NCBI RefSeq assembly: GCF_004193775.1
Contig: NC_041002.1
Coordinates: 18,533,535 to 18,597,534 of the forward strand
Length of the DNA: 64,000 nucleotides
Direction: 5' to 3'
Source of the DNA: Glycine soja
Taxonomy: Eukaryota > Streptophyta > Magnoliopsida > Fabales > Fabaceae
Position 1 is the stretch's first letter. The number at the start of each line of letters is the position of its first letter. Below the pieces are notes generated by a model, which did no database searches, was not told the origin of the DNA, and saw nothing but the letters and a program-made list of their open reading frames with translations. This document shows positions 1 through 64,000 of this stretch, piece by piece. Made by a program: the position numbers and the translations under genes.

Positions 1-1056
1 AGCAGAGGTATGTTCACCTCTACTTTTCTAAAGGTCTCCAAGATCTCCTTTTCCGCTTCTTCCATCTTTTTGTTTGGAATTGCTCTAGGTGGGAATGGAA
101 GGGGGATAGGAGGTTGTTGTAGGTCAGAATTACTAGAAGAAGGTCCACCTGCATGAAAATTTTTGTTAGGAAGCTTTCTCTTTTGTGCAACTATCTCATC
201 CTCTTTTTTAGGTGTAGAATGAAAGCTTGACAGGTTCAGGTGCAGGTGCTGCTACTGGTGGAGGCACTTGAATTTGCGAAGGCAATTTGTCAGAATTTTG
301 GGACTGAGCTTGGTTCAACTGAGTAGCCATCTGCCCCATCTGATTTGTCAAACTCTGAATAGAGGCTCTTGTCTCTTTCTGAAATTGCATATTCTGGATG
401 GTCATTTCCCTCACTAACTCTTCTAAGGAAGGTTGAGGAGGAGCCTCAATTGTTGGTTGTCTTTGTTGTGATTGTTGCTGCTGTTGCTGTATTGGAGGAG
501 GAACATGTGGCTTGCTTGGACCAGCAACATTCTGGTAAGGAGGGACAGGCTGTTGTTGTTGTGGAGGACTTGTCCATCTTAGATTTGGATGATTCCTCCA
601 ACCTGGATTGTATCTGTTGCTTGAAAGGTCATAATTATTCTGCTATTGTTGGTTTTGCTGCTGAGGAGGTCTATTATAAATGTTTGCAGCATAAGCTTCA
701 GGTTGCTCATTGACTCCAAATTGCTGCAAAGAAGGACAGAGATCTGTATGGTGATCTGCAGAAGAACATAGACCACAAACTCTTGCAATAGGTGTAGATT
801 TCTAATTCATGGCAAGCTAGGTTACTAGGTTGACCAAGGCATCAAGTTTTCCTTCAAGCTTTTTATTTTCAATAGATGAAGATGAATCCATGGCCACCTC
901 ATGGACTCCTCTAAGAACAATAGCATTATTTCTTGCACTTAATTGTTGGGAGTTGGAAGCCATCTTCTCAATCAAATTCCTAGCTTCTGCAAGGGTCATA
1001 TCACCAAGAGCTCCACCACTGGCAGCATCAATCATACTCCGCTCCATGTTGCTAAG
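1..1056 (-). pseudogene. Ty3 gag, C-terminal part, broken
   Basis: Nucleocapsid half of a retrotransposon gag, continuing the N-terminal half at 6430-7145. Reading leftwards it holds a helical stretch (SMIDAASGGALGDMT), a CCHC zinc knuckle written VCGLCSSADHHTDLC (C-X2-C-X4-H-X4-C) near 735-780, then a Gln/Pro-rich linker and a segment with PLPFPPRAIPNKK near the left edge that typically precedes the protease. In-frame TAG codons near 815 and 640 and a frameshift near 210-225 split it into several short reading frames. It would have packaged element RNA in cytoplasmic particles; this copy cannot make a full product. Confidence 0.75.
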
Positions 1057-1955
1057 TGATGGAAGCTTACTTGTGGAGCTTCTATGGAGGCTGGATCTTT
1101 GAGCTTCAATGAGGTCCTTCAATGGTGATTTTTCACCATGGAGATGCAGCGGAAGGCAAAGGAGAAGAGGAGAGGGGAGGCACCATCCACTAGGGAATAA
1201 GCCAAGGAAGAAGGAGTTTCACCACCAAGAATTGCCATGGATAAGAAGCTTGAAGAGGATGCTTTAATGGAGGAAAAGAAAGAGAGAAGGGGGGAGCACG
1301 AAATTGAAGGAATAAATGAGGGAAAGAAGTGGAACTTTGAAGTGTATCTCATAAGACTTTCATTCATCAAAGTTATAACAAGTGTTACACATGCTTCTAT
1401 TTATAGACTAGGTAGCTTCCTTGAGAAGCTTTCTTGAGAAAACTTCCTTGAGAAGCTTCTTTGAGAAAACTTCCTTGAGAAGCTAGAGCTTAGCTACACA
1501 CACCCCTCTCATAACTAAGCTCACCTCCTTGAGAAGCTTCCTTAAGAAGATTCCTAAAGAAGCTAGAGCTTAGCTACACATACCTCTCTAATAGCTAAGC
1601 TCACCTCCTTGAGATGAGAAGCTAGAACTTAGCTACACACTCCCTATAATAGCTAAGCTCACCCCCATGACAAAAAACATGAAAATACAAAAAAAAAAGT
1701 CCTTACTACAAAGACTACTCAAAATGCCCCGAAATACAAGGCTAAAACCCGATACTACTAGAATGGCCAAAATACAAGGCCCAAACGAAGGAAAAACTTA
1801 TTCTAATATTTACAAAGATAAGCGTGCTCATACTTAGCCCATGGGCTCGAAATCTACCCTAAGGCTCATGAGAACCCTAGGGCCTTCCCTTGGATCTCTA
1901 GCCCAATCTACTTGGAGTCTTCTACCCAATGCCCTTGCGGGATAGGATTGCATCA
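1057..1955 (-). repeat. 3' LTR of nested element
   Basis: 899 bp. It matches 5504-6429 throughout except for small substitutions and a missing repeat of about 27 bp in the run of TTGAGAAGCTT-type direct repeats. The same family occurs as a solo LTR at 41453-42361. Confidence 0.92.
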
Positions 1956-3631
1956 TTCCCTCCACCTTGGAAAGGATTCGACCTCAAATCCCGAGGTTCT
2001 TCATACTCTGGGCTCCTTCCCTCAACACCTGTAAAAAGAACAAAAACATATGTATTAGTGGTGTTTGGTATGTTGAAGTAAGGTAAGGTCTGAAAACCCA
2101 TTTCCTGGGCATCTTCCAATGAAGGAACATGGTTTCTCTCCAACTCAATGAGTGGTGCTACAAGTATAGAAAAATATGGGACAAACCTTTTGTAAAAGTT
2201 TGTTAAGTCATGGAAGCCCCAAATTTTTCTTATGCTTGGTGGAGTGGGCCACTCAGGAATGACCTTTATTCTCTTAGGGTTCATGGGAACCCCTTGATCA
2301 CTATTTGAAAAATTAAGAAAAGTAACGCAATAAAACATACCTTTTTCTGTATTTTCATATTGATTATTCCTACCAAAAAGTATGACAAACCTAAGGTGTC
2401 CCATATGAGTACCTAAGTTTGTATTGAAACTAAAAATAAGAACAAACCTACCTAATGGGTCCCTATGTACACACACCATGAAGATGTTAGGTGTACGAGT
2501 GATTTTACAAAAGAGGGTTGCACCACTCAAAACATTCATCATACCACCTATTTTAGGGACTTGGTGTCTAATAATACCTATTTTGGGCACCAACAAAGCA
2601 CAAGGATTTAAGCTCTTGCGAACAAAACCCTCATCCAACAACTTCTTTACTTGAGGAATAAACTCAAGCCCAAGAGGTATGGAAATGCTAGCAAGTGCCT
2701 TTTTACAAAAGAGAAAATGTGGAGGTTGTCTAAGAGGGAAAGTTTCTTTAATGTTTGTCTTTATTGTAAAATGAGTTTCCTTCTTAGCTAAACTCTTGGA
2801 GGAGACACTTACCTCCTTACACTTCTCTTTAACCACTAATGGTTGTCCTTCTTCTTGGGGGTAGATTTCTTCACTAGATTCTTCCCCTTTTGCTTTTTCA
2901 CTTTCACTAGAGGAAGGTGAAGTAGTAGCCTCATCTTGGCTACTATAAATGTCTTGGCCCCTCATAATCATGGTTTTTGTGATGGGGCATTGAGAAGTAA
3001 TGTGTCCTCTTCCAAGACATTTAAAGCACTTTATAGAACTAGTTTTCTCTTGCATACTAGCCTTAGGGGCTTGCTTTTCTATTGTCTTCCCCTTATCATC
3101 TTTGGGCTTAGAAGGTGTCACCCCTAAGATGCCTTGACCTTGGTCTTTCTTTGGATAAGAGTGAGAGCCATAAGATTTTGAAGTAGACTTCTTTTTAAGT
3201 TGTTGCTCTACCCTTATTTCCCAATCTAAGTTAAGCTCTACATTGTCCTTCCCATTGAAGTATGAGAATTTAATGTTAGTCTCTTGAGGCTTTCTTTCCT
3301 TTTCTCTTCTATGGGAGTGAGGTCTAAGATGTGACCTATGCCTTCTTTCGTAATAGTCACGAAGTTCTTCACTTAGGCTTTTGCAAGAGTTATGACTACT
3401 ATAGGAGGCATGTTTTTCTCTTTTCATTTCTTTCATTATTTTTCTTCTTTCTTCCTCTCTTATTTTCTTTCTTTCATCTTGACTTATTTCTTCCACTCTT
3501 TTTTTTCCTTTTTCTTTTCTCTCTTGTTTTTCTTTCCATAACTTGAGGGAACTCAACTCATCTAAGATTCTAGATAAAGTGTCTTTATGACTAGTACCCT
3601 TGCCATTAACACTAGATGAATGATGACTCAT
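1956..3631 (-). pseudogene. Gag-like ORF with truncated reverse transcriptase
   Basis: An open frame starting at 3631 encodes a Ser start, a long Lys/Glu-rich helical stretch (about residues 30-75), a His/Arg-rich segment, then a CCHC zinc knuckle KCFKCLGRGHITSQC at residues 201-215. After an acidic linker come only fragments of a Ty3 polymerase: a piece like the reverse transcriptase start (FVRKSLNPCALLVPK) and one like the thumb/RNase H junction (IPEWPTPPSI, FYKRFVPYFS). No YVDD box, RNase H or integrase is present. The frame reads into the LTR at 1955 and stops at 1922. Gag-type RNA binding is likely; polymerase function is lost. Confidence 0.75.
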
Positions 3632-5488
3632 GTTGGTTCCTAAGTTGTGGTTCTTTCTTGTTGGAGGTTTGAAAACAAAAGGTAAAAGAAACTATGGTTG
3701 AAACTAGTCAAATAAACACTAAAAGAGGTGTGAAAGATAAGGTAAAAAAACTAATTGGTAAAAGGAAAGCTATCTAGGCGGTTTGACAATGGAAGGTAAA
3801 GGAAATAAGCTATGAAAGTAAGTAAGAAATGTAAAACTAGGCGAATCCTAAGAGTGTTTGGATGACCACATTCAAGGTTCCCAACAAAACACTCACTGTC
3901 CTAAGGAAAAATTGCCTAAAATTATTACACACAAATGGAAGTTTGGTAACCTATTGGAGGCTCCCAACACACTTCCAATGAAAGGCCTTTTTGTTACAAA
4001 ACTTGAAAGCAATGAAGGTAAGTAAATTGCAAATTACAAAATGGTCCTCAATTTTGGTGGTTGTTCTCTCTTTGGTGATTCACTCAATTTGGAGTGCTTC
4101 TTAGTCCAATAGCTCTTAAGGTGGTTGGCCCCTTGCTTCTTGACTCAAATTCTTCAAGGGATGACACCAATCCTCCTTCCAATTCCCTATATGGCAACCC
4201 ACAAACAAGGAAACAAAGAGACAAGCAATAACCAAAGATAAAAAAAAAATGAAATGAAAGCTAAACCAATGGAGTTTTAACAAGACAATTTTTCAAGGAT
4301 TATTCAACAATTAAAGCAATGAAAAGGACATAGAAGCAAGCTAGGACTCAAAGAGAAACTTAGAATGCCTCTAGAGTAGAGTAAAAAAACTGAAAAAAAA
4401 AGACTCAACAAACCTCTAGCTTTGGCACTTGTCTTCACACTAATTTTCAATTGAAATTTCCAATTATAGAATAAATTTTGAGCCAAAACAACAAGCACCC
4501 TTCCCTTTCACCTTTTTTTTCTGGATACTGATTTTCCTGCCAACTTGTGCGATTTTTCGTATTTTTTCCTTTTATCCAAATCACTTGTTTCTTTTTTTAT
4601 AACTTTTTTCCAGATGTCTAGAAAATTCAGTAAAAATTTCAGCTCAAAATTCGAAGTAACCAATTCTCAGTAATTTTTACAAGTTTGTATGTCCAAGCTG
4701 CCAGCACCAGCGATTTGTTTCTTTAAGCATGGTATATTGATTGCCTTGGGCTTACTTTCAACCTTCCTATGTATGTTGAACTCACTAGGATTGTTTACCA
4801 CAGTTTTAGGAGTTCAATATTCACTTAGGATCAACATTTCATCCAGCAATTCAATCACCAAAACTCAAATTCACAATAGACACAATCATAAGGAAACCTA
4901 AAAGTTCAAGAAAAAGGTTCACAATCAAAGACTCTCTAAGAATTTTGCATGAACATGTTAAGGACTAATTAACATGAAAGATTTGACTCAAATCAAATAA
5001 TAGGCTAAAAGAATTTCAGACACTCATGAACAAATGAGTTAGACAAAGAAACAAGAAAATAAAATTCAGCACAACATAAGAAATCTTATGTGACAAGTTT
5101 CATGACTAGACATGACTTCTATGACAAAACTACAATAGGTGAACAAGTCACTCTAGATTTTTGAGGTTTTCTTCTACTTTAATATTTTTTTAAGAATTTT
5201 ATGGTTTAGGTTTCAGCCACAAAAAATAACAAGACAAAACTCAAAGGAACCTAAACTCAACACAATTCATGGTTCAAGAACAAGAACAAGAAATTTGAAC
5301 CATAGAAAATCAAATCTAACTTCTATAGCAAGTTTAATCGGTGCAAATTCTAAAGAATCATGTTAACAACATTTAGAACAAGACATGTGAGGAGATACAT
5401 GGAGAAAAATGAAGAAAAAAACAATGGAAGAGAAGGTAAAGCAAAAAAATTAATGGAGGTTTAAAGAGCACCTACTTGAAGCTCTTGT
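3632..5488 (-). other. Leader of nested element, no coding seen
   Basis: About 1.86 kb between the gag-like ORF and the primer site. It is AT-rich with many stops on both strands and no recognisable domain. Such a long untranslated leader is common in plant Ty3 elements. Confidence 0.55.
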
Positions 5489-5501
5489 GCTCTGATTACC
5501 A
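5489..5501 (-). other. Primer-binding site (initiator tRNA-Met type)
   Basis: On the minus strand, directly inside the 5' LTR, the sequence is TGGTAATCAGAGC. This is the initiator-Met primer site TGGTATCAGAGC with one extra A, so it fits but is imperfect. Confidence 0.6.
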
Positions 5502-5503
5502 CT

Positions 5504-6429
5504 TGATGGAAGCTTGCTTGTGGAGCTTCTATGGAGGCTGGATCTTTGAGCTTCAATGAGGTCCTTCAATGGTGATTTTTCACCATGGAGATGCAGCGGA
5601 AGGCAAAGGAGAAGAGGAGAGGGGAGGCACCATCCACTAGGGAATAAGCCAAGGAAGAAGGAGCTTCACCACCAAGAATTGCCTTGGATAAGAAGCTTGA
5701 AGAGGATGCTTTAATGGAGGAAAAGAAAGAGAGAAGGGGGGAGCACGAAATTGAAGGAATGAAAGAGGGAAAGAAGTGGAACTTTGAAGTGTATCTCATA
5801 AGACTTTCATTCATCAAAGTTACAACAAGTGTTACACATGCTTCTATTTATAGACTAGGTAGCTTCCTTGAGAAGCTTTCTTGAGAAAACTTCCTTGAGA
5901 AGCTTTCTTGAGAAAACTTCCTTGAGAAGCTTCTTTGAGAAAACTTCCTTGAGAAGCTAGAGCTTAGCTACACACACCCCTCTCATAACTAAGCTCACCT
6001 CCTTGAGAAGCTTCCTTAAGAAGATTCCTAAAGAAGCTAGAGCTTAGCTACACATACCTCTCTAATAGCTAAGCTCACCTCCTTGAGATGAGAAGCTAGA
6101 ACTTAGCTACACACCCCCTATAATAGCTAAGCTCACCCCCATGACAAAAAACATGAAAATACAAAAAAAAAAATCCTTACTACAAAGACTACTCAAAATG
6201 CCCCGAAATACAAGGCTAAAACCCTATACTACTAGAATGGCCAAAATACAAGGCCCAAACGAAGGAAAAACCTATTCTAATATTTACAAAGATAAGCGTG
6301 CTCATACTTAGCCCATGGGCTCGAAATCTACCCTAAGGCTCATGAGAACCCTAGGGCCTTCCCTTGGATCTCTAGCCCAATCTACTTGGAGTCTTCTACC
6401 CAATGCCCTTGCGGGATAGGATTGCATCA
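5504..6429 (-). repeat. 5' LTR of nested element
   Basis: 926 bp, TG...CA ends, adjacent to CTAAG at 6430-6434. It carries one more copy of a repeat of about 27 bp (CTTGAGAAGCTTTCTTGAGA type) than the partner LTR. Confidence 0.92.
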
Positions 6430-7145
6430 CTAAGTCCCTCATAGAAATATTGAAGAAGGAGTTGCTCAGAAATCTGGTGGTGAGGACAACTTGCACACAA
6501 TTTCTTGAATCTTTCCCAGTACTCATACAAGCTTTCTCCACTAAGTTGCCTGATGCCTGAAATGTCTTTTCTAATGGTAGTGGTCCTAGATGCAGGGAAG
6601 AATTTCTCCAAGAACACCCTCTTAAGGTCATCCCAACTGAAAATGGACCTGGGAGCAAGGTAGTATAGCCAATCTTTTGCCACTCCCTCCAGAGAATAAG
6701 GAAAAGCCTTTAGAAAGATATGATCTTCTTGGACATCAGGGGGCTTCATGGTGGAACAAACAATATGGAACTCCTTAAGATGCTTATGAGGATCTTCACC
6801 TACAAGACCATGAAACTTGGGCAGCAAATGTATTAGTCCAGTCTTGAGAGCATATGGAACACCCTCATCAAGATATTGAATGCACAAGCTTTCGTAAGTG
6901 AAATCAGGTGCAGCCATCTCCCTATGAGTCCTTTCATGAGGTGGAAGTTGAGCCGTGTTCTTAGTATAAAAATTAGTAGTGGAATGTTCAAAATCAGAAT
7001 ATTCAGAATCACCATCAACAGAATGCTCAAAATGCTCAAAATGCAAAGAATGACCAAGATGCACACTATGCCTAACTAATCTATGAAAGGTTCTATCTAT
7101 TTTAGGATCAAAGGGTTGTAAATCACCTGGATTGCCCCTAGTCAT
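6430..7145 (-). pseudogene. Ty3 gag, N-terminal half
   Basis: Starts at ATG 7145 (MTRGNPGDLQPFDP). It encodes a retrotransposon gag domain with recognisable family pieces: FHGLVGEDPHKHLKEFH, GVAKDWLYYLAPRSI, DDLKRVFLEKFFPASR and ESLYEYWERFKKLCASCPHH. These match the plant Retrotrans_gag capsid region in order and spacing. The frame is open until the nested LTR at 6429, where the last residues are LTR-encoded; the true continuation is at 1056. Capsid assembly would be its role. Confidence 0.85.
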
Positions 7146-7838
7146 GCACTATATGCAACAAATAATGTGTTTCTCAACAAGCACCTAGCAAGGGGGTAAA
7201 ACTACATCTATACCAAACAATATCAAAATGAGCTGAAATTTTGTGAGGAACACCCTAAAATCATGAAAAGATAGCACAAAAATTCAAAGTCTAACTATGA
7301 AAACTATCTAAGCAAAGTTTAGAAAAATAAGACAATAATACTTAAAAAAAAACTTAGTAAACGGTTGATTTTTGGAGTTTGGGAGTCCCCAACCGGCTTC
7401 AGCAGGTTGCCACAGTATGAGAAATTTTTTTTCTACCCCAAATGCATATATAATAATAGTTATTTTGATACCCGGAGCAAAATTTATGACCGTTTTAAGT
7501 TTTGCTAAAAACAAGTTCCAAAAATTTTTGTCTCTCTCAAATAATGTCACACCAAGTGCTCCTGGTATTTTTCACACAAAATATGGATCAAAAGAAGCTA
7601 CCACACAAAAATTCAGCCAAAAATAACAACTCTAACTATCAAAAGAAAAATCATTAATTAAATTTCAAAATCTGTCGCTAATCATTGTTTAGCACTGTTC
7701 ACAACAAAACAAAAGGCTGAATCAGTCGTTGAATCGTCGCTAAAACAGTCACTAAACAGGGAATGCAACTGAAATGCAAAACAGAACGCTACACAAAATA
7801 AGATAACTAAACACTATTATGAACCTTTGGCCCACTGT
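7146..7838 (-). other. Leader between primer site and gag
   Basis: About 690 bp with no conserved ORF on either strand. It sits where the untranslated leader of the outer Ty3 element belongs. Confidence 0.6.
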
Positions 7839-7856
7839 TCCCCAGCAACAGCGCCA
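7839..7856 (-). other. Primer-binding site (tRNA-Asp type)
   Basis: On the minus strand it reads TGGCGCTGTTGCTGGGGA, close to the complement of the plant tRNA-Asp 3' end (TGGCGCCGTTGCCGGGGA). It lies 4 bp inside the LTR end at 7861, the expected place for a minus-strand element. Confidence 0.85.
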
Positions 7857-7860
7857 AATT

Positions 7861-9105
7861 TGATCGAGGCCATACCCGAATCAAATAAACATTAAAAATG
7901 AAGTATCTAGGAAGTGATCCTAGGTCGTTTCCCAATGAGTAATGGTCAACCAAACGTTCATAATAGATAGTAATAAAACAGTAACGAATTGGGGGGGTTG
8001 TTTATTTTTGTAAATTAAACAGCAAGTAAATTTGAATTAGAAAATATCAGAATTAAAACACGTTGTTTCCCCTTGATTCACAAGCAAGTCTCTTATCCTA
8101 GGTTACGAGGAGTTATCCTTTATCAGTTCAACCACTTAATCCAACCCTAAATTAAATTACTAAGCAAAATTTAACATAAGACATTCATTATGTGATTAAG
8201 CAAGTCTCTTATCCTAGGTTACGAGGATTTATCCTTTATCAGTTCAACCACTTAATCCAACCCTAAATTAAATTACTAAGCAAAATTTAACATAAGGCAT
8301 TCATTATGTGATTAAGCAACACATACACCAATTAATCATGAACGAAACTGATCATTAAGCATGAACGTAAATTAAGCGCAGAGACAATTAATCAAGCACT
8401 AAGCATGCATGGATTAATAGCAATAAATACAGAGTAATTGGTGAAGAGGAAAAATTGATCAGAATTCAATAGTAATAATAAAACCTCAAAGAGAGTTGTG
8501 CTTGATCCTCAAGAGAAAACAACGTTGGAGACTTAGCCTTCCATTAATCAATAGAAAACGAAATTGTAGTAGAAAACGAAGAAAACTAGAGTTATTCTCC
8601 AAAATGAAAAAAAACTAAAAGCAAAAGAGAGATAGAGCCTCAAACTAGAACCTTGATGCTGTTATATAGTTCTCAGCCCCAAAGCTTACAAATCTGTTTT
8701 AAGTCCAATCCCATAAATAAAATAAAAGATAAGATAAGATAAGACAAAATCTAGATGAAATAATATCTAGATAAGATAAGATAAGATCTAGATAAAATAA
8801 TATTTAGATGAGATAAAATCTAGATATGATAAGATAAAATCTAGATGAAATAATACCTAGATGAGATAAAATCTAGATAAGATAAGATTTGGTAGAATAA
8901 ATTTGTCTGCTCTCTTCAAGTCCAAGCCCAATTTCGGATTCAAGTCCAATTGCTTATAATTATCTTGAAATTAAATTAAAAACACAAAATTAATCCAGTA
9001 GGCCCGAATGATAAAACTGCATAATTAATTTGATAATTAAGGCTAATCAGTAATTAAAATGGTGACAAAAAGGGTTAAGAAATATGAGAAAATGATGACA
9101 CATCA
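7861..9105 (-). repeat. 5' LTR of outer Ty3 element
   Basis: 1245 bp from TGATCGAGGCC to GACACATCA. A related LTR (TGATCGAGGTC to GGCACATCA) lies at 54736-55869, which fixes both ends. It contains a 116-bp tandem duplication (8082-8313) and a GATA/TAGAT-rich low-complexity stretch at about 8725-8892. Confidence 0.85.
8082..8313. repeat. 116-bp tandem duplication inside LTR
   Basis: The block starting AAGCAAGTCTCTTATCC at 8082 recurs at 8198 with one or two changes. The related LTR at 54736-55869 has only one copy, so the duplication is specific to this lineage or copy. Confidence 0.85.
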
Positions 9106-9123
9106 ATAAGTCTACAATGTCTT

Positions 9124-10741
9124 TGTCACACCCTAATTTCGTCCGGGGATTATTACTTGATGATATGCAACCTTTGATCGGCCGCTTTGGGATACTTGGC
9201 ATCCTTTGTTTCACAATATGTGAAGTCCCGAGACATGCCGGAAATCAAAAGGAAGCAGGCTTACGCGATCCGTGAAATTCCGTAATGTGGCGGAAACCAA
9301 AAGGAGGTGTTTTTGCGCAATCCGTGAGTTTCCGTAACTTCTTCAAAAGCTAAAAAAGAGTAAATAAGTGATCCGTGAGGATTCGTAACCTTACGGAAAG
9401 AAAATAGGTGTCGTTATGAAATTCGTAAAGTTTCGTAACGTTACGGAAAAAGAATTACCAAAAAAAGTAAAAGGGGTGTATTTAGTAAAAAGGGGGGTAC
9501 AAATAGCAATCAGGCCCACTTGGGCCTTCTAGTTTCTTCCTCCAGAAGGCGGTTGCTTCTGGAGGAAGCAACCTTGCTCGCCTGGGCGAGCTGGGTGGCA
9601 AGCTCCTCGCCTATTTTGCTATGAATAGGGAAAGGAGTGAAGAGGAAAGGGGTTCAGCCTTCTTGGCACTTCTTATTCTCTCGAAATTGCTGAGGAAAAT
9701 TGTTTTCGTGAAGAAAATCCAAGCCGAGGCGCTTCCGTAATGTTTCCATGAGTAATTACGCGAAGATTTTCAACCGTTCTTCGACATTCATCGTTCGTTC
9801 TTCGTTTTCTTCAGTCTTCAACTGGTAAGTACCTCAAACCGAGCTTTTCAATTCATTCTATGTACCCGTGGTGGTTCCCATTTTGTTTCATGTATTTTTA
9901 TTCTCATTTTCATTTACTTTCTGTACCCCCTTTTGACATGCTTCAGTCATTTATTTAAGTCATTTCTCGCCTAATCAAAAAATAAAATAAATTTCCACCG
10001 ATCATTTGATTTGTAATATCCGTTAATTTCAGTCAAAATGAATTCCGACCGTTCGGTCGTGCCGTAACCACGTTGGAAATAAAAAAAGAGGCAAAATAAT
10101 AATATAATAATCAAAATACCTTTTAGTAAAATAAAGCGAAAGAATCAATCGGACGTTTTCTCTTTGAGATTTCTCATTCTTAATTGAATTGACTTATAAC
10201 TAAAGTGAAACTAAGGCTAAAATCAACTCGCCTAGTCAAGCTCGTCCACAAAAAAAAAGGGTCACATAATGGGGTTTGAAAGTTTATCATTTTAGTTTTC
10301 CTTATCAAGTAAATGGATCATTTTTAAGGTCCAACACCTTAAAAATGATCAGCTTTCAAGTAAAAAGAATCGCTTGATTCACCCTTAAGAAAGAACTACG
10401 TAGGTCTGATTTCCTCTTCGATGGAGGGTACGTAGGAGCAAAAGCCCCGCTTTTGTCGACCTCAAAAAAATAAAAAGAAATAAAAGGTAAGATAACACAA
10501 TTTCCACAATTCTAAAAAATGAGGCTGTTGTCCTTTGAGACAAACGTGAGAGGTGCTAATACCTTCCTCAAACGTAAATACAACTCCCGAACTTAGAATT
10601 TTCGTTTTGACCGGTTTCCTTCGGTTTTTCCGATGTTCTCCACAAATAAACGTTGGTGGCGACTCCGCGCATCTTTCCTCCTTTGGAAAGCGCACCCGTG
10701 AGCCTCGCCTCGCTCGCCCGCCAAAAGGGCATGTTGCGACA
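9124..10741 (+). repeat. LTR with U3 repeats and TGTC...GACA ends
   Basis: 1618 bp from TGTCACACCC to TTGCGACA. Its 5' end (CCTAATTTCGTCCGGGGA) is shared with 11411 and, reversed, with 47332 and 49619, which defines the family. It carries degenerate CCGTAA/TTACGG repeats at 9225-9450, the palindrome GCTCGCCTGGGCGAGC at 9576-9591 and a conserved block with GAACTACGTAGGTCTGA at 10393. The plus orientation follows from the purine tract before its partner LTR at 11411. Confidence 0.75.
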
Positions 10742-10744
10742 GTC

Positions 10745-11130
10745 TTCATTTACATTTCAAAGATTTCAATGTCTTCAGTCATTTACACTTTCAAAAGACT
10801 ACAATGTCTTCATTTACATTTCAAAGACTTCAATGTCTTCAGTCATTTACGCTTTCAAAAGACTACAATGTGTTCATTTACATTTCAAAGACTTCAATGT
10901 CTTCAGTCATTTACGCTTTCAAAAGATTTCAATGTCTTCATTTACATTTCAAAGACTTCAATGTCTTCAGTCATTTACGCTTTCAAAAGACTACAACGTC
11001 TTCATTTACATTTCAAAGACTTCAATGTCTTTAGTCATTTACGCTTTCAAAAGACTACAATGTCTTCATTTACATTTACAAGACTTCAATGTCTTTTATC
11101 TTTTACCCTTTATAAGGCTTCAACGTCTTT
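10745..11130 (+). repeat. 64-bp tandem repeat array
   Basis: The motif TTCATTTACATTTCAAAGA begins at 10745, 10809, 10873, 10937, 11001 and 11065, a strict 64-bp period. Each unit is two halves of about 32 bp, one with ACTACAATGTCTTCATTTAC and one with TTCAATGTCTTCAGTCATTT. Units decay after 11100 into shorter AATGTC repeats up to about 11280. The long open frames here (about 200 residues) are a by-product of the stop-poor unit. Confidence 0.93.
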
Positions 11131-11410
11131 TGTCATTCATAGGACTCAATGTCCTTGTCTTTGTGCTTCTTAGGACTCAATGTCCTCTATTTCTATTCTT
11201 TAAAAAAACATCAAATGTCTTCTGCTTTGTAGGACTTCAATGTCCTCCATTTTATGTTTTATAGGACTTCAATGTCCTTTTGATTACTAGTTTTTCTTCC
11301 TTGGTTTTCGCCAGTTGCCCGGTTGAATAGCAAGGTCGCTCGAACGAAATTAATGTCCTTATCTTTACTTCCCTTTTATTTCCAATAAAAGATAAGTAAA
11401 GAGGGGCAAC

Positions 11411-12603
11411 TGTTATACCCTAATTTCGTCCGGGGACTATCGTTCACTAATGTTTTGATTCTCGCTAGCCGAACTGCATTGTTCGACGCCAGTTACTACA
11501 CAAAATGAGAGATTGTTCAACGTTTTGATCAAGAACATGAAAGATACCAAAAAGGAGGGGCAAAAGGGTCTTTTGGCTCGCCTGGGCCCTCAGAAGACTT
11601 CAGCCTGAAGGAACCAGCTCGCCTGGGCGAGCTGCCATTGCCCCAAGTGCCCATTTTCCTATAAATAGGCGTGCTAGGGAGGCTGAGGAGGGGTTCCAAG
11701 TTTCAAAAGGTGAGGGAATTGAGAGAAGAGAGAAAGAAGAAGAAGAAAAAAGAGGAAACGAAGCCAAGGCGCTGCCGAATCGCGATCGCGATCATTCCCT
11801 ACGTCATTTTCTTGTTCTGTGTTCTTCGAGCGACCGTCGGTTAGTTTTTATTTTTAAGATTTGAATGTGATCTATGCACCCTTAGGGGTCCCCATTGTTG
11901 TTTTGTGCATATTCATTTCCTCCGTCTATCATCGGCGATCTCGTTTTTTTTTGTAAAGTTCAATCTTAACTGATCATTAGTATTGTAAAGTTGTCTTTAA
12001 AGAGAATGAAAGTTAATAAACAAAACCAAGATAAAACCAACTCATAACTAACTTCTTTTTTTATCAAACATCACTTGAGTTCGTTTCAAGGTCCAACACC
12101 TTAACGATTCTCTCCACTTTTCAAAATTTAAAACATCGTTTCAAGGTCCAACGCCTTAAACGACTTTTTGTTTGCAATTAAAATAAATCTTTCAAAAACA
12201 TAAAATCAATTTAACACATAAACATTCAGACTTAAAGAACTACGTAGATCTGAATTCCTCGTCGCACCTAAGGATACATAGGAGCAAGGGCAACACCCTT
12301 GTCGACCCCAAAAAATAAAGAAACATAAAAAGGGAAAATAAATAATTTTGAAGTCATGTTGCACATACTCGATCAAAGGCCGTCATCCCTTGTGATGGGC
12401 GTGTGGGGTTCTAATACCTTCTCCATGCGTAAACAACTCTCGAACCCTTATTTTCAAAATTCGCAGACCTTCTTTTTGGTTTTTCTAACGTTTTCCTCGA
12501 ATAAATGTTGGTGGCGACTCCACGCGTTTTCTCCCTAGGAGATGAACACTTTGGTCTATCTACGTTGGCCTTCACCATCCCGTCGTGAGGGTAGGTTACG
12601 ACA
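11411..12603 (+). repeat. LTR, second copy of the TGTC/TGTT...GACA family
   Basis: 1193 bp from TGTTATACCC to GGTTACGACA, preceded by a purine tract. It shares the CCTAATTTCGTCCGGGGA start, the palindrome AGCTCGCCTGGGCGAGCT at 11616-11633 and the GAACTACGTAG block at 12237 with the LTR at 9124 but is otherwise strongly diverged. Confidence 0.75.
11660..11667 (+). promoter_or_regulatory. LTR TATA box
   Basis: TATAAATA in the plus sense of the LTR, followed by AG-rich DNA where transcription would start. Other family copies have CTATTTATAG on the opposite strand near 46600 and 49170, consistent with their reversed orientation. Confidence 0.55.
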
Positions 12604-12712
12604 CCTTGTTCATACCTTCTTTTAGTGTGGTTATTTTCTAAGTTTGATTTCTTTTTCTTAATCTTTCTTTTAGTTTTTCCCATGAGTTCAAATGATAAAG
12701 TGTGGGGGAATT

Positions 12713-13945
12713 TGATTGAGTATTTGTAGTTTAATATTTTTCTATTCTTCTTAGGTCAATTGAAATCTCTTTGACCCTTATTTTCTCACCTTAACTCGGT
12801 TTTGGTCTAAGGCAAATGATTGAGCTTAATTGAGAATTGTAGTTAAATTTTAGATTTTGTGCTTACTTGACCTATCTGCCTTGTGCAAGCCTAGAAGACA
12901 CTAAAGAACTCCAAATGGAACGTGTGAGTAGTCCCTGGAAAGATAAGAAAAAGATCTTTAATTTTTTTTACAAATAAGCTTTGGTTAATTTTGTCATCTC
13001 GAAGGTCAAATTGAGCTTGGAAGTCAGAACCTCTGCACTTGAAGAATTGGGCTGCAAGTTTGGGCTTTTGTTTTGTGTAATTAGTTTAGTTAGTTAGTTA
13101 GTTAGGTAGGTAGGTAGTTATTTAGCTACTAACACTTTATATATTAGTGTTAGATAGTTAGTTAATGATCGAACTTCATTTGGAGAAAGAACTACACTAG
13201 AAATTCATTTTATACAAAACTTGTTGTGCAAGCTTTCTTTTTTCTCTCTTTTTCTCTCAATTATTCTTCATTCTTCTTCATCTTTTCACTTATGTTTCAC
13301 CATTTTCTTTCACAAATTTAGTGGTTTCTCCATTTATGATTATCATGGAAGGTTAAACAATTAACCAATCTAAGGATCCACTCCAAGCAAAGTTGAATTT
13401 GAGTCCTGGTTTGGTTTTCTACTCTTTGTGAATGTTCTTCTTTCTCTTCAATCCTATTTTCATTTTTCATGATTGTGATTATGTTTAGGATTGAAAATGA
13501 ATTAGGTTATGGATTCATTTCCTAATTTCAAAATTTAATCACAGATTGTTTGGATGATTGTCCATTCTAATTTGCGATTTCAAACAATTTAGAGATTTGA
13601 TTCGATTGAACTTTCACTAATGCATTTAAGTGAACTTTCACATTGAACATCATTCGTAGTAATTGTGATAATTCTATTTGCATTGGTTTGGTGTATTGGA
13701 TTGATGCTTTTCATCTTGAATTGTATTTTGTTCTTGTTCTGCTTTGTTCTTTCTTCAATTTTGTTATGTGTTTTCACATTTTTTTAGAGTTGCTTATAAA
13801 CTGTTTCACAAAAATCCCCCTTTCTGTTTATAAGTGAATGAATGTAGGAACCATATTAAATCATATTTCTGAGTTCGACCTAGGTTAATCTTGTGCTATA
13901 GAATTCCCTAGTAAATTTTTTTGAATGATTCAACATTCGTTATCA
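12713..13945 (+). repeat. Putative 3' LTR of another Ty3 element
   Basis: A purine tract, AAAGTGTGGGGGAA, at 12697-12710 is followed by TGATTGAG and a segment ending TTCGTTATCA, giving TG...CA ends over 1233 bp. TTTATATATTAG near 13136 could be its TATA box. The purine tract to the left means plus orientation and a 3' LTR; about 95 bp of internal sequence remains at 12604-12698. The right boundary is the least certain part. Confidence 0.5.
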
Positions 13946-15280
13946 GGTAGTGATTGGGCCTTATTGTGAAATAAGTGTGATAGTTATGCGTTTAAGATGT
14001 GAGAGTGTTGTTTGTTTAGATAATCACATGTGGTGGTTACATAGATTATATGTTTTAGTTTTGTCTGTTATTGCTTATTATTTGTGGCGTTTGAGGAACA
14101 AAGGACTCACCCTTGCAACCACCAATTTCAGGGGGAGGTCATGGCGCATCCATGGAGGATGTTCACATGGATCAGTAGATACTGCTACAATTATAAGGAA
14201 GACGCATGCCTCCACATGCACTTTGTTACATCTGACGCCACTTTTGTTGTTAGATGAGCCCCAAATAGCAATAATAACCATAGAGGCACATGTTACATAT
14301 CACATCCCTTTCGAGCATACTTCTCAAAGCGACATTAACCATGTTATTTCCTATTATGCTTACTTTGGATTCAAGCGGTCGAGCAAGCCATTGTGATTCT
14401 AGCAGCGATTCTTCGGGCATGATACTAATGGGTGGACCACTAGATTTGCCTTCTGTCAGGATACGACCGTCAAAGTCTACGAGGATGTGGGAGATTTTAG
14501 CGACTATGAGGATCTCACGCCATCTGAGATCGCTTTCTACTGGGGTGTTTACAATGAAGAGATATTCGAGGGAAAGGTGGTTTTGTCTGATGAGGAATGA
14601 AATTCCTCAGGACATGAGAGTGAACCTTCTGAAGATATGAATTCGTCCTAGGTAGCTTGTGGGTCTTGGGTAATGATTGCTCCAAGTGTAGGATTGTTTT
14701 CCATTTTTGATGTATATGTGAGGTGAGAAGATTTCTATACTCAAGTGTCATGATATTTTATTGTATTAATCCTTTTGGTGATACTTGTAATATTTTGATA
14801 GGTGGTGGACATTTTATCTTTCTTGCTAATAGTTGAAATGACTTCTGTACATCTATGTTTATATCTTAAGGGCCATTGAGGCTTAGTATGTATGATTACA
14901 TATTTCTTTCGATTTATCATCATTTAATTTTGTGCAAGTTAATTCTTTATAAGTTGTACTTTACTATAACATTTCATAAGGATGGAAGAAATATAGCAAT
15001 AACTTTCGAAATGGCTATTAAATAGAGAAATTATTATGACAATACCCTTTATTCATGAGTATTTTAATTACACGAACATGTCTTAAACAAGTGCAATATA
15101 TATATGTGTGTGTATGTGTATGTGTTCCTTCTTTTCTCAAAAGAAAAAATATATTGAGATATTTTATCAACTTAGAAATAGAAACTAAATTTAATGACAC
15201 ATATTTCGTAATATTTATTATTTAAACGATTTTAAATGAATATTTCAAAAAAGAGAATTTGAGGTGTTACACTTGCCTCT
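13946..15280. other. Degenerate region, possible retroelement relic
   Basis: Frequent stops on both strands. One plus-frame stretch near 14430-14610 reads DFSDYEDLTPSEIAFYWG and then acidic residues before a stop; I do not recognise the family. The sequence GAGGTGTTACA near 15263-15273 resembles an LTR end, but no partner was found. No gene is called. Confidence 0.35.
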
Positions 15281-16384
15281 AAAAAATATCTTTTCAAAAG
15301 GTAATTTCTTTTTTACCAAAATTTGTTTTCTACCATTCCTAGTAAAATTTTCTTTAGAGGTCATTTTAGGACTTCAAAAACATTTGTGTAGAAACCAACC
15401 TTGTTTTTCTTTGCCTTTTACAATTTCAAGGTAAAGGTAAAGTCTGTAATTCTTTTCATATACATAGTTGAAAAGATTTTCTCTTTAGTTTTAGGATCAT
15501 TATACACATTTTCAAGATGGTCACCACAAAAATACAAAATTGAGAAAAACTACACACGGACAAACTCAAAATGCTCAATAAATAAACCATTTTGCATGTT
15601 ACGAATGAGCCTCAAAATGGACTCATCTCACAAAGGCTCCAATAGAAAAGTCGTTGCATTTTGTGTCTAGTTTAATTTAAGACAAAAATCACAAAAAACC
15701 AATTGTTAGATTTTAAGAAAAGCTTGAGACAATGGAGAATATTTCAAAGAAATTACAATTTCAACCACGGCCTCTCTTGAAGCAATTTCAAAAGTAGCTT
15801 GAAAGTGTGTTTATGGTTGTAGAACTCCTTAATTAGAACTTGTTTGGTAGGATTTGCCAAATAATTACATAGGAACAAGAATGACAAAAAATATTAAAGA
15901 CTAAAGATGAAAAGCCTCTATTTATAAAATGAAAAAAAAGTAAATTTAAGCTTCTTTTTTTAAAAAAAATAATTTTTCTTTTAAAAATTAAATCACTTGT
16001 ATTTTTAAAATACTCCTCTTGACTAAACTTTCTTAAAAGAAAAAACTTCAGAAAAACTTGACCAAAGAATAAAATTGTTTGGTTAGAGTTACAAGAAGTG
16101 CGATTAGATGTATTACATAATTGCACAAGACTACAAGTACAAGTTTCGGAGTGGAGAGGGCGAATGCGTCAATACACGAGCCTCATCCTTCCGCTCCCGC
16201 TTCTTTTCGCTGGAAGCACACGATTGTGAACCATAAAACTTTTTATTTATTTATTTGTTTTCCTCAGAATACGATCCTAAATATCTCACAAATTTACAAC
16301 CCTTGGTATTTTAGGTGTGACAGACACTCACACACACAGCACAACAAAAGCGTTTTATCTTCCGTTCCATGTCTATACACTGAA
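15281..16384 (+). other. Upstream region of the plastid membrane protein gene
   Basis: AT-rich, no long conserved ORF. The frame of the gene's first exon stays open upstream to an ATG at 16121, but those residues do not resemble a transit peptide, so they are more likely 5' UTR. No convincing TATA element could be singled out. Confidence 0.4.
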
Positions 16385-19300
16385 ATGGCGTCCATGTCTA
16401 CGTGCATCACTGTGATCCCCACTTGTGGGCTACCGCGGCGGCTACTTTCCTTCACCCCGAAGCAGCCAATATCACTCCCTTGCGTGATTGGAGGAGTCCC
16501 GAAAAGAGTATGGGATTCTAGGGTTTTGGTGGCGAGGCCGGGGGGCGCAGTGGAAAGCGACAAGTTGCCTTCGGATGTGAGAAAGCGAACGATGGATGCG
16601 GTGGATGGGTGTGGAGGGAGAGTGACCATTGGGGATGTGGCTAGCAGAGCTGGCCTCAACTTGAATCAGGCCCAGAAGGCTCTCCAAGCTCTTGCTGCTG
16701 ATGCGGATGGCTTTTTAGAGGTACGTTTCTTTATGTTACCCTTTTTTATCTTTATTTATTCATGTGCCACCGTGGTCTCTGCAGGTTTCTGGGGAAGGTG
16801 ACGTTCTGTATGTATTTCCAAAAGATTATCGATCAAGGCTTGGTGCCAAGTCATTTAGGATTAAAGCTGAACCCTTTTTTGAAAAGGCTAAGGTATTGTC
16901 TTCTCTGCTAACACTTGTGTTGATGATGTTTTATCACTTTACGGTGGTTGTTGTATGGCTTTCGCTTTGACAGGCCGCAGGAGAATACTTGATAAGGGTT
17001 TCTTTTGGGACAGCGCTTATTGCATCCATTGTTATTGTTTACACTACCATTATTGCTCTTGTAACTAGCAGTAGAAGGTACTTCATAAGTAACTTTGATA
17101 TCTATGATCATAATTTATCCTGAAAAATTTAGTGATGTGAATGAGGGAGTAATGTTGTTTCATTACAGTGAAGAGGACAATCGGGGAAGGCGTGGAGGCA
17201 GGTCATATGATTCAGGATTCACTTTCTACTTTAACCCTGTTGATTTATTCTGGTAATTCTCTTTTATAGTGTATGAGTTGCATTTTATACAAAATTTCTC
17301 AATTATTTATCTTCTTGGTTCAGAATTTGAAAAATTATGTGCTTTTGGTTGCTAATGAAGTTTTCATATGCTTGAGAAAAAGAAAAGAAAAGAAAAGATA
17401 AGGAAGACAAGAGACAGGCAAATAAAAGAAGAGGAAAAAAAAGGAAGATTGGCTTAAAGAAATTAGGGTTGTACATATTTAATATTGGTCATGGTGATGC
17501 AATGTAGTTAAATCAGGTTACTTTGCCCCCTTTATTTTGATAAGAACCTTAGGAGAACCACACCACAAAAGCTAGTTGTTATAGTTGGAGAAGGAGAGCC
17601 CAAGACCTTATAAACCCTACACTAGAATCTCATACTTCCAATGTGGGACTCAAGTTTCATACCTTTCAAGTGGATCCTAACATCTCACTATGCTCTGCAA
17701 CCCCAAAGCTCGTGCGGGTTGGTTATGTGCACTAGCCCTTTAACTAGACCAAGGAGAACACTGAAATGTCGATGTCACCACCTGCATCACTCGCTTGCAG
17801 TTGAGAGACACGGTGGAAACCTCTAGTATCAACTGATAAGAACCTAGAGAGAATCACACCACAAAAGTTAGCCATTTTGTTTCTAAGTAGATGGTAAAGA
17901 ACTCAATCATTCAACCAATCCATTTATCATTTTGGCGTACAAGTCATGAATGTGAATGTATTTTGGTGTGAGGTGAGCGAGATCGAACCCACTCTAATAC
18001 CAATTTGAAGACTTTAGATTGAAGAAAAGCTTGAGTGAGTCACCCACTCAGCAGATTTGCATATATATAAAGATGATTTATAGAGGGAGAAAAGAGAGTA
18101 CAAAGAGTACACCTACTGTCTACTAAGTACAAAGTAGATACAACAAAGAACAACTTTATAAAAGCTGAACAACAGATATCAGAGCAGCTTTTCTAACCCG
18201 ACCCACAATTGGGAATGATGTTCAAAAATGTGGTATGGGAGAGATATTAACAGACCATATAACACTGTTGAATACTATACTCCCTCCGGTTTGAAATATA
18301 AGGAGAAAAAAACCGATTCATGCTAATTAAGAAAGTTAGTTAACCACATTTAATTGTCTCAATCACAATTAAAAAGTAATTTTTTCCCAACTTACCCTTC
18401 ATTGTAACTTGTTATTATGAATAAAAAAGAGTCATTGAAACTAACACCTCAATTAAATGAAGGGTATTTTAGAGATAGTGACATTAAATAAGGTAAAAGT
18501 AGTTGCAATTTTCTTATATTCGAGACCAAGAAATAGGTGTTTTTGTTTTCTTATATTTGAGACTGGAGGGAGTATAGGCCTAACATTTTTCTGAGTCTAT
18601 GCGGATTGATGTGGAAGTGTAGGGGAACTGGGTAAGTTGAATTGATTTTGTTTTAACTTTATATAGAATTTATATTTTCATTCCTCCAGTTATATTCTCA
18701 GTTTGTAGCACATGTATCTAGTTCTATGCAAATAAAAAGCAACTCATTTCTTTGAGAGAAATGTTTGGAGACATATAATTTCTTTTTATACCATGGAAGG
18801 TACTGGGATCCATATTATTATAGGAGGCGAAGGCTACAAGCTGATGATGACAAGATGAACTTCATTGAATCGGTGTGTGATGCAAATAACATGTCATCCC
18901 CCCTGCCCCCTGGGGGTCCCTTTTTGTTTCTAAATGAAGATAAGGATTTTATGTTTTTTGGTAGGTCTTCTCCTTTGTATTTGGAGATGGTGATCCCAAT
19001 CAAGGAATTGAAGAAGAGAGATGGAAGTTGGTAATAATTGAGGACTGAATTCAGTGGTCCGTTGCCTTTGATGATTTTTATTTTTTATTTTTTATATATT
19101 TTGTTTCATAGTTGAGTTGGTGCCATTTTCCACATTACTTGTTTCTTGTTAAAATGCTGTGCAATTTTTTTAATTTCCATTATCTTTTCATGTTTATTTC
19201 CTTTGGTCTCCTTGTCTTATGCATAGATTGGGCAATACATAGCATCTAATGGTGGCGTTGTTGCAGCTGAAGAACTTGCTCCATATCTTGATATAGATTC

Positions 19301-22300
19301 CACAGAGGGAATTAAGGTAATTTAGTATATGTTTGGTTCTGCACTTCTGCCTTTTGCATCTACAAGCACAGACATGCATATTTTACATGATAAATGGAAG
19401 CTAAAAATAGTGGCATTTTCCTGGACGCAGAAATTCAACGCACATAACATAGTATTATTTGTTTAACAAGGATATTTATCGAATAAAAAAATTGTATTTT
19501 GCATTGACATAAATCAGTTTGTTGCTCTGCCCATGGATTTATCCAACCTACTTATTTGTAGCACATTTCAGTTGGAATTGAACACGATGAACTTTCACAA
19601 CATATTTTATGTACATTTTTTTGGCTTTTATTCTATTATTTCATCAGATCTTTGCTTCATTGTCAGCTGTCAGTAATATAAATGAAGAAACAATTTTTCT
19701 ATTTTTTAGCTCATGGATACTGAAATTAGCATCTTAATATCAATTTTCTGTTTTTATTAAATGTTGACTTGAAACGATTATTATATTCTTATGTAAATGC
19801 TTCCTTCATAGAGTAATGGTTTCTTGTTTAACAAGGATATTTGTCGAATAAAAAAATTGTATTTTGCATTGACATAAATAAGTTTGTTGCTCTGCCCATG
19901 GATTTATCCAACCTACTTATTTGTAGCACATTTCAGTTGGAATAGAACACGATGAACTTTCACAACATATTTTATGTTCATTTTTTTGGCTTTTATTCTA
20001 TTATTTCAGCAGATTTTTGCTTCATTGTCAGCTGTCAGTAATATAAATGAAGAAACAATTTTTCTATTTTTTAGCTCATGGATACTGAAATTAGCATCTT
20101 AATATCAATTTTCTGTTTTTATTAAATGTTGACTTGAAACGATTATTATATTCTTATGTAAATGCTTCCTTCATAGAGTAATGGTTTCTTGTTTAACAAG
20201 GATATTTGTCGAATAAAAAAATTGTATTTTGCATTGACATAAATAAGTTTGTTGCTCTGCCCATGGATTTATCCAACCTACTTATTTGTAGCACATTTCA
20301 GTTGGAATAGAACACGATGAACTTTCACAACATATTTTATGTTCATTTTTTTGGCTTTTATTCTATTATTTCAGCAGATTTTTGCTTCATTGTCAGCTGT
20401 CAGTAATATAAATGAAGAAACAATTTTTCTATTTTTTAGCTCATGGATACTGAAATTAGCATCTTAATATCAATTTTCTGTTTTTATTAAATGTTGACTT
20501 GAAACGATTATTATATTCTTATGTAAATGCTTCCTTCATAGAGTAATGGTTTCTTGTTTAACAAGGATATTTGTCGAATAAAAAAATTGTATTTTGCATT
20601 GACATAAATAAGTTTGTTGCTCTGCTCATGGATTTATCCAACCTACTTATTTGTAGCACATTTCAGTTGGAATAGAACACGATGAACTTTCACAACATAT
20701 TTTATGTTCATTTTTTTGGCTTTTATTCTATTATTTCAGCAGATTTTTGCTTCATTGTCAGCTGTCAGTAATATAAATGAAGAAACAATTTTTCTATTTT
20801 TTAGCTTGTGGATACTGAAATTAGCATCTTAATATCAATTTTCTGTTTTTATTAAATGTTGACTTGAAACGATTATTATATTCTTATGTAAATGCTTCCT
20901 TCATAGAGTAATGGTTTCTTGTTTAACAAGGATATTTGTCGAATAAAAAAATTGTATTTTGCATTGACATAAATAAGTTTGTTGCTCTGCCCATGGATTT
21001 ATCCAACCTACTTATTTGTAGCACATTTCAGTTGGAATAGAACACGATGAACTTTCACAACATATTTTATGTTCATTTTTTTGGCTTTTATTCTATTATT
21101 TCAGCAGATTTTTGCTTCATTGTCAGCTGTCAGTAATATAAATGAAGAAACAATTTTTCTATTTTTTAGCTCATGGATACTGAAATTAGCATCTTAATAT
21201 CAATTTTCTGTTTTTATTAAATGTTGACTTGAAACGATTATTATATTCTTATGTAAATGCTTCCTTCATAGAGTAATGGTTTCTTGTTTAACAAGGATAT
21301 TTGTCGAATAAAAAAATTGTATTTTGCATTGACATAAATAAGTTTGTTGCTCTGCCCATGGATTTATCCAACCTACTTATTTGTAGCACATTTCAGTTGG
21401 AATAGAACACGATGAACTTTCACAACATATTTTATGTTCATTTTTTTGGCTTTTATTCTATTATTTCAGCAGATTTTTGCTTCATTGTCAGCTGTCAGTA
21501 ATATAAATGAAGAAACAATTTTTCTATTTTTTAGCTCATGGATACTGAAATTAGCATCTTAATATCAATTTTCTGTTTTTATTAAATGTTGACTTGAAAC
21601 GATTATTATATTCTTATGTAATTGCTTCCTTCATAGAGTAATGGTTTCTAAGTTTAAAGAATTCATGAAAATTCCTGTTCTCATTGGAAATGTTGGAAAC
21701 TGTTTATAAGTAATTAATGTCTAGGATAGTTCAATGGTATAGTGGCTTACCACTATTTTAGGGAGTGACATTTTCTTATTATTGCTATTAAATGTGTGGA
21801 GAAGCGAATATATTTAATTAATATGAAACTGATACGGTGAGGAGGTATAAATTGAAATAGGGGATTGATTCTATAAATTAATCTAGGACTAAATATCAAG
21901 GGAATAATTCTCTCTATAAACACTATAGCTAAAAACAGAAAGAAGGGAATAATTCTCCTTTGCATAACAAACTCATGAACTCATGTTATAATTAGTTGGG
22001 AACTTAAGCTCCTCAAGCATCCTTTGTAACCACATTCCTTCACAAATTCCATGGGGCATAGATTTGAACTCAACTTCTGCACTACTAGCATTCTTGATAT
22101 CTTGTTGGTATAGGATTCAATCTATATTTACTAGGAGAGGAGGATCTGAATTGAATTCAGTTTTGCCATGAGTGTAGGCGTTTCTTCACAGTCCACCCCA
22201 TAAGATTGGGTGAACCCCTTAGCCACCAAGGAGGCCATGTACCTGCTGACACTACCATCAACATTGTATTTGACAAAAATATCCACTTACATTCATCTGG

Positions 22301-25300
22301 CTTATTTCCTTCTGTCAATTTTGAGAGCTTCCAAGTCTCATTCATCTCCAAAGCCTTGATTTGTTCTTTAACAGCAGCCTGCCACTTGGATTGCTTCATG
22401 GAAGTTTTGAGGTATATTGGTGCTGTCCAAGGAGGTGACATAAGCTTTGTATTCTTGCGACAACTTCTCAAAAGACACATGATTTCCAATTGGGTATTGG
22501 GTGACCTCACCCCTTTCCTCAAGGAAATAGGTGTGTCCAGGTCATTAATGTTGGAAATATCGTATATTAAATTTGAGGGAGAACCAGTGTGAGTATTTTC
22601 AAATTCTGAATTTTGGTCAGAATCTTGGTTTTGCCTTGGAAGTGTGCAGGTTTCTGCCTCCTTTTAGGTTTTCTTCTTTCTTGAGTAGACTTGTAGCTCT
22701 TTATCTTCAGGAGCATTGTATTCATTCTCAATTTCTGCAACAGGTAAACTAGTGGATTCAAATTCAGGTTCTGCTCCTAGTTCTTGTGCTAAATCTGTCA
22801 CAAATTGAATTTTAGGACCTGGTTCAGGTTCAGCAAAAGCAGGTGTTGAAATCAATTGAGCTGGTTTAAGAATCTCCCTAGGTTGGTATTCACTAGTAAT
22901 CTTGCTCTCCCCCTGAAATCCACCCCTGGGGTAAAAGAGCTGGTTTTCGAAAAAGATGACATCCATGGTATGGTCGAACTTTCTGTTTGAAGTGCAGTAA
23001 CACTTGTATCCTTCTTGTTTGGAGAGTATCCCAAGTGCATTTCAAGGCTTTAGAGTCTAATACTCTAATTTGCTTAAATTTGGTTTATAGTCATGTACAA
23101 ATGTTGTACATCCAAAGATTTTAGGTGGAAGATTTGAAAGGAGTTTAGTGTTTGGGTATATGGACAATAGGATTTGATGAGGGGTTTTGGAAGGCATTCT
23201 GTTTATTATGTAAACTACGGAGAGGACTGCTTCACCCAAAAAATGACTTGGTACATTATTTGATAGCATGAGTGATCTAACTTCCACTAGATTCTATTCT
23301 ACCCTTTGGCAATCCCATTTTGCTGTGGTTAGTTCACACATGAAGTTTGGTGCACAATGCCATGCTTGAGGTGGTAATCACCAAGGGAATTATGGAGTAA
23401 CTCCTTCCCATTGTTGGTAAGGACATGAATGTCAGCTTGAAACTGAGTTTGGATCATTTTATGGAAATTTAAAAAATCTTCTCGACTTTTGACTTCATTT
23501 TATGAATTGTGATTTATCTTTACATTTTCTTGTATTTATCATTTTATTGTTACTTAGAAACTTATGATTCTGATTGATATGTAATTCCCTAATAATCAGT
23601 ATTGGTTACATCATAAGGAATACCCATGCAACCCTGTGATCATCTATGAATGTTATGAACCACTTTAAGCCTGTGACATTGTTAACGTGAGAAGGCACAT
23701 GATAGATGGGCGAAGGGTGTATGTTAGCTGTCAGTTAGTTAGGATAGCAAGGTTAACTAACTGTTAGTTAGTTAAGAAGCTATAAATAATCAATTAGAGG
23801 GAAGTTAGAATGGGAGAATTAGGAAGTGGAGGGTGGTGAAGCACCATAATAATAATAATAATACACATTCTCTTCCTCTGTTTCTGGTCCAGTTCTATCA
23901 ACTGGTATCAGAGCTTCGATCTTGGAGTGTGGAATCGTTAATGGTGACGAAGGCAAACGCGAGAATGGAGATGCGGATGGGAGCCATGGAGAAAGCGATA
24001 GAAGAGAATCGCGAAGCAGTGGAGTTGCGATTGAGTTCGATCGAAGGGATGATACAATGGTTGGCGGCGGCATGGGAGAAAAAATCTCCTGCTATGAACG
24101 TTCACACAGTTGACGTGAGCGGAGGAGATGAGGGCATTGCAGCGCATGACAGCAATCGGTGGAGGAATTTGGAAATGCCCATATTCGATGGTGATGATCC
24201 TATGGTTTGGTTGACAAAGATTAAAAGCTGTAGGCTGTAATGGTTGCGATGGATGGGGAAGCTCTGGGTTGGTTCCAATGGTGGGAATCTTGGAATCCAA
24301 GCCATTCTTGGAATGGACTCAAGATTGCTGTCACCCAAAGGTTTCAAGCTTCTAGCCTGGGAAATCCTTTTCAAGCGCTACTGGTGTTGGAACAAGAAGA
24401 GACAGTACAAGGATTCATAGGCCAATTTGAGAAGTGCGTTGGAATGGTGAAGGGATTAGAGGAGCCATTTCTGGTGGAAGTGTTCCTCAAGGGGTTAAAG
24501 GAAGAGATTAGCACTGAGGTAAGGTTTCATGAACCAAAGAACTTGATGGAAGCTATGGTTAAGGCTCGAAGAGTGGAGGATAAGGACAAAGTTTTAGGGA
24601 AGTTACCCTTGAGTAATAGCCAGGGGTATAATCTGCTGAAACCCAGTTATTCGAGTCTGAAATTTGTAAGGGATTGGCAACCAGTAAATAATAAGGTAGC
24701 TGATCCTACTAATGCTCCTAAAACAGGATCCAGTGGATGGCAAGGTAGAAGAACCTTCCATAATTTGTCACCCGTTGAAGTAAATGAGAAAATGAGGAAA
24801 GGAGAATGTTTCACCTGTGAAGAAAAGTATAATCCTGCTCGTGTGTAAGAATAAACAGTTCAGATTGATGATTATGGAAGAAGAGGATGAAGGAGACCCT
24901 TGCTTATGAAATGCAGGCTGTTTTCCTCGACTTGGCCTTAAGGACAAGTTGGTGGGTGGCACTAACTTGGAGTATATGGAACCATAGAAACAGAATCATA
25001 TTTTCAAACGATAGCCCCAACACCAGTAAGATACTGGTTGATGCCATTTTCTTTTGCTGGAGCTGGTTGAGGAACCTGGAAAAAGGATTCAACAATCCTT
25101 TTCATCAATGGTCGAGCCATATCAGAGAAGGGTTTTGTAATTAGTGGAAAATAGCTCCACAGATAGGGATCACCAATATATACTTATAGTTTTGGTTCTT
25201 TAATCCATCATGATTAGTTTTGTATTAGGGAACCAAACCTCCACATTAGAGACTTCATTGGTGATTGTAAAAATCATAGTACGACTTGTACTGAAACTTA

Positions 25301-28300
25301 TCTAATATATAATATTTTTGCAGATAAAAAAAAAGGACAAGGTCCACCTTGAAGAGGGGGGGAGGGGGTATTGATAGATGGGGGAAAGGTGTATGTTAGC
25401 TGCCTGCTAGTTAGGATAGCTAAGTTAGTAAATAAACTATAAATAGTCAATTAGAGGGAAGTTTGAACGTGAGAATTAGGAAGTGGAGGATGGTGAGACC
25501 TCGAAACTCATCTGTTTTCTGCCTTGGGTGTTGGAAGCACCATAATAATAATAATAATAATACGCATTCTCTTCCTCTGTTTCTGGTCCAGTTCTATCAG
25601 CACGTTTATATCACTGTAAATTAAGGGCTGATAAAAAAATCACTGTAAATTAAGGAAAATGATGTTGCTTTTAAGGTTGGATGGGGACATTAAGGCTCCC
25701 ATATTGGGAGAAATTTAGTAACACTTTAACTTCCTGGTTAACTTACTGATTAACAGTAAGTTGCTGTCAAATTTAGGGACATATGAAACATACTCAAGAG
25801 TTCTTATCTCCAGAATAATTACAGAATCACTTTAGAAGTGGTTCCATTTGCTATGCAAAGAATAGCCTTATCAGCCTAGTGGTGTATTTGCAAAATACAT
25901 TAATATCCCAAGTCATGTGATTTGAGGCTCCAGAATCAACAATCCAAGAGCTTGTTTTCTGGTGGTATTACTCTTTTGAGCATGTGAAGCAGTAGAAAAG
26001 TGTGTTCTAGTATTTTGAAGAGTTTATTGTATCGTGTTTGCATGACACTGCATACACATTGTTGGGTAATGGGTGCTACCTAGATGGTCATGTGACCTTC
26101 CTTTAAGACACATAAGCAATTAATCGATGTCATATGATGGGAGGGACCACAAGTATTGGTTTTAGATTTTATAGGGGTGAATATGATCTAAACACATTTA
26201 CAAGGACCAAAACCTAAATGTGCTCATTTTACATAGACAAAACATATTTAACCAGCTTTTTTGATATAATGTTATTCTCTGTTCTTATTCCTAATTTTAC
26301 CTTTGTATCTTTGGATGGTTACAGGATGATGAATCCTATATTTTACCTGTGCTCTTACGATTTGATGGTCAACCTGATGTTGATGAGGAGGTATACTGAG
26401 ACAATAACTTCTGCCCTTCCTCATTTTCCTCTCAAATGATGTTTACAAGATGATTCTGTATATTAGTCCTTAGAATTGTTCTTTGTTTTCACTCACTAGT
26501 TGGCATTCATAACTTGCCTAATTTCTTTAAGGATATAACATACAATTGTTAGTAGTTGTTCTGTTTTTAAAGAAGGCATTAATTTCCTGCTCATTTATAA
26601 CAATACCTTCTGCCACTCATGTATAAAATATAAAGTATTTATTGATTTCTTCTATGAATTATTTTCCCCCTTATTTCCCTTTTTATATATACTTGCAGAT
26701 TGGTTGTTATGCAGGGAAATATTCTGTATAGGTTTCCATCTTTGCAGAGGACAGCTTCTCAAAAGAGTAAGAGAAAAGAATATGTTGGAAGGAGATGGGC
26801 AGATTGGGTTGGAATTGAGAAGTTTTTCAAGGAGAAAAAATGGCAATTCAGGTTCTTTATTGTATTTTTCCTGACCTAGTCGTAGTTATCCATCTATGTT
26901 TATTAAACCATAACATTAGTGTTTGTTCTATTTTAGTAAAACTGGCACGCCAGAGAGAGCAATGGTCATTGGCCTGGGTGGCCTCAATCTGTTTGGAGTT
27001 ATTATTCTTGGAACCATGTTGAAGTATGCTCTTCACATGATGCATTAGAACATTAGTTTTTCACTTGTGTTATTTCAGTGCCCTAACTTTGTTTTTTTGT
27101 TGATCCAAAGAGATATGGCAGTTGCACCCAGTAGCTTCATTAAATTTGTAGCCGACATATTTCCTCTTCTTCAGGTAATGATCGGTATTTCTATTTTCAA
27201 ACAACTAAGTTGTTCAAATTTTTAGAGAACAATATTTGGAAAAGCTGGAGTGTTTCTCTCACTCAGCTGAGACTTTATATAATGCAACAAGTACACGAAA
27301 AGGCATTACAGCAGAGAAGAGTGTTTAACAAGGAAGAAACAAAAGATAAAATGTAATATCTATCTAAGAATTGGAAAAGGAGTTGCAAATTATCTTTTTG
27401 AAGGAGCATTTGATAGAGGATAATGATATTGCTAATTTTGAGAATTGAAGGCAATTTGTTGCTGCAAATTTAAGATGATAAGTTCATGATTAGTATTTGG
27501 GTTTAACTTATGTTTTCTTTAATGATATACTTCCTATGCACATTAATGTGGTTGTTGATATCTATGTAATTTACGAAGGAAGAAAAAATTAGAAAGATGG
27601 AGAAAACTTATGAAGACATGATAAATAAAAGGGTTTACTTACCCTCTTGGTCCTTATAGTTGCAACAACTTTCCTCTTTAGTACTTATAGTTTAAAACAT
27701 CCTATTTTGGTCCCCCTATAGTTGCCATTTTTTTATCCTTTTAGTCCTTGCCGTCAAGTTTCGACTATGCTTTTTGAAATTAATGTGATGTGATTCATTA
27801 AATCCATGTTCATCTCGAACGGCATTAGGCGACTTTAGATGACAAAGACTAAAAGGGTAAAAAAATGACAACTATAGGGACTAAAAGGAAAACTTTTTAC
27901 AGCCAGGCAGCAAATGGGTAATTAAAGAGACCAATAAAATGCATTTACCTTGAGTGCTTTGTATCTGTTTCACTCAGTACCTCTGGTACTGTATGGTTTA
28001 TATATTAATAATACTATTTTTGCCTTCCAAAAAAAAAAAAAGAGACCAATAAAATGCATTTACCTGAATTACATCAAATTCAAACCCTGATCCTTTGTAA
28101 AAACCGTAACCCCTTAGATAAGGTATATACATTCCAGCCATAACTCAACCTCTATATTATAGAAAGGCTAGACCCCATACATATTGCAGCATCACAGTAA
28201 TAGTTTGCAACAAAGCTTCACTCCGTGAACCTGATAAAGTGGGTTTGATCTATATGAAGTTTAATAGATGAGATGATCCTAAAGGATGAGAAGAAACTGA

Positions 28301-31094
28301 GTAAATAAAAAAAGGGTTGATCAACATATCATTTTATTGTTGCTTCACTTGCCTTGCCTCGAGTCGTGGCCATTAAATTAAATTTGAGATAAAATGAAAG
28401 GATAGAAGAATATAAAAATTATAGATCAAAATGTGTTCATACTTTGGCAACTGCTTTGCACTTCCATTAGCGTTAAATATTTCCTGGATGAGGAAAGGTA
28501 AATCTTGTTACTGTATTTATTAGCATTGGTTTAGCATCATTGTCTCATATTCTATGGTAATATTTGCAGATTTATGCTGGTTCCTTCTTTGCAATTCCTC
28601 TTGTTCGGTGGTTTTTTATTCGGAAAAAGAATGCTGATATTGAAAAGAGAAACAAAGCTAGGCAGCAGTGTGCACAAGTTCTTGAATTACCTGACACTTC
28701 ACTAAGGCAGAAGGTATGATTTATGAAAGTCATGTTGATCATATAGTAAGCATAGCATTGCCTCCCTCCATTGATTTTTATTTACTAGAAAATTTAAGAG
28801 AATATTCCTTTAAGTTTATCAATGCAACTGTTAAAATAGGAGAAACAGAGGGATAATTGAGTTAAAAATGTGTTAGAGTGCATAGCGGATTTGTGTTTAT
28901 ACATGTTAATTACATTAATTATAGATAAATAAAGGATATTCTGTTTCCTCTAAATCAAAGATTATGTTCCTATAAACCACTATTATTAATAGAATCGGAT
29001 TATAATATTCTGATTTTCAACACTCCCCCAAAAGCTTAAGCTTACTAAGCTCAGCTTGTTCCAAAAAAACTTATTCCCAACAAATGGATAGAAACATAAA
29101 AATTGAGCTCCATGAAAAACAATAGTTTGAAATACAACTTAGGGATGTTGGAGAAGTCAGAGAAAGTTGCTATAAAAAATATCTTTGCCAGATAGCTGGA
29201 ATCATCATCAAGGAGAGAAAGCATAGCAAGGTCTGTTTCTTGAAATCACATTTGGAAGCTTCAAACCAAAAATGTTGGAGATCCAAATTATTTAAACTTC
29301 AAACTAGTGCACCTAGGACATAGATAGGGCCAATGCATCTGGGACAAAGATCGGGGCCAGTGCATTTGGGACGAAGACGGGGCTAGTGGAAGCTTTTGTC
29401 GAGAGAGATAGGAACCAAAAACGCAAACCAAACACTACCTTAAAAAACCTAGGTTAACAAAGGAAAATACCCACAAACAAGCTCAGATGGGGATGAAACT
29501 TCAGGGTTAGGAGTGGCTGGTAGGGACGACCCTCACTTTGGTAGCCCAACTAGAGCACAGGCTGGATGTGCCTTCGTGCGCTGCAAAAGCTTCCAATGAG
29601 GGTGTTATTTGGTGCATTTAAAAGGCACATGAAAAGTGTCACAACTTCTTTCAATACGTTGTCAATGGCACTAGTAGATCAGCGATAGGCGGTTCAGATC
29701 TGCATGGTGTTGGCCGGAAAACTTGCTGGCGACAAGAAAGTTCTTTGTTGGAAAATGGAGGGCGAGCAGAGAGCGAACGGGACAAGTGACAATGGCCGGC
29801 AACAGTTGGAAAATCTGCTTGGAAACATGTCGGAAAACATGCCAGAAAGAGACAGTGTAATGCCCCAACTACTTTCAGGATCATGGATTGCCCTTACAAA
29901 TCAATACGAAACTTTTCAGCATTCTTTGTCCTCATTCACACACTTTCCAAGAAAACTTCCCAGAAGGTCATCCATCCCAAAATTGCTCAAAGCCAAACAT
30001 GATTAGTTGTGGAGTTCTTAAGTGATGGTTACCAAAAAGTAGATGCATCTTATTGGTATAGGTAGTACCAATTAATTCCTTTAAATCATTCTCAACTGCA
30101 TAATCTTATCCCTGCGCAGCCTTTGGATCCCTCTCATTCGGATGTGTATTCGATTCATTCATTTATCCCTCCTGCTGGAAGCCTGCTGGGAGCCACTCCT
30201 TGTCCATGCCACATCTCTTGTGCACTAGCGATCACTCCCCGCGCTCGTCAGCGTCCGGGATGTTAGAGATAGTGGCAGGATAGGAAAACCGGAATAGTAT
30301 ACGATTCACAAAATATTTATCTCCAGTGACAGTGACTCTAGCGGGCAAGGACGATTCTCAAGATCCCTCTATCAGGCTCTCGATACCATGTTAAAATAGG
30401 AGAAACAAAGGGATAATTGAGTGAAAACTATGTGCCAGAGCACACAGGGGATGTGTGTTTATATAGGTTAATTACATTAATTACACATAAATAGAGGATA
30501 TTTTGTTTCTTCTAAATCAAAGATTATGTTCTTGTAATATTCTGATTTTCAACAACCACCATGTCTATGTATGGAAAAATATACAAGGAGCAAGGAAATG
30601 TTTTAGATCTTCATTTCTCTCATTTCTTGCTTGATATACTTTTACAACTCTTGGCTATCTTTTTTATAAAAATGTTACCATTTTTTTATAGTGTATAAGT
30701 AAGTATTCCTAGTAAATTGAATGACCTTGTAAACATTTAATTGAAATGATTCCCTGAATGAGTTGTCCATCATTATATTAGTGCTTTCAATCTCATTTGT
30801 ATATTGTTTTGGATGGTAGCTGCTTACTTGATCACATAAGTTTGTATGACTATCATATATTCAGTTCAACTATGGAACTTATAAGTTGGATAGAAGATTG
30901 CTTTTACTCAGGCATAATCTCCCTGAGAAATTCTTTGTTCTGGATTTCAGCTTTTCAGTGCTCGGGACATGGCCCAAAAGACAGTCATAGGACAGGATCA
31001 AATTGTGTATAGTACTGACAAGGACTTACTTGAGCAAGAGTATGAAGCTCGCGAATGGGATAAAAAGTTTCGGGAGCTAGAGAGGTCTGATTAA
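16385..31094 (+). CDS. Plastid membrane protein of unknown function, At5g03900-like, 13 exons
   Basis: Exons: 16385-16720, 16785-16892, 16974-17077, 17169-17252, 18800-18872, 18965-19030, 19227-19316, 26325-26390, 26715-26851, 26937-27023, 27111-27174, 28570-28713, 30951-31094. All introns are GT-AG, phases agree, and the sum is 1503 bp (500 residues plus TAA). Residues 1-55 look like a chloroplast transit peptide. Residues 61-122 resemble a winged-helix fold (RTMDAVDGCGGRVTIGDVAS), repeated more weakly near 258-320. Hydrophobic segments lie near 153-180, 364-383 and 393-423; between the first two is FNPVDLFWYWDPYYYRRRR. The tail is charged. From memory this matches the conserved plant protein At5g03900 (uncharacterised, chloroplastic); its iron-sulphur label in some annotations is not supported by any motif here. 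An alternative acceptor for exon 9 at 26700 would give an immediate stop, so 26715 was chosen. Confidence 0.88.
17536..17873. repeat. Short element-like block with direct repeats, intron 4
   Basis: TGATAAGAACC..AGAACCACACCACAAAAG-type sequence of about 40 bp occurs at 17537 and again at about 17833, bracketing 260 bp. This resembles a small LTR-like or SINE-like repeat; no tRNA-type promoter box or target duplication could be confirmed. Confidence 0.35.
18280..18572. mobile_element. Stowaway-type MITE in intron 4
   Basis: Ends are CTCCCTCCGGTTTGAAATATAAG and, inverted, CTTATATTTGAGACTGGAGGGAG, with TA on both sides (18278-18279 and 18573-18574). The CTCCCTCCG terminus and TA duplication are the signature of Stowaway/Tc1-mariner MITEs. 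293 bp, no ORF. Confidence 0.93.
19461..21650. repeat. Six tandem copies of a 365-bp unit, intron 7
   Basis: GTTTAACAAGGATATTT begins at 19461, 19826, 20191, 20556, 20921 and 21286, an exact 365-bp period. Copy 1 differs from the rest at several sites (ATTTATC, AAATCAG, GGAATTGAAC), while copies 2-6 are nearly identical apart from rare changes such as CTGCTCATGG and TTAGCTTGTGG in copy 4. The unit is non-coding and unrelated to the flanking exons. It looks like intronic sequence recently amplified by unequal exchange. Confidence 0.97.
23903..23914 (+). other. Primer-binding site (initiator tRNA-Met)
   Basis: TGGTATCAGAGC, two bases after the LTR end. This is the standard plant initiator-Met primer site and proves plus orientation. 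Confidence 0.92.
23941..24870 (+). pseudogene. Ty3 gag, frameshifted
   Basis: Starts at ATG 23941 (MVTKANARMEMRMGAMEKA). It has an N-terminal helical region, then EMPIFDGDDPMVWLTKI, followed by a frame break near 24230. The capsid domain continues in another frame from 24240 (LGWFQWWES, ETVQGFIGQFEKCVGMVKGL, FLKGLKEEI). A zinc knuckle begins CFTCEEKYNP at about 24805-24835 but the frame is lost right after it. No protease or polymerase follows. Confidence 0.8.
24890..25336 (+). mobile_element. 5'-truncated LINE tail
   Basis: The frame 24887-25144 encodes WWVALTWSIWNHRNRIIF and a following hydrophobic stretch, the C-terminal region of plant L1-type reverse transcriptase proteins. It is followed by a 3' UTR ending TATAATATTTTTGCAGAT and a poly(A) run at 25325-25334. 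The upstream LINE body is missing, as expected from incomplete reverse transcription. No clear target duplication was found. Confidence 0.75.
27629..27900. repeat. Degenerate inverted-repeat element, intron 11
   Basis: TCCTTATAGTTGCAAC and CCCCTATAGTTGCCATTTTTTTATCC on the left face GACAACTATAGGGACTAAAAGGA on the right in inverted orientation. Size and structure suggest a decayed MITE. Ends and duplication were not resolved. Confidence 0.4.
27951..28038 (+). mobile_element. Very short LINE insertion with 27-bp target duplication
   Basis: A perfect 27-bp repeat, starting AAAGAGACCAATAAAATGCA, flanks the insert at 27924-27950 and 28039-28065. The 88-bp insert ends TATTTTTGCCTTCC followed by poly(A) from 28029. 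Long target duplication plus poly(A) is the hallmark of target-primed reverse transcription; nearly all of the element was lost on insertion. Confidence 0.9.
28829..30554 (-). mobile_element. Small non-autonomous LTR element (TRIM-like) in intron 12
   Basis: LTRs 28829-29022 (194 bp) and 30389-30554 (166 bp), TGTTAAAATAGG to ATTTTCAACA; the second lacks about 28 bp. On the minus strand the primer site TGGTATCGAGAGCC lies just inside 30389 (initiator-Met with one extra base) and a purine tract CTTTTGGGGGAG abuts 29023. The 1.37-kb interior has no gag or pol; the 100-residue frame at 29704 matches nothing I know. Confidence 0.85.
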
Positions 31095-31121
31095 GGGTCA
31101 ACTATTAATCTGTTATACAGG

Positions 31122-31722
31122 TAAGGTCTGGTTAAGGTAAATTGATATAATATAAAATTATAAGAAATCAAGATACAAAAAATTGTAAATTAATAGAAAT
31201 GATTAAATTATTTATAAGATAAAAAATTAATAATAATTGGTAAAATAATTTATTCTTATGTGTAATCCTTCTGAAATGTGTTTTATTTATTTTAAAAATG
31301 TTTTAGATTAAATTTTGAAAATAATATTTTTTTTATAAAAAATACCGGTTCAAACTGGTTTTGTGCACCAATTATGAAAAAGGTGGTCTAGTTTGGTTTT
31401 AACGTTCCAATAATTTTGAAGTTCATAGTGTCTCGTGGTAGTGACGAGGGTGTGCATATTGTGAAAGTAAGGGTGAGGGTTTTTCTTAAATTACAAGATT
31501 TTTTTTTTACATTGAGAATAAAAATAAATACGAAAAGCTATAAGATAGAAGTTTAAACGCATCTTGAAAAGTGCCTGAAAATGTTTTTAAGTAATGAGAT
31601 AAAGCTCATTAGTGAAATATCTTTATTTTGGTCAAATAAGTTTATAAGCCAGTGAAATAAAAAACAGTTACAAATAGAATATTTGCTTCTCTGAATGAGT
31701 CATAGTTTCATTAAAATTTCAG
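31122..31722 (+). other. Probable 3' UTR intron of the At5g03900-like gene
   Basis: After the TAA at 31092-31094, TTATACAG/GTAAGG at 31121-31122 is a strong donor, and AAATTTCAG ends at 31722. The GC-richer sequence following (31723-31870) would then be the last 3' UTR exon. This needs transcript evidence. Confidence 0.45.
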
Positions 31723-32451
31723 GGCGTTGAGCTCTCATTTTGCCATCATTGACAACTTTAGCACAGCATCTAGGCTGCCTTCTGTGAAAGCATTGGGTAG
31801 CCCTGGTTTATTGCAGGCATTTACTGGTCCATGTATCAATCTTAATTCGTTTCTCTTAGGTCCAGCAATTTAAGTGATAAATTTGTAATGTGATCTATAA
31901 AAAAGGAATAGTGAAAGTTTCTATAGGACAAACAATGTAACTTAATAGGCATTACCTTTGTATTTATGATTTTATACGCCAGAGTTTCGAAATTTATTAG
32001 CGCGTCGAAGTAACATGAACCTTTATCAATTTAGCAAAAAAGAAAGAAAAAACTTCATCATAATACTACCACAAGAATGATGAGAAACCACGATTGTGTA
32101 AGATACCCATTGGTTTGGAAATTTCACATTTTGTCTAAGTGACAACTAAGTTCGTATTGCTTTATTATGCGAGGAGCATCTATTCTTACCTTGTACCTAA
32201 AACTAAAATACAAATAGTGGTAGAGTTTGGGTGAGGTATTCCAAGAGAATTGAAATGGTTTGATATTTATTGATTTGTATTACTATAATTGACATCAAGG
32301 TCTCAAGATTGGCTTAGAGATCAATAACAAAGAATATTGAAAATGTTGGAACTATGAGATTTGTTTCTCTTAGACTTTTGTTAGAGTGTTCTGAACAAGG
32401 TTCTCGGCCCCTTGGTGGTGGTTGTAAGTTTTATATTTTTTATTTTAAATT
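31723..32451. other. 3' flank of the gene, nothing else recognised
   Basis: Probable terminal UTR at its left end, then AT-rich intergenic DNA without an ORF or repeat structure I could support. Confidence 0.4.
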
Positions 32452-33565
32452 TTTTTTAAAATATTTGGTTTAATTACAAAATTTGTCTCCTTATTTTACT
32501 TATTTTACCTAATCAGTTTTTCTATTTTTTTTAATTTACAATCTGAGTCTTTTATATTTTAAAATTTACTATATGAGTCTTCTTATATTTTAAATTTTAT
32601 TTTTTTTAAAATTTATTATGTTTTTATAATCTTATATATTATCTTTTAAAATATAATATATAAGATTAAATTTTATTTTCACATAAATTAGAATATGTAT
32701 ATTTATATAAGTTTTATTTTTATTTCATATATTATATTTATTTTTTAAAACAATATTTGAGATTTAACGATAGTATTTTTTATGTTAAGATATTCATGTT
32801 ATTTATTGTAATATAGATAAAAAAAATACTATCAATAAATCACATGCATAGATATTTTTAAAAAGTAAAAAATATTGTCATTTTATTTAATTATGTATCT
32901 TTATTACATAGTTTAATTCTTTAAAAAATTACATACCTAATTAAATAAAATTAAATAAGAATAAAAATATTATTTTAATAAATAACAAGAATGTGTATAC
33001 TTATAATAATGCGATAAAAATACATAAGATTGTATAAATATAATATATAAAATAAAAATAAAACTTATATAAGTATACACATTCTTGTTATTTATTATAA
33101 TAGTATTTTATTCTTATTTAATTTTATTTAATTATATATGTAATTTTTTTAAAGAATTAAATTATGTAATAAAGATACATAATTAAATAAAATGATAGTA
33201 TTTTCCATTTTAAAATATTTATGTATGTGATTTTATTGATAATATTTTTTTTATCTATATTATAATAAATAACATGAATATCTTATACAGATAAAAAAAT
33301 AGTATGACTAAATCACAAGTATTATTTTAAAAGACAAATAATATAAAATAAAATAAAAACTTATACAAATATGTATATTTTAATTTATGTGAAAATGTAC
33401 TATATTTTAAAAGATAATATATAAGATTATAAAATATAATAAATTAAAAAGAATAAAATTTGAAATATAAGGAGATTTAAATAGTGAATTAAAAAATAGA
33501 AGGACCAATTTGATAAAATAGATAAAATAGGGTGATGATTTTGTAATTAAGTCAAAATATTTTTA
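32452..33565. repeat. 1.1-kb imperfect inverted repeat (long hairpin)
   Basis: Left arm about 32452-33006 and right arm about 33062-33565 are reverse complements of each other with scattered mismatches. For example GGTTTAATTACAAAAT at 32468 pairs with ATTTTGTAATTAAG at 33538, and ACAAGAATGTGTATACTTAT at 32987 pairs with AAGTATACACATTCTTGT near 33075. The spacer is about 55 bp. There is no coding sequence. It may be a foldback transposon or MITE, or an inverted duplication. Confidence 0.85.
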
Positions 33566-34885
33566 CATTTATTTTTAAAATCAAGAAAAAAAGATTTGTT
33601 TGATTTTTAATTTTAAAAATATACATTCTTTCTACATTTGACAATAGTCTTTTCATTGACATGTGAAAATCGCAAGTGTATGGTCATTGTCAAGTAATTA
33701 TTATTGAATCCACAAGAATCATGCTTTTGGTCTTAGCAATTATCACAATTAATTAAATAATTTTGGAAAAAGATTTAAAATTTAATTTTTAGAATATTTG
33801 TTTAAAAAGATAAGATAAAAAAAAATAAAGATAAGATAATTTTGATTTTTTTTAAAAGATAGGAAAGAGACATCCCGACTATGTTAGTACCCCTCTGCCA
33901 AAAAAAATCATGAGCAAACCACTATAAATATATTTTACAAAGGTATAATGATAAAAAGACTTACAAAGAAAGTTGGGGAGGGGGAACTAAACCAAAACCC
34001 AAGTAAAATGACTAACAACAATAGAAAAGTTAACAGAAATGGAGGTATCACAATCTACATTGACCAAGGACATAAGGATGTCTAATAAGGATATTGCTAT
34101 CAACACAACCAAAATTGTTACTCACATTATCCACGTTGCTCGTGAATTCGAATTAACCTAAACTGATTCAAATAGTTTGAATTGGGTTATTTATGTATCT
34201 AGGTTAAAACTGAATTGAATCGATCCAAACCATTCATGTACGGGTTGAGTCATGAATTTAAATTTATAGATCCGATCAAAACCGAATTGAACTGATCAAA
34301 AGTTTTAGAGTTGTTTGGTTTGACTTTAAATACTGCTAGTGTTAGAATTGCAAGTGTTAGAATTTCTTAAGGTATTACTTTCAGGTACATTGTTATTTTT
34401 GTTGTCATGTTTATAATATTAATGGATCATATTTTATTTATTTCTGGTTGCAATAAATCTGATTGTAGCAAATTTAGTTGCAGCAAAACTTATTGTAAGA
34501 AATTAGTTTATAGGAAATAGTTGTGATTAAGACTATTATATTAAATCTCGTTGAATTAGTTTGTATTAGTTTATTTTAGAATATTATGTTGATGATATTA
34601 AATGAATCAATTTTACTACTTTTAGACATTTGATAATATTGTGTTAATTATATTGGATATTTGGATGAATCATGATATAAAATAGTAGTTCTAAGAAAAG
34701 AAAAAAGGATCAAATTTAAATGGGTAACCCATTGGTCCGAACCGAACCAAATCGCTCATGAATGAGTTGGGTTTCAAAAAAAATTGTTAAAACCGAACCA
34801 AATCAAATTGATCAAATTTGATTGTGTCGGATCTTGAAATTGGCCAAAACCGTCCCGCGAACACTCATATATCCACATTGATAAC
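33566..34885. other. AT-rich intergenic DNA with a possible MITE
   Basis: No ORF. AAACTGAATTGAATCGATCC and ACCGAACCAAATCAAATTGATC motifs between about 34137 and 34863 give a decayed inverted-repeat look with CGTGAATTCG-like and CGCGAACACTC-like ends. This is weak evidence for a small DNA element. Confidence 0.3.
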
Positions 34886-35179
34886 TTTTTGTTAATTTCC
34901 AAAATATCCTTTTGACAAAAATATGTTTCCGTTGTATAATCACATACAAAATCTATAATGAAAACATATTTTCGTTGTAGTATAAGGGAATGTGTACAAA
35001 ATATAAAATGAAAACACATTTCCATTCAAGATTTTGTACATGGAAACATGTTTTTGTTTTATATTTTATATGTATTCTTTGTTTTGCAATGGAAATATGT
35101 TCCCATTGTAGATTTTGTATGTAGTTGTCATTCCATAGTATAGGAATAAGTTTCAAAATTTTCCCACTAACAAACTTAA

Positions 35180-36166
35180 ACCCCCTTTTAAATGATAGGC
35201 TTAGAATGCGGAAGAAGAAGAAAAAGAAGCAATCAATTTAACAATGTTCTTTTAAATGCGTAAGATAAAATTGATTACAATAAAATAAATGAGATAAGGG
35301 AAGAGAGAAATGCAAACTCAATTTATACTGGTTCGGTTACTTCCCGTGCCTACGTCCAGTCCTCAAGCAACCCACTTGAGATTTTCACTAACTTTGTAAA
35401 AACCTTTTTACAACATCTGAACACCTAAGGAATCCCTTTCCCTTGTGTTCAGGAAACTCACAATTCAAGAGACAACCAGTCTATTGATTACAATTGATTT
35501 TCTGAGATGAACAAAAAGATTTCTCTCCTTTAGAGTGGATAATACAATTTGATGTTCCTAGATGAACTCTCAATAGATTTGCAAGTGTTTGCCCAAGAGT
35601 TGTTGAGAGAGCATTTGACAATGAAGTTCTCTTAGAATATCTCTTTCTTGCTTTTCGAAGTCAAACACACATATATATAGGTCCTTTGTGCCTTTTCAAA
35701 ATGGTTTGAAGAAATGTGTCTTTTCAAAAAGCTTTTTCTGAAATTCTTCACTGACAATCGATTACAGGTTTCTGGTAATCGATTTCACAATTATATTTTG
35801 AAGGGTCATGTCTTTCCAAATTGAATTTCAAGAGTTCCATTGCTGGTAATCGATTACACATCAATGGTAATCAATTACACATTCAAAATTCAAATTTCAA
35901 ACCCTTTTAAGAAGCTGATTTGCAAACTTGTCTTCTGGTAATCGATTACACTGCCTGGTAATCGATTACCAGAGCCTTGACATGTTGGAAACACTTGTTT
36001 TGAGGAAAAAATTGATCTTGAATGAATCTTGAAGCAATGCTTGTTTGTTGAAGCAACCTTGTCTTAATCTTGAAGCAATGCTTAACCTTTACTGTTTGTT
36101 GAAGTGATCTTGAAAGCAACCTTGTTTGATTATTCTTTGACATCATCAAAATCATGTATTCATACA
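35180..36166. mobile_element. SIRE-like LTR, boundaries approximate
   Basis: It shares blocks with the Sirevirus LTR at 57076: AATGCAAACTCAATTTATAC, GGTTCGG, GTGCCTACGTCCAGTCC, and three pairs of the TGGTAATCGATTACCA palindrome (from 35755, 35847 and 35939). Its 3' end ATCATGTATTCATACA resembles the end of that LTR. The 5' boundary and any target duplication could not be fixed. Confidence 0.6.
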
Positions 36167-36325
36167 TTCAAATGTACACAATCTAAAACGGAAACATATT
36201 TTCGTTTTAGGTTTTGTACACACAATGGAACCATGATTCCATTGTGGGTTTCAAAAATTTTAAAACTGGAACAACATTCTTGCATACAAAATCTACAACA
36301 GAAACGTGTTTCCATGTACAAAATT

Positions 36326-37514
36326 TGTTGGATCAAGTGGCCTCAGAATAATTAAGAAGGGGGGTTGAATTAATGATGAACGTGTCTTGGCTAATTAAAA
36401 ATTATCTCAGGCGGTTAGTCCTTTGAATTCTCTGTGAGGGGGATACAAAAGATATCTCAGGCGGTTAGTCCTTTGAAATCTTTTGTATAAAGGGAAAGGG
36501 AAAAAGATATCTCAGGTGGTTAGTCCTTTGAAATCTTTTGTCAAGAGGGAGAAGGGAAGAAACAAAAGAATTCTCAGGCGGTTAGTCCTTTGAATCTTTT
36601 GACAAGAGAAAGAAGTGAATGAAGAAAAAGAATAGCACAAGTTTTTGATCAATGAACTTTTCTTGAAAGAGAAAGTATTGAACAAAAACTTTTAGAAAGA
36701 TGAAGGAAATCTGTTATGCATAAAAGGAAATCAGTATTAGTTGTTATTGAAATTCATGCCATGATCACATATTTATAATCATTTGATGACTCAAGTTAAA
36801 GTTTGTGACTCTTGGCAATTTCTTTAAAACTAGTCACCTTTTAAAAATTGTGACTCTTTTGAAAACTAGTCACTTAAAAAGTTGTGACTTTTGAAAAAAT
36901 CTTCAGAAACAAGTCACTTTAAAAATTGTGACTTTTGGAAATTTATTTTTCAAAATTAGTCATTGGTAATCGATTACCATTATAGTGTAATCGATTAGAC
37001 ATCAAAAGATGTGACTCTTCATGTTTAAATTTGAAAATCAAAACGTTTAGAAACACTGGTAATCGATTACAAGTATTGTGTAATTGATTACACAAGTTTA
37101 AAATGATTTGAAAATGTTTTATCACTAGATGTGACTTTTGAAATTTGAAATCTAACGTTTTAAAACATTGGTAATCGATTACATGATTATGGTAATTGAT
37201 TACAGCTTTGTAAATCAGTTTTGAAAACAATGCTAGTTACTGGTAATCGATTACTACCTTCTGGTAATCGATTACCAGAGAGTAAAACTCTTTGGTAAAA
37301 GATTTTGTGAAAAATTCCTGTGCTACTCAATATTTTGAAAAACTTTTTTAGTACTTATCTTGATTGAGTCTTGAATCTTGATCTTGATTATTCTTGAATC
37401 TTGATTCTTTGAAACTTGATTCTTGAAGCTTTTTGACTCCTGATTCTTTGGAACTTGCTTAACTCTTGATTCTTTAGTATCATCAAAATAATCTTGGAAG
37501 TCATTGCTTCCACA
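36326..37514 (+). mobile_element. Solo SIRE-like LTR, TSD AAATT
   Basis: 1189 bp from TGTTGGATCAAGTGGCCTC to GCTTCCACA, flanked by AAATT at 36321-36325 and 37515-37519. The start matches the Sirevirus LTR at 57076 (CAAGTGGCCTCAGA...TTAAGAAGGGGGG). It contains four imperfect repeats of TCTCAGGCGGTTAGTCCTTT (36405, 36455, 36510, 36572) and four palindrome pairs (36967-37275). No internal region remains, so the element was removed by LTR-LTR recombination. By comparison with the element at 57076, sense is opposite to the plus strand if that alignment holds end to end. Confidence 0.9.
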
Positions 37515-37829
37515 AAATTCACAACGGAAACATATTTCCATTTTAGATTTTGTACGCAGCCCATGTTCGCACAACAAAATTATGGTTTTGAAATTAAAAA
37601 AAAAGAATCACTACTCCACTAAGTCAAAAAGAAAAACTTACCCTGTCTCGAATTATTAAAACGAGAGAGAGAATAAGATAAATTAGGAAGGGGAAGGAGT
37701 GGGGGTGTAGGAAAACCTCAGAAGGATAAAATGGTCATTTGCTAAGGCTTGGTAGTGCTAATAGAAATTTTGATAGTGACAATAGCAACTCCTATCTAAT
37801 AAAGTTAAGCAAAGAGTCCCAATCGGCGT

Positions 37830-38158
37830 CCTTTATCCTATTATCCACTTCATGTTTTGCCAAAAAATCTACACACTAATTTCCTTCTCTAAATATATGG
37901 GAAACCGAAAACGAAGCTAAGAACAAAGTCGAAGATATTGATTCCATCTACTTCAGTAATCCCAAGGGACGACACTAGGATTACCAAACACAGTCACAAC
38001 TAATTTAGAATCACATTTCAACTAGATCTTGATCAAACCTACGTGTTCTATAACCATCATGGCTGCCAACATTCTAACCATTTCTTATAGGCTTTCTATT
38101 GAAAAAACTTGCATTTCTCCACACTGACAATTTGACCAGAAGTTTCCTGTTAGACTAT
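37830..38158 (-). pseudogene. LINE-type RNase H domain relic
   Basis: Minus-strand pieces NCQCGEMQVFSIESL, MVRMLAAMMVIEHV, LKCDSKLVV and SRWNQ resemble the RVT_3 RNase H-like domain found at the end of plant LINE polyproteins. Frameshifts and stops interrupt it, and the LTR-like block at 38159 cuts it off. Confidence 0.55.
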
Positions 38159-39462
38159 TGACAACCATACCAACGTTATCGCAAGTTACAAATTTTATAA
38201 AAGAGATCATCTCCACAAGGACTTGAGTTACTTAGTTTCTCTAGATAAAAGTAAACAGTTCAATAGTTATGTACAACAAATTTAATTGAAATTTTATGGG
38301 TTTAATGAAAATAACAAAAGTAGTGGAAATAACGTAATTAGTGCATTGAAAATACGTAAAATTACGAAAACAAGTAAAATGAATTTAATTGATTCAAGAG
38401 AAACGTAGGATTGAATTTCATTGTTCATACCGTTAGTATCCTAATAAGATTAATATATATGAATCATTTTCTAACATCACTAATGCACACATTAAATTAC
38501 CCCGAATCGATCCCTCGTACATGAGAATCCTAAGAATATTTACCGAATATCAATTCCTTGCTTATTGAATAAATATCCCAGCAACACAATCATAATCACG
38601 TGCTATTTGCAATCAAACCGTTATGCTCTATTCCTAGCAACGTAACGTAAAGAGTAAATTCATTCAATTCAAATTCTAAGAGTACTTTTCAGTCAAACTT
38701 AAAATCCAATTTCTTGAAACTAGTGATCAAATTGAATCAAGCCTTATGAGCAAAATGAAATCACTAGTAATGAGTAGAAAATATTCATACATTTATAAAA
38801 TATCAAAAGAGATACATAAGGGTACAAAGATTTCATCCAATCCTTTTGAGAAACTAGCCAATCATTGTGTAGAGTACAAGATCAATAGAAGAAATGATGA
38901 AGGATGTGATCCATGGTCACTTCTCTGCAGCTCAGCTCCACTTTTCTCTCATTTCTGTCACCTCTTCGTGCTATTTCTTTGGTTTCTCTGCATTCCATCC
39001 TTGCTTCCTTGTTGTGCATGGATTTTTATACAAAATGAGCCAAGAGGTGCCAAACCAACTCGCCCAGGCAAGTTGTACTCGCCCAGGTGAGTTGGTTGCT
39101 TAAGGCTAAAGACATTCCACTCGCCCAAGCAAGCTGTACTCACCCAGGTGAGTTGAATGCTTAAGGTTGAAGAAACTTCACTAGCCCATGCGAGTTGGTT
39201 GCTAGCTTGGGCGAATGGTACTCTGAAATATTGCAAAAATGACCCTTTTGCCCTTCATCTTTGGCTTGGTTCCTAGATCTAACAAACAACCATCAAAACA
39301 TAAGAAGTGCATGGATGAATACTCCATATTTAAACAAAACATTAATAAATATACAATATATAAAACAACTAGAATTAAGGAAAGTTTATAAGAAAACTAT
39401 TACAGTTAAAAGTTAAGTGCTAACAATTTATCCCAAAAATAATTAAAATATGGAACTTATCA
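38159..39462 (-). repeat. Putative solo LTR with repeated CTCGCCCAGG motif
   Basis: The segment TGACAACCATACC to GGAACTTATCA has TG...CA ends and the general layout of the tRNA-Asp family LTRs. It carries at least five variants of CTCGCCCAGGCGAGTTG at 39058-39220. Flanks (ACTAT and CTTCC) do not match, so the boundaries are provisional. Confidence 0.4.
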
Positions 39463-39696
39463 CTTCCTCATAGAACTTAAATAACAACTTCAAAATTTTC
39501 ATGTTTTTTATGGTCCCTCTACAGAAAACCTTAATGTCTTAAATATATAAACCATGGGTTAGAGCCACACAACCTCTAGGACCTTCCACTGACAACAGAT
39601 GATGATTACCCACCAAATAAGAGATCCCCTGCTAAGGACATCTTCAGCTAAGCAAAATTACAGGGGCGATACAACATCCCTCTGTCACACACCCCT
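39463..39696. other. Unassigned flank
   Basis: Short non-coding stretch between the putative LTR and the CACTA-type terminus; nothing recognised. Confidence 0.4.
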
Positions 39697-40486
39697 CACT
39701 ACTAAAAAATAGGTTTTTGACATCGGTTGTTTTTGACATTCAACATTGGTTAAGAACCAATGTTGAAGCCACCGACATTAACATTATCAATGTTAACATT
39801 GGTTTTCAAAAAATCGACGTTAACATACACTACACAACATCAATTTTTACGAAAATCGATATCGTATAGTAAGAAATATACGAAAAAAACATAAAAACTG
39901 CAAAAACAACATCGGTTTTTTTTACAACATCGGTTTTACCAAAATCGATGTTGTTTTTTTGTAAAAAAAATTAATATTTTGTCTAATTTTATATTAAAAT
40001 TATTTAAAATATTATTTTCATTACAATATCACATTACTTACAATCTCATAATATTAATCTATAAACAAATTTAAATGATAGTTATCAAACTATAAAGTAT
40101 AAATATTACTCATTTCCAACTTACATATATATCCTATCACAAAATAAGTAAAAAATAGATTTTATAATTATTTTCTACTAGTTTACAGGTTTGGCCCTTA
40201 CCCTTGCTTTCTATGTCCAAAGCTAGTGGTTCGTTTCCCCTGGGTGCATTAAAATAAGCCTACAGGTTCCAAATTGAATAGTTAATAGTTGTAAACTAAA
40301 GCATATCTTACTATTTAACTCTATAAGCAAGTGATTGTTCTCTCACCTTGTCTTAAATAAACATGTCCAAAGCTACATGAATATGGTTTTAAATGGAATG
40401 ACAAGGAAAATCTAGTGTTTACATATGCATAATGAGAAATGGACAACAATCTATAAAAAAGAAAATAAAAGGTTTAATTACTCTAC

Positions 40487-40672
40487 ATATCCTTAAAGTT
40501 TTACCAAATTTTTTAATTAGGTCCCCTGAACTTGTATGTATTTTTTAATTAGGTCCATGTCGACCTAATTAAAAAACAAATATAAGTTCAAGGACCTAAG
40601 TGGAAAAAAATAAAATAGTTCAGGGCCTTATTTAAAAATATAAAAGTTCAAGGACCTAATTAAAAATTACCA
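40487..40672. repeat. Hairpin-forming block
   Basis: TTTTTAATTAGGTCC occurs twice on the left and GGACCTAATTAAAAA on the right, with AAGTTCAAGGACCTAA between. It looks like a decayed MITE inside the CACTA-like element. Confidence 0.5.
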
Positions 40673-40797
40673 ACCTTTGTAGGCCGATATTCTCACCTCT
40701 GCAGGTCGGTATTCTCACTTTTGCAATTTTTTGTTTCAATTGGATCCTTGAACTTGTATTCATATGAAAGGAAAAAAAGAGTTCCCAAGACATCATC

Positions 40798-40833
40798 GTA
40801 ATAATAATAATAGTAATAATAATAATAATAATA

Positions 40834-40901
<68 letters not shown>

Positions 40902-40922
40902 AGTAATCATCATCATCATCAT
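40798..40922. repeat. Compound microsatellite (TAA)n(TGA)n(TCA)n
   Basis: An uninterrupted run of TAA-type, then about 19 GAT-type units, then CAT units in the inverse sense. It is open in several frames, which explains the poly-Asp/His/Ile frames; they are not genes. Confidence 0.95.
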
Positions 40923-41447
40923 CTTCAAATTGCACAATTTAATACAAAAATAGATTACTCAATGATTTATAATGATTCTTGTTCACTAACCAAAGTTAAA
41001 ATAAAATAAATTTACAAAAATTATTAAACAGTTGTATAATTAAAATAACTTATTTAACCTTTCACTAAAATTATCAAACACAAAATAACACACTAATATT
41101 TCACTTGGACCATAATTTAAAAAGAGAGTTATTGCTCAAGTGTATTCATTTTTAAATAAGTACAAAACTTAAAAGTATTATGAATAAATAAAAACCATGC
41201 AAGTTGGATCCTGAAATTCCTCGACTTTTATTTCATTCATGCAAATAAATATGAAAGCTCAAGACTTCTTCCTTTTGTCAAAAAACTGAAATGACTGACT
41301 CTACTAGAGTAGACTTATTACATGCATGGTGGTCCTATATAACATCTCATTAATTAATCTAAAAACACATCTTTCAAAGTCAGAGTGTGATTATTTCTAA
41401 CTTTGTAGACGATGTTGACCTATACATGTCACCAAACTCTTGCAAAA
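40923..41447. other. Non-coding interior of the CACTA-like element
   Basis: AT-rich, many stops, no recognised domain or repeat. Confidence 0.4.
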
Positions 41448-41452
41448 GGGTG

Positions 41453-42361
41453 TGATGCAATCCTACCCCGCAAGGGCATTGGATAGAAGACTCCAAGTAG
41501 ATTGGGCCAGAGATCCAAGGGAAGACCCTAGGGTTCCCATGAGCCTTAGGGTAGATTTCGAGCCCATGGGCTAAGTATGAGCTGGCTTATCTTTGTAAAT
41601 ATTAGAATAAGTTTTTTCCTTCGTTTAGGCCTTGTATTTTGGCCATTCTAGTAGTATAGGGTTTTAGCCTTGTATTTCGAGGCATTTTGAGTAGTCTTTG
41701 TAGTATGGACCTTTTTTGTATTTTCATGAATTTTTTTGTTATGGGGGTGAGCTTAGCTATTATAGGGGTGTGTAGCTAAGTTCTAGCTTCTCATCTCAAG
41801 GAGGTGAGCTTAGCTATTAGAGAGGTATGTGTAGCTAAGCTCTAGCTTCTTTAGGAATCTTCTTAAGGAAGCTTCTCAAGGAGGTGAGCTTAGTTATGAG
41901 AGGGGTGTGTGTAGCTAAGCTCTAGCTTCTCAAGGAAGTTTTCTCAAAGAAGCTTCTCAAGGAAGTTTTCTCAAGAAAGGTTCTCAAGGAAGCTACCTAG
42001 TCTATAAATAGAAGCATGTGTAACACTTGTTGTAACTTTGATGAATGAGAGTCTTGTGAGACATACTTCAAAGTTCCACTTCTCTCCCTCTTTTATTCCT
42101 TCAATTTCGTGCTCCCCCCTCTCTCTTTCTCTCCCTCTTTCTTTTCCTTCATTGAAGCATCCTTCCAAGCTTCTTATCCAAGGCTCATCTTGGTGGTGAA
42201 GCTCCTTCTTCCATGGCTTATTCCCTAGTGGATGGCGCCTCCTCTCACCTCTTCTCCTTTGTCTTCTGCTGCATCTCCATGGTTGAAAATCACCATTAAA
42301 GGACATCATTGAAGCTCAAAGATCCATCCTCCATAGAAGCCCCACAAGCAAGCTTCCATCA
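41453..42361 (+). mobile_element. Solo LTR, TSD GGGTG
   Basis: 909 bp from TGATGCAATCC to AAGCTTCCATCA, flanked by GGGTG at 41448-41452 and 42362-42366. It is the same family as the LTRs at 1057 and 5504 but in the opposite orientation. No internal sequence remains. Confidence 0.95.
42001..42010 (+). promoter_or_regulatory. LTR TATA box
   Basis: TCTATAAATA in sense orientation within the solo LTR. The same box is present, reversed, near 1400 and 5850 in the nested element's LTRs. Confidence 0.6.
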
Positions 42362-42366
42362 GGGTG

Positions 42367-43383
42367 GATCACTATCAACAAGTTTTTTTTATTCTTCTAT
42401 GCAACTTTGATGCATCCTCCTAAAGGCTTGCAAGGATCCTCAATACTTGGCTGGTTGATCTTGCAATAAGTGCAATAAGATCGAGTATTAGTCAATTCTA
42501 TTAATTTGCACCAAAACTGAAGGCTATATACTTAGTGTGCATCATTATCTTAATTGAATGGTTTAATTGATACAAGGTACATGTAGAAACTTCTTTTTTT
42601 TTTTTTAAAGAAAAAATTCCCAAAGCTTAATTTGATAAAATATTGAATAAAATTATTTCTCAAAAAAAGGTTGACAGAATCTTACCCAGATACAAGGGTA
42701 TTTCACAACAACAATTCACTTATGGGTCATACCACCAACTCATTCATTTTGTTCATTCTACTTGCAACTTAGAGCAACGATCAATATCATCACTTCAAAT
42801 AATTTATGATGAAGTAGCTAGGCATAGGAAATCCTTGCATGCAAACCTCCTAATTTTACAAAGTAACCAACAACAAGCAATTCAAGAGAATGAATGAATT
42901 GGAAATAAGCTTTAAGACACTAGTCCTTGGCCAACTTTGTTTGAACTTCAAGGCAATCACTGTGGCTGCTCTTAAAACCATATTTAATTACAACACAAAA
43001 TCAGGGCTCGATACACATCAAAAATAGGTTCTAAATATAGATTAGACCAATTAACAACCAAACAAGGCTAATAGGAGTTACCTGTTCATAAATGGATTGT
43101 TTTATACCACTATAAACAATAATAATTTCCAAATTTAAAGAAGAGCAAGGAAATAATTTATTTATTTTTATACTAAAAAGGGGGAATAAGCTATGCTAAG
43201 CTCTAAAAGCAAAATTAATCATTTTATTGCAAATATGCAAATTCTTTGTATAACAGTAGTAACTCATGAAACTAATTGCAGAAAAACAGACATAAGTGCA
43301 ATAGCACATGTAGTGCAACAAAAGATGTCAAACAATTTTTTTTTCACAAAACAGTGATAAAATAAAGGGGCAAAAGAGAATAC
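42367..43383. other. CACTA-like element interior, unassigned
   Basis: The frame 42643-42897 (84 residues) has no recognised domain. GAATCTTACCCAGATACAAG at 42671 recurs as GAATCTTACCCATATACAGG at about 43899, both followed by GGTATTTCACA, suggesting local duplication. Confidence 0.35.
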
Positions 43384-43836
43384 CTGCTCAGGTGCTCTGG
43401 GAGGAGCGGGCCTCTGCGAATGTGAAGGACTTTTCTCTTCCCGCAATCCAGAAGGTGTTTTTGAATTCCCATCTCTTGGAACCCGTCTCTTATTGTCATA
43501 CCTTTAAAGTTTAAATATATACAATGATTGAAACTAGGCACTTCAAACAGTACAAAGATAAAAATTTAGCATGATTCAAGGAGTTTATCATAGACATACT
43601 TTGCACGAAAGAAATTCTCAATTCCAACTCTATGATAATTTGGAGGTATTTCTACTTCCCAGAAACAATTTGCTTTCTCGTTTCCCATTGTTGTACAGGA
43701 TCAAAACAATATAAGAAGTTATCACATAAGTAATGCACATAAGACAAATTCAAAATAACAACAAACTCATGATCATTCAGATTTTCTTACATTGAATGAA
43801 TGCAACTTGCTCTGGAAGCCAAGTGTCAAGGGTTGC
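43384..43836 (-). pseudogene. Captured ArfGAP gene fragment, three exons
   Basis: Minus-strand exons: about 43836-43791 (TLDTWLPEQVAFIQ, GT donor), 43690-43600 (MGNEKANCFWEVEIPPNYH, then GIENFFRAK, GT donor) and 43501-43384 (VPRDGNSKTPSGLREEKSPS). The motif order is that of the end of the ArfGAP zinc-finger domain in plant AGD5/AGD15-type proteins, which activate GTP hydrolysis by Arf GTPases at the trans-Golgi. The acceptor expected before the second exon reads AA rather than AG, so it would not splice normally. The catalytic zinc finger exons are missing. Introns are retained, so this was copied from genomic DNA, not from mRNA. Confidence 0.8.
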
Positions 43837-44330
43837 AAAACGAATTTACAAGGAAAGTCATAAGTAAATATACAAGAAAGTCGTAAGTGGTTCATAGAAT
43901 CTTACCCATATACAGGGGTATTTCACACAGAAAGCTACTTTACACACAGAAAGCAAAACAAAAATTAAAATAGAGCTGATTTGATCATTACAAGGAAACT
44001 ATATATCAATGAGAAGTAATGGAGAGGTGTACATGGTTTTATAATGGAGAGGCTTTTACCAGTGCCGCCATCCCCTCTGCCACTGCCACCACCATGCTCA
44101 CCAAGTACACCATACTCAACCCCAAGTCCACCATCAGCTCCACCAACGCCTTCATAACCCCCGTGTCGCAACCTACCCTTCGACGGGAGGGCGACACGGG
44201 GCTCACAGGTGCGTCTTCCAAGGGAGGAAGGTGTTCGGAGTCACCACCAATGTTTATTCGAGGAAAATGTCAGAAAAACCGAAATGTGTGGTCTACGAAC
44301 TTTAAGTGTGAAAGGTTCGGGAGATGTTTT

Positions 44331-45273
44331 TGATGCAATCCTACCCCCTAAGGGCATTGGATGGAAGACTCCAAGAAGATTGGGCCAAAGATGCAAGAGA
44401 AGGCCCTAGGGTTCTCATGAGCCTTAGGGTAGATTTCGGGCCTATGGGCTAAGTATGAGCCCACTTATCTTTGTACATATTAGATTAAGGTTTCATTATT
44501 TTTGGGCTTGTATTTATAGCCTCATAATGTAGGTAGGGTACCCTAGAAATATAGGATATTTTAGCCCTTGTATTTTAGGGCACCCAAACTAGTTTTTGTA
44601 TTAGGGGTAGTTTTGTAATTTCACATGCACTAAGTGAATATTTGATGTGTGTGTTGGGAAATAAATTTAATTGAATTGGTAGAAGCCCAATCCAATTAAA
44701 TTTTAGAGGGGGAGGTGAGCATTTGCTTGCTACACCCCATTGCCACATCATATAGTCACACTTTGTGCATGTCCTTCATGCTTTACATGCCTCATGACAC
44801 CTAAGCACACTTAGTGGAGAATCTTGGACTTGATCTTGGATTAGTGGGCTGAACCATATCTAAAATTCACTAATCATAATTTGTGAAATTTTGGCTCCAC
44901 AAATTCAATTTCAAATTCAAGTGAAATTTTCCCTCCAATTTTGTGTGACATTTAGGCTATAAATAGAGGTTATGTGTGTGCATTTTTTTCAACTTTGATC
45001 ATTTGAATATTAAACTTCAGTTTTCAGAGCTCTTTTAGAGCACAAAATTTCGTGCTCTTATCTTCCTCTCCCTTCATTCATCTACTTCTTCCTCCAAGCT
45101 CTTATCCATGACCTCCTATGGTGGTGATCTTCTTCTAGACTCATCTTCTCCTTGAAGTGGTGTCTCCTCTCTCTCTTCCTTCTTCATTCTACTGCCATTC
45201 ATCTTCCAAGAAGCAAAGGAATCCATTGATGAAGAAGATCCTAGGCCTACAAGCTCCAATGGAGCTTAAATCA
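44331..45273 (+). mobile_element. Solo LTR, TSD GTTTT
   Basis: 943 bp from TGATGCAATCC to GAGCTTAAATCA with GTTTT at 44326-44330 and 45274-45278. It is a diverged relative of the LTR at 41453, sharing the start, TCCAAGAAGATTGGGCC-like blocks and a TATAAATAG box near 44957. The host LTR is continuous across it when compared with 48050-48110. Confidence 0.93.
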
Positions 45274-45599
45274 GTTTTTACGCACGGGGAAGGTATTAGC
45301 ACCCCACACGTCCGTCTATTAACACCCCACGTGTCCGTCACAAGGGACGACAACCTTTAATCGAGTATGAAAGACATGACTTCAAAATTATGTATTTTTC
45401 CCTTTTTTATGTTTTTATGTTTTTTATGAGCCTTTTGTATTTTTTATCTTTTTGTGGTCAACAAGGGTTTTTCCCTAGCTCCTATGTATCCTTAATAGCG
45501 ATGAGGAAATCAGACCTACGTAGTTCTTTCAAAACTAAACGTTGGTTAAGTTGTTTTTATCCTTTTTCGCAAGATATATTTTAACCGAACAAAAGTCAT

Positions 45600-45785
45600 T
45601 TAAGGCATTGGACCTTTAAACGATCTTTTGATTTTGAAAAGGAGAGAAACGTTAAGGCGTTGGACCATTAACGATCTCTTGGTTTTTGAAAGGAGAGAAA
45701 TGTTAAGGTGTTGGACCATTAACGATCTCTTGGTTTTTGGAAGGAGAGAAACGTTAAGGCGTTGGACCATTAACGATCTCTTGGG
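45600..45785. repeat. 51-bp tandem repeats in LTR
   Basis: GTTAAGGCGTTGGACC recurs at 45651, 45702 and 45753. Because 51 is a multiple of 3 the array is open on both strands and yields repeated 17-residue units; no protein is inferred. Confidence 0.9.
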
Positions 45786-47918
45786 GTGGTTGACAAAAGC
45801 GGGGCTTTTGCTCCCATGTATTCTCAATTGCGATGAGAAACTCAGACCTACATAGTTCTTGCAAAAGCGGTAAAGTTATGTGTTGATTTTATGCTATTGA
45901 ACCATCCATGTTAACTGATAAAAGCAAAGAGGACCGTTTAAGGCGTTGGACCTTAAAACGGTTTGAGTGACTTTTGCAGACAAAGCTTGATTTGTGAGTT
46001 GATTTTAGTCTTAGTTTCACTTTGGTTATTAGTTAATTCATTTAAGGAAACTTTCAAAGAAAAACGTCCGATTGATTTTTTTTTTATTTTATTCAAAGAT
46101 ATTTTGATTATTTTTTTATTATTTTTTTCAAGATATTTTGATTTTCTTTTTATTATTATTTTTATTTAACCGAGGTTACAGTGTGAATAATCGGTTAGAT
46201 TTTGCTTTAACAACGATTAAATGACATTACAACACAAATGATTGGTCGAAATTCATTTTATCATTTATTAGGAGAGATAACGACTTAAACGATCAGTTAA
46301 AGCTTGTTAAAAACGAAAGAAAAGAAAACCGAAAGTGAACAAAATGAAGATGAAAGCCAACAAAACAAGAAATGAATTGAAAGTCTCGGATTCGAAAACT
46401 TACCGGTTGAAGAATGAAGAACGCACGAAGAACGGATGAAGAACGACAAAAAATCTTCATGAAATTGCTCACGGAAACATCTCGAAAGTGTTACGGAAAC
46501 ACCTCAGCTTGAATTTTCTTCACGGAAACACGTTTTTTATCCAAAACAACTGAAATACATAGCATAGGGGTCCGGAACCCTTTGGAACAGCCCCCCTCGT
46601 CCTATTTATAGAAAAAGGGGGTGGTGCTTGCCGTCCAACTCGCCCAGGCAAGCAGGTAGCTTCCTCATGAAGCTTCCTGAGGCACCCCCTTTTTACTAAG
46701 TTCACCCCCCTTTTTCGTAATTTACAAAAAAGTTACGGAAGCCTTATGGAAGCATATCGGACTTTATTTTCTTCTTTTTTTTTATCTTCTTTCTCACCCA
46801 TATTAAGTGAAATATGCTTATTTAGGGTTACGGGAATTTTACGGAAGCATTACGGATGCCCTGGAAGCCATTTTTCAACAAAAAAAGGGGAGGAGGTTGT
46901 CGCCCAGCTCGCCCAGGCGAGCTAGGTTGCTTCCTTCTTAAGATCCCCAGCTTCCAAAATGTTTTGGAAGGGCCTAGATTCGAAAATTGCTATTTACACC
47001 CTTATTATGATAGGTTCACCCCCCTATTTTTGTGTTTTTTGGATGTTTTCCTTCTGAAACCTCACAGAACTTTACGGATTCCACGACGATGGGTGTTAAG
47101 CCTTCCGAAGCGATCAACAACGGTCTCCGGATGAAATTAGGGTGTAACAGTCTATTTACACACCCCCACTTTGGTAAACACACTCCCGTTTTTGTGTTTT
47201 TGGTCGGTTTCTCTCCGAAACATCCTGGAACTTTACAGATTCAATGGAGATGGGTGTTAAACATTTTGAAGTGATCAAACGAAGGTCGCATGCCGACAAA
47301 TAATGGTCCCCAGATGAAATTAGAGTATGACACCCGCGCTCACCGCCTTCACCTTATTCTCCTTCGTCGTCGAACACAGCACGTACTGCACAGTCGCCAC
47401 ATTCTTCTTCCCGCGCAATTCCCTTCCATCTAGAAGCTTCACCAGATGCATAATCACTCTCCCCCTCCCTATCATCGCCTTCTCTTCCTCCCTGTTTTGC
47501 AATAAGTGAACCAACACACACATCGCGTTCTCCTTTACCGTTGTTGTCTCTTTCTCTAGCGCCTTCACCACTCCATAGGAACGCATGGTAGCCGACAATG
47601 AAGGAAGTGGAAGGCATGAAAGGAGTTTTTGAAGTGGATGGGAAAGGAGACGCCGTCGAGGAGAGAGATGAATTTAGGGTTTGAGGAAATGAAAGGACTA
47701 GGTGGTATGTTGGTTCTTAAGGAGTGGAGAAGGGGTTTCGTCGGGGAGTGGACGCACAACATTGGTTTTAATAAAACCTATGCTACATGAGTATTGACGA
47801 TGTTAAGATTGCGATATTAACATCGGTTTTTTAAAAACAAATGTTAAGATTATGATATTAACATCGGTTTTTAAAATCCCGATGTAAATGATGACATTTT
47901 ATTTACAAAAATACCACC

Positions 47919-49619
47919 TGTCGCAACCTACCCTTCGGCGGGAGGCCGACACGGGGTTTGTGGGTGCGTCTTCCAAGAAAGGAAAATGCGCGGAGTCGCC
48001 ACCAACATTTATTCGAGGAAAATGTCGGAAAAACCAGAAAAGGTGTGGTCTATGAACTTTAAGTGTGAAAGGTTCGAGAGTTGTAATTACGCACGAGGAA
48101 GGTATTAGCACCCCACGCGTCCGTCACAAGGGACGACAGCCTTTAATCAAGTGTGCAAATATGACTTCAATTTGTTTTATTTTCCCTTTTACGTTTTTAT
48201 GCCTTTTTATGTCCTTTTGTATTTTTTATCTTTTTGTGGTCGACAAGGGTGTTTCCCTTGCTCCTACGTATTCCTCAATTGTGATAAGGAAATCAGACCT
48301 ACGTAGTTCTTTGAGAACTGAACGTTGGTTAAGTTGTTTTTATCCTTTTTTTGCAAGATATATTGTGATCGAAAAAAAGTCGTTTCAAGGCGTTGGACCA
48401 TTTAAACAATCTTTTGATTTTTGAAAGTAGTGACAAAGTTACATGTTGACTTTAGGCTTTCGAAAGTCCACGTTAACCAATAAAAGCAAAGAGGACCATT
48501 TAAGGCGTTGGACCTTAAAACGGTTTTTAGGTGATTTTTATGGACAAAGCTTGATTTATGAGTTGATTTTAGCCTTAGTTTCACTTTGGTTATTAGTCAA
48601 TTCAATTAAGAAAAATCCCAAAGAAAAGCGTCTGATTGATTTTTTTGGATTATTTTATTCAAAGATATTTTGATTATTTTATTATTATTTTGCCTCTTTT
48701 GGTTTTAAATGTGGTTACGGCGTGAAAGATCGATTGAAATTTATTTTAACAAAGATTAAACGATATTACAACTCAAATGATCGGTGGAAATTCATTTTAT
48801 TATTGATTAGGTGAGAAAACGACTTAAATAAATGGTTAAAGCACATCAAAAGGGGGTACGGAAAACAAACAAAATGAAAATAAAAGCTCGCGAAACAAGC
48901 GGGGACCACTAAGGGTACATAGAATGAATTGAAAGATTCGATTTTCGGGAACGTACCGGTTGAAGACCGAAGAACGAACGAAGAGCGATGAAGAACAATG
49001 AAGAACGGTGAAGAATCTTCACGAAATCGCTCACGGAAACGTCTCGGAAGCGTTATGGAAGCGCTTTGGCGTGGATTTTCTTCACGGAAACAATTTTTCT
49101 CCTAATTTCAAGAGAATCCTAAATACTTGAAGGGCTGAACGAAATTACTCTACCCTCTTTCCCCTATTTATAGGAAAAAAGAGGGAGGTGGTTGCCGCCC
49201 AGCTCGCCCAGGAGAACTAGGTTGCTTCCACCAGAAGGCACCGCCTTCTGTTGGAACCCCCTGGAAGGCCCAAGTGGGCCTGGTTGCTATTTGCACACCC
49301 CTTTTTACTAAATACACCCCTTTTATTTTTTTTTTGTTGATTCCTTTTCCGTAACGTTACGGAACTTTACGGATTATGTAACTACACTTATTTTCTTTCC
49401 AGAATGTCACGAAACCTTACGGATTACGCAACAATCCCTTTTTTGACCTCTGGAATGTTGCAGAACTTTACGGATTACGCGACAATGCTCCCTTTCGACT
49501 TCCGACATGCCGTGGAACTTCATGGATTACCTAACAATGGGTGTTAAGTACCTCAAAGCGGTCAAGCAAAGGTTGCAGGCCATCAAAAAATGGTCCCCGA
49601 ACGAAATTAGGGTATGACA
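47919..49619 (-). repeat. 3' LTR of a TGTC...GACA family element
   Basis: 1701 bp from TGTCGCAACC to TTAGGGTATGACA. On the minus strand it starts TGTCATACCC. A pyrimidine run TTGCCCCTCTTTAC immediately to the right is the purine tract of a minus-strand element, so the interior lies at higher coordinates. It inserted next to the subterminal repeats of the CACTA-like element. Confidence 0.8.
49347..49555 (-). promoter_or_regulatory. U3 repeats built on TTCCGTAACGTTACGGAA
   Basis: The perfect palindrome at 49347-49364 is followed by three degenerate units spaced about 55-60 bp, each with an AACnTTACGGATTAC core (near 49370, 49430, 49465, 49520). They lie in the U3 part of the LTR, upstream of its TATA box at about 49170. 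Counterparts occur at 9225-9450 and 46730-46860. An enhancer role is inferred from position only. Confidence 0.5.
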
Positions 49620-49634
49620 ATTGCCCCTCTTTAC
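49620..49634 (-). other. Polypurine tract
   Basis: GTAAAGAGGGGCAAT on the minus strand, immediately before the LTR start. The same tract precedes the LTR at 11411. Confidence 0.75.
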
Positions 49635-49974
49635 TTATCTTTTATTGGAGATAAAAGCGAAGTAAAGATAAGACACTAATTTCGTTCGAGCGGAACATCA
49701 TTCGGCCGGTCAATATCCCCACCAGCGGAACCTGTCATTCAGAAAGAAAAGAAAGGGCATCAGCAGTGTCAACAAAATTCAGTGTCTTGGAAGCGACAAA
49801 GTTGGACAACCACGACACTTCCCTACGCCATTGCACTCAATCATCCCTACCCAGCAGAGAAGAATCTCGCGCGTCGTTGGGCTTGAATGTTTTCGGACGA
49901 TGAGAGTAAAACCTACAAAATTTTTGAAAATAATCAAAACCGAATGACCAACATCATCTTGATATCGTCTAATT

Positions 49975-50598
49975 CGTTCCCCTCAGTTGACGAAAGGTGC
50001 GGATGACCATAAGGTATCTCCATCTGCCACCTGACTCGCTGTCCCTGGATGACAAAAGGTGCAGAAGACGATGTTAGTCTCTGCGTGTCAACGGGCTCGT
50101 TTGCTCCCTGGTTGACGAAAGGTGTAGGTAACCATAAGGTAACCCCGCATGTCACCAGATTTCACGGGTCAGGACGACAGAAGGTGCAGGAGACGATGTG
50201 AGTCTCTGCGCGTTAACGGGCTCGTTTGCCCCCTGGTTGACGAAAGGTGCGGGTAACCATAAGGTAACCCTGCATGTCACCTGACTTCACGAGTCAAGAC
50301 GATAGAAGGTGCAGGTGACGATGTTAGTCTCTGCGCGTCAACGGGCTCGTTTGCCCCCTGGTTGACGAAAGGTGCAGGTAACCATGAGGTAACCCTGCAT
50401 GTCACCTGACTTCAAGGGTCAGGATGACAAAAGGTGCAGGAGACGATGTTAGTCTCTGCGCGTCAACGGGCTCGTTTGCCCCCTGGTTGACGAAAGGTGT
50501 GGGTAACCATAAGGTAACCCCGCATATCACCTGACTTCACGGGTCAGGACGACAGAAATTGCAGAAGACGATGTTAGTCTCTGCGCGCTATCGTGCCT
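49975..50598. repeat. 125-bp tandem repeat array
   Basis: The junction TTTGCCCCCTGGTTGACG falls at 50100, 50225, 50350 and 50475, an exact 125-bp period, with a diverged copy before it and a partial one after. Each unit contains GGTAACCATAAGGTAACCC, itself an inverted repeat. Confidence 0.93.
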
Positions 50599-51430
50599 TA
50601 AGTCTTATGGATAGCGAAAGAATGTTTATACGAATAACCACCTGGGTATCTCCGCCTGCCCCCTAACTTCACGGGTTAGTATTGGCAGAAATTGTCCGCC
50701 TGCCCCCTAACTTCACGGGTTAGTATTGGCAGAAATTGTCTGTGTGGAGAAATTACTTGTGTATCTCCGCATGTCACCTGACTTCACGGGTCAGTATGAC
50801 AGACATTGTCTGTGTGGAGAATTACTTGTGTATCTCCGCACGTCACCTGACTTCACGGGTTAGTATGACAGACAACATGGAAGACGACGTAAATCTCCGC
50901 GTGTCAACGGGCTCGTTGGCCGCGATTGACAAAGGGTGCAGAAGACGATGTTAGTCTTTGCATGCTATCGCGCTTTGAGTCTTACAGATAGCGAAAGAGT
51001 GTTTATACAGATAACCACCTGGGTATCTCCGCTTACCCCCTAACTTCACGGGTTAGTATTGACAGAAATTGTCTGTGAGGAGAAATTACTTTTGTATCTT
51101 TGCCTGCCCCCTAACTTCACGGGTTAGTATTGGCAGAAATTGTTTGTGCGGAGAAATTACTTGTGTATCTCCGCACGTCACCCGACTTCACGGGTCAATA
51201 TGACAGACATTGTCTGTGTGGAGAATTACTTGTGTATCTCCGCACGTCACCTGACTTCACGGGTCAGTATGACAGACAGCGTGGAAGACGATGTAAATCT
51301 CCGCGTGTCAACGGGCTCGTTGGCCGCAATTGACAAAGGGTGCAGAAGACGACGTTAGTCTCTGCATGCTATCGTGCTTTGAGTCTTACGGATAGAGAAA
51401 GAGTGTTTATACGGATAATCACCTGGGTAT
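50587..51430. repeat. Higher-order repeat of about 380-400 bp
   Basis: GCTATCG.GC.TT.AGTCTTA begins at 50587, 50964 and 51368 (spacings 377 and 404). Inside each block subunits of about 65-70 bp containing GTATCTCCGCACGTCACCTG and TTCACGGGTCAGTATGACAG repeat two to four times. Confidence 0.85.
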
Positions 51431-51725
51431 CTCCGCCTGCCCCCTACATTTCCTCAATTTTTTATGAGGAACTTATACCTACTTAGTTCTTGCTAAAGAA
51501 GTGTGAGACTAAAATAGTCTCTACCGGAAGATGCTGACATCTCCGGAAAGGGTGCAGATGACCACATTGGTCTTTGCTTGTCAATCCGACTTGGGGTCTC
51601 CGAAAGACGAGGTGTGGATAACAGTAAGGTGTCTCCGCATGCTACTGGACTCTCGGGTCACTGGATAGAAAAGGGTGTGTGCTGGTTACCGTCGAGTGTC
51701 TCCGCATGCCACCGAACTCTTGGGT

Positions 51726-51836
51726 CACGGTAGCAAAAGGTAGGGTGGTCGACAAAAGCAGGGCTTTTGCTCCTACGTATCCTCAATTTGCGATGAGGAA
51801 CTCAGACCTACGTAATTCTTGCTAACTGTGTGGGAC
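51726..51836 (-). repeat. Embedded LTR core block
   Basis: GGTCGACAAAAGCAGGGCTT through CTCAGACCTACGTAATTC repeats a block found in the LTRs near 10393, 12237, 45510, 45842 and 48293. A shorter version lies at 51430-51480. LTR-derived DNA has therefore been incorporated into the interior. Confidence 0.6.
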
Positions 51837-52379
51837 TAAAATAGTCTCGGTGTTCTTTAACTAAAATGTGAACATGCTTTAGTAAAGAAACAAAACTCCC
51901 AACTGATCAGAGCAACATATATTTTTTGATGGAAAACAATGCGTCTATTGGGGAAGGAGAGTATGCTAATGAAATTTTCTCATAACCATAAATGAGATTT
52001 CGGATGTTAGCGTTTCGTTTTTAAATGATCATCTAGAGGAAACACTGGGTCCAACAAAAATAGAAGAAAATCACTCAAAGTGTATCAATCTCACACAGGT
52101 AAGTGTTTCATCCTAATTCCGAACCATAGATATGTCATGACTTGATTTTGCAAACCATTTCCTATCAAATCAAAGATTACACGCGTGATCATGGATCAAT
52201 AGAACTTTTTCTTGGGAATGGTGTTTTTTTTTGTGGGAAATTTGGCTTTGAGTGTTTGGGCCTTTTCCTTTTCAAAGGGAGAGGACCACTTTGGGTCATG
52301 GTTTCCTTTCTTTTCTTGTTTACATGTGACAATTCTGTATTGTTCAGATATTGTCTGGTCCAAAGACCTTTTTGTATAT

Positions 52380-52630
52380 TTCTTTTTGCTTTCTTCCGAT
52401 CTTTGATCGGGAATTTTCCTTTCTTTTTTGTTTTTTTCCAATCTTTGATCAAGAATTTTCTTTTCTTTGTTTTCTTCCAATCTTTGATCGGGAATTTTCT
52501 TTCTTTTTTGCTTTCTCTCAATCTTTGATTAGGAATTTTCTTCTTTTGCTTTCTCTCAATCTTTGATTGGGAATTTTCTTCTTTTGCTTTCTTCCGATCT
52601 TTGATCGGGAACATTCCTTTTTTGTTTTGT
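52380..52630. repeat. Short tandem repeats of about 42-45 bp
   Basis: TTCCGATCTTTGATCGGGAA and variants recur about six times, separated by pyrimidine-rich TTTTCTTTCTTTTTTG. The cores are small inverted repeats. Minus-strand frames give Lys-rich FPIKDRKKAK repeats that I do not interpret as a protein. Confidence 0.85.
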
Positions 52631-53145
52631 TTTCTTTTGAAGGCGAGGATGGGCATTCTCACCCTGGGTCAAGGTTTATGGTGAGTTGGGATTTTGGCTC
52701 AAGGCTTGTAGAATGGCTGGACACAATATATGTCAGAGTGTTGGTTTGGCCAGCGGTTCAGGGATAAAGGGGATGTCCCACATTATTTCCATGACACACA
52801 TGCAACAATGATGATTAGGAAATTTTATGCAAAACTGGTCATGCATGCACCCATGTGGACACTCAAGCATCAAGTTTTTATGGTTATGTGACACTAAGGC
52901 TCAGGATTCATTTTTCCTATTTAAGTCAACCCAGTGTTTCCAAAACATGTTCTTTTATCAATTCATGCATTCATCCAAGTCTATTTTGGGCGTTCGGTAA
53001 AATTTTCACAGCATTCACCCTTCAGGTGTATACACATTTTTTCAAAAACTGGTTATGATCAGTGAATCTTTTTCAAAGAAAAGCTAGAAGTTATTTCTCT
53101 TCAAAAGCATGTTGGCTTTTCAGTCGAAAGATATATTTTTTGTTC

Positions 53146-53196
53146 TTGTGAGGTATTTTTGCTATATACATGCATATCCAAGGTATCTTGCTACCT

Positions 53197-53248
<52 letters not shown>

Positions 53249-53330
53249 TGTGAGGTATTTTTGCTATATACATGCATATGTAAGGTATCTTTCTACCTAA
53301 ACACACATACATATATTTTGTGAGGTATGA
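53146..53330. repeat. Duplicated block around (AC)21 microsatellite
   Basis: TTGTGAGGTATTTTTGCTAT starts at 53146 and 53249, each running through GGTATC-TACCTAAACACAC; an AC run occupies 53199-53240. A third partial copy begins at about 53316. Confidence 0.88.
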
Positions 53331-53533
53331 CTACCTTTCGAGCTTGTGCTTGTTTTATTTAAATTCCTAGGATCATGAGCAACTAGGTGTGTCCTACTAT
53401 GACTTGAGAAACAAAAGGTGATTAAATAACAAGAAGAAATTTAAAAGGTACTAGGTTGCCTCCTAGTAGCGCTTCTTTAACGTCTTGAGCTGGACGCGTG
53501 ATGACTTGTCGGTCACGGACCTAGTGCTTTTGC

Positions 53534-53875
53534 TTACCTTTGGCTTTGGACTTGGTCGCCTGCTGGTCGGCCACGGGTCGTAGGCAACGCTCCAGCCTTT
53601 GTAGATGAGCTGAGGGGCTCTGGAGGTGGCGGCGATGCGTCTGTTGCCCCATGCTGGCCATCCCCAGGCTGCTGTGGTGTCTCACCCTGTGCCTGCCTGG
53701 GGACGCAATACTTCTTGATGAAAGCTCGGTTAGTAGGGGGCCTGATGACCCTGCTGGAGGTGACAGACACTCCGTAGAACTGACAGAGGCCCGTAATCAG
53801 AGCTAGATACCCCAAGACCCTGTTGTACTTCTCCGGGTCCACTGGGTGTCTTGCGGGCGTGATCCCTGCAAACAA
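53534..53875 (-). pseudogene. Plant transposon-protein domain, C-terminal relic
   Basis: Frame from ATG 53875 encodes LGYLALITGLCQFYGVSV, VIRPPTNRAFIKKYC and a Pro-rich tail. This resembles the C-terminal end of the 'putative plant transposon protein' domain found in the envelope-like region of soybean Ty3 elements (recalled, not searched). The N-terminal two-thirds is absent. A second damaged copy of the first 40 residues lies at 53935-54095. Confidence 0.55.
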
Positions 53876-53934
53876 TAGATGACATCATAAATTAGTTGAG
53901 AGAAGTGCATACTTACCTATGTCACGATGGCATG

Positions 53935-54095
53935 ACCTTGCTGGGGAGGACGGGGACCCTGTAGGACTGACAGAGGCCCATAACCAGAGCTGGAAACCCC
54001 AGGGCCCTGTTGGGCTCCTCCGGGTCCACTGGGTGTCTTGTGGGCGCGATCCCTACAAATAGTAGATGGCATCAGAAATCAGTTGAACCATATGC
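53935..54095 (-). repeat. Partial tandem duplication of the transposon-protein relic
   Basis: GACTGACAGAGGCCCATAAC to ACTTTCCTATG repeats 53775-53925 with about 15 percent changes by eye, including CTCCGGGTCCACTGGGTGTC in both. Confidence 0.8.
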
Positions 54096-54463
54096 ATACT
54101 TTCCTATGTTGGGATGGCACAGACCAACTGATACTTCCGCAGGGTGATCGGCATTGTGGTCACTGGGAAGAATGTTGCTAAGAAGCAACATCATTCATAT
54201 CTGTGTAAGAGTGGTCATGTTGGTGCGCATGATGCACACTCGTCTCTTTGCAGTGACACAGGTGAAATCTTGACCTGGTACGCATAGTAGCTGCGCGATA
54301 GCCTCCTCTTCTAGTTGTGCTCAAACAGTTAGCACTCCTCTAGGATTAGGGGGTGGCCCTAGAAAAGGAACTAATAAAAGGAAACTACTGGCCCCTTAAC
54401 CGGGAGCGCAAGTCTCGGTTAAGCATTAAGGGTAGAAGACCTCAAATTCTCTTAAGGTGCGGA

Positions 54464-54735
54464 TGTGGAGCCCACTGAAGGCGAGAGCGTGTAGCCCTCT
54501 GAAGGCGAGGACGTGTAGTCCTCTGAAGGGGAGGACGTGTAGTCCTTTGAAGTGAAGGACGTGTAGCCCTCTGAAGGCGAGGACGTGTAGTCCTCTGAAG
54601 GGGAGGACGTGTAGCCCTTTAAAGGTGAGGACGTGTAGTCCTCTGAAGGTGAGGACGTGTAGTCCTCTAAAGGTTAGGACATGTAGTCCTCTGAAGGTGA
54701 GGGCGTGCAGCCCTCTGATGGCAAGTACGTGTAGT
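54464..54735. repeat. 24-bp tandem array (8-residue repeat frame)
   Basis: About eleven copies of CTCTGAAGGCGAGGACGTGTAGTC-type units end exactly at the LTR start 54736. On the minus strand the array is open and reads HVLAFRGL repeats. The regular unit length keeps the frame, but no start context or family supports a real protein. Confidence 0.92.
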
Positions 54736-55869
54736 TGATCGAGGTCGTACCGAATCAAATAAACATGAAAATGCAGTAACTAGGAAGTGGTCCTAGGTCA
54801 TTTCCCAACGAGCAATGATAAACCAAATGTTCATAATACACTTGCAGTAACAGTAACGATTGGGGGGGGGGTTGTTTGTTTTGTGATTTAAAGGACAGAA
54901 AAAGTAAACTGGAATACGAAACTACTAATATTAAAAATGGGTTGTTTCCTCTGATTTAGAAGCCATTCTCTTATCCTGGGTTATGGAGAATTCGTCCCTA
55001 ACAGTTAACCACTTAATCCAACCCTATTTCAATTTACTAAGCGAAAATCAACTTAGGGTTGTCAATACGTGATTAGGCAACACATACACCAGTTAGCCCT
55101 TCGTCCATTAAGCATGAACGCAAGTTAGGCTCAGAGGCAATTAATCGAACACGAAGCGTGCACTGATTAATGTTCATGAATTTGGGTTAATTGGTGAAGG
55201 GGAAACTGCCAGGAAACCACATTATAAACGAAACCTCAAAAAGAGTTGGGCTTCGTCCTCAAAAGGAAACAACACCAGAAAATCTAGCCTTCCATAGATT
55301 CAAACAGAAAACGCAAATGAAACTAAAAGCAGAAACGTAAATGAAGCAAAAACGTAAATGAAAGTTGAAACGTAAATGAAAGTAGAAGAAGAAACAAGAA
55401 CGAAATTGTTATTAGAAGCAGAAAATGGAAAATTGCATTAAGAACCAAACAGTAGCATTCAAGCAAAAAAACGTAAAACCTAAACAAAGCTCTGAATAAT
55501 GAATAACATAAGAGAATAGCCTTCACGAATCCCAAGGCTGCTATTTAAAAAGAGTCACTCAAAGTCACTGGGCCCTATTACAATACTCTGGCCCAAAACG
55601 AAATAAACACTACATAAAATAAAATTGCGAAATTTCCTAATTAGAAATTAACTAAGGTAAGCGCTGCTTTATTTGCCCTCTTCAAGTCCACAACCAAAAT
55701 CCGGATTAAGCCCAATGTTTCATTAATTCCTGAAATTAGATTAAAAACATCAAATTAGCTAAATGAGCCCAAATAATAAAACTGCCTAATTAATTGACAA
55801 TTAAGACCAATCAGTAATTAAAATGGTGCAAAAAGGGTTTAGAAAATAGAAGAAAATGATGGCACATCA
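54736..55869 (-). repeat. 3' LTR of a tRNA-Asp-type Ty3 element
   Basis: 1134 bp, TGATCGAGGTC to GATGGCACATCA, same family as 7861-9105. AAAACCCCCCTT follows at 55870, the purine tract AAGGGGGGTTTT of a minus-strand element, so this is its 3' LTR and the interior continues to the right. Confidence 0.88.
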
Positions 55870-57070
55870 AAACCCCCCTTACTTAGCCTTTTGCACTCCT
55901 GGGCAAAATGAAACAAAGAACAAAGTCCAAGGATATCAAAGAGAGACAAACGAAAACATTCACATATTTCTCAATGAACATCAGGGAATGAAAGGAATGG
56001 GTAACATCTAACATAAGGAGATCCGAAAAGTCAAGACATTCATGAAAATCATCCAAGCAACCCAATCATGGCAAAATAGTTAATCAGCTCAAGAATGAAA
56101 AGTGATAAAGCCTCACAAGATATACACTCTATCTCTCAAGTGTCTAGGCTACTATTTACCCTCAAAGCACCCATGAAAACAAACACCACGTAAACTTTGC
56201 AAGATTCTAAAATTGACAATCAACCCATAAACACAAGCACATGAGGATCAAAAGGTCTTTTAAGGTTGTAATGGGGCCAAGGACAAGGTATGGAAAAATA
56301 TGGAATAAGTGGCTGAATCCCAAAGGAATAGAGGAGCAATGGAGAATAAGTGCATCTTAAGAAAAAAAATATGAAAATAAAAAGAAGTAAAGATAAAATT
56401 TAAACATAAAGAGTAGAACCAAGAGTCTCATCATTCTTTTGTCATTTAAGATCTTATTCACTCAACCTTATTGCTTTTCTTTTTCTTTTTCGATTTTTTT
56501 TTTTTGCATATGTAGCCTTTGAGAAACAACATCTCATTCAGCATGTCCAACATTTAACCAATATACAATGTACATCAAGTATGGCCCAAAATACATCATG
56601 AAGCATAGCCAACAAAACATGTTATCCAATGAAACAAAAACCCCCACACTTATTCCCAAAACAATTCCAAAGCTCCAAAATTCCTTAAGGATATGGTGAT
56701 ATCATGGTTTTTCATTTAAGGCTTGTAGTGAGCTTCAAAACAAGGAAAGGGAGACAAGGCTCAAAAGGGCTATCAAAGGAATTAATTCAAGGTAAGTCCA
56801 TTTGGCTAGAAGCTTATAAGAACAAAATTGCCTCAATCATTTCCAAATATTCATGTGAATTAGGAAGCATCAACAAGAATCAAGCCAAGGCTATTGTGCA
56901 AGCAATCAATGGGGCAAAACACACCAAATGATTATGATGATGGATGGCTCAAATTCTCACAAAGGTAAACTCATCACTTTCAAATTGAGCTTTCAAAACT
57001 ATCATGACATGTAGAGGAGAATCAAGGATTTCAAGTCACAAAATGTCAAGAACTTTTATTTTCAAAACAA
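55870..57070 (-). other. 3' internal region of the Ty3 element, non-coding
   Basis: Purine tract, then about 1.2 kb with no recognised domain; one 75-residue plus frame (56704-56931) is unassigned. It ends where the Sirevirus LTR is inserted at 57076. Confidence 0.55.
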
Positions 57071-57075
57071 TTACC

Positions 57076-58171
57076 TGTTAGCCAAGTGGCCTCAGATATC
57101 TTAAGAAGGGGGGGGGGGGTTGAATTAAGATATTCCAAACTATTTCCCCTAATTAAAAATCTATTTCACTTTTTACTCAAGTTATGAATTCCCTTAATGA
57201 CAATCTTCTTAAATATTAATTCAAATGAAACAATTTGAATATGAATATAAAGCAATAATAAATAAAGGAGATTAAGGGAAGAGAAAATGCAAACTCAGTT
57301 TTATACTGGTTCGGCCACAACCTTGTGCCTACGTCCAGTCCCCAAGCAACCCGCTTGAGAGTTCCACTATCTTGTAAATTCCTTTTACAAGTTCTAAACA
57401 CACAAGGACAATCCTTCCTTTGTGTTTAGAGATCCTTTACAACAAGAGACTCACAGTCTCTTAATCCCTTAGAGAATGAGAAGAAGAAGAAGAAAAAATC
57501 TCTCTAGAAAGAGATGGATTTTACAGATTAAGCACTCAAATAATTCCTTAATGAATTGCAATTGAATTGGCCAAGGAATTCTTAAGAGGATAAAATGAAT
57601 TTGCTCTTTGAGAGGATAAACACTTGTTGTTCTGAAAATCTCTGAGCAATTTCGTGTTTAAGTTACATATATATAGACCATTGGTGGTCATGAATAAAGC
57701 CTTTGAAAAGTTGTGACTCTTAAAATTATTTTTCTGAAAATCCTGTCTGGTAATCGATTACAGTAATTGTGTAATCGATTACAGCTTTTAAAATTTGAAT
57801 TAAAACGTTTACTAACTGCTGGTAATCGATTACCAAAATTGTGTAATCGATTACACAGTCTAAAATTTCGAATTCAAATTTTTAGTAGTTGTTATAAAAT
57901 ATATTTGGCCACTGGTAATCGATTACATCCTCTGGTAATTGATTACCAGAGAGTAAAACCTTTGTAAAACACTTTTTAATTTAAATTACTTGGCCAAACC
58001 TTTTGCTAATTCAATTAGGAATTCCCTTCCTAATATACTAGTGATCATCTTGATGCTGTGACTTGTAATCTTGAAGTATTGTCTTGAATTTAATCTTGAA
58101 AAGCCCATTTACATCAATTGCATCATATCATCATGATCATCATCAAAACATCAAAAGCAATTGCATCTACA
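57076..58171 (-). repeat. 3' LTR of the Sirevirus
   Basis: 1096 bp from TGTTAGCCAAGTGG to ATTGCATCTACA. It contains TTCGGCC...GTGCCTACGTCCAGTCC and three palindrome pairs (57751-57950). A run of 13 G at about 57108-57120 lies in the conserved TTAAGAAGGGGG block. Confidence 0.9.
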
Positions 58172-58195
58172 ATCTCCCCCTTTTTGATGATGACA
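58172..58195 (-). other. Polypurine tract of the Sirevirus
   Basis: CATCATCAAAAAGGGGGAGAT on the minus strand, a sequence highly conserved in Sireviruses, ending one base before the LTR. Confidence 0.9.
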
Positions 58196-58642
58196 ATACA
58201 ATACCTGAAATCAAGATTAAAGCAAGCAACAAACAATTGTATATAGATAAAATGTGCGTTTACTCCCCCTATATTTCGGAATTTATGATCACTTGATTTC
58301 TAAGGTTGTTAAGCTTTTTCTACAACCAACCTTTTCTCCCCCTTTGGCAACATCAAAAAGCCAAAGAACTAGGGAATCAACACAGATATAACAAAGGAGT
58401 AGAAAGATATAAAGATCAGAGTATAAAGCATAACCATCCAAACTCACAAACAAGAAATAATCAATCCAGAATCCAAATAACTCAAAATGTCAACAACCAC
58501 ACAATGTCAAAGCAGAAAAAGTCTGAAATCTTAATACCACAAGATAAATAAGCAAAGTACTTAACGTAATAATTGAAACTCTAAGAAACTTAAACAGCCA
58601 AAATACACGGCTTATTAAAGACTTATAATTAGAAACTAAAAT

Positions 58643-59779
58643 CTAAGAAGACGGAGGTGGTGGTGGAAGATCGAAACTCTGACGAATGTATCCGACATCC
58701 TCTTCAAGCTGTGTGAGGCGAATGTCCATACCGGCAAAGCGTGTATCTAACGAGTCGAAGCGGTCACCAACATAAGAACGAAGACCCCGTAATTCGGAGA
58801 GGACTTCATTCATGAGTGCGGAATCTTCACGTTGAGGGGGAGGTGAAGGAGTACGTTCATCTTGAGGAGGGAGTGCATCCTTCTTCAGCCATTGTCCATT
58901 CCGATCTTTACGATACCCAAAGGAGGTCACTGCACCAGCATCAATTGCAAAAGAACGCTTGACTTGAACAAAGGGTTCATCATCAAGCGGAATTTGAAAA
59001 TGACGCAAAAACAGAGTAATCAAATGTGGATAAGGAAGAGGTGCATTGGCCCGTAATGCCTTATGCATTCGGTACCGAACCAAATGGGCCCAGTCGATCT
59101 GACGACCGGTAAGAAAAGCCCACATAAGAATCAAATCCTCCTCAGAGGCTTGTGCTAAATTTGAAGACCGAGGAAGCAAAATTCTAACAATGATATAATG
59201 CATGATGCGATTATCAAATGTTAATGACCCGGCCAGCAATCTACCGGTCATTTCAGCTTGATCATTGCAGACCATGCGACGAGCATCATGACTCGAATAA
59301 TCGAATTTCCAGTCATCAACAATGGTGCCCTCAAAAGGTGCACCTGAACTGGGTAAATGAGTCAAAGAAAAGAATAGTGACTGATCAATGACCATAGAAG
59401 TACCATGCACCTCAGACATAATGATACCATCCTGAATTTTTAAATTGCAGTAGAAGACTTTTACAAGTTCAGGATAATATGGCAATTTTAATGACATGAA
59501 ATCAACAAGACCAGAATTTTGAAACACTTGATAGCAATCAAACGTTTCATCATTAAAGAACTCTACGTCTAGGTACTTAGGGTCTAAGATTATTCTTGAA
59601 GAAAACTGAGAAAGGTACCGTAGACGTTGATCATCGGATGGAAACAATGTTGATGATCTTGGAGATGACAAAGAAGGAGGAATAGGTGCTGTGGGTGCTC
59701 CGGATGGGCCGTGGCGGCGATGGGCAGCAGCAGCAGCGGTGGAGGATGATCCCTTTCTCTTCTTCGATGGCTCTGCCAT
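58643..59779 (-). CDS. Envelope-like ORF / plant transposon-protein domain
   Basis: 378 residues from ATG 59779. A basic KKRK near the start and an Ala/Pro/Ser-rich segment (residues 1-50) precede a domain at about 60-300 with YYPELVKVFYCNLKIQDG, EVHGTSMVID and ILMWAFLTGRQIDW, matching the plant transposon-protein domain as I remember it. A heptad-like region at about 325-370 (LRSYVGDRFDSLDTRFAGMD) is probably a coiled coil; the end is PPPPPSS. No signal peptide or membrane segment is visible, so true envelope function is doubtful. It lies 566 bp after pol and in a different frame, so it is not expressed by simple stop readthrough. Confidence 0.8.
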   Translation of the reverse strand: MAEPSKKRKGSSSTAAAAAHRRHGPSGAPTAPIPPSLSSPRSSTLFPSDDQRLRYLSQFSSRIILDPKYLDVEFFNDETFDCYQVFQNSGLVDFMSLKLPYYPELVKVFYCNLKIQDGIIMSEVHGTSMVIDQSLFFSLTHLPSSGAPFEGTIVDDWKFDYSSHDARRMVCNDQAEMTGRLLAGSLTFDNRIMHYIIVRILLPRSSNLAQASEEDLILMWAFLTGRQIDWAHLVRYRMHKALRANAPLPYPHLITLFLRHFQIPLDDEPFVQVKRSFAIDAGAVTSFGYRKDRNGQWLKKDALPPQDERTPSPPPQREDSALMNEVLSELRGLRSYVGDRFDSLDTRFAGMDIRLTQLEEDVGYIRQSFDLPPPPPSS

Positions 59780-60345
59780 TTGATGAAGTTTTTTTGGATT
59801 TTGATCAGTGGAAGTGAAAGAGGAGTGAAAAAGAGGAAGATTGGGCTTTACGGGACGTGATTTGGTGAAGAATTGAGTGAGAATCGAAGGTTTGAAGTTC
59901 TAGGTATGGAGGAAAACGTGGAGGAGGCTTTGGCTGCGCAGCAGCTCTGATTTCGTGAGTATTTATGGAAGATGACGCATTGTAATCGATTACAGGTATT
60001 GGTAATCGATTACAGGCCCAATAAGCCTTCTGGTAATCGATTACAGGATGTTGTAATCGATTACAGGCTCCCTGTTCATGTGTAATCGATTACACTGGAT
60101 GGTAATCGATTACCAGAGCCTATCCTAGGCTAGTTTCTTAAGAGAATATCCATGTTTATGCTCAAATACATCCTATATGACTAATTTTCACTACTAATAC
60201 ACTAAATTCAATCATTCAATTATTATATACACAAGAAATCATAAATTCTATCATAAAAACAAGAATTCAAACATGATCAAACAAACAAAATAATCTACAA
60301 TCAATAAGTAAGAGTAAATCAACCAATCAATCAACCAATCAATCC
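59780..60345 (-). other. Spacer between pol and envelope-like ORF
   Basis: Non-coding. It carries three palindrome pairs at 59983-60115 (separate entry). The remainder is AT-rich. Confidence 0.6.
59981..60116. promoter_or_regulatory. Cluster of three TGTAATCGATTACA pairs
   Basis: TAATCGATTA cores begin at 59983/60003, 60034/60054 and 60083/60103, each pair exactly 20 bp apart. They lie just upstream of the envelope-like ORF in its own sense, the place for an internal promoter. Function is inferred only from position and regularity. Confidence 0.6.
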
Positions 60346-63300
60346 CTATTTTTCTAAATCTCTTACATCTAAGAGACCTAGTTCTCTTCTAATAGAGAAG
60401 AACACTTCCTTGGGGAGAGGTTTAGTGAAAATATCAGCAAGTTGATTCTTAGTATCAACAAATTCTAATACACAATCTCCCTTTAGGACATGATCTCTAA
60501 GAAAGTGGTGTCTAATCTCTATATGTTTAGTTCTAGAGTGTTGAACTGGGTTTTTGGATAGATTTATGGCACTAGTATTATCACACTTAATAGGTATGCG
60601 ATTAAGAATGATGCCATAGTCAGATAATTGTTGCTTCATCCATAAAATCAGTGCACAACAACTACCGGCAGAGATATACTCCGCTTCAGCAGTGGATAAA
60701 GCAACACTGTTTTGTTTCTTACTATGCCATGAGACAAGAGCCGATCCAATAAATTGACAAGTTCCAATTGTACTTTTTCTATCAATTTTAGATCTGGCAA
60801 AATCAGAATCAGAATATCCTATTAAGTTACATGTTGAATTCTTAGGATACCATAATCCTAAATTGATTGTTCCTAATAGGTATCTCATGATTCTCTTTAC
60901 TGCACTTAAATGTGATTGTTTGGGGTTGGATTGAAACCTAGCACACATGCATACACTAAACATAATATCAGGTCTACTAGCAGATAAATAAAGAAGAGAT
61001 CCGATCATACCTCGATATTGTTTTATGTCTATAGACTGACCAGATTCATCTTTATCTAAGTAACAATTAGTGCTCATCGGTGTAGACATGTGTTTTGCAC
61101 TATCCATCCCAAATCTTTTGATCAATTCCTTGCAGTACTTGGATTGATTGATGAATATTCCTTCTTGAGTTTGCTTGATTTGTAATCCCAGAAAGTACTT
61201 TAGTTCTCCCATCATTGAAATTTCAAATTCACTTTGCATATCAAGGGAAAACTCCTTGCACAATGAATCATTAGTGGATCCAAAAATTATATCATCAACA
61301 TATATTTGAACCAACAAAATATCATTATGCTTTCTCTTTATGAACAATGTGGTATCCACTTTACCTCTGGAGAAATCTTTTTCTAGAAGAAAATTACTTA
61401 AGCGTTCATACCACGCCCTAGGGGCTTGTTTCAAACCATAAAGAGCCTTTTGTAATTTATAAACATGGTTTGGTTTATCAGGAATTTCAAAACCAAGGGG
61501 TTGTTCAACATATACCTCTTCTTGAATTAAACCATTTAGAAAGGCACTCAAAACATCCATTTGATAAAGTTTAAAGTCCATTATGGATGCATATGCCAAA
61601 AGCATTCTAATGGCTTCTAATCTTGCAACAGGAGCATATGTTTCTTCATAGTCTATTCCCTCTTCTTGATTATACCCTTTTGCTACTAACCTGGCTTTAT
61701 TTCTAATAATTATACCATGTTCATCTAATTTATTTCTAAAAACCCATTTAGTTCCTATGACAGGATAATTTTCAGGTTTTTCTACTAATTTCCATACATT
61801 GTTTCTTTCAAATTGGTTTAGTTCTTCTTGCATGGCAATGATCCAATTATCATCTACTATGGCTTCTTTTATATTTTTAGGTTCAATCATGGATACAAAA
61901 GTCATATTATTGCATAAATCTTTAAGAGAATGTCTAGTTGTTACCCCTTTTGAGATATCACCAATAATGTTGTCGAGGGGATGATCTCTTGAAGCTTTCC
62001 ATTCTCTTGGAAGTTCATTATTGGATTTGACTTCTTCTGGAGGATCTTCATTGTTTCCTTTATCATTTCCTTTGGAATCTTGTTCATCAATATTCATATG
62101 TTCTAAAGAATCTGCAATGTCATCTAGCATATTCTTTCTTGACAAGATAGCATTAGATTCGTCAAAGGTAACATGAATGGATTCCTCGATATTCATAGTT
62201 CTTTTATTATATATCCTATATGCTTTTCTTTGTAATGAATATCCAAGAAAAATGCCTTCATCAGATTTTGCATCGAATTTTCCTAGATTATCTTTACCAT
62301 TATTAAGTACAAAGCACTTGCAACCAAAAACATGTAGATGAGAGATATTAGGTTTTCTACCATTAAATAACTCATATGGGGTTTTCTTTAAAATAGGTCT
62401 TATCAAGGCCCTATTCATGATGTAACATGCAGTATTGACAGCTTCAGCCCAAAAATACTTTGGAAGAGAAGTATCATTTAATAAAGTTCTTGCAATTTCT
62501 TCCAATGACCTATTTTTCCTCTCAACAACTCCATTTTGTTGAGGGGTTCTTGGTGCAGAAAAATTATGTTCAATACCATGTTCATCACAAAATAATTCAA
62601 AATCTTTATTTTCAAATTCACCCCCATGATCACTTCTAATGGATGCAATCTTGAGATTTTTCTTGTTTTGTATGACTTTAGCAAGTTTCCTAAATGCTTG
62701 GAATGAATCACTTTTATGTGTAATAAATAATGTCCAAGTATATCTAGAGAAATCATCAACTATAACTAGAGCATAGTAATTTCCTCCAAAACTCATGGTT
62801 CTAGATGGACCAAATAGATCCATATGCAATAACTGTAATGGTCGAGTGGTTGAAACAACATTTTTAGGTTTGAATGAGACTCTTGTTTGTTTGCCCTTTT
62901 GACATGCATCGCATAGTTTATCTTTTTCAAATTTCAATTTAGGCAAACCAACTACTAAATCTTTTGAAATTAACTTATTTAAGTGATCCATGTTTATGTG
63001 AGCAATTCTTTTATGCCATAACCATGGATCATCATCTTTACTAAGAAAGCAATGATTGTTTTCTTGTTTTATGCTTAAGTCTATCATGTAAACATTATTG
63101 ACTCTATGTCCTACATGCTTTATATTAATGTCATGCTTATGTTCTATAAGACATTTATGAGAATCAAATGATACTAGATAGCCTTTGTCACATAGTTGAC
63201 TAACGCTAAGCAGGCTATGCTTAAGGCCTTCAACAAGTAGAACATTTTCAATGGAGTTTGAAGAATTTGTACCTATTTTACCCACTCCAAGAATTCTACC

Positions 63301-63438
63301 TTTGTTGTTGTCACCATATGTTACATGCCTGCTTTTCTTTGGAGATATATGTGTAAAATTTGATGCATCTCCAGTCATATGTTTTGAGCATCCGCTATCT
63401 ATGTACCACTTCTTTCTCAAAGATACCTGCATAATCAA
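60346..63438 (-). CDS. Ty1/copia polyprotein (protease, integrase, RT, RNase H)
   Basis: About 1030 open residues. Aspartic protease [11 protein letters not shown] at 14-24; integrase zinc-binding H142/H147 and C176/C179; catalytic D207 (HMDLFG), D270 (RSDHGGEF) and E306 (NGVVERKN), i.e. DD35E; reverse transcriptase from about 565 with D628 ([11 protein letters not shown]) and YVDD at 713-716; RNase H with [15 protein letters not shown] and DNTSAINL; end [10 protein letters not shown]. All catalytic residues are present. The usual Lys after QMDV is Leu here. The open frame begins at a TTG overlapping the gag stop at 63435-63437, one frame back from gag, so translation would need frameshifting or the copy is mutated. 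The first internal ATG is at 63432. Confidence 0.93.
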
Positions 63439-64000
63439 GTTTTTGACTTAGGTACCCAAATTTTATTGGGTCCTTGCATGTTAGTATAAACTGAGGATCC
63501 TTTTGGGACCCATATCATTTTAATGTTACTGTAATTTTTCTTGAAGTAGCAAGTTGATATGCCATGTCCTCTTCTTCCACATTAAAAACAAGTGATAGAA
63601 TTAGAATTACATTTTTGTGTGGAAGTGGAAAAGTTTTTATGAACCTTTTGTTGTTTTTCAGATTTATACCCTAGTCCATTTTTATTAGACACATATCTTT
63701 GTTTACTTAATATAACATCTAAATTATTTCTACTATATGAAAATTTTGCAAGTGAATTTTTCAACTCTTTAATTTCTTTTACATATTTATCACAACAACT
63801 ACAAGAATCTGTTATTTTCTTGTCATTAATAGTGGAGATATTAACTTTTTCATTTGTTTTAGAGATTGAGACTTCATTTCTAAGAAGATCTAATTCTTTG
63901 TTTAATTTCGAAATTTCATTTTCTAAATTTGAAATTGTTTTCTTTGATGATGAAACTAATTTTGCAAGTTTAATTGATTCTTTATGCAGATCAGCAAATG
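63435..64000 (-). pseudogene. Sirevirus gag, C-terminal part, with in-frame stop
   Basis: Enters from beyond 64000. A Lys/Glu-rich coiled coil (SNLENEISKLNKELDLLRNE) leads to a CCHC zinc knuckle whose CF-CGRRGHGISTC pattern is broken by TAA at 63582-63584 between the first two cysteines. The frame then continues to WVPKSKT and TGA at 63437-63435. The stop would remove the RNA-binding knuckle and everything downstream, so this copy is probably defective unless suppressed. Confidence 0.8.

Follow-up and report, generated by a model that had tools for sequence, protein, structure and literature searches.

The 64-kb stretch of DNA analysed here (the window) raises the question of why a short palindrome should recur in pairs, with its partners at a fixed distance, in retrotransposon LTRs. 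The paired palindromes are probably docking sites for a host protein, and their arrangement is stricter than usual for a kind of palindrome array that has already been described in such elements.

Palindrome sites and the elements that carry them

In a sequence-only reading of the window, 13 palindrome pairs were reported with partners 20-21 bp apart, and this holds for all 26 sites. A search with TAATCGATTA at no more than one mismatch gave 29 matches in the 64 kb (100 shuffles gave a mean of 2.8 and a maximum of 7), of which 26 belong to the reported pairs. The remaining three (23787, 45358, and 46188) stand isolated. With GTAATCGATTAC at up to two mismatches, the same 26 sites and no others were recovered, and the spacing between partners is 20 bp in five pairs and 21 bp in eight. 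The core common to the sites is the 12-bp GTAATCGATTAC. The positions adjoining this core are variable, usually G or T on its left and A or C on its right, and the 16-mer TGGTAATCGATTACCA therefore represents a single form of the site. Complementary outer bases within a site are seen in 24 of the 31 second partners but in 10 of the 31 first partners, so that the full dyad is not uniformly kept. The suggestion that variants arise by CpG decay is supported, as 6 of the 13 core substitutions found in 61 sites change the central CpG by C>T or G>A. A chance origin of the sites was rejected by the window shuffles and by a control of 179 palindromes with the same half-site composition; the target 12-mer has 39 exact copies in 324 kb, where the control palindromes average 0.022.

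Table 1. Palindrome arrays and neighbouring features, in window coordinates
Feature	Position	Strand	Remarks
TATA-like box	35672..35680	-	74 bp after array 1
Array 1, three pairs	35754..35969	.	Sites at 35754, 35775, 35846, 35867, 35938, 35958
Array 2, four pairs	36966..37275	.	In second LTR-like stretch
TATA-like box CTATATATA	57668..57676	-	74 bp after array 3
Array 3, three pairs	57750..57946	.	In minus-strand 3′ LTR of envelope-type Sirevirus
AT/TG attachment site	58170..58173	-	3′ LTR starts at 58171, running toward lower coordinates
Polypurine tract AGGGGGAG	58174..58181	-	More copies on same strand at 58263-58270 and 58336-58343
Envelope-position ORF, 418 aa	58646..59899	-	PF20167, E=1.9e-15
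Weak TATA-like ATAAATA	59960..59966	-	15 bp after array 4 on env strand
Array 4, three pairs	59982..60113	.	Between pol and env-like ORFs
Ty1/copia pol ORF	60349..63444	-	RVT_2, rve, gag_pre-integrs

The right-hand element of the window is a Sirevirus, with a copia pol, multiple AGGGGGAG tracts, an AT/TG attachment site of the form described in PMC2829016, and an ORF in the env position (Table 1); its 5′ part lies beyond the window. Array 3 begins 225 bp inside its 3′ LTR and has spacings of 21, 21, and 20 bp within pairs and of 51 and 72 bp between pairs. The LTR region around it is 91% identical to L126 and 81% identical to L121 over 1.1 kb. In array 4 all partners are 20 bp apart, and the pairs are separated by 31 and 29 bp. 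Arrays 3 and 4 thus bear out the earlier placement of the pairs, once within a Sirevirus LTR and a second time ahead of the env-like ORF. The weak ATAAATA next to array 4 is a putative internal promoter. Array 1 (21, 21, and 20 bp within pairs, 71 and 71 bp between them) lies in a diverged Sirevirus-type LTR stretch, with 67.8% identity to L126 in an alignment of 738 bp. Compared with three related LTRs, the sequence flanking the array on its leading side shows differences of 31-34%. Array 2 has spacings of 21 bp throughout, with 72, 91, and 51 bp between pairs, and the TATA-like site nearest to it is 188 bp off. Among six Sirevirus-type LTR arrays checked, TATA lies 74-75 bp downstream in four; no TATA-like site was found within 260 bp of the array in L146.

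The same palindrome pairs are present in a separate LTR-like insert of the TG..CA form and about 7.9 kb (L141/L132). This insert sits inside a Ty3/gypsy LTR and is flanked by a 5-bp target duplication (AAAAT). It was considered that the array-bearing DNA could be the Ty3/gypsy LTR itself, but this was rejected, as L143, which has an uninterrupted copy of that LTR, has no palindromes. Apart from the arrays, blastn gave no match between the insert and the window. No Pfam match was obtained for six of its short ORFs, and the Pfam matches of seven ORFs of L121, L126, and L132 include nothing bearing on the arrays. One ORF of L121 matches DUF4218/DUF4216, and one of L132 is a weak zinc knuckle match.

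Spacing and filler across the genome

The genome-wide check of spacing covered pair totals in two ranges (12-42 bp and 43-72 bp) plus the count at 20-21 bp, and the peak expected from the sequence-only reading is present. Among 40,358 exact GTAATCGATTAC pairs spaced 12-42 bp in the whole genome, 36,142 are at 20-21 bp (89.6%, against 6.5% expected if spacing were uniform), and reversed controls gave 0. The range of 43-72 bp has 29,369 places, and among the 50 of them that were listed, 48 have a spacing of 50-52 or 70-72 bp. The filler between partners is variable, as had been claimed, with 28 distinct sequences in 31 pairs rather than one conserved sequence. Mean identity of the inner bases is 0.31 for 9-mers and 0.18 for 8-mers. 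The filler is thus near random in sequence, yet its length is 8 or 9 nt in 31 of 31 pairs. Under neutral length drift, a rough estimate of the chance that all fillers stay at 8-9 nt ranges from 0.29 to <0.0001, depending on the assumptions.

The pairs are partly copies of one another, and therefore their spacing may be inherited. All of them could descend from one ancestral pair, with recombination between palindromes copying or deleting steps of about 20 bp, so that the spacing would be inherited history and no selection would be needed. Traces of such events are found. For example, a 20-column deletion in L121 fuses two palindromes into one, L132 and L141 contain tandem units of 72-73 bp, and arrays 1 and 4 end in pairs that share 95% identity over 40 bp. 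Eleven spacers also contain palindrome-like relics 20, 21, or 41 bp away from a site, exceeding shuffles by 0.78 matches (3.9 sd, at offsets chosen post hoc). Phasing between pairs at odd numbers of turns was at first strong, with 0 of 20,000 random sets equally strong. It was downgraded after wider genome data: with gaps of 57, 80, 83, and 85 bp from the genome listing added, the p value was 0.006 in a group-wise test and 0.25 in a test by class. These gaps rest on exact sites only, so that a long one may contain a mutated site. This break in phasing by gaps of 57-85 bp also fits duplication. Against duplication stand the fillers, near random in sequence and still 8 or 9 nt long, while in related LTRs the spacers between pairs vary by indels as well as by 9-49% substitutions. 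Palindrome columns diverge by 1.4-8.3% versus 9-49% between palindromes (six comparisons of four LTRs, in alignments that may be palindrome-anchored), which supports constraint on the palindromes. Conserved cores with diverged sequence between them are not readily explained by copying alone, and we regard duplication as an unlikely sole source of the spacing. As for the claim that the spacing is under selection, constant spacing with variable filler stands genome-wide, and separation from inheritance by module duplication is partial.

Relation to described palindrome arrays

In the sequence-only reading, no described factor or function was known for the arrangement, but arrays of this sort have been described before. 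Bousios et al. (2010; PMC2829016) reported palindromic RM boxes that cluster in Sirevirus LTRs upstream of TATA, with further boxes ahead of ENV. As these include the Tnd-1 box ACAATCGATTGT, the kind of array is already known; a common binding factor for RM boxes was not found in that paper. The likeness is considerable. Here too a high-copy palindrome is clustered in the LTR's upper half, ahead of TATA, and is conserved amid divergent flanks. Against at least 8 copies per element given for RM boxes (PMC2829016), the window element has 6 in the 3′ LTR and 6 before the env-like ORF, the latter (array 4, between the pol and env-like ORFs) corresponding to the extra copies upstream of ENV. TATA follows the cluster by 74 bp in this element, where it lies 37 bp on average after the CpG island in RM-bearing elements (PMC2829016). 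However, RM boxes share a CGG-CCG core, whereas the present sites carry AATCGATT, and RM clusters form CpG islands, whereas the present arrays are AT-rich, with a GC content of 28-40% and a CpG observed/expected ratio of 0.84-1.76 (window, 0.52). In both respects Tnd-1 is an exception in PMC2829016, having the AATCGATT core and no CpG island. Its box (Table 3 of that paper) is palindromic with the identical 8-bp core and 8 LTR copies, but the outer bases are swapped (AC..GT versus GT..AC here) and copies before ENV are lacking. The 2010 paper is not known to give a pair spacing for RM boxes, that of Tnd-1 included, whereas strict 20-21 bp pairs are found here, and none of the 13 elements in its RM table is named as soybean. 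RM boxes are described as restricted to Sireviruses; the present pairs also occur in the second LTR-like insert, which may or may not be a Sirevirus. Among the papers listed in a literature search, incomplete for subscription journals and judged by titles and abstract openings, none treats the motif in a plant element. As far as found, three things are new: the motif, its pairing at two turns, and the fact that two LTR-like families share it.

Possible roles of the paired sites

We lean toward the view that the pairs form cis-regulatory arrays in the U3 part of Sirevirus LTRs, with a further array ahead of the env-like gene. A host DNA-binding protein would bind as a dimer to the dyad in each 12-bp palindrome, which has two half-sites close to TKGTAATC. 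The two dimers of a pair would then sit on one face of the DNA two helical turns apart, with cooperative binding probable. The arrays may drive the promoter of the LTR, which lies some 75 bp downstream, and perhaps an internal env promoter as well, and their size would change by recombination between palindromes.

A function at the RNA level is improbable. Strong hairpins in the genomic RNA (3′ U3) could lead to small-RNA production or RNA dimerisation, and indeed folding is far below shuffles in the three arrays tested (z of -10.1, -8.9, and -13.0). In maize, Sirevirus palindromes are tied to small-RNA hot spots (Bousios, 2016, as cited in PMC5311732 and PMC10760457). These palindromes, CACCGGACNNNGTCCGGTG, resemble the present arrays in clustering in LTR cis-regions and in strong predicted structure, but differ in sequence. 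However, any array of one palindrome would presumably fold likewise, an RNA stem should have no need of the 20-21 bp rule, and Rfam gave no family match in window positions 35000-61000. Complementarity across pairs beyond the 12-mer is below shuffles in four tests of 31 pairs (12 versus 15.9, 7 versus 10.5, 12 versus 16.0, and 1 versus 7.4), and therefore DNA half-sites are favoured over an RNA stem. It is very improbable that the pairs are silencing targets, recognised by a host repressor or heterochromatin factor and persisting through homogenisation: their abundance and CpG-type decay would fit methylated copies, but selection on the element should purge such targets, and the position of the arrays upstream of TATA and the env-like ORF favours use by the element.

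Returning to a host protein bound at the DNA, we can tentatively extend this reading, although the extension is doubtful. Pairs of TKGTAATC dyads exactly two turns apart may be read cooperatively, as one unit, by an undescribed legume DNA-binding protein, and promoters may have been built on such pairs in two or more separate LTR-retrotransposon families, leaving more than 36,000 exact pairs in one genome. The 12-bp dyad, which recurs in the genome tens of thousands of times at a fixed pair spacing, can be tested directly as a bait and could bring many retrotransposon promoters of a genome under one candidate regulator. Our guess at the factor is a plant homeodomain protein reading GTAAT/ATTAC half-sites, presumably of the HD-ZIP III or ZF-HD type, and we take the site class of the HB-9 probe to be HD-ZIP III. 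The site GTAATGATTAC in that probe (PMC6478692) has the half-sites GTAAT and ATTAC as here, but one central base instead of two. The present sites, which were chosen by likeness to the 12-mer, thus differ from the one-base HD-ZIP III form. A scan of viral contigs gave 0. In GTDB, at least 120 bacterial matches in 119 loci were listed, and 86 of these 120 are spaced 30-32 bp; they are taken as unrelated.

Palindrome pairs and the elements that carry them

All 26 sites claimed by the sequence-only reading are present, as 13 pairs (five spaced by 20 bp and eight by 21 bp, start to start), and no further site of the 12-bp palindrome GTAATCGATTAC with up to two mismatches was found anywhere in the 64 kb. 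Palindromes of the AAACGTTT type lie 20-21 bp before a pair at two places, and may be eroded or alternative sites. The right-hand element is on the minus strand, and its tracts and AT/TG match the marks that PMC2829016 gives for Sireviruses. Array 3 starts 225 bp into the 3' LTR, with CTATATATA 74 bp past the array end. Array 4 is placed between pol and the env-like ORF, and a weak ATAAATA follows 15 bp on. Arrays 1 and 2 are found in LTR-like stretches left of this element; the distance from array 1 to TATA equals that of array 3 (74 bp), and the closest TATA-like site to array 2 is 188 bp off. Among the other repeats of the window, the two direct repeats are possibly an LTR pair.

Features of the window (positions in the window unless a chromosome is named)
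Feature	Position	Strand	Remarks
Window	C1:18,533,535-18,597,534		assembly size 1.01 Gb, in 1,119 contigs
Direct repeats	1057-1961; 5504-6430		near-identical, ~4.45 kb apart
Inverted relatives of direct repeats	near 41450-42360		35-40 kb away
Tandem array	10678-11184		64-bp units
Tandem array	19459-21583		six 365-bp units, 97-98% alike to reference copy
Array 1	35754-35969
Array 2	36966-37275
AAACGTTT-type palindromes	37039-37050; 57801-57812
Tandem array	54411-54770		24-bp units
Ty3/gypsy LTR match	54750-55872		92-96% identity to the LTR split by the array-bearing insert in L141/L132
Array 3	57750-57946
AGGGGGAG tracts (three)	58336; 58263; 58174	minus	right-hand element
AT/TG	directly after tract at 58174		start of 3' LTR
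ORF in envelope position	58646-59899	minus	PF20167
Array 4	59982-60113
Ty1/copia pol ORF	60349-63444	minus	RVT_2 5e-75, rve

The same pairs occur elsewhere in this genome, in two LTR-like families. The Sirevirus LTR of array 3 is also found in stretches L121 (81%) and L126 (91%), over 1.1 kb, and L146 appears by eye to belong with them. Stretch L132 and its neighbour L141 hold 24 sites, likewise paired at 20-21 bp, inside an insert of ~7.9 kb that has the ends TGTGGCG and TGTCACA and a 5-bp target duplication; L143 holds the uninterrupted copy of the LTR that hosts it. The arrays of this insert align with those of the window over up to 121 bp at 72-73%. Four pieces of the region outside the arrays gave nothing beyond host-LTR sequence in blastn against the window, and six short ORFs of the insert had no Pfam match.

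Spacing, phasing and constraint

Genome-wide, 36,142 of the 40,358 exact 12-mer pairs spaced by 12-42 bp fall at 20-21, as the sequence-only reading had predicted. Spacings of 43-72, a range that also counts pairs skipping a site, gave 29,369 pairs, and 48 of the 50 listed are at 50-52 or 70-72. Reversed-pattern controls for these counts gave 0 every time; the 16-mer count is 31,272. Among 26 arbitrarily placed 10-kb stretches (21 on C1, five on other chromosomes; C1, C2, C5, C10, C12, C15 and C18 are 44-58 Mb each), four contain a palindrome cluster (L121, L126, L132 and L146). All 18 adjacent gaps of up to 150 bp in the sample are 20, 21, 51, 52 or 71. Lone two-mismatch sites number five, and a 27th stretch, L149, has a single lone site close to its end.

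Counted in turns of 10.2 bp, the 22 inter-pair gaps of window and samples come close to 3, 5, 7 or 9; none of 20,000 random sets did as well as the 10 group-wise values. A period of 10.2 bp is also preferred by 27 distances among the 16-mers listed for C1 (collapsed p=0.0012). Nineteen clusters from the first 50 listed C1 pairs add gaps of 57, 80, 83 and 85, with which p becomes 0.006 group-wise and 0.25 class-wise. Only the spacing rule within pairs is regarded as firm.

Of 61 sites in nine clusters, all picked because they resemble the core, 49 match it at every one of the 12 positions, and 13 of 732 positions are substituted; six of these 13 are transitions at the central CpG, bearing out the proposed CpG-type variants. 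The claim of constant spacing with variable filler also holds: all 31 fillers are 8 or 9 nt long, 28 are distinct, and their interior is near random. In a four-LTR alignment, divergence is 1.4-8.3% in palindrome columns, 9-49% between palindromes and 13-34% in the 5' flank, a MAFFT result that may be anchored on the palindromes and would then favour this difference.

Origin of the pairs and known precedents

The favoured reading, of moderate confidence, is that a dimeric DNA-binding protein occupies the palindromes pairwise as dyad sites; their location and conservation, the freely varying filler and the spacing of two turns fit this. Such paired sites would act upstream of the LTR promoter, and array 4 perhaps upstream of an internal env promoter, to which the weak ATAAATA might belong. 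Against this stands the view that the spacing is simply inherited. L121 is one palindrome step short, having a single site (3833-3844) where L126 has a pair (6596-6627), by an exact 20-column deletion between both palindromes. Tandem units occur, and spacers carry palindrome-like relics on a 20-bp grid whose offsets were picked after a first look at the data. Change of arrays through recombination between palindromes is thus supported, and inherited spacing is therefore a serious rival, if a less probable one. Maintenance of the pairs by an RNA stem is improbable because, although RNA folding of the arrays is extreme (z -8.9 to -13.0), base pairing across partners outside the 12-mer is not above shuffles.

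The statement that nothing of this kind had been described has to be withdrawn. RM boxes, palindromic repeated motifs of Sirevirus LTRs, are described in PMC2829016 at equivalent positions, among them the one ahead of ENV, and the RM of the element Tnd-1 has an 8-bp core in common with the arrays; the arrays are thus regarded as a variant of an already described kind. The RM table of that paper covers 13 elements, none named as soybean, and SIRE1-1 is mentioned among elements without RM boxes. Among the open papers listed, none was found to report this motif or pairing at two turns, which does not prove absence.

In bacterial (GTDB) contigs L001-L119 the same 12-mer is paired at 30-32 bp in 86 of 120 among the matches listed, many of them from enterobacterial genera. 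They resemble paired operators for some bacterial regulator and are taken to have no relation to the plant arrays.
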